From positions 1 through 20,970 of the forward strand of contig JAIQCW010000143.1 of NCBI GenBank assembly GCA_020283715.1: 20,970 nucleotides of DNA, read 5' to 3'. Shown in pieces: positions 1 to 20,970 of this stretch (positions within the stretch are counted from its first letter, which is position 1; the number at the start of each line of letters is the position of its first letter). The DNA is from Cytauxzoon felis. Its lineage: Eukaryota > Apicomplexa > Aconoidasida > Piroplasmida > Theileriidae. Position numbers and translations under genes: made by a program. The notes below the pieces were generated by a model. That model was given only the letters and a program-made list of their open reading frames with translations, was not told the DNA's origin and did no database searches.

Positions 1-108
1 AAATAGAGAAGGCCTCCACGGCGAGTGGAAAATAGTGATTGGACCTCAAGTGGGGCTGCAGGACGAAGAAAGGTGGAATAGCTGACGGTATGACTGACCT
101 CAGGTGGA
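1..108 (-). repeat. Mosaic repeat copy A (partial, window edge)
   Basis: It contains the reversed module GGCCTCCACGGCGAGTGG, a GGACCTCAAGTGG core, a CTGCAGGACGAAG end block and a final GACCTCAGGTGGA. It is cut by the window edge. Orientation is sense for minus-strand genes. It lies 24 bp beyond the stop codon of the 1703-codon ORF. Confidence 0.8.
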
Positions 109-131
109 TTGAGCTTCATATGATTATAAAA

Positions 132-3100
132 TTAGTTCATTTTAATGGTGAGGAGTTGTATATAATTGGTGGGTATATTGATAGAGGTGCTATTGAAGTT
201 GAAGTTGATGAATTTCATTGATTCATGTTTCGATTGGTATTTGTTGATATATTCTCTAGTGTATAAATTTGTGATTTTGCATTTAATTGTAACATTGTAA
301 AAGCAGTGTGTATATTTATAAAACCAGTATAATATTATTGTAAATATCATATGACTTTGAAATTTATATTCTGTTATATTCATATCATTAGCTTTATTTT
401 CTTTTATCTTCTTCTTTAATATCTTTAAACTATTTATCATATCCATTATCACTACATATTTCGGTACAGAGTGTATGAATATGGGGAACATGGGGAAAAG
501 AACTACTTGTAGATGAGTAGGATTGAATTGATTACAGCATACTAGTGTTAATTTTGATAATAGATGTAGTTTAGTATTATTGAATAGAAATCCATTGAAG
601 TGGTATCCTAGTGCATATGTTATGAAGATTGTTTTATCATTTCTATTGCCCAGAGAGTGTATACAATGGTCATTGTTGTTGTATCCTATTACGTTTGTAG
701 TTAAATAGTCGACATCTTCATAATCATTTGTAGATGTTACTGTTATCATATTGAGGAAGTTGCGATTGTTATGATTATTCAATACATTTAATACCTTCTT
801 ATTATTACAAGAAGATAATTCATACATTCTAGTTACCATTTGCCATGCTATAAATATACCCCTATCATCTAAATATGATTTATTTTCCCCCACAGCCTCA
901 TAATTTTGCCCAATAAATAATAACCTTGTTAAAAAATACCATATTTCCCTATAATCATCACTATTAAATATATTATACTCCAATTTTATCAAAAAATCCA
1001 TCAATGTCTTTATGGGGTTTATTTTTATCAATAAATATAAAATTGTGGGGCATCTTTTAAAAAAACACCATAAAATATTATTATTGATGAGATTTTCGAG
1101 ACAGAATCTGATGGGTAGTAATTTATTGATGGCATTTGTTGATTCGTCAGATAATAAACATGAATTATTGATATGTTGCGATATGATTTTATATAATTTA
1201 CAATTAATATGATCCAAAGGTAATTTAGAAGCATTATATAAACACTTGAAGAATACCGATAAAGTTGTATACAATTTAATTTTTATAATCTTAATATAAA
1301 GTGAATGAATATTATCCCCATATAATTTATTATAAAGTAGGGTTATATTAACAATATAATATAATAATTCCCAATATATGCGATCATTCGATAAACTATT
1401 AAAAAACTCCAGCCATTCATAATAATTAATTCTAATATCATGAGTTTTGCATTCATTATAGGGGCAAATAATAATATGGTAGACAATATTAGATATTATA
1501 AGATCGATAGCGGTACCGATTTTATATTTCCTTGTAAAATCACTTTGAGGTGATTTGAAGTTACATCTAAGATGATTGAGATTATTATAAACCTCATGTA
1601 CTTTAAAGTTCAATATATAATCGGAATATTCAATATTCATGTTATCAGTAAAATAGTCTCTGAGTAAATTCATATTAAGACTGGTTACCGCTACAATCAG
1701 TTCATCATCCTCAATATCCACAGTAGATACAACACTACACAATGAAGAATCAGAAGAAACCTCATCCACTACAATATCATCAATCACATAATCATCAACA
1801 TCAATAAATGTATCATCGCCCGGGTAAGAATCAAATCTTAACTCCATAATATCATATATATTATCATTCGAAAATGATTCAGAAGAGATCCAATCCCTAA
1901 CCTCATCTCCACCTTTCGTTGTCTTGCAGACAGCCTCTTTATTTACTTCCCCCTCCGCTTCCCTGAGATCAGCTACGGGTTCCACTTGAGGTCCAATGAC
2001 TACGCTTCCGCCACGATCTCCGGGAGTGGCTATACTCTTTAGAGATAGGTAATTAGAAGAGGCTCCACGCCTAGTGGGATCAGAGTTTATAACCTCAAGT
2101 GGAGAGCTGTCTGCAAGACCAACGGTGGTGGCGAGTGGAAGAGAGTTGGATTGGACCTCGACTGCAACCTTCGTCATGACATCTTCTGGTACAGAGTATG
2201 AGTTTGAGAATAGTGACGTTAATAATGTATTCCCGATATATTTATTGAAATAATCTGAAAGGTATAATAGGTGGTTATTATTCCTTATAATATGATTGAG
2301 GTTTAGGTATAATTCGGTGATGATAGCGAATGTTTGTATGATTATATATTTGAGCAATGGGTCATAACATATTTGTTCTTTCTTATCAACTATAGATGTA
2401 ATGCTCAGATATTCATCTGTATTAAATAAAAAATCATTCTTTAATGATGTAGATTCATCATTTTTCTTGATTTTAAAGCTTATATAATTTAATGATATGT
2501 TTGATATAACTGATATTTTACCCAATATGGTATGTTTAATCTCTTTTTGTAATCTATTCAAATTATTTATTTCAATACCTTTCAATTCTATTAATGTTGA
2601 TAGAAAAATCGATATTATAATATTTAATGTTATCAATACTTTATTTGTATGATAATTATATATCAAATTTATCATGTAATCTAATATTGTACGACCGAAT
2701 TCTATACTATTATTCAATATATAATTCAATACATCACTTGTCCCCATAAATGTAAAATTCATTGGCGGGTAAATTAATTGTGGGGATTTAATATCATGAT
2801 TTATAAAATGGGGTAATAAAATACCTTTGATAATGGGGTTATATTGTGTAAGTATAATAGTGGGGTATATGAAATTATTAATATCATATTTCATATGATT
2901 AATAATAGAATGATTGATATTATGATTATAGAATATCCAATCTAATAATATACAAGTTTTAATATTAGCTAATTCTAATGAATTATTATTACTATCCATT
3001 AAACTATATAACCAAACAATAAATTGACCAATGTTATAATAATCACCATTATAAATACCATTATAACTCAATAAAGTGAATCGAATAACATTTGATATCT

Positions 3101-5243
3101 TATCAATAGATATAGAATTCTTTGATACACGTAGATATTCATTCATATACCAATATAAATTATATACACATATACCAACAGAGCTCCTATTATTCATCCA
3201 TCTATCCGTAGGTAGATTCCTATTCTCCTTTAGACTGGAGGTCTTTACTTGTTTTCTAGTAGAGGTTGTATCTTTCCATTCACCTCCACTTGAAGTTATA
3301 ACGTTGTCTTCCTCTTGTAGACAGCTCTCCATTTGAGGTCTAGTCCTGCCGTCAGCTCTCTTATTTATTTCCCCCTCCGCTTCCCTGAGATCAGCTACGG
3401 GTTCCACTTGAGGTCCAGTACTACTCTTCATTCCACCTTCACCTCTGCCACGATCTCTGGGAGTGGCATCACCCTTTAGGGATAGGTAAATAGATGAGGC
3501 CTCCACGGCGAGTGGAACACTGGTTGTAACCTCAGGTGGAACAGCGAGTGGAGAAGAGTTGGATTGGACCTCAGGTAATGAGCTCACAGCAGGACCTTCA
3601 GTTGTAGTATCCGTTGGATTTGATTTATATTTATATCCTAGAATATTATAAATGAATAATGCTTCATTATGATTGAACGTATTGATGACGGTTGATTGGC
3701 ATTTGGCGAGTATTTGATCGAGTAGATTATCTTTTATGAAATTACAAATGGTGGGTGTGTTATCCATTAGATTGGAGTTATTCTTCAATAAATCTGACCA
3801 GATATTAAGTTTAATTGATTGTATACCGGAGATTGATGCTAATATTCTGATGGTATCATAATCCATTGACTTTATTATATTCTTTTTACCTTGATCATTT
3901 AACCAAATTTGTATTGCCAAATCTGTAGCTTCACCACGTATGAGTATCCTCGAGTCATCAGATGACTGTAGAATCAACTGTAAACAATTATGGAAGATAA
4001 TGAAACATGTATTATAGCATTGAATGAAAATATTACAATAACTTTTTAATGATCTCAATAAACTGATGACATAATTTGTATATCTCTTATTAACACCCAA
4101 TTTCAATGGGTTTATACATTTAATCAACTCCTGGATAACAACTGACCATGATTCTATTTCATGTGTTAGACAAGTTGGTAATATCCGTTCTATAAATCGT
4201 TCCAAATATATAATTTGTAACTCATAGCTCAATAATTGCGATGATTTGTTATAGAATAATGTCAACTGATCAGTTGAAAATTCTGGTAGAACTGATGTTA
4301 TAAGATTTATATAGCACTCATCTGTACATATCAAAGTATAATAACTCAACATAACCATGAATCCATCTAAGAATAATTCATCATAGCAGCATAAAATTTT
4401 TATACTCTCTAAATTATCTACAAATATACGCGAAGATATATCCCTTATGACTACACGGCGACCATGACCTTCTAAGAGCAAAAAATGCACAAAATTACAA
4501 TCATCCCATTTCACTGGTAGATATTTAAAATTAGTCGATGCTGATGTTCCCTCATCGAATGATACAAGAGATGGATCAAATGATTTAATGAATGAGTCAT
4601 TATCCCAAATAGGATTGGTGGACTCTGTAGTAATATCCAAAGATAGGCCTTCCTTGAAATTATTAACAAGATAAATAAATAATAGACTTTTATATACTTT
4701 ATTCAAATCCAAAATCAATTCATACTCTTCATTTTCCAATTTATAAAAACACCTAATACGGAATATGCTTTGTATACTGAAGCTTATCCTAGACATAATG
4801 GTATTGATCATATTTAGTACTGTCTTTACACGCTTTAAGCTGTAAATCAACCTATTAAAATCAAATTTATAATACGATAGTTGCTGTGTTATACTCAACT
4901 TATGCTTGACACCTGGATCCTTTTGTTGAATATTCTTTATATTCTGCTCCATATATAGAGAATTCATCATTGGCATCGTATTATATACCATTGGATGCAT
5001 CATATTCATCATATTATTCAATGGGTATAATGTATTGGTCATCATATTAGACATGGGCATCGATTGTTTTATAAAATTCAAACCCATTGGGTTCACAACC
5101 TCTTTAATCTTCTTCTTTTTCACCTTTTTCTTGGTAGTTTCTACCTTGATCGGCATAGTCTGATTCAAATATGGACCTAATAACCTAGGTGTACTTTCCA
5201 CCTTTACCTGCGATACACGCCCCCTCTTTACCGGACGCTCCAT
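132..5243 (-). CDS. Very large uncharacterised protein (1703 codons) carrying two in-frame mosaic repeats
   Basis: I do not recognise this protein. A single uninterrupted frame starts at the ATG at 5243, and the first 45 residues are basic (a KKKVKKKKIK run). Residues about 60-100 are Met- and Asn-rich. The remainder reads as mostly helical, Leu/Ile/Asn-rich sequence without a clear signal peptide or catalytic motif; a nuclear scaffold-type subunit is possible but is only a guess. An acidic Asp/Ser stretch lies near residues 1145-1190. Two repeat copies (3283-3577 and 1908-2163) are translated in the same relative frame, giving about 140 and 100 residues with blocks such as [12 protein letters not shown] and [16 protein letters not shown]; their composition differs from the rest. 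No GTAAGT/TTTYAG pair flanks them convincingly, so they may be exonic, although splicing cannot be excluded. A further partial repeat lies just past the stop, so the true C-terminus could lie outside the window. Confidence 0.75.
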   Translation of the reverse strand: MERPVKRGRVSQVKVESTPRLLGPYLNQTMPIKVETTKKKVKKKKIKEVVNPMGLNFIKQSMPMSNMMTNTLYPLNNMMNMMHPMVYNTMPMMNSLYMEQNIKNIQQKDPGVKHKLSITQQLSYYKFDFNRLIYSLKRVKTVLNMINTIMSRISFSIQSIFRIRCFYKLENEEYELILDLNKVYKSLLFIYLVNNFKEGLSLDITTESTNPIWDNDSFIKSFDPSLVSFDEGTSASTNFKYLPVKWDDCNFVHFLLLEGHGRRVVIRDISSRIFVDNLESIKILCCYDELFLDGFMVMLSYYTLICTDECYINLITSVLPEFSTDQLTLFYNKSSQLLSYELQIIYLERFIERILPTCLTHEIESWSVVIQELIKCINPLKLGVNKRYTNYVISLLRSLKSYCNIFIQCYNTCFIIFHNCLQLILQSSDDSRILIRGEATDLAIQIWLNDQGKKNIIKSMDYDTIRILASISGIQSIKLNIWSDLLKNNSNLMDNTPTICNFIKDNLLDQILAKCQSTVINTFNHNEALFIYNILGYKYKSNPTDTTTEGPAVSSLPEVQSNSSPLAVPPEVTTSVPLAVEASSIYLSLKGDATPRDRGRGEGGMKSSTGPQVEPVADLREAEGEINKRADGRTRPQMESCLQEEDNVITSSGGEWKDTTSTRKQVKTSSLKENRNLPTDRWMNNRSSVGICVYNLYWYMNEYLRVSKNSISIDKISNVIRFTLLSYNGIYNGDYYNIGQFIVWLYSLMDSNNNSLELANIKTCILLDWIFYNHNINHSIINHMKYDINNFIYPTIILTQYNPIIKGILLPHFINHDIKSPQLIYPPMNFTFMGTSDVLNYILNNSIEFGRTILDYMINLIYNYHTNKVLITLNIIISIFLSTLIELKGIEINNLNRLQKEIKHTILGKISVISNISLNYISFKIKKNDESTSLKNDFLFNTDEYLSITSIVDKKEQICYDPLLKYIIIQTFAIITELYLNLNHIIRNNNHLLYLSDYFNKYIGNTLLTSLFSNSYSVPEDVMTKVAVEVQSNSLPLATTVGLADSSPLEVINSDPTRRGASSNYLSLKSIATPGDRGGSVVIGPQVEPVADLREAEGEVNKEAVCKTTKGGDEVRDWISSESFSNDNIYDIMELRFDSYPGDDTFIDVDDYVIDDIVVDEVSSDSSLCSVVSTVDIEDDELIVAVTSLNMNLLRDYFTDNMNIEYSDYILNFKVHEVYNNLNHLRCNFKSPQSDFTRKYKIGTAIDLIISNIVYHIIICPYNECKTHDIRINYYEWLEFFNSLSNDRIYWELLYYIVNITLLYNKLYGDNIHSLYIKIIKIKLYTTLSVFFKCLYNASKLPLDHINCKLYKIISQHINNSCLLSDESTNAINKLLPIRFCLENLINNNILWCFFKRCPTILYLLIKINPIKTLMDFLIKLEYNIFNSDDYREIWYFLTRLLFIGQNYEAVGENKSYLDDRGIFIAWQMVTRMYELSSCNNKKVLNVLNNHNNRNFLNMITVTSTNDYEDVDYLTTNVIGYNNNDHCIHSLGNRNDKTIFITYALGYHFNGFLFNNTKLHLLSKLTLVCCNQFNPTHLQVVLFPMFPIFIHSVPKYVVIMDMINSLKILKKKIKENKANDMNITEYKFQSHMIFTIILYWFYKYTHCFYNVTIKCKITNLYTREYINKYQSKHESMKFINFNFNSTSINIPTNYIQLLTIKMN
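1908..2163 (-). repeat. Mosaic repeat copy B, in frame inside the large ORF
   Basis: Read on the minus strand it encodes, in order, a P-L-A-type lead, [37 protein letters not shown] and VNKEAVCKT. It carries the CTCTAAAGAG palindrome and the CCACTAGGCGTGG variant of the CCAC..GTGG module. It is entered and left without a stop in the host frame. Confidence 0.9.
3283..3577 (-). repeat. Mosaic repeat copy C, in frame inside the large ORF
   Basis: This sense-oriented copy is translated in the host frame as blocks [37 protein letters not shown] and INKRADGRTRPQ. Its palindrome is CCCTAAAGGG instead of CTCTAAAGAG, with both arms changed together. Extra ACCTCAGGTGGAACAG-type cores are present at its upstream end (3530-3577). 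Confidence 0.9.
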
Positions 5244-5508
5244 CCAGAAATATTACAGAAAATTAAATTATATTAAAGGGACATGATGTGAATTAATAAA
5301 GTGAGGTTGATTAGAGTAGTGAGGTATAATATATTAATGGGTATTAGTGTATGGAACACAATGTACACGACGGATGTACATATGAGAACAACCTGTATAT
5401 CCTATGTATATATAAAATCATTAAAATAACTACTAAACATGAAACAATAGAACTAAATGAATTAACTGACATGTAAATTAATATGGAAGAGATGGACGAA
5501 GTAAGAAA
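5244..5508. promoter_or_regulatory. Gap upstream of the large ORF and downstream of RPS3A
   Basis: 265 bp of AT-rich sequence with no ORF of note. It must contain the RPS3A 3' end and the promoter of the 1703-codon ORF, both on the minus strand. No mosaic repeat is present. Confidence 0.45.
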
Positions 5509-6730
5509 TTAATTTGCTTTAATTTCAGCAGTAAGTAAGTTCATAGCATTCTCAGATTCCTTAATCTTCATACCTCTACTAGTTTCTTCATCACCATCAT
5601 TATGTACTTCCATTAATTTAGTTACTGTAATGTCAATGTATAATTATTATTAGTCCTCAACTTACAATCAAATTTTGGCTTCTTTAATACTTTAACCTTA
5701 CGTATAAGTACATTTTGTAATGGAAATATTGATTTACATGCCTTCTCAATCTCTTTACCAATAGATTCAGGTATAATTTTCTTTACAAGTTCTCTAAGTG
5801 TACTATTTGATGCCTCATTATGCATAACAGTAGTCATCTTCTTATGTATCTGACGTATCTTTGATGTTCTAGCATAACATGTAGACTTCAATTGACCAGG
5901 ACGTCTTTTAGTATAACCAATACAAAACATCCTCAAATGATAACCATCCATAGTCCTTACATCAGTAAAAGCTTCAATTAATGAATAATTCTTTCTAATC
6001 AATGAACATAATTTATCACGAGTCACACTTGTACCATGAAAATCAGTCAAACAATTCCTACCCTGAACATCCTCACAACATAATTTAATCTTACGATACG
6101 CCTGATCCTCATCAGCATTCAAATCCGCCAAACTTATTTCATATATACGACCCTTTAAACCATCAATAGCCAATTCTATAAAAATATATTATACCATTAT
6201 AAACAAGGGAACAAATAATTAAGGATTTACGATCGACATTTATCCACCTGGGGTTACAACCACTGTTGGTCTTGCAGACAGCTATCCACTCGAGGTCCAA
6301 TCCACCTCTCTTCGTCTTGCAGACAGCTCTTATATTTACCTACCCGTAAACGGTAAAGCCACTCCCAGAGATCGTGGAGATAAACCCGTAGCTGATCTCA
6401 GGGAAGCGGAGGGGGAGGTAATTAAAATAGCTGACGGCAGGACTGACCTCAGGTGGAGAAAAGAGGTTGTAAACTAGATGGAATGAATCAATATTTAGTT
6501 AATAATTTTCCTCTTATTTGGAATGTTAATGGTGTATTTGGGAAGTTATTGTGGCAATTAAACTTACTTGTACCAATGGTCTTGGTGACTAGAGTTTGAC
6601 CAAAGTTTCTGACATTAAATATGGTTGGGGCTTTAAGATTGTACCATTCTTTACGTAGGAACGGATCTACGATCTTTTTCTTAGTACCCTTTTTACCCTT
6701 ACTAACTCTTTTATTCTTACCGACTGCCAT
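5509..6730 (-). CDS. RPS3A: 40S ribosomal protein eS1 (S3a)
   Basis: Core protein of the small cytosolic ribosomal subunit. Three exons fit the family end to end: 6730-6568 (54 codons plus 1 nt, starting MAVGKNKR and covering [15 protein letters not shown] and TLVTKTIGT), 6175-5666 (starting [18 protein letters not shown] and covering [14 protein letters not shown] and [10 protein letters not shown]), and 5624-5509 ([11 protein letters not shown] to the stop). Together they give 262 residues, the usual eS1 size. Splice sites are CAA|GTAAGT...TATAG and ATT|GTAAGT...TACAG, with codons completed across both junctions. Intron 2 is 41 nt. Intron 1 is 392 nt and carries mosaic repeat D in the antisense direction. 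The TTG at 6173 is internal, not a start. Identification is very secure. Confidence 0.97.
6243..6458 (+). repeat. Mosaic repeat copy D, in RPS3A intron 1 (antisense)
   Basis: It begins TCCACCTGGGGTTAC and ends GACCTCAGGTGGAG, giving near-inverted ends. Between them are a CTTGCAGACAGCT block, the central module with palindrome CCGTAAACGG, the ATCGTGGAG block and GTAGCTGATCTCAGGG. The palindrome differs from the common CTCTAAAGAG by two paired changes. It is antisense to its host gene. Confidence 0.9.
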
Positions 6731-7227
6731 ATTGATGAATTTAAGTATTAAGTGATTCTATATTAAACAATTTACAATTATGTTGAATTATAATGACATA
6801 ATTTATACTATTAAATATTAGAAATACACTTTGTTGAAATATACTACTATTAAACTAACTCTACTGCTTCATCAATCTCTACCCCATCCATTAATACCTC
6901 CCCACCCATTGATGGATGCGATACTGATATAGACATTTCGTTACTACAACGATGAATTATTAAAGAGGAATCCATTTATTCCTTTTCTATTAGTGTTATT
7001 TGAAGGAGATTCAGTTCCTGAACTTTACACATTTTAAATTTCACACCTCTATAACTCATCCCTCAATTTTCTACCTTAATCAGGACAGGTAATTTATATA
7101 AGACACTATAACGCTGTATAAAATCAAAAAATCTATCATTAAATCAATGGAATCTTGCATCATATTTAATGTATAAGTGGAATTACAACAAATTTATTTA
7201 TACATTACCCAACAATAATTAGATTCT
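6731..7227. other. Gap between RPS3A and TMA7 with one candidate micro-ORF
   Basis: About 500 bp of AT-rich sequence between the RPS3A start and the TMA7 stop. A 41-codon minus-strand ORF (6975-6850) starts MDSSLIIHRC and ends EIDEAVELV; it shows reasonable codon usage but no recognisable family. Further upstream on the same strand (about 6990-7150) short stop-free stretches include one reading RYSVLYKLPVLIK, which could be exons of a small multi-exon gene joined by short introns. I could not build a convincing model. The remainder should include the RPS3A promoter. Confidence 0.35.
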
Positions 7228-9281
7228 TCACTTCTTCTTCAATTTGGCCAATAATTCATTTCTCGCTGCCATATCTAACCTGAAATTAATTATAAATGAT
7301 GTGAGTTGAGGGTACAAATCAGAGATGTGTGATGATGTTCTACATGGAGGGTGTTGTTGATCAATCTTTCCTCATTAGAAATAAAATACTAAATCCGGAG
7401 ATATCTCGAGCCAACATGGATATGTTCACGATAGTAATCGTTAGCAACACATTAAATGCCGCGATATCATCGTTGAATGTGCCGTTGTTAAAATTAATTC
7501 TACCAGTTTCATTCCCATCATCTAAAAAAGGCTTATCGACACCTGCGGTAGTAACGGTGTTGTTACTTGTAGTTGTATCTTGGGGACAATGAACGGGTAT
7601 TGTATATGAACCATTGTGGTCATTACCATCGCTAGTATTGGTATCCACACTTTTTGTAGATTGTCCTGCATCGGGTTGTATTTGTGCACCGGCGCCCGCG
7701 AATCCGATAGATTCTAACCACTCTTGGAAGAAATTGAAAGTTATACAGATGATATATACAAGCCAACTTTTATCTCTCATATGTCTACCAAAAAATCCAT
7801 CCGGATAATGCATGAAGGATAAAAATATATAGATACATAATAAATAAGGTATTATAGCTATCCATGAGAGTTGCCAACACCATGATGCAGGACCTGTAGA
7901 GGTCCATGATCTACCGCTAGGGCCGACACCTTTATCACCATTTGTGCCTAAGGCTTCCTCAATTATATCCAGCAACGCAACTGCAAAGTTTGGGATCGCA
8001 GCAGTAAACAATATCCATAAATCGATACGTTTGCCAATAATATCATCCTCAACGAGTTGGTATGGAGAGATGGAAGGATAGAAAAAATAAACAGTTCCCA
8101 ATGATGCAGCCAACATTCCTATAGGAGACCAGTCGTAAACGTGACTAACCAATTTAGGATCATCTTTATCTTTGACACCATCACTATCACTGTCTTTATC
8201 AGTTGCATCAGGGCTGAATAATTTTAAAATGCCCTTGTTATTATCTTCATTCGGGTATGTTGTTTGGGTACCATATCCACGTTTAAAATCACCACTTGTT
8301 GCAGTATTTACAATGTCCCACACAATATCTATGGTCCACCAGATGGCAGATAGGCCTAGTGTCAATATTGTGACCCAAAATTGTACCTTTAATATACTCC
8401 GATCAAAATCTTCCCAATCAAATCTAACGGATAACCACTCGCAGATTTTATGGAGGAAAAATGTAAAGAATCCAGAAGAAGGAACTCCAGCTCCGTACAA
8501 TGAAGCAAAATGCCCTTCTAATTTAAATGAAGAGGCACAGTATAAACCATTTGTAAAGGTCATGAAGACTACACTCCAGAAGAACTTATCAAAGTATCCA
8601 TAATCATCTCCAGATTTAAATAATTTATATGATAAAATCCCAGATATGAACATTAGCCAAACTGATATAATAGAAAATCCTCTATAAACAAATCTCGGAG
8701 CTTTTGACCATCTAACAATCCATGCTACTATATTGGCTATATATTGCCCTAACACATTTGACAACTCCATCGGAGTATGGATCTTATAAATAAACAGACC
8801 AACAACATCAGGAGGAAGATGATAACGTTTCAATATATGAGGAGCGCAAGTCATGGCAATTCTATGTGGAGTGAGCATAATAAAACCGGCAATGAACATG
8901 GAAATCCTGCCCTGTACTTTAGGAAATAGTTCTCCGGGCCCAGGTCCAACCATTATTTAATCATTCTATCCATAAACATTTAAAATATCCGTTACTTCAC
9001 ATTATCCCCCTCCCGTTGCATAAAGTAAATCATCGTCACATTAAATCTGCCGGTACATCACCCAGATCGTATCCTTCATCAATTTATAGTCTATTAAACT
9101 TACTTTTTATTGGCCATTTCCTTCTTTTTGAACTCGATATCTTCCTCAGTTTGGACAACAACCTTTTTAGGTGCCTTTAAAGGTTTCTTTTTACCACCCT
9201 GTAAATGTAAATATTATATACGATTTGATATAAATTATAATCTTAAATTTTAATAAAATTTACCTGTGTTCCTGCGGGCAT
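7228..9281 (-). CDS. TMA7: Translation machinery-associated protein TMA7, split around a nested gene
   Basis: Small, Lys-rich ribosome-associated protein of the TMA7 (CCDC72) family. Exon 1 (9281-9264) encodes MPAGTQ. Exon 2 (9198-9104) encodes GGKKKPLKAPKK followed by EEDIEFKKKEMANK, the family signature GGKxKPLK plus EDIxFK. Exon 3 (7279-7228) encodes LDMAARNELLAKLKKK and the stop. Sites are CAG|GTAAAT...TACAG (65 nt) and AAA|GTAAGT...TTTCAG (1824 nt); the phase-2 end of exon 2 is completed exactly by the first base of exon 3. The product is 54 residues, close to the usual 64. Intron 2 contains an entire membrane-protein gene on the same strand. If exon 3 is wrong, exon 2 would run into a stop at 9100-9102, giving 38 residues and losing the family's Lys-rich tail. 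Confidence 0.8.
7361..8953 (-). CDS. Multi-pass membrane protein nested in a TMA7 intron
   Basis: Intronless 530-codon gene with about ten hydrophobic segments, near residues 17-36, 48-60, 66-82, 92-114, 124-144, 191-213, 277-294, 312-331, 359-383, 397-413 and 500-526. Between the sixth and seventh lies a soluble loop with an Asp-rich DKDSDSDGVKDKDD run (252-265) resembling a DxDxDG calcium-binding loop. Residues 418-500 form a low-complexity Thr/Asn/Asp-rich loop. No transporter signature was recognised. Large families of multi-pass proteins (such as Tpr/Tar) are known in Theileria and this could be a relative, but that is an inference. It lies wholly within intron 2 of TMA7 on the same strand, 80 bp from the acceptor-side exon and about 150 bp from the donor-side exon. 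Confidence 0.85.
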   Translation of the reverse strand: MVGPGPGELFPKVQGRISMFIAGFIMLTPHRIAMTCAPHILKRYHLPPDVVGLFIYKIHTPMELSNVLGQYIANIVAWIVRWSKAPRFVYRGFSIISVWLMFISGILSYKLFKSGDDYGYFDKFFWSVVFMTFTNGLYCASSFKLEGHFASLYGAGVPSSGFFTFFLHKICEWLSVRFDWEDFDRSILKVQFWVTILTLGLSAIWWTIDIVWDIVNTATSGDFKRGYGTQTTYPNEDNNKGILKLFSPDATDKDSDSDGVKDKDDPKLVSHVYDWSPIGMLAASLGTVYFFYPSISPYQLVEDDIIGKRIDLWILFTAAIPNFAVALLDIIEEALGTNGDKGVGPSGRSWTSTGPASWCWQLSWIAIIPYLLCIYIFLSFMHYPDGFFGRHMRDKSWLVYIICITFNFFQEWLESIGFAGAGAQIQPDAGQSTKSVDTNTSDGNDHNGSYTIPVHCPQDTTTSNNTVTTAGVDKPFLDDGNETGRINFNNGTFNDDIAAFNVLLTITIVNISMLARDISGFSILFLMRKD

Positions 9282-9377
9282 GATTAAAATTTAAATTTAA
9301 TATAAAGTGAAACTGTCTAATCACATAAACACACGAAAGTATAAATAAAGTTGTATGAAATTATATTAACTAAAAGT

Positions 9378-11042
9378 TCAATGCACTTTTGATATTATAC
9401 CAGAAGCTATTGTTCTTCCACCCTCACGTAACGCAAATCTCAAACCCTCATGTACTGGCATGTAATGCAACAGTTTAATAGTACAATGTACACTATCACC
9501 AGGAGCAGCCTATAAATGAAAAATGAATCAATGATGATATAAATAACTTAATTAATAATCATAAAATAGTTGCATGGAACTCTTCCACCTGATGTCCATC
9601 CTTTCCATTGCATGGAGCTCTTCTAATTACTTCCCCCTCCGCTTCCCTGAGATCAGCTGCGGGTTTTCCACTTGAGGTCCAGTACTACTCTTCATTACAT
9701 CTATACTTCCGCCACGATCTCTGGGAGTGGCTCCACTCTTTAGAGATAGGTAATTGGAAGAGCCACCACGGCGAGTGGAAGACTAGATTGTAACCTCAGG
9801 TGGAGAGCTCTCTGCAAGAGGAACAGAGGTGTATTGGACCTCGAGTGGAAGGTAATATTAGATGGATGTTACATATGAATGACATACCATGGGTACATTC
9901 TCCGGTAGATGTACAGAGCAGCTGATATCACCGGTTCTGATAAATGCTTGTGGACGATAGTTGGAGACGAATGCATTTTTTCTTCCTCCTTCTTCGTGTG
10001 TGAGAATGTACAGATCAGCATCGAATGATTCATGACATGTATACTTTCCGGGTTCGGTGATGACATATCCTCTGGTAATTTCATCTTTTTTGACATTTTT
10101 TAATAGTACACCGACTTGATCACCAGCTATTCCTTCACTTAATGTCTTCCTAAACATTTCTAATCCAACGCATGTACTTTTCTTCCCTGTCTTCTTACCA
10201 CCGATTATCTCGATTGTATCACCGGGTTTAATCTTCCCTTGTTCAATTCTACCTGTTGCAACAGTACCCTTCCCTGGTATTGACATTGCTTCATCTACAG
10301 CAATCAATAATGGCATATCACATTTCCTTTCTGGTGTATCTAAATAGCTATCACATGCGTTTAATAATTCTTTGATGGATTGTATAGATTGTGGATCATC
10401 AGCTATGGCTTTAGTAGCGGATCCTTTAATAATAGGGGTATTATCACCATCATATTTATATTCTGATAGTAATTCTCTAATTTCTAGTTCCACTAATTCC
10501 AACAACTCCTCATCTTCAACAAGATCCATTTTATTTAAAAATACTACCAATTTAGGTACACCAATCTGTTTAGCTAATAAAATATGCTCACGAGTTTGTG
10601 GCATTGGACCATCTGGAGCTGATACAACCAATATAGCTCCATCCATTTGCGCTGCACCTGATATCATATTCTTAACATAATCAGCATGACCTGGACAATC
10701 GACATGCCCATAATGACGTTTATCAGTTTCATACTCAACATGTGTAGCACATATAGTAATACCCCTTTTACGTTCTTCCGGTGCTTTATCTATAGCATCG
10801 TACGGTGTATACTCACCTATACCGGCATCACTACATACTTTTGTTAAAGCAGCCGTCAATGTCGTCTTTCCATGATCAACATGACCAATAGTACCGATAT
10901 TTAAATGCTCTTTATTACGTACAAATACACCAACAGCATAATTCCTAATAGCATTATACGATACATGGTCATAGAATCTCGCGATTCCATACCTACGATA
11001 AAATCCCACGCTCAAACGGACAAATAAACCACTACTAGACAT
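9378..11042 (-). CDS. tufM: Organellar (probably mitochondrial) elongation factor Tu
   Basis: Bacterial-type EF-Tu that delivers aminoacyl-tRNA to organellar ribosomes. Exon 1 (11042-9888, 385 codons) begins with about 43 residues rich in Arg, Ser and Tyr with no acidic run, consistent with a mitochondrial presequence. G1 is GHVDHGKT (53-60), G3 DCPGH (115-119), G4 NKMD (170-173) and G5 GSA. Domains 2 and 3 follow. Exon 2 (9509-9378) begins AAPGDSVHC and ends [14 protein letters not shown]. The junction ATG|GTATGT...TATAG|GCT restores the family sequence across domain 3, total 428 residues. The 378-nt intron carries repeat E. The stop lies 96 bp from the TMA7 start and the ATG only 39 bp from the next gene's stop. 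The apicoplast copy is normally encoded in that organelle, hence the mitochondrial assignment. Confidence 0.95.
9584..9850 (-). repeat. Mosaic repeat copy E, in the EF-Tu intron (sense)
   Basis: It has the full module order in sense direction: TCGAGGTCCAAT-type start, CTTGCAGAGAGCT, CCACTCGCCGTGG, CTCTAAAGAG, CCACTCCCAGAGATCGTGG, then GCTGATCTCAGGG. Compared with the copies inside ORFs it has small indels that break the shared reading frame (an extra A before the GTAGCTGATC-type block), as expected for intronic sequence free of coding constraint. Confidence 0.9.
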
Positions 11043-11081
11043 TATTCATCACTAATAATAAACATTTAAATAATTAATACA

Positions 11082-13382
11082 TTATTCATCAATAAATTCA
11101 TTATAGTTCCTACCATAAGGATCAAAGTCCAACATCCTCAACACGACATCCACCAGACCTAAAAGTTAAATTTAAATTAATATAATTAGCACTACATATT
11201 AATTATCATTTAATAAATGTTTTTTACATATCCATCACTAACAAAATTATAGCCGTTCCATCTGCAGGTCTCATCCAATACCTTCCACTCGAGGTATAAT
11301 CACTACCTTTACCTCTCCACGATCTCTGGGAGTGGCTCTACTCTTTAGAGATAGGTAAATAAAAGAGGCTCCACGCCTAGTGGAAGGAGAGTTGGATTGG
11401 ACCTCAGGTGGAGAGTTCTCTGCAGTAGAATGCAAGTTTGATGGCCATGTATATATACTTACGTGTACTTCTTTTTTCTTTAAGACTCGTTAATTCATCG
11501 ATGACTTTATTGTATGATAAATTTTCCTGAATGATATCTGGTGTAGTTGGAATTGTGCTTACGCTTGGTAATTTGAGTGTAATTAGGTGATAGTATACGA
11601 GTCCTAGACAGAATAGATCATTAAAGTGTAATAAATGTTTGATTTTATCCGCAAAATCATATTTTTCTACTTGATTTAATGCTTTATTTACTGGTGAAGT
11701 GTCTGTGGCCATTAATGGTACCTCTTCTTTCAATAGGATTAGCAGCTCTGGTGATGTGAATATTGACGGCTGTAAATATTCATTTTTGATCTTGAAACAT
11801 CTCTCAATAAATAGGGCTGTAATTTCAGTAGTCATTCTCTACGAGACTTACACTCTGGACAAAAGTCTGTAAGATACAATTTGAAGGTGTCATTTGATAT
11901 TAATACGTTTGTCATTTTAATATTGTTATGAGTCTTGTCATTCCTCTTTAAATAATCCAACCTGATGGAGATGATATGAATCTGATGGAGTTCATTGCAA
12001 TAGGGAAAGAATTTCTCATCATTCCCTCCTTGCTGCATTCTATTTCATATCGCTATACTCAACCACTTCTACTTACAATTTGAGATGTTCCTTGATGTTA
12101 TCCAGTAATAATTGATCATCCAATTGATATAATTCACCAAGATTTGGTAAATTGTAAATGTAATTATAAATTGAGCCATTGATCATCTCAGGGCTGTAGA
12201 TTTTTTTAAGCCTTATATAATAAACTTGCCATGTATATAATATACACCATATATCAGATTTGTACTGTCTACTCTTCCTTAATATCTTCTTCACACTAAC
12301 AATCTGAACAGATCCTATCGTATCATCGAAAAAAACATCATTGTCTATCCAATAATCCTCCAAAAGACTCTTGATTACACAGACTATTGAAATATGATGT
12401 AAATGGAATATACTTAATCACGATGTTTGTCCACCTGAGGTCGGTCCTGCCGTCAGCTCTTTTAATTACCTATCTCTAAAGAGTAAAGCCACTCCCAGAG
12501 ATCGTGGCGGAAGTATAGTTATTGGACATCAAGTGGAACCTGGAAGCAATCTACAGGAGCTGGAAGGGGAAGTAAATAGAAGAGCTGTCTGCAAGACGAA
12601 GAGAGATTGGACTGGACCTCATGTGTAAAAATAGTGATTGGACCTAGGTGGAGTACTTACTATGTTCATTGTGGACAAACCTTCTTGTTGTAGATTTTCA
12701 ATTTGATCTTTTAGATCATTGGGGTTATTTTTATCATTTACGACGTTGTTATTCCTTATAATGTATGGATTTAATAATAATTTGGCGTAATAAATGACAT
12801 TATCCTCTTTTTCATCCTTTGCACAACTGTCTTTCCCTTCTTCATCTTGGTCATCCTAAGACATTAATGAACCATCACTTCATGTAATAAACCTCATCTT
12901 CACCGGTAAGTTCTTTCAATTCCAACTCAGCCTTAGAGATAAATATTAAACCTTAAGTGCTTCATCTTACTTTATCAATCTTCTGACGAGTCTTATTAAT
13001 GAGTATATCCAATTGCGATATTTCACCCTCAATATCATACACCAATAGATCATTGTCTTGTACAATCTCAGAATTCAATTCATCTTGCACATTTTCCATA
13101 CGTCGTTCTAAATGCGATAAATTCCTACGATATTTCTTCCTAAACGCAGAGATATATTGAAAATCACTATGGGACTAACAAATCTTGATTCAATCCCTTT
13201 ATAATCTCAGATTTTATACACTTTACACGCCAACAATCACCAATAGGATCGATTCCTAAAGGTAAATTGAAATGAATAAAGAATTTTATAAACTTCAATG
13301 AACCTTGAACCAATTCTAGTGGTTGATATTCCTTTGGCCATTCAATTTCCTCATCATCCAAGTTAGCGGATGACTTGAACAT
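11082..13382 (-). CDS. Coiled-coil protein with C-terminal degenerate kinase domain (pseudokinase)
   Basis: Proposed eight-exon gene: 13382-13222, 13166-12971, 12931-12893, 12855-12661, 12369-12077, 12039-11852, 11816-11463, 11158-11082; the sum is divisible by 3 and gives about 500 residues. Residues 54-135 are a Lys/Glu/Gln-rich likely coiled coil. The C-terminal half keeps kinase landmarks in order: HNNIKMTN in place of HRDxKxxN (about 332), TDFC in place of DFG (about 352), SPE in place of APE, DLFCLG for the helix-F Asp, and LRMLDFDP near the end. The catalytic Asp is replaced by Asn, so phosphotransfer is doubtful. Introns are 35-55 nt except two of about 291 and 304 nt that carry repeats G and F. 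The first junction (donor GTGTAT) and the acceptor of the fifth exon (CAAG| or, with donor GTACTC, AATAG|) are uncertain; the 71-codon first ORF might be a separate gene. Confidence 0.65.
11264..11424 (-). repeat. Mosaic repeat copy F (short), in the last intron of the pseudokinase gene
   Basis: A shortened sense copy with a CTGCAG/GGACCTCAGGTGGA end, the CCACTAGGCGTGG variant module, CTCTAAAGAG and CCACTCCCAGAGATCGTGG; the GTAGCTGATC module is missing. The host intron is 304 nt (11462-11159). Confidence 0.9.
12430..12653 (+). repeat. Mosaic repeat copy G, in the fourth intron of the pseudokinase gene (antisense)
   Basis: It runs from TCCACCTGAGGTCGG to GGACCTAGGTGGAG, with CTCTAAAGAG, CCACTCCCAGAGATCGTGG, the alternative module GAAGCAATCTACAGGAGC and AGCTGTCTGCAAGACG. 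On the host strand the TCCACCTAGGTCC end lies 8 bases inside the GTAAGTAC donor. Confidence 0.9.
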
Positions 13383-13549
13383 CTTGAAGTAGACAACTGA
13401 TGAAGATACATCAACACATTATACAAATGTATATAAAAGTAGGAAAATAATTTATAAAGTATAAAATTTATTACAAGAATGATGGGATTATTTTAAAAAA
13501 AATAAGAGAATAAAGCCGCATCATGAGAAGGTCATCTACACATTTACAA
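13383..13549. promoter_or_regulatory. Gap between the pseudokinase start and the SRP40-like stop
   Basis: 167 bp with A- and T-runs near 13490-13510 and no coding signal. It should hold the SRP40-like polyadenylation site and the pseudokinase promoter, both on the minus strand. Confidence 0.4.
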
Positions 13550-14598
13550 TCACTCTGAATCTGAATCATCAAAAGAGACCGAATTAATAGCAGAAGTAAT
13601 TTGACCTATAAATAAAAATATAATAAAATCAGATATCAATCATGCCTGTTCCTTTCCATGATGAACGTTTCTTCTTAGCCTTCTCAGTCTTGAACATTTT
13701 ACCCTTTACATGAGTCAAATCATGAGCAGCCTTAGATACGAAATTATCACTCCTTGTCTTTAAAGAATTAACACGTAACTCCTCCTTCTCTATCCGATTT
13801 AACCATTCCTCACTCTTGACCCTAGTAAATGGAACACCTGAAGGAGAAAATTTTTGAGAATGAGAAATGATTTATGAAACAAAAGTATTGATATAACTGT
13901 TATCAACCTGAGATCAAATCTACCTTGCATTCTCTTGCAGAGAGCTCTCCACCTGAGGTTACAACCCTATCTTCCACTCGCCGTGGAGCCTCTTCCAATC
14001 ACCTATCTCTAAAGAGTAGAGCCACTCCCGGAGATCGCGGCGGAAGTTAGTGGTTGAACCTCAAGTGGAGAAGCCGGAGGCGATCTACGGGAGCTGGAGG
14101 GGGAAGTAAATAGAAGAGCTGTCTGCAAGACGACCTCGGGTGGAAGTGGAAAAGAGAGTATGATTGGATCTAGGTGTAGTGGGCTAAATCTAGGACGCAG
14201 ATCCCTTTATGTGAACGTACCGGATTGTTGTGTGACGGTATCATCGTTTATTATTGAGCTTTTGGTGGAGCTGTTGGAATTTTTATCATCTTCATTTGAA
14301 TTTGATGCTTCTAGTTTCTTCTTTTTATGTGCTTTCTTGTAAATTGACTTTATTACTTTATTGAAATCTGCTTCTTTAATCTCAGGCGGTACAAACTCAT
14401 CCTTGAGCTGTAGGTGTAAATGAATTGATGAAATTGATAAGATTGAAGTTAGAATAATATAGAAAGATAAATTAAACTTACTTTATCACAATTAAGTTCT
14501 TTACGTAATTTCTTGGCGGTCTTCTTTAGACCGTGATCCGATAATATTTTAACAACTGCATAGAGAACCGGTGTAGGTTCATAAGATGTAACTCCCAT
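13550..14598 (-). CDS. Nopp140/SRP40-like nucleolar phosphoprotein (LisH + SRP40-C)
   Basis: Homologue of NOLC1/SRP40, nucleolar chaperones of snoRNPs and rRNA synthesis. Exons are 14598-14482, 14407-14221, 13837-13646 and 13605-13550, giving 183 residues. Exon 1 is a LisH motif (LYAVVKILSDHGLKKTAKKL). Exon 2 is a short Lys- then Ser/Asn/Asp-rich linker; family members usually have a much longer Ser/Lys repeat region. Exons 3-4 form the SRP40-C domain (GVPFTRVKSEEW, then KGKMFKTEKAKKKRSSWKGTG, then QITSAINSVSFDDSDSE). The last intron appears to be GC-AG: ACAG|GCATGA...TATAG, 40 nt, which rejoins the conserved tail; unspliced reading stops at 8 codons' distance (GTGMIDI). Intron 2 (383 nt) holds repeat H. 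A short, apparently shared promoter region (about 190 bp) separates it from the divergent RPP21-like gene. Confidence 0.88.
13928..14176 (+). repeat. Mosaic repeat copy H, in intron 2 of the SRP40-like gene (antisense)
   Basis: Module order: CTTGCAGAGAGCT, TCCACCTGAGGTTAC, CCACTCGCCGTGGAG, CTCTAAAGAG, CCACTCCCGGAGATCGCGG, ACCTCAAGTGGAG, the alternative module GGCGATCTACGGGAGC, AGCTGTCTGCAAGACG, then ACCTCGGGTGGA and a degenerate GGATCTAGGTG end. Confidence 0.9.
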
Positions 14599-14784
14599 TT
14601 TTATTTGACAAATAAAATATACTGCGATTAAATTTAATTAAATTTACAACATTTATGATGTAAGATCGACAATGTTTCATTAGATATAGTGAACCTACAA
14701 TGTGCATCACTACACTTGATATACAGGAAGAAATTTCTGTGCTTTAGTGATTTATATATAATTTGTAAGGAATGGATAATTCTA
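14599..14784. promoter_or_regulatory. Short bidirectional promoter region, SRP40-like / RPP21-like
   Basis: Only 186 bp separate the divergent ATGs at 14598 (minus) and 14785 (plus). Both products act in RNA processing in or near the nucleolus, so a shared promoter is plausible. No motif was identified. The RPP21-like frame is open back to 14689, so its start could lie further upstream. Confidence 0.45.
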
Positions 14785-16980
14785 ATGACAAAAGTTGATC
14801 TTGAGAATGATAAAGAGTCTCCTATGACTCTTAGAATCAAATATTTAACCAACGCAGCGTTGGCATTATCACAGAAGTTACCAACTGTATCGCATTATTT
14901 CATGTAAGTTGATGGTATATTCTCATAGTTCAATCAATTTCCTATAGGAGAACTGCACTTTGTTTCTTGAAGGACACTAAAACAGGTGAGGAATTGATGT
15001 AATTATGGATGTTTCAAGGGTGTGTTGTCTGTTTATCTCATTACTTTACACTATTTTAATGGAAATGTGTGGATTCTAGATGTTGTCCTGATTTTGTTTT
15101 TTTTCCAGGAGTCGTCATGGCTGACAGTCTTAAGAAGACTACCGTAGCATATAAATATACTGGAATTGATGGTTATAATACCAGAACTAAAGGTGCTAAT
15201 TGGCCTGCTAATGCCACAGATGTATCTAATAGTGGTAATGCAGTAGATGATGCTGATCTTGGTACTGGAAATGATATACATTTAAAGATGGCTGATGATA
15301 CTACACCTCCTACAGTAGAGGTTAAAGATGATACAGGTTCTGATACTGTTCTTAAAGAGCAAGGACTAGTAGAGGTGTTGAAATTGATGCACTAAGTATA
15401 TAATGGCTCAAAATTCCATCAGATGCATCAAATAAGGCTATTATTAATACAGCTCTCTTCAAATACAAATATACACCTGGAACTGGGGTGACTATTCAAT
15501 TGTATAGATATAAACTTGACGAACAGGCTGGCGGTGGTACTAAAAAATGGCAACAGGAAGGTGCTGCTATTAGTTCTAGTACTCCTCTTGAAGATACTAA
15601 TCTACAAGATGGGGATCATATAAAAACTGCGAGTGCAGCTGCCGCAAATGCTCCAAATTTTGTAGCACCTGAATTTACTACTGCTAATGGTTATACTAGA
15701 CCAGATGATATAATCAGGGCAAACATTATTGTATCATTTGGGATCTTCTCTCTTGTCATCATCTTCAGTTTTATACCTTTACTCAACCATCACATGCCAC
15801 AAGTTGACTTTGAGTACCTCTACATTACAGTACTGATCATGAATATAAATTAGGGCCTGGAGGAACAGGTCCAGGGAATTATGGAACATTTGTAAATAAT
15901 GCCGGAACGGATGTGAAGGTGACGGTCTGTAGGGAATTAGAAAAACTACACACCCACATGACATCCAAAGGAAATTACACAACGAATACAGGTGGTGGTG
16001 CTTCTATTCCTTATAATACTACTAGTGGTTTCGGACTGAAAGTTACCACCGCTATAGGCAAGGTTGATGACGCCCAGACTTCTACTGTTGTAACAGATGC
16101 GGATGGGCTGAAAGCTGCTCTAAGTACCAGTGGTACAATAAAACAGGTTGTTGATGACTGGGCTACCATTACACATATTGGTGGTCAACCTAAAACTGAT
16201 ACTTCTAATAAAAATGCCAGTGACGCAATTGCTGCGATAACAACATATACAAATGATACTAATAATGCACGAAGTACTATAGGTGATCATACAACTGCTG
16301 CTAACGCTGCTCCTGTAAAGGCTGGAAATTGGAATACCAAAGGTGGTAATAGATGGTGGTGGCATTTAATTGTTTGGACATTCGGTATTTCATCTATACT
16401 AATTATCATCTTCTATGAACTAATAAGAATTGTAAAGCATGATGAATACTCACAAAATGAACAACCCTTAATAATTAAACCCTCCAACTCCTATACCAAA
16501 CGCACCATATTTCCAATCAAAACCCACCTCACATAATGGGGCAATTTATTAAACAACCCCATAATTAAATTTCATGATTTAATAAATTATTATTATAGAA
16601 GTTGCAAAAAGTCAGTATTTATATATTTGTAGTCATTGTGGTACTTTAAAATTGCCATGTATAAATACTAGAGTTAGATGTGAGAAGACGACTAAATCAC
16701 AGAGGCGTAGATGTAAGTATTAAATTGAATTATATAATGACCTTATTAGTAAGAAGAAGATATAAAGTACAAAAGAGTAAAGAAAAAGGATCGATTGTTA
16801 AAATGGATACATTAATATATCATAAGAATGTAATGGTAAGTGATTAAAGAGAATCTTCTACATGAATAACAATTTTGATAGACTTATACATGTAAATTAT
16901 GTAATCATCGGATTTTAATTCCTGGGGTAATAAAACATATAAAAAAGAAGAATAAAAAATTGATTATATTATCAAAATAG
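14785..16980 (+). CDS. RNase P/MRP protein subunit, Rpr2/RPP21-like, split around a nested gene
   Basis: Zinc-ribbon subunit of RNase P/MRP, acting in pre-tRNA/pre-rRNA processing. Five phase-matched exons are 14785-14903, 14948-14985, 16599-16712, 16750-16835 and 16882-16980, giving 151 residues (human RPP21 is of similar size). The helical N-terminus MTLRIKYLTNAALALSQKLP parallels the family's RxxyLyqAA helix. The zinc ribbon has its first pair in ICSHC (exon 3), a basic SQRRRLRRR segment, and its second pair in YTCKLCNHR (exon 5). Donors are GTAAGT or GTGAGG; acceptors end TATAG, TTAG or GATAG. Intron 2 is 1613 nt (14986-16598): exon 2 ends with one base (G) that joins AA of exon 3 to make a Glu codon, giving KDTKTEVAKSQ. 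It contains a same-strand membrane-anchored gene. The stop lies 18 bp from the stop of the convergent CDK-like gene. Confidence 0.8.
15117..16536 (+). CDS. TM-anchored, repeat-containing surface-like gene nested in the RPP21-like intron; frame interrupted
   Basis: Three open blocks of uniform composition (Thr, Asp, Gly, Ala, Asn-rich): 15117-15395, 15404-15853 and 15835-16536. Each has a related start (VAYKYTGIDG, FKYKYTPGTG, HEYKLGPGGTG), suggesting three diverged repeats of one extracellular domain. Block 2 ends in a TM segment (IIVSFGIFSLVIIFSF) and block 3 in another (WWWHLIVWTFGISSILIIIF) with a basic tail. A phase-correct 86-nt intron (15337-15422) can join blocks 1 and 2. No good donor joins block 2 to block 3, so these may be alternative C-termini, two adjacent genes, or a damaged gene. 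A short upstream ORF at 15005 (MDVSRVCCLFISLLYTIL) looks like a signal peptide and may be the first exon. Family not recognised. Confidence 0.55.
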
Positions 16981-16998
16981 AGGGAAAAATTTTTTAAT

Positions 16999-18843
16999 TT
17001 ACTTCAACCATTTATGTTTTAATGCCTCTTGAGCTGTTATACGCTTCTCTGGATTTAATGTTAGCATCCTATATTTACAAAAATTCCATACACTAATTAA
17101 TTAACATACCTAGATAACAAATCTATACAATCTAGATCAACCACCTTGTTATAACGTCTAAATATCTCACTAAATGATGAATCACCATAAACCAATGGCA
17201 ATTTAAAACTCTGTAAATTTATATATCCAATATAATTATTATTACTTTTCTAATCACCTGAGGTCTAGACCAGTGTTCCACTCGCCGTGGCGGCTCTTCT
17301 ATTTACCTCCCCTTCCAGCTCCCATAGATCGCTTCCAGGTATTCCACTTGAGGTCTCCACCTGAGGTCCAATAACTACCTTCTCAACTGCCACGATCTCT
17401 GGGAGTGGCTCTACTCTTTAGAGATAGGTAATTGGAAGAGCTGTCTGCAGGACGAAGAGAGTTGGATTGGACCTCAGGTGGAACGACTACTATTATGTTC
17501 TAGATGAGTCGGACAAACCATGAATGGTAGTGAGTTGATTTCTGGCCAATCATTATGATTGGGTAATCCGATTGTATTGAGTATAGAGATAAGAAGTGGG
17601 AATTCTGATTTTTCATTGAATAATGGTTTTCCTATAATAAGTTCTGTGATTATACATCCTAATGACCAGATATCGATTGGATATGAGTAATTATAATTTC
17701 CTAATAATAATTCTGGTGCTCTATAATTTAATGTGACAACATCTGGTGTTAGATGACTATTAATAACATTTAGATTATTGATACATGATAGATTAATAGA
17801 TTTATCTGTTCTACTTAATCCAAAATCGGATATTAATATACGTTTTATAATAGGTGTTTTAATCTGAAGATATTAAATGATGATTAAAAAATTTTATATA
17901 TAAATATACATACGATATTATAATAATATATAAAATTTGTTGTCTTATTATTAATATAATTGTTATTAGAATTTGTTATAGGATTAGATAATATACAAAG
18001 GATATTATCAGGTTTTAAATCTCTATGTATAATCCTTTTAGAATGATAATATGCAATACCATTTATTAATTGTATTGTTATTTGTTTAACTATAATTAAT
18101 GGTAATCCATTTGGATAATATTTTTCTATATAATTTTTTATATTACCACCATTAATATTAGGGAATGATAAATAAATACGATAATTACCTATATAAATTG
18201 TATTTAATTGTATAATATTATCATGTTTTAATATAGATAATGAATATATTTCTCTTAATATAATAGGTGTTATACCTATATTTTCATCTAATAATATACG
18301 TTTAAATGCATATTCATTATTATTATAATCATTTTTTACTAAATATACTTTACCATATGAACCTTCACCTAATGTATTTATATATCTCCAACCATAAACA
18401 TTAACTATATCATAATCATTTTTTAAATAAATTATATTAATATTTTTTATATTAATTAATTTATTAATATTTTTTATATATGATATAGGATAAGGAAGAC
18501 AATTTTTTAATTCTATAGGCTTAATTGTATTTATAGTCTTACCCATCAACTCGTTAAATTCTATATCTATCTTATCATCATCATTTATATTTATAATATT
18601 TGTAGTAATACATTTCTTTTTTTTAGATAATGAACATGATATTTTTATATTATTCTTGTAATTATATAATAACATTTTAAGTTTCCTATCTGTTATTGTC
18701 AATAGATTTCCTACATTTATAGATTTACTATCTATAATCCTACGCCCATGAGCGAAATTATTGACTTTTGAACCCCTATCTACCATCAAATTGCCATCTT
18801 TAAATGACATCATTGAAGTGGAGGATAATTTATCATCAATCAT
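16999..18843 (-). CDS. CDK-like serine/threonine protein kinase
   Basis: Four exons (18843-17914, 17863-17519, 17210-17110, 17068-16999) give 481 residues. A 155-residue N-terminal extension with no recognised domain precedes the kinase. Visible motifs: glycine loop GEGSYGKV (160-ish), AFK with Lys 181, a PxxxREI cyclin-contact helix (TPIILREI, Glu 198), HRDLKPDN (273-280), DFG (323-325), TLNYRAPELLLG (354-365), DIWSLGC and DLLSRMLTLNPEKRITAQEAL near the end. All catalytic residues are present, so it should be active; the activation segment between DFG and APE is longer than in typical CDKs. The CMGC/CDK group is clear, the exact CDK is not. Introns are 50, 308 and 41 nt; the 308-nt one carries repeat I. 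Parts of exon 1 encode Asn/Ile-rich inserts, common in AT-rich apicomplexans. Confidence 0.92.
17254..17482 (-). repeat. Mosaic repeat copy I, in intron 2 of the CDK-like gene; internally rearranged
   Basis: Sense-oriented overall: it starts TCCACCTGAGGTCCAATCC (host strand), then contains CTCTAAAGAG, CCACTCCCAGAGATCGTGG, ACCTCAGGTGGAG, the alternative module GCGATCTATGGGAGC and CCACGGCGAGTGG. The AGCTGTCTGCAGGACG block sits at the opposite end and in opposite orientation compared with copies G, H and J, and the CCAC..GTGG module is also relocated, so modules have been shuffled and inverted. Confidence 0.9.
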
Positions 18844-18910
18844 CTAGTGAAGTATGAAGTAGAGAAGTATGAAGTAGAGAATAATTTATCATCAATCGTC
18901 TAGTGAAGTA
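18825..18910. repeat. 30-bp direct repeat spanning the CDK-like start codon
   Basis: The 30 bases at 18825-18854 recur at 18881-18910 with one mismatch, 56 bp apart. The mismatch lies in the initiation codon: on the coding strand ATG in the genic copy, ACG in the upstream copy. Between them is a duplicated GAAGTATGAAGTAGAGAA-type unit. Confidence 0.85.
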
Positions 18911-19268
18911 GTGATTTATAGAAAAGTATAGATGTATAGTGAAGTAGTGATGTAGAAATGTAGAGAATAATCTAGAAAAAATAGAGAGAAATATATTCCA
19001 TTGTAAGAATAAGATATAGAAATTTCTCTATAGACAAAACACATTTAAATTTAATGGATACACTAAAATGTCATTTAAATTTAATTTAATGGATGCATTA
19101 AAATGATTAAAATATCATTTAAACTTTATATTAAAGATGAAAATAGAATCTTCTCAACGATAGTAGACTCATCTCATCGTGCCGATGACTAGTAGATGGA
19201 AATATAAATAAAATGTAGTTTCTTCCATAGATTATATAATTTAAATATATAAAATAAATTAATTTAAT
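18844..19268. promoter_or_regulatory. Divergent intergenic region between CDK-like kinase and IPK1
   Basis: About 425 bp of very AT-rich sequence separating two divergent starts, so it should contain both promoters. No specific promoter motif was recognised. It holds short local duplications next to each gene start (annotated separately) and several TAGAGA/GAAGTA-type low-complexity runs. Confidence 0.5.
19042..19125. repeat. Short AT-rich direct repeat upstream of IPK1
   Basis: The block CATTTAAATTTAATGGAT followed by ACACTAAAATG (19042-19070) recurs with a 5-base expansion and small changes at 19072-19105, followed by a third partial CATTTAAA copy at 19116. Function unknown; it may simply be slippage in the 5' flank. 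Confidence 0.7.
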
Positions 19269-20931
19269 ATGAATTTAATACCATTAGGTGCCGGAAATTT
19301 TTATTTTGTGTATCGCATAGATACTAACATGTCTAAGCTATATAACTTAGATGTAAGTAGGTGTAATATAGATGATAGAGTATCATATATATCTAAATTA
19401 CCTAAGTTTTGTGTATTAAAATTACCTAGAGATACTATTGATTATAATATTTTCAAATCTAAATTATTATATTATAATGAATTCAAAAGATTAACTGAAG
19501 ATTATTTAGTTGATGTATATAATTTAAATATACCAAACATGATTCCATGCCTAATAGATTATAAAAGAGCACAAGAATTGAGGAATATAATGGAAGATGT
19601 TATAATTAAAGATGTAAAGGATAATCGTTTTCTAAAAAAAAGAATTGATTTCAATAAAGATTTAAATATGAATTCATTAATTAATATTAATATAAATGAA
19701 TTTAAATTGTTAAATGATTTGAATGATGATATAGATCTCCTTAATTTTGAACTATGCTTCATAGTAGAAGATACTTTACACCCATATAATTTAAATAATT
19801 ATAATGATAATATGATGCACATGTCTATAGAATTGAAATTAAAATGCGGACTTATACAATTTAAAGGCATTCCTAACATATTCCAACTCAAACAATTGAA
19901 AAATGCATATGATAAATCACAAATTAATTATACCAATCATAACAATTGTATATGTAATCCACCTGAGGTCCAATACAACTCTTCCTTCCCAGTCGCTTCT
20001 CCACCTGAAGTTACAACCACTGTTCCACTCGCCGTGGAGGCCTCTTCCAATTACCTATCTCTAAAGAGTAGAGCCACTCCCAGAGATCGTGGCAGAAGTA
20101 TAGTTAAGGATGTAACCTCAAGTGGTAGTGGAAAACCCGTAGCTGATCTCAGGGAAGCGAAGGGGGAATTAAATAAAGGAAGCTGTCTGCAAGACAAAGG
20201 AGTTAAGGATGTAACCTCGAGTGGAGAAAATGGGGTAATAGAGGGTTATGGGGATAAAAAAACCTCACAATGATAATAATCCCCACAATTCCACTATTGT
20301 ACCAGATGATTATGAGTACAATACCTCAAGTGGAATACCCGAGAGCGATCTATGGGAGCTTGAGGGGGATGTAAATAGAGGGAGCTGTCTGCAAGACGAA
20401 CGATGTAGTGATATTGGACCTCAGGTGGAACCCGTAGCTGATCACAGGGAAGCGAAGGGGAAGATAAATAAGAAGGCCACCACGGCGAGTGGGAACGTCA
20501 AGACGACTTCAGGTGGAGTTGTAAATGTGATATCTCGTTATAATCCTTGTAGATTATATGGTATGGATTATGTTATTGTATATGATGAGTTGAATAATTT
20601 ATGTATAAATCCTCAGAATAATATGCGTGTATTTATTGGTATATATGAGGTTGATCCATTAAGATTAATAGATGATGATAGATTAGGATTATTAACTAGG
20701 ATGATAATAGATAATAAATTATTATTTAAATATATATTAAATTTACAATCATTATCATGTGGTAATGAATATATAGGTTATATATTATATGAATGTATAA
20801 ATATAATTAATAAAATATTAAAATTTAATATAATAGAGAATATAAATATAAATGATGCATTAATAAAATTTAAATTAAAATATAAATTAATTAATATAAA
20901 TCCATATAAATTGAAGAAAATTTTTTTATAA
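19269..20931 (+). CDS. IPK1: Inositol-pentakisphosphate 2-kinase (IPK1 family), interrupted by two mosaic repeats
   Basis: Makes inositol hexakisphosphate by phosphorylating the 2-position of InsP5. N-terminal part: LGAGNFYFVY (6-15) as nucleotide loop, VLKLPR (49-54) as the conserved V-L-R/K strand, and IELKLKCG (187-194), the counterpart of the family motif EIKPKCG, here with Leu for Pro. C-terminal part: VISRYNPCRLYG followed by NPQNNMRVFIG, matching the family's S-Y-P-DLF and PQNNLxIF blocks. Between these halves lies about 560 bp of repeats J and K. Two readings exist. As an intron, donor AATT|GTATAT (after 19947) or ATAT|GTAATC (after 19953) to acceptor CTTCAG (20512) is phase-correct and gives 365 residues or slightly more. 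As exon, the frame is open through J and K except for a one-base break at an A7 run (20256-20262). The intron reading restores family continuity and is preferred. Confidence 0.85.
19959..20226 (+). repeat. Mosaic repeat copy J (most complete), in IPK1
   Basis: Sense copy with the order: CCACCTGAGGTCCAAT, CCACCTGAAGTTAC, CCACTCGCCGTGGAGGCC, CTCTAAAGAG, CCACTCCCAGAGATCGTGG, ACCTCAAGTGG, CCCGTAGCTGATCTCAGGG, AGCTGTCTGCAAGAC, ACCTCGAGTGGAG. It is stop-free in the IPK1 upstream frame and encodes the same peptide blocks as copies B and C. Confidence 0.92.
20319..20518 (+). repeat. Mosaic repeat copy K, in IPK1, two module variants in tandem
   Basis: It carries the alternative module (peptide PESDLWELEGDVNRG) and then the standard module (EPVADHREAKGKINK), each followed by or preceded by ACCTCAAGTGG/ACCTCAGGTGG cores, then CCACGGCGAGTGG. 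Its last core, ACTTCAGGTGGAG, supplies the candidate 3' splice site of the IPK1 intron (CTTCAG at 20507-20512). Confidence 0.88.
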
Positions 20932-20970
20932 TTGTAAGTTGCTGCTATGCGAAGAAAAAAAAATTTTTAA

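Follow-up and report, generated by a model that had tools for sequence, protein, structure and literature searches.

Modular GC-rich hairpin repeats dispersed through the nuclear genome of Cytauxzoon felis and read in one frame within some exons

The window, a stretch of 20,970 nucleotides from Cytauxzoon felis (assembly GCA_020283715.1, contig JAIQCW010000143.1), carries called coding segments, among them those of an EF-Tu gene, and copies of a modular repeat. A preliminary description had reported a dense family of mosaic repeats in 11 copies, and self-BLAST of 220,970 bp indeed delimits 11 element intervals in the window (A to K), in which the blocks already listed recur in a largely fixed order: inverted CCACCTGAGGT / ACCTCAGGTGG motifs, CCACTCGCCGTGG, CTCTAAAGAG, CCACTCCCAGAGATCGTGG, GATCTCAGGG or GATCTACGGGAGC, GGAGGGGGAAGTAAATA and AGCTGTCTGCAAGACGA. 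The module names used below (P, B, L, C, D, F, G, T, U) were coined in this analysis, and genes were called with a simple codon-usage model built for it, with the elements masked. Four of the 11 copies are in frame and open within called coding segments: elements B (tPBLCpDGT, 1908–2159) and C (PBLCpDGUpT, 3307–3576) on the minus strand inside the ORF at 132–5252(-), element J (PPBLCpDGTp, 19958–20225) on the plus strand in the ORF at 19263–20273(+), and element K (pFGTpDGb, 20323–20496), also plus, in the ORF at 20242–20931(+). Element E (PtPBLCpDGp, 9583–9850, minus strand) lies in sense in an intron of the EF-Tu gene, whose limits by eye are about 9511–9889. Three plus-strand copies are antisense to the minus-strand coding segments between which they lie, namely element D (PtPtCDGUp, 6243–6459), likely in an intron, element G (PuLCpFGT, 12430–12625) and element H (tPBLCpFGTp, 13929–14145). 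Element F (PBLCp, 11283–11424, minus strand) falls in a called minus-strand coding segment in host frame f1, which is not the element's frame, and is putatively intronic; element I (PtLCppFGbp, 17255–17484, minus strand) adjoins the minus-strand coding segments at 17488–18837 and is convergent according to the gene caller. The 3' part of element A (b and p modules) occupies 1–53 on the plus strand, with the last p-like block ending by eye at about 107. Within the window no Rfam family reached its gathering threshold and no tRNA was found.

The family extends well beyond this contig. In the 220,970 bp sample, which consists of the window and two contig stretches (one of them from contig C9, picked for its many matches), 143 elements with a median length of 222 bp make up 30,555 bp; their GC content is 50.5% inside against 29.8% outside, in line with the earlier remark that the copies are GC-richer than their surroundings. 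The exact C-module 19-mers CCACTCCC[A/G]GAGATCGTGG occur at 1,114 and 1,375 sites, 2,489 in total, in the 8.62 Mb genome, so that the blocks are genome-wide rather than confined to the window, while the same patterns read backwards as a control have 0 sites. Since the sample is enriched in A-type 19-mers (49 observed vs 28.5 predicted from the genome mean), genome totals were scaled on 19-mer counts, 94 sampled vs 2,489 genomic, which gives about 3,800 elements and about 9% of the C. felis genome. The base-by-base reading covers 2.6% of the genome in one assembly, and within it no autonomous element was seen of which the blocks could be fragments. Four of the 143 elements have no anchor motif and were left out of the orientation and frame work, leaving 139 oriented; 29 further loci entered solely the comparison of near-identical pairs. 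The elements sit on contigs of 122–145 kb with nuclear-type genes, that is, outside mitochondrial DNA. Among the matches listed in titles and abstracts of the open-licence literature, no paper describes repeats of this kind in piroplasms, Cytauxzoon included. A survey of 2022 found C. felis to be without transposable elements and reports from RepBase one unknown repetitive element from Theileria parva; genomes of the Theileria type have been characterised as compact, and as ones in which transposable elements were not found. Such a share of the genome in one mosaic repeat would overturn this view for C. felis.

The elements are chains of small local GC-rich hairpins in fixed order, the usual sense arrangement being [P]-X-L-C-p-(D/F)-G-X'-p, where X stands for B, t or u, which replace one another (there are at least three such modules), and X' for one of these in reverse complement. 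The L-C block aligns gap-free in 111 copies, of which 93 do not belong to the in-frame class. The stems of L, t and B retain pairing via compensatory swaps: columns -14/-7 of L are T-A in 77 copies, C-G in 33 and other in 1, and columns -13/-8 are C-G in 89, G-C in 18 and other in 4; t stems are GTCT/AGAC (17), CTCT/AGAG (7) or CCAT/ATGG (4), with 8 more t-like stems carrying a mismatch (GTCC/AGAC 5, CTCC/AGAG 1, AACT/AGAC 1, GTCT/AGAT 1); and B stems are GCC/GGC (31), GGC/GCC (10) or mismatched (3). Compared by eye, the D and F modules have their stems swapped relative to each other, and the u module (21 copies as GTCC/CGTC) is without a t-type stem. The C hairpin is nearly invariant, with 18 of 19 columns at a diversity of at most 0.06 in the 93 copies that are not in-frame, and therefore yields no covariation. 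Counting wobbles, for DNA versus RNA, gives 9 sense G-U and 7 A-C cells over the eight L and C stem pairs, the two outer-L pairs, which lack Watson-Crick pairing, being omitted. When two elements were folded as single strands, the arms appeared to pair over a long range (z -2.5 to -3.0); however, X/X' matches are at chance level (21 of 69) and the spacer columns show no covariation (86 elements, counts judged by eye), and local hairpins are therefore preferred.

Variants and modules assort nearly independently beyond about 10 bp. The median normalised mutual information between sites is 0.09 within 5 bp and 0.02–0.06 beyond 10 bp, against a shuffled median of 0.03, although some pairs separated by over 10 bp remain above the 95% level of the shuffled data. 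The 5' and 3' X modules are independent (69 elements, p=0.55), and private changes are few (0.9% per site). The L haplotype with G-C at -13/-8 occurs alongside A (7) or G (11) at +8 and alongside each of the three X types; site-by-site mutation, considered in place of shuffling, is disfavoured because this multi-base haplotype is found on all backgrounds. The exchange between copies proposed earlier is thus supported, as are the shared modules, inverted motifs and both orientations, in a family that is dispersed and palindromic. One gene on contig C9 holds two near-identical copies (97% over 315 bp), at 28746 and 30414, whose flanks differ.

With respect to genes, elements between same-strand exons show no strand preference (33 antisense, 32 sense), and the space between divergent genes is depleted, with 10 elements in 18,992 bp vs 26 in the 14,541 bp that separate convergent genes (p=0.0006). 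Within called coding segments, 23 of 38 elements (18 segments) use one sense frame, s2, and all 23 are open; the excess has p=1.5e-9 against 1/6 if elements are counted as independent. The remaining 15, in sense frames f1 (5) and f0 (2) or antisense (8), are taken as putative introns. Stops are rare in one frame of one strand around C and D/F, which is the frame used by the copies in exons: around C, outside coding segments, s2 has stops at 8 of 1738 codons, compared with 98 of 1817 and 106 of 1817 in the other sense frames, and it is open throughout in 14 of 63 elements (at least 180 bp, with a C module, outside coding segments). For a shared sequence to have one of its six frames open is, taken alone, not improbable. 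In-frame copies add a Gly/Ser/Glu/Pro-rich segment, with peptides of the type ATPGDRG...VADLREAEG, are found inside unrelated proteins and, by 19-mer scaling, would number roughly 600 in exons genome-wide. The element peptide has no match among public proteins at E<=0.001, the best 8,000 candidates by shared words having been scored and eligible proteins being of about 293–931 aa. Insertion into exons in one strand and frame does not figure in the preliminary description.

Transcript evidence for an in-frame copy comes from the statement of the cf76 paper that cf76 was amplified from cDNA; cf76 sequences from 11 isolates are likewise reported there. In a 2013 paper its length is given as 723 aa in the genome isolate and about 706 aa in most other isolates. 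The published cDNA-derived ORF includes one element copy, in frame, and two published cf76 primers fall within an element. The published start primer has a single genomic match, in frame with the published internal primer, which lies 681 nt past the ATG (from codon 228 onward), and the ends of the published fragments of 720 nt and 828 nt coincide with the genome prediction. Since the internal primer matches the genome exactly at 9 sites, element-aimed primers or antibodies could cross-react. In CWC16, at least 21 columns of an insertion are gaps in 8 of 8 aligned orthologues. This insertion sits in a linker that varies in its own right, and its final part is aligned to variable residues. An AlphaFold prediction of CWC16 (9 sequences) gives a mean pLDDT of just 48, so that the low confidence of the insert (about 31–34) proves little.

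Clean inverted P/p ends are present in 37 of 139 oriented elements, the others starting or ending in other modules. No target-site duplication was found in these 37 copies, the mean best shared word being 2.14 vs 2.16 in shuffled pairs; one of the 37 shares 8 bp, and in the best case of a fixed-offset 3-bp test, 3 were observed vs 0.9 expected among 25 offsets. The element had been described as non-autonomous, with no transposase or reverse transcriptase encoded. On the transposase side, five profiles are blank in the genome (Y1_Tnp, whose controls gave signal, DDE_3, rve, DDE_Tnp_4 and MULE); the Helitron profile (Helitron_like_N), also without a genome match, was silent in its control too, and RVT_1 detects one locus genome-wide, which may be telomerase. 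As these searches read frames regardless of introns and their controls were prokaryotic, a split enzyme gene could escape them.

A MITE family with TCCACCTGAGGT terminal inverted repeats, derived from a DNA transposon that is lost or has escaped recognition, would fit the clean ends of the 37 copies and the unbiased orientation between same-strand exons, yet we consider it unlikely: those same copies are without target-site duplication, the DDE_3, rve, DDE_Tnp_4 and MULE profiles are without match, numerous copies begin or finish with other modules, and covarying, shuffled internal stems are not required of MITEs; the 2022 survey, moreover, reports no class II elements in Apicomplexa. Of the alternatives first offered, 'palindromic-element-like' agrees with the data and 'MITE-like' is weakened. 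The many copies between same-strand exons, apparently intronic, together with the RVT_1 locus, could instead point to RNA-mediated spread, as introners or as SINE-like copies made by reverse transcriptase. This is very unlikely, given the absence of strand preference in those gaps, the lack of duplications in clean-ended copies and the possible telomerase identity of the sole RVT_1 locus; besides, same-strand gaps with one element keep 92–965 bp of non-element sequence (5th–95th percentile, 51 gaps; exon limits approximate, some gaps intergenic).

The near-invariance of the C hairpin in non-coding copies means that a host function is possible, and together with the few private changes and the depletion between divergent genes it would suit dispersed elements (e.g. 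chromatin, replication or RNA-processing sites) that are selected and gene-converted rather than selfish. We hold this to be quite unlikely, because the relation to genes is not fixed (coding segments, both orientations between same-strand exons, convergent gaps), copies occur inside unrelated proteins, and scarce private changes equally fit recent copying. An assembly artefact or foreign DNA, for which a GC content 20 points off the surroundings might speak, is extremely improbable in view of the many sites with differing flanks where inspected and of the cf76 primers and cDNA product; in addition, viral contigs gave no element match, and a C 20-mer found one chance-like match in a prokaryote genome collection, on a Gemmatimonadetes contig.

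We favour, as reasonably probable, a high-copy, nuclear, non-autonomous palindromic selfish element of C. felis, a chain of local GC-rich hairpin modules copied in a hairpin-dependent manner. Its mobility is suggested by sequence comparison, namely by the dispersal of the copies, by a single near-identical pair and by the gap in the CWC16 orthologues. Copies would arise and be homogenised as single-stranded or broken DNA invades, or switches between, existing copies, with the help of a host or unrecognised enzyme and presumably not a cut-and-paste transposase. The open frame would persist because it makes exon insertions tolerable, and selection would thus purge promoter insertions as well as exon copies in any other orientation or frame. 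More tentatively, this might be a new class of eukaryotic nuclear mobile element, whose hairpin modules serve as units of copying and recombination, with no transposase dedicated to them, and remain translatable in one frame whatever the module order, so that it could spread through exons; several hundred proteins of one parasite would have acquired segments through it, probably disordered ones, and a published vaccine-candidate antigen would be among these proteins. At the estimated abundance, the repeat would offer a natural experiment on the tolerance of eukaryotic proteins to insertions, and the data on covariation, shuffling and frame open the copying mechanism of palindromic selfish DNA to testing. 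In practice, C. felis gene models and antigen or primer designs can contain this repeat.

Among known systems, MITEs resemble the element in being short, apparently non-autonomous, high in copy number and, as in some copies here, inverted at the ends; the C. felis elements differ in having no target-site duplication or found transposase, variable ends and shuffled inner hairpins. The PARCELs (palindromic amphipathic repeat coding elements) are dyad-symmetric coding sequences thought to spread within genomes, but as described they are tandem 25-residue amphipathic repeats, many in membrane-targeted ORFs (PMC2996958), whereas the C. felis elements are interspersed, encode a different peptide and enter several protein kinds. 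Rickettsia palindromic elements (RPE), compared here by description, are palindromic repeats of about 150 bp found in frame in unrelated genes with a conserved peptide, with 44 insertions in R. conorii as first reported (PMC10969869). The likeness lies in this in-frame insertion with a conserved peptide, seen here in the 23 coding-segment elements and in cf76; RPEs are bacterial, in contrast to elements that are nuclear and eukaryotic, number thousands, form a modular hairpin chain of greater length and also lie between exons. Yeast mitochondrial GC clusters are described as GC-rich palindromic units of constrained structure that merge and shuffle, such as the 42-nt GC42 with AG target nucleotides (PMC4478555). 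They share GC-rich hairpins, constrained stems (L, t and B covary, D/F by eye, C invariant, u without stem) and shuffled units, although they are organellar, and the C. felis elements are nuclear, form longer chains, show no duplication and are read as protein in some genes. Membership is shown in neither group, and the best reading is that the C. felis element works like both RPEs and mitochondrial GC clusters.

The preliminary description had counted 11 GC-rich mosaic repeats over 21 kb of piroplasm DNA without assigning them to a known element, and self-BLAST of a 220,970 bp sample (contig C9 1-140000, contig C4 1-60000 and the window, which is contig C83 1-20970) bore this out: 143 elements were delimited, 11 of them in the window, with a GC content of 50.5% compared to 29.8% elsewhere in the sample. 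The elements have a median length of 222 bp and sum to 30,555 bp; the three sampled stretches as a whole have 32.3-33.5% GC. The genome searched (8,623,106 bp, 181 contigs) is similar to the published Cytauxzoon felis assembly (9.1 Mb, 31.8% GC, 361 contigs) while consisting of a different contig set. Throughout this genome the 19-mers CCACTCCCAGAGATCGTGG and CCACTCCCGGAGATCGTGG have 1,114 and 1,375 exact occurrences, and the reversed patterns, used as a control, have 0. The sample contains 49 and 45 exact copies, and scaling by 2,489/94 puts the total at about 3,800 elements occupying about 0.81 Mb, about 9% of the genome; these figures are an estimate, and the element density of the sample is higher than average. 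Altogether, the data show an element family that is real, abundant, structured and partly exonic.

The elements are built from modules, named by us with upper and lower case for reverse complements, in the usual sense order [P] X L C p (D or F) G X' p [T p], with B, t or u in the X position and b, T or U serving as X'. The L-C block aligns free of gaps across 111 copies selected by their C motif; 18 of the 19 columns of C are nearly invariant, the remaining one being split between 56 G and 55 A. Outside C too, most variation is between frequent states, and alleles with no more than two occurrences amount to 0.9% per site. Changes in the L, t and B stems come as paired swaps, as do those in the D and F stems when compared by eye; the u module forms no t-type stem, and a mismatch is present in 8 further t-like stems. 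Normalised mutual information reaches 1.0 at stem columns -14/-7, while beyond about 10 bp its median is near the shuffled level, with single pairs still above it. The choice of X is independent of X' (69 elements, p=0.55), and module junctions, read by eye, are the usual break points of near-identical stretches between copies. Together, the paired stem swaps, the association fading beyond about 10 bp, the independence of X and X' and the breaks at junctions say that the conserved units are small hairpins, exchanged between copies. Long composite elements with duplicated units lie at contig C9:121687-122177 and 122975-123569 (BCpDGpUppDGpUp and PBLCPBCFGTppDGTpTP) and suggest growth by internal duplication.

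Element positions relative to genes refer to coding segments predicted with a codon-usage model after masking of the elements. Such segments contain 38 of the 143 elements; another 68 are flanked by segments on the same strand, 26 by convergent and 10 by divergent ones, and 1 sits at an edge; density is 1.79/kb between convergent versus 0.53/kb between divergent segments (26 versus 10, p=0.0006). Between same-strand segments 33 are antisense, 32 sense and 3 of unknown orientation. Where a same-strand gap contains a single element (51 gaps), it retains 92-965 bp of non-element sequence (5th-95th percentile), so the elements seem to sit inside introns rather than to create them. Among the genes of the window, EF-Tu is 87% identical to that of Theileria equi and 86% to that of T. 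annulata, with 90% of the query aligned.

Within coding segments, 23 of the 38 elements, spread over 18 segments, use a single sense frame (s2), against a chance of 1/6 (p=1.5e-9 if elements are treated as independent), and all 23 are open throughout. The other 15 (5 in sense frame f1, 2 in sense frame f0, 8 antisense) may be intronic and are at most putatively coding. Near the C module of elements outside coding segments, stops make up 8 of 1,738 codons in s2 versus 98/1,817 and 106/1,817 in the two remaining sense frames, and D/F in the matching frame has 15 in 1,660; among those elements that reach 180 bp or more, only 14 of 63 are fully open in s2. This shows that the shared sequence of the element is open in s2 and that non-coding copies often lose openness, a pattern which falls short of proving selection. 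The encoded pieces, of the type PPEV..., have a high content of Gly, Ser, Glu and Pro. Pfam matched 6 of 10 scanned host ORFs (kinesin, MFS transporter, CAF1B/HIR1 propeller, Saf4/Yju2 factor (CWC16), CAF1 ribonuclease and FAINT protein), leaving 4 without a family. The CAF1 ribonuclease match covers 206 profile positions across 422 residues and encloses the element; all 8 aligned piroplasm orthologues of CWC16 have gaps in at least 21 columns of its insertion, and the remainder aligns with a linker variable among them. At window 20242-20273 two plus-strand open frames of one apparent gene overlap in different frames, each with one in-frame element, possibly with an intron or frameshift separating these elements.

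One copy lies in cf76, the published vaccine-candidate antigen gene. The forward primer published in 2013 (PMC3748084) has exactly one genome match (contig C114 at 6543); the internal primer GATCGTGGCGGAAGTATAGTCACTG matches exactly at 9 sites genome-wide, one of them at 7224 on the same strand as the forward primer. The element spans about nt 531-782 after the ATG (contig C114:7074-7324) in frame s2, GAT CGT GGC of its C module being cf76 codon 228 onward, and two of the published primers fall within it. The same paper (PMC3748084) describes cf76 as a single-exon gene and reports its 2,172-bp full ORF and fragments of 720 and 828 bp amplified from cDNA. The genomic stretch compared, which stops before the ORF end, predicts both fragment lengths (681 + 39 = 720; 1,509 - 681 = 828); thus, the cf76 copy sits in a transcript-derived reading frame. 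The word 'repeat' appears once in the paper, for a 30-bp tandem repeat of the C-terminal region, and cf76 is given as 723 aa in the genome isolate versus about 706 aa in most isolates, possibly an element-length polymorphism.

Clean P and p ends were found in 37 of 139 oriented elements, mostly as TCCACCTGAGGT...ACCTCAGGTGGA or close variants, and as a set these 37 show no target-site duplication. The best single sign of copying is a pair 1.7 kb apart within one gene, 97% identical over 315 bp with differing flanks. Profiles for Y1_Tnp, DDE_3, rve, DDE_Tnp_4 and MULE had no genome match in frames read without introns, and their prokaryotic controls gave signal; the Helitron profile had none either, but its control was silent too. 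RVT_1 hit a single locus (contig C56:73693-74436, within a 1,010-aa open frame), which may be telomerase. The C pattern was absent from the viral contigs searched, and one 20-mer of it matched a Gemmatimonadetes contig, by what looks like chance. Most likely, the elements are selfish and would spread through hairpin-dependent copying. Another recent duplication, distinct from the elements, is a 335-bp inverted pair on contig C4 (22099-22433 / 48797-49131), 99% identical and without element modules at its borders.

Among the titles and abstracts listed in literature searches of open-licence papers, there was no earlier description of this element family. The 'Mobilome of Apicomplexa' paper detected TEs in none of C. 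felis, T. parva, T. annulata and T. orientalis, so the family appears to have been overlooked so far; it also reports LINE-like TEs in T. equi and some Babesia, class II elements as absent from the phylum, and MITE candidates discarded by the authors themselves. From MITEs the C. felis elements depart on the criterion of target-site duplication. Constrained, shuffled hairpins are shared with yeast mitochondrial GC clusters, as portrayed in PMC4478555, although the compartment differs and the C. felis family is not a mitochondrial cluster. Finally, compared by description only (PMC10969869), Rickettsia palindromic elements resemble the family in their use of genes in a fixed frame.
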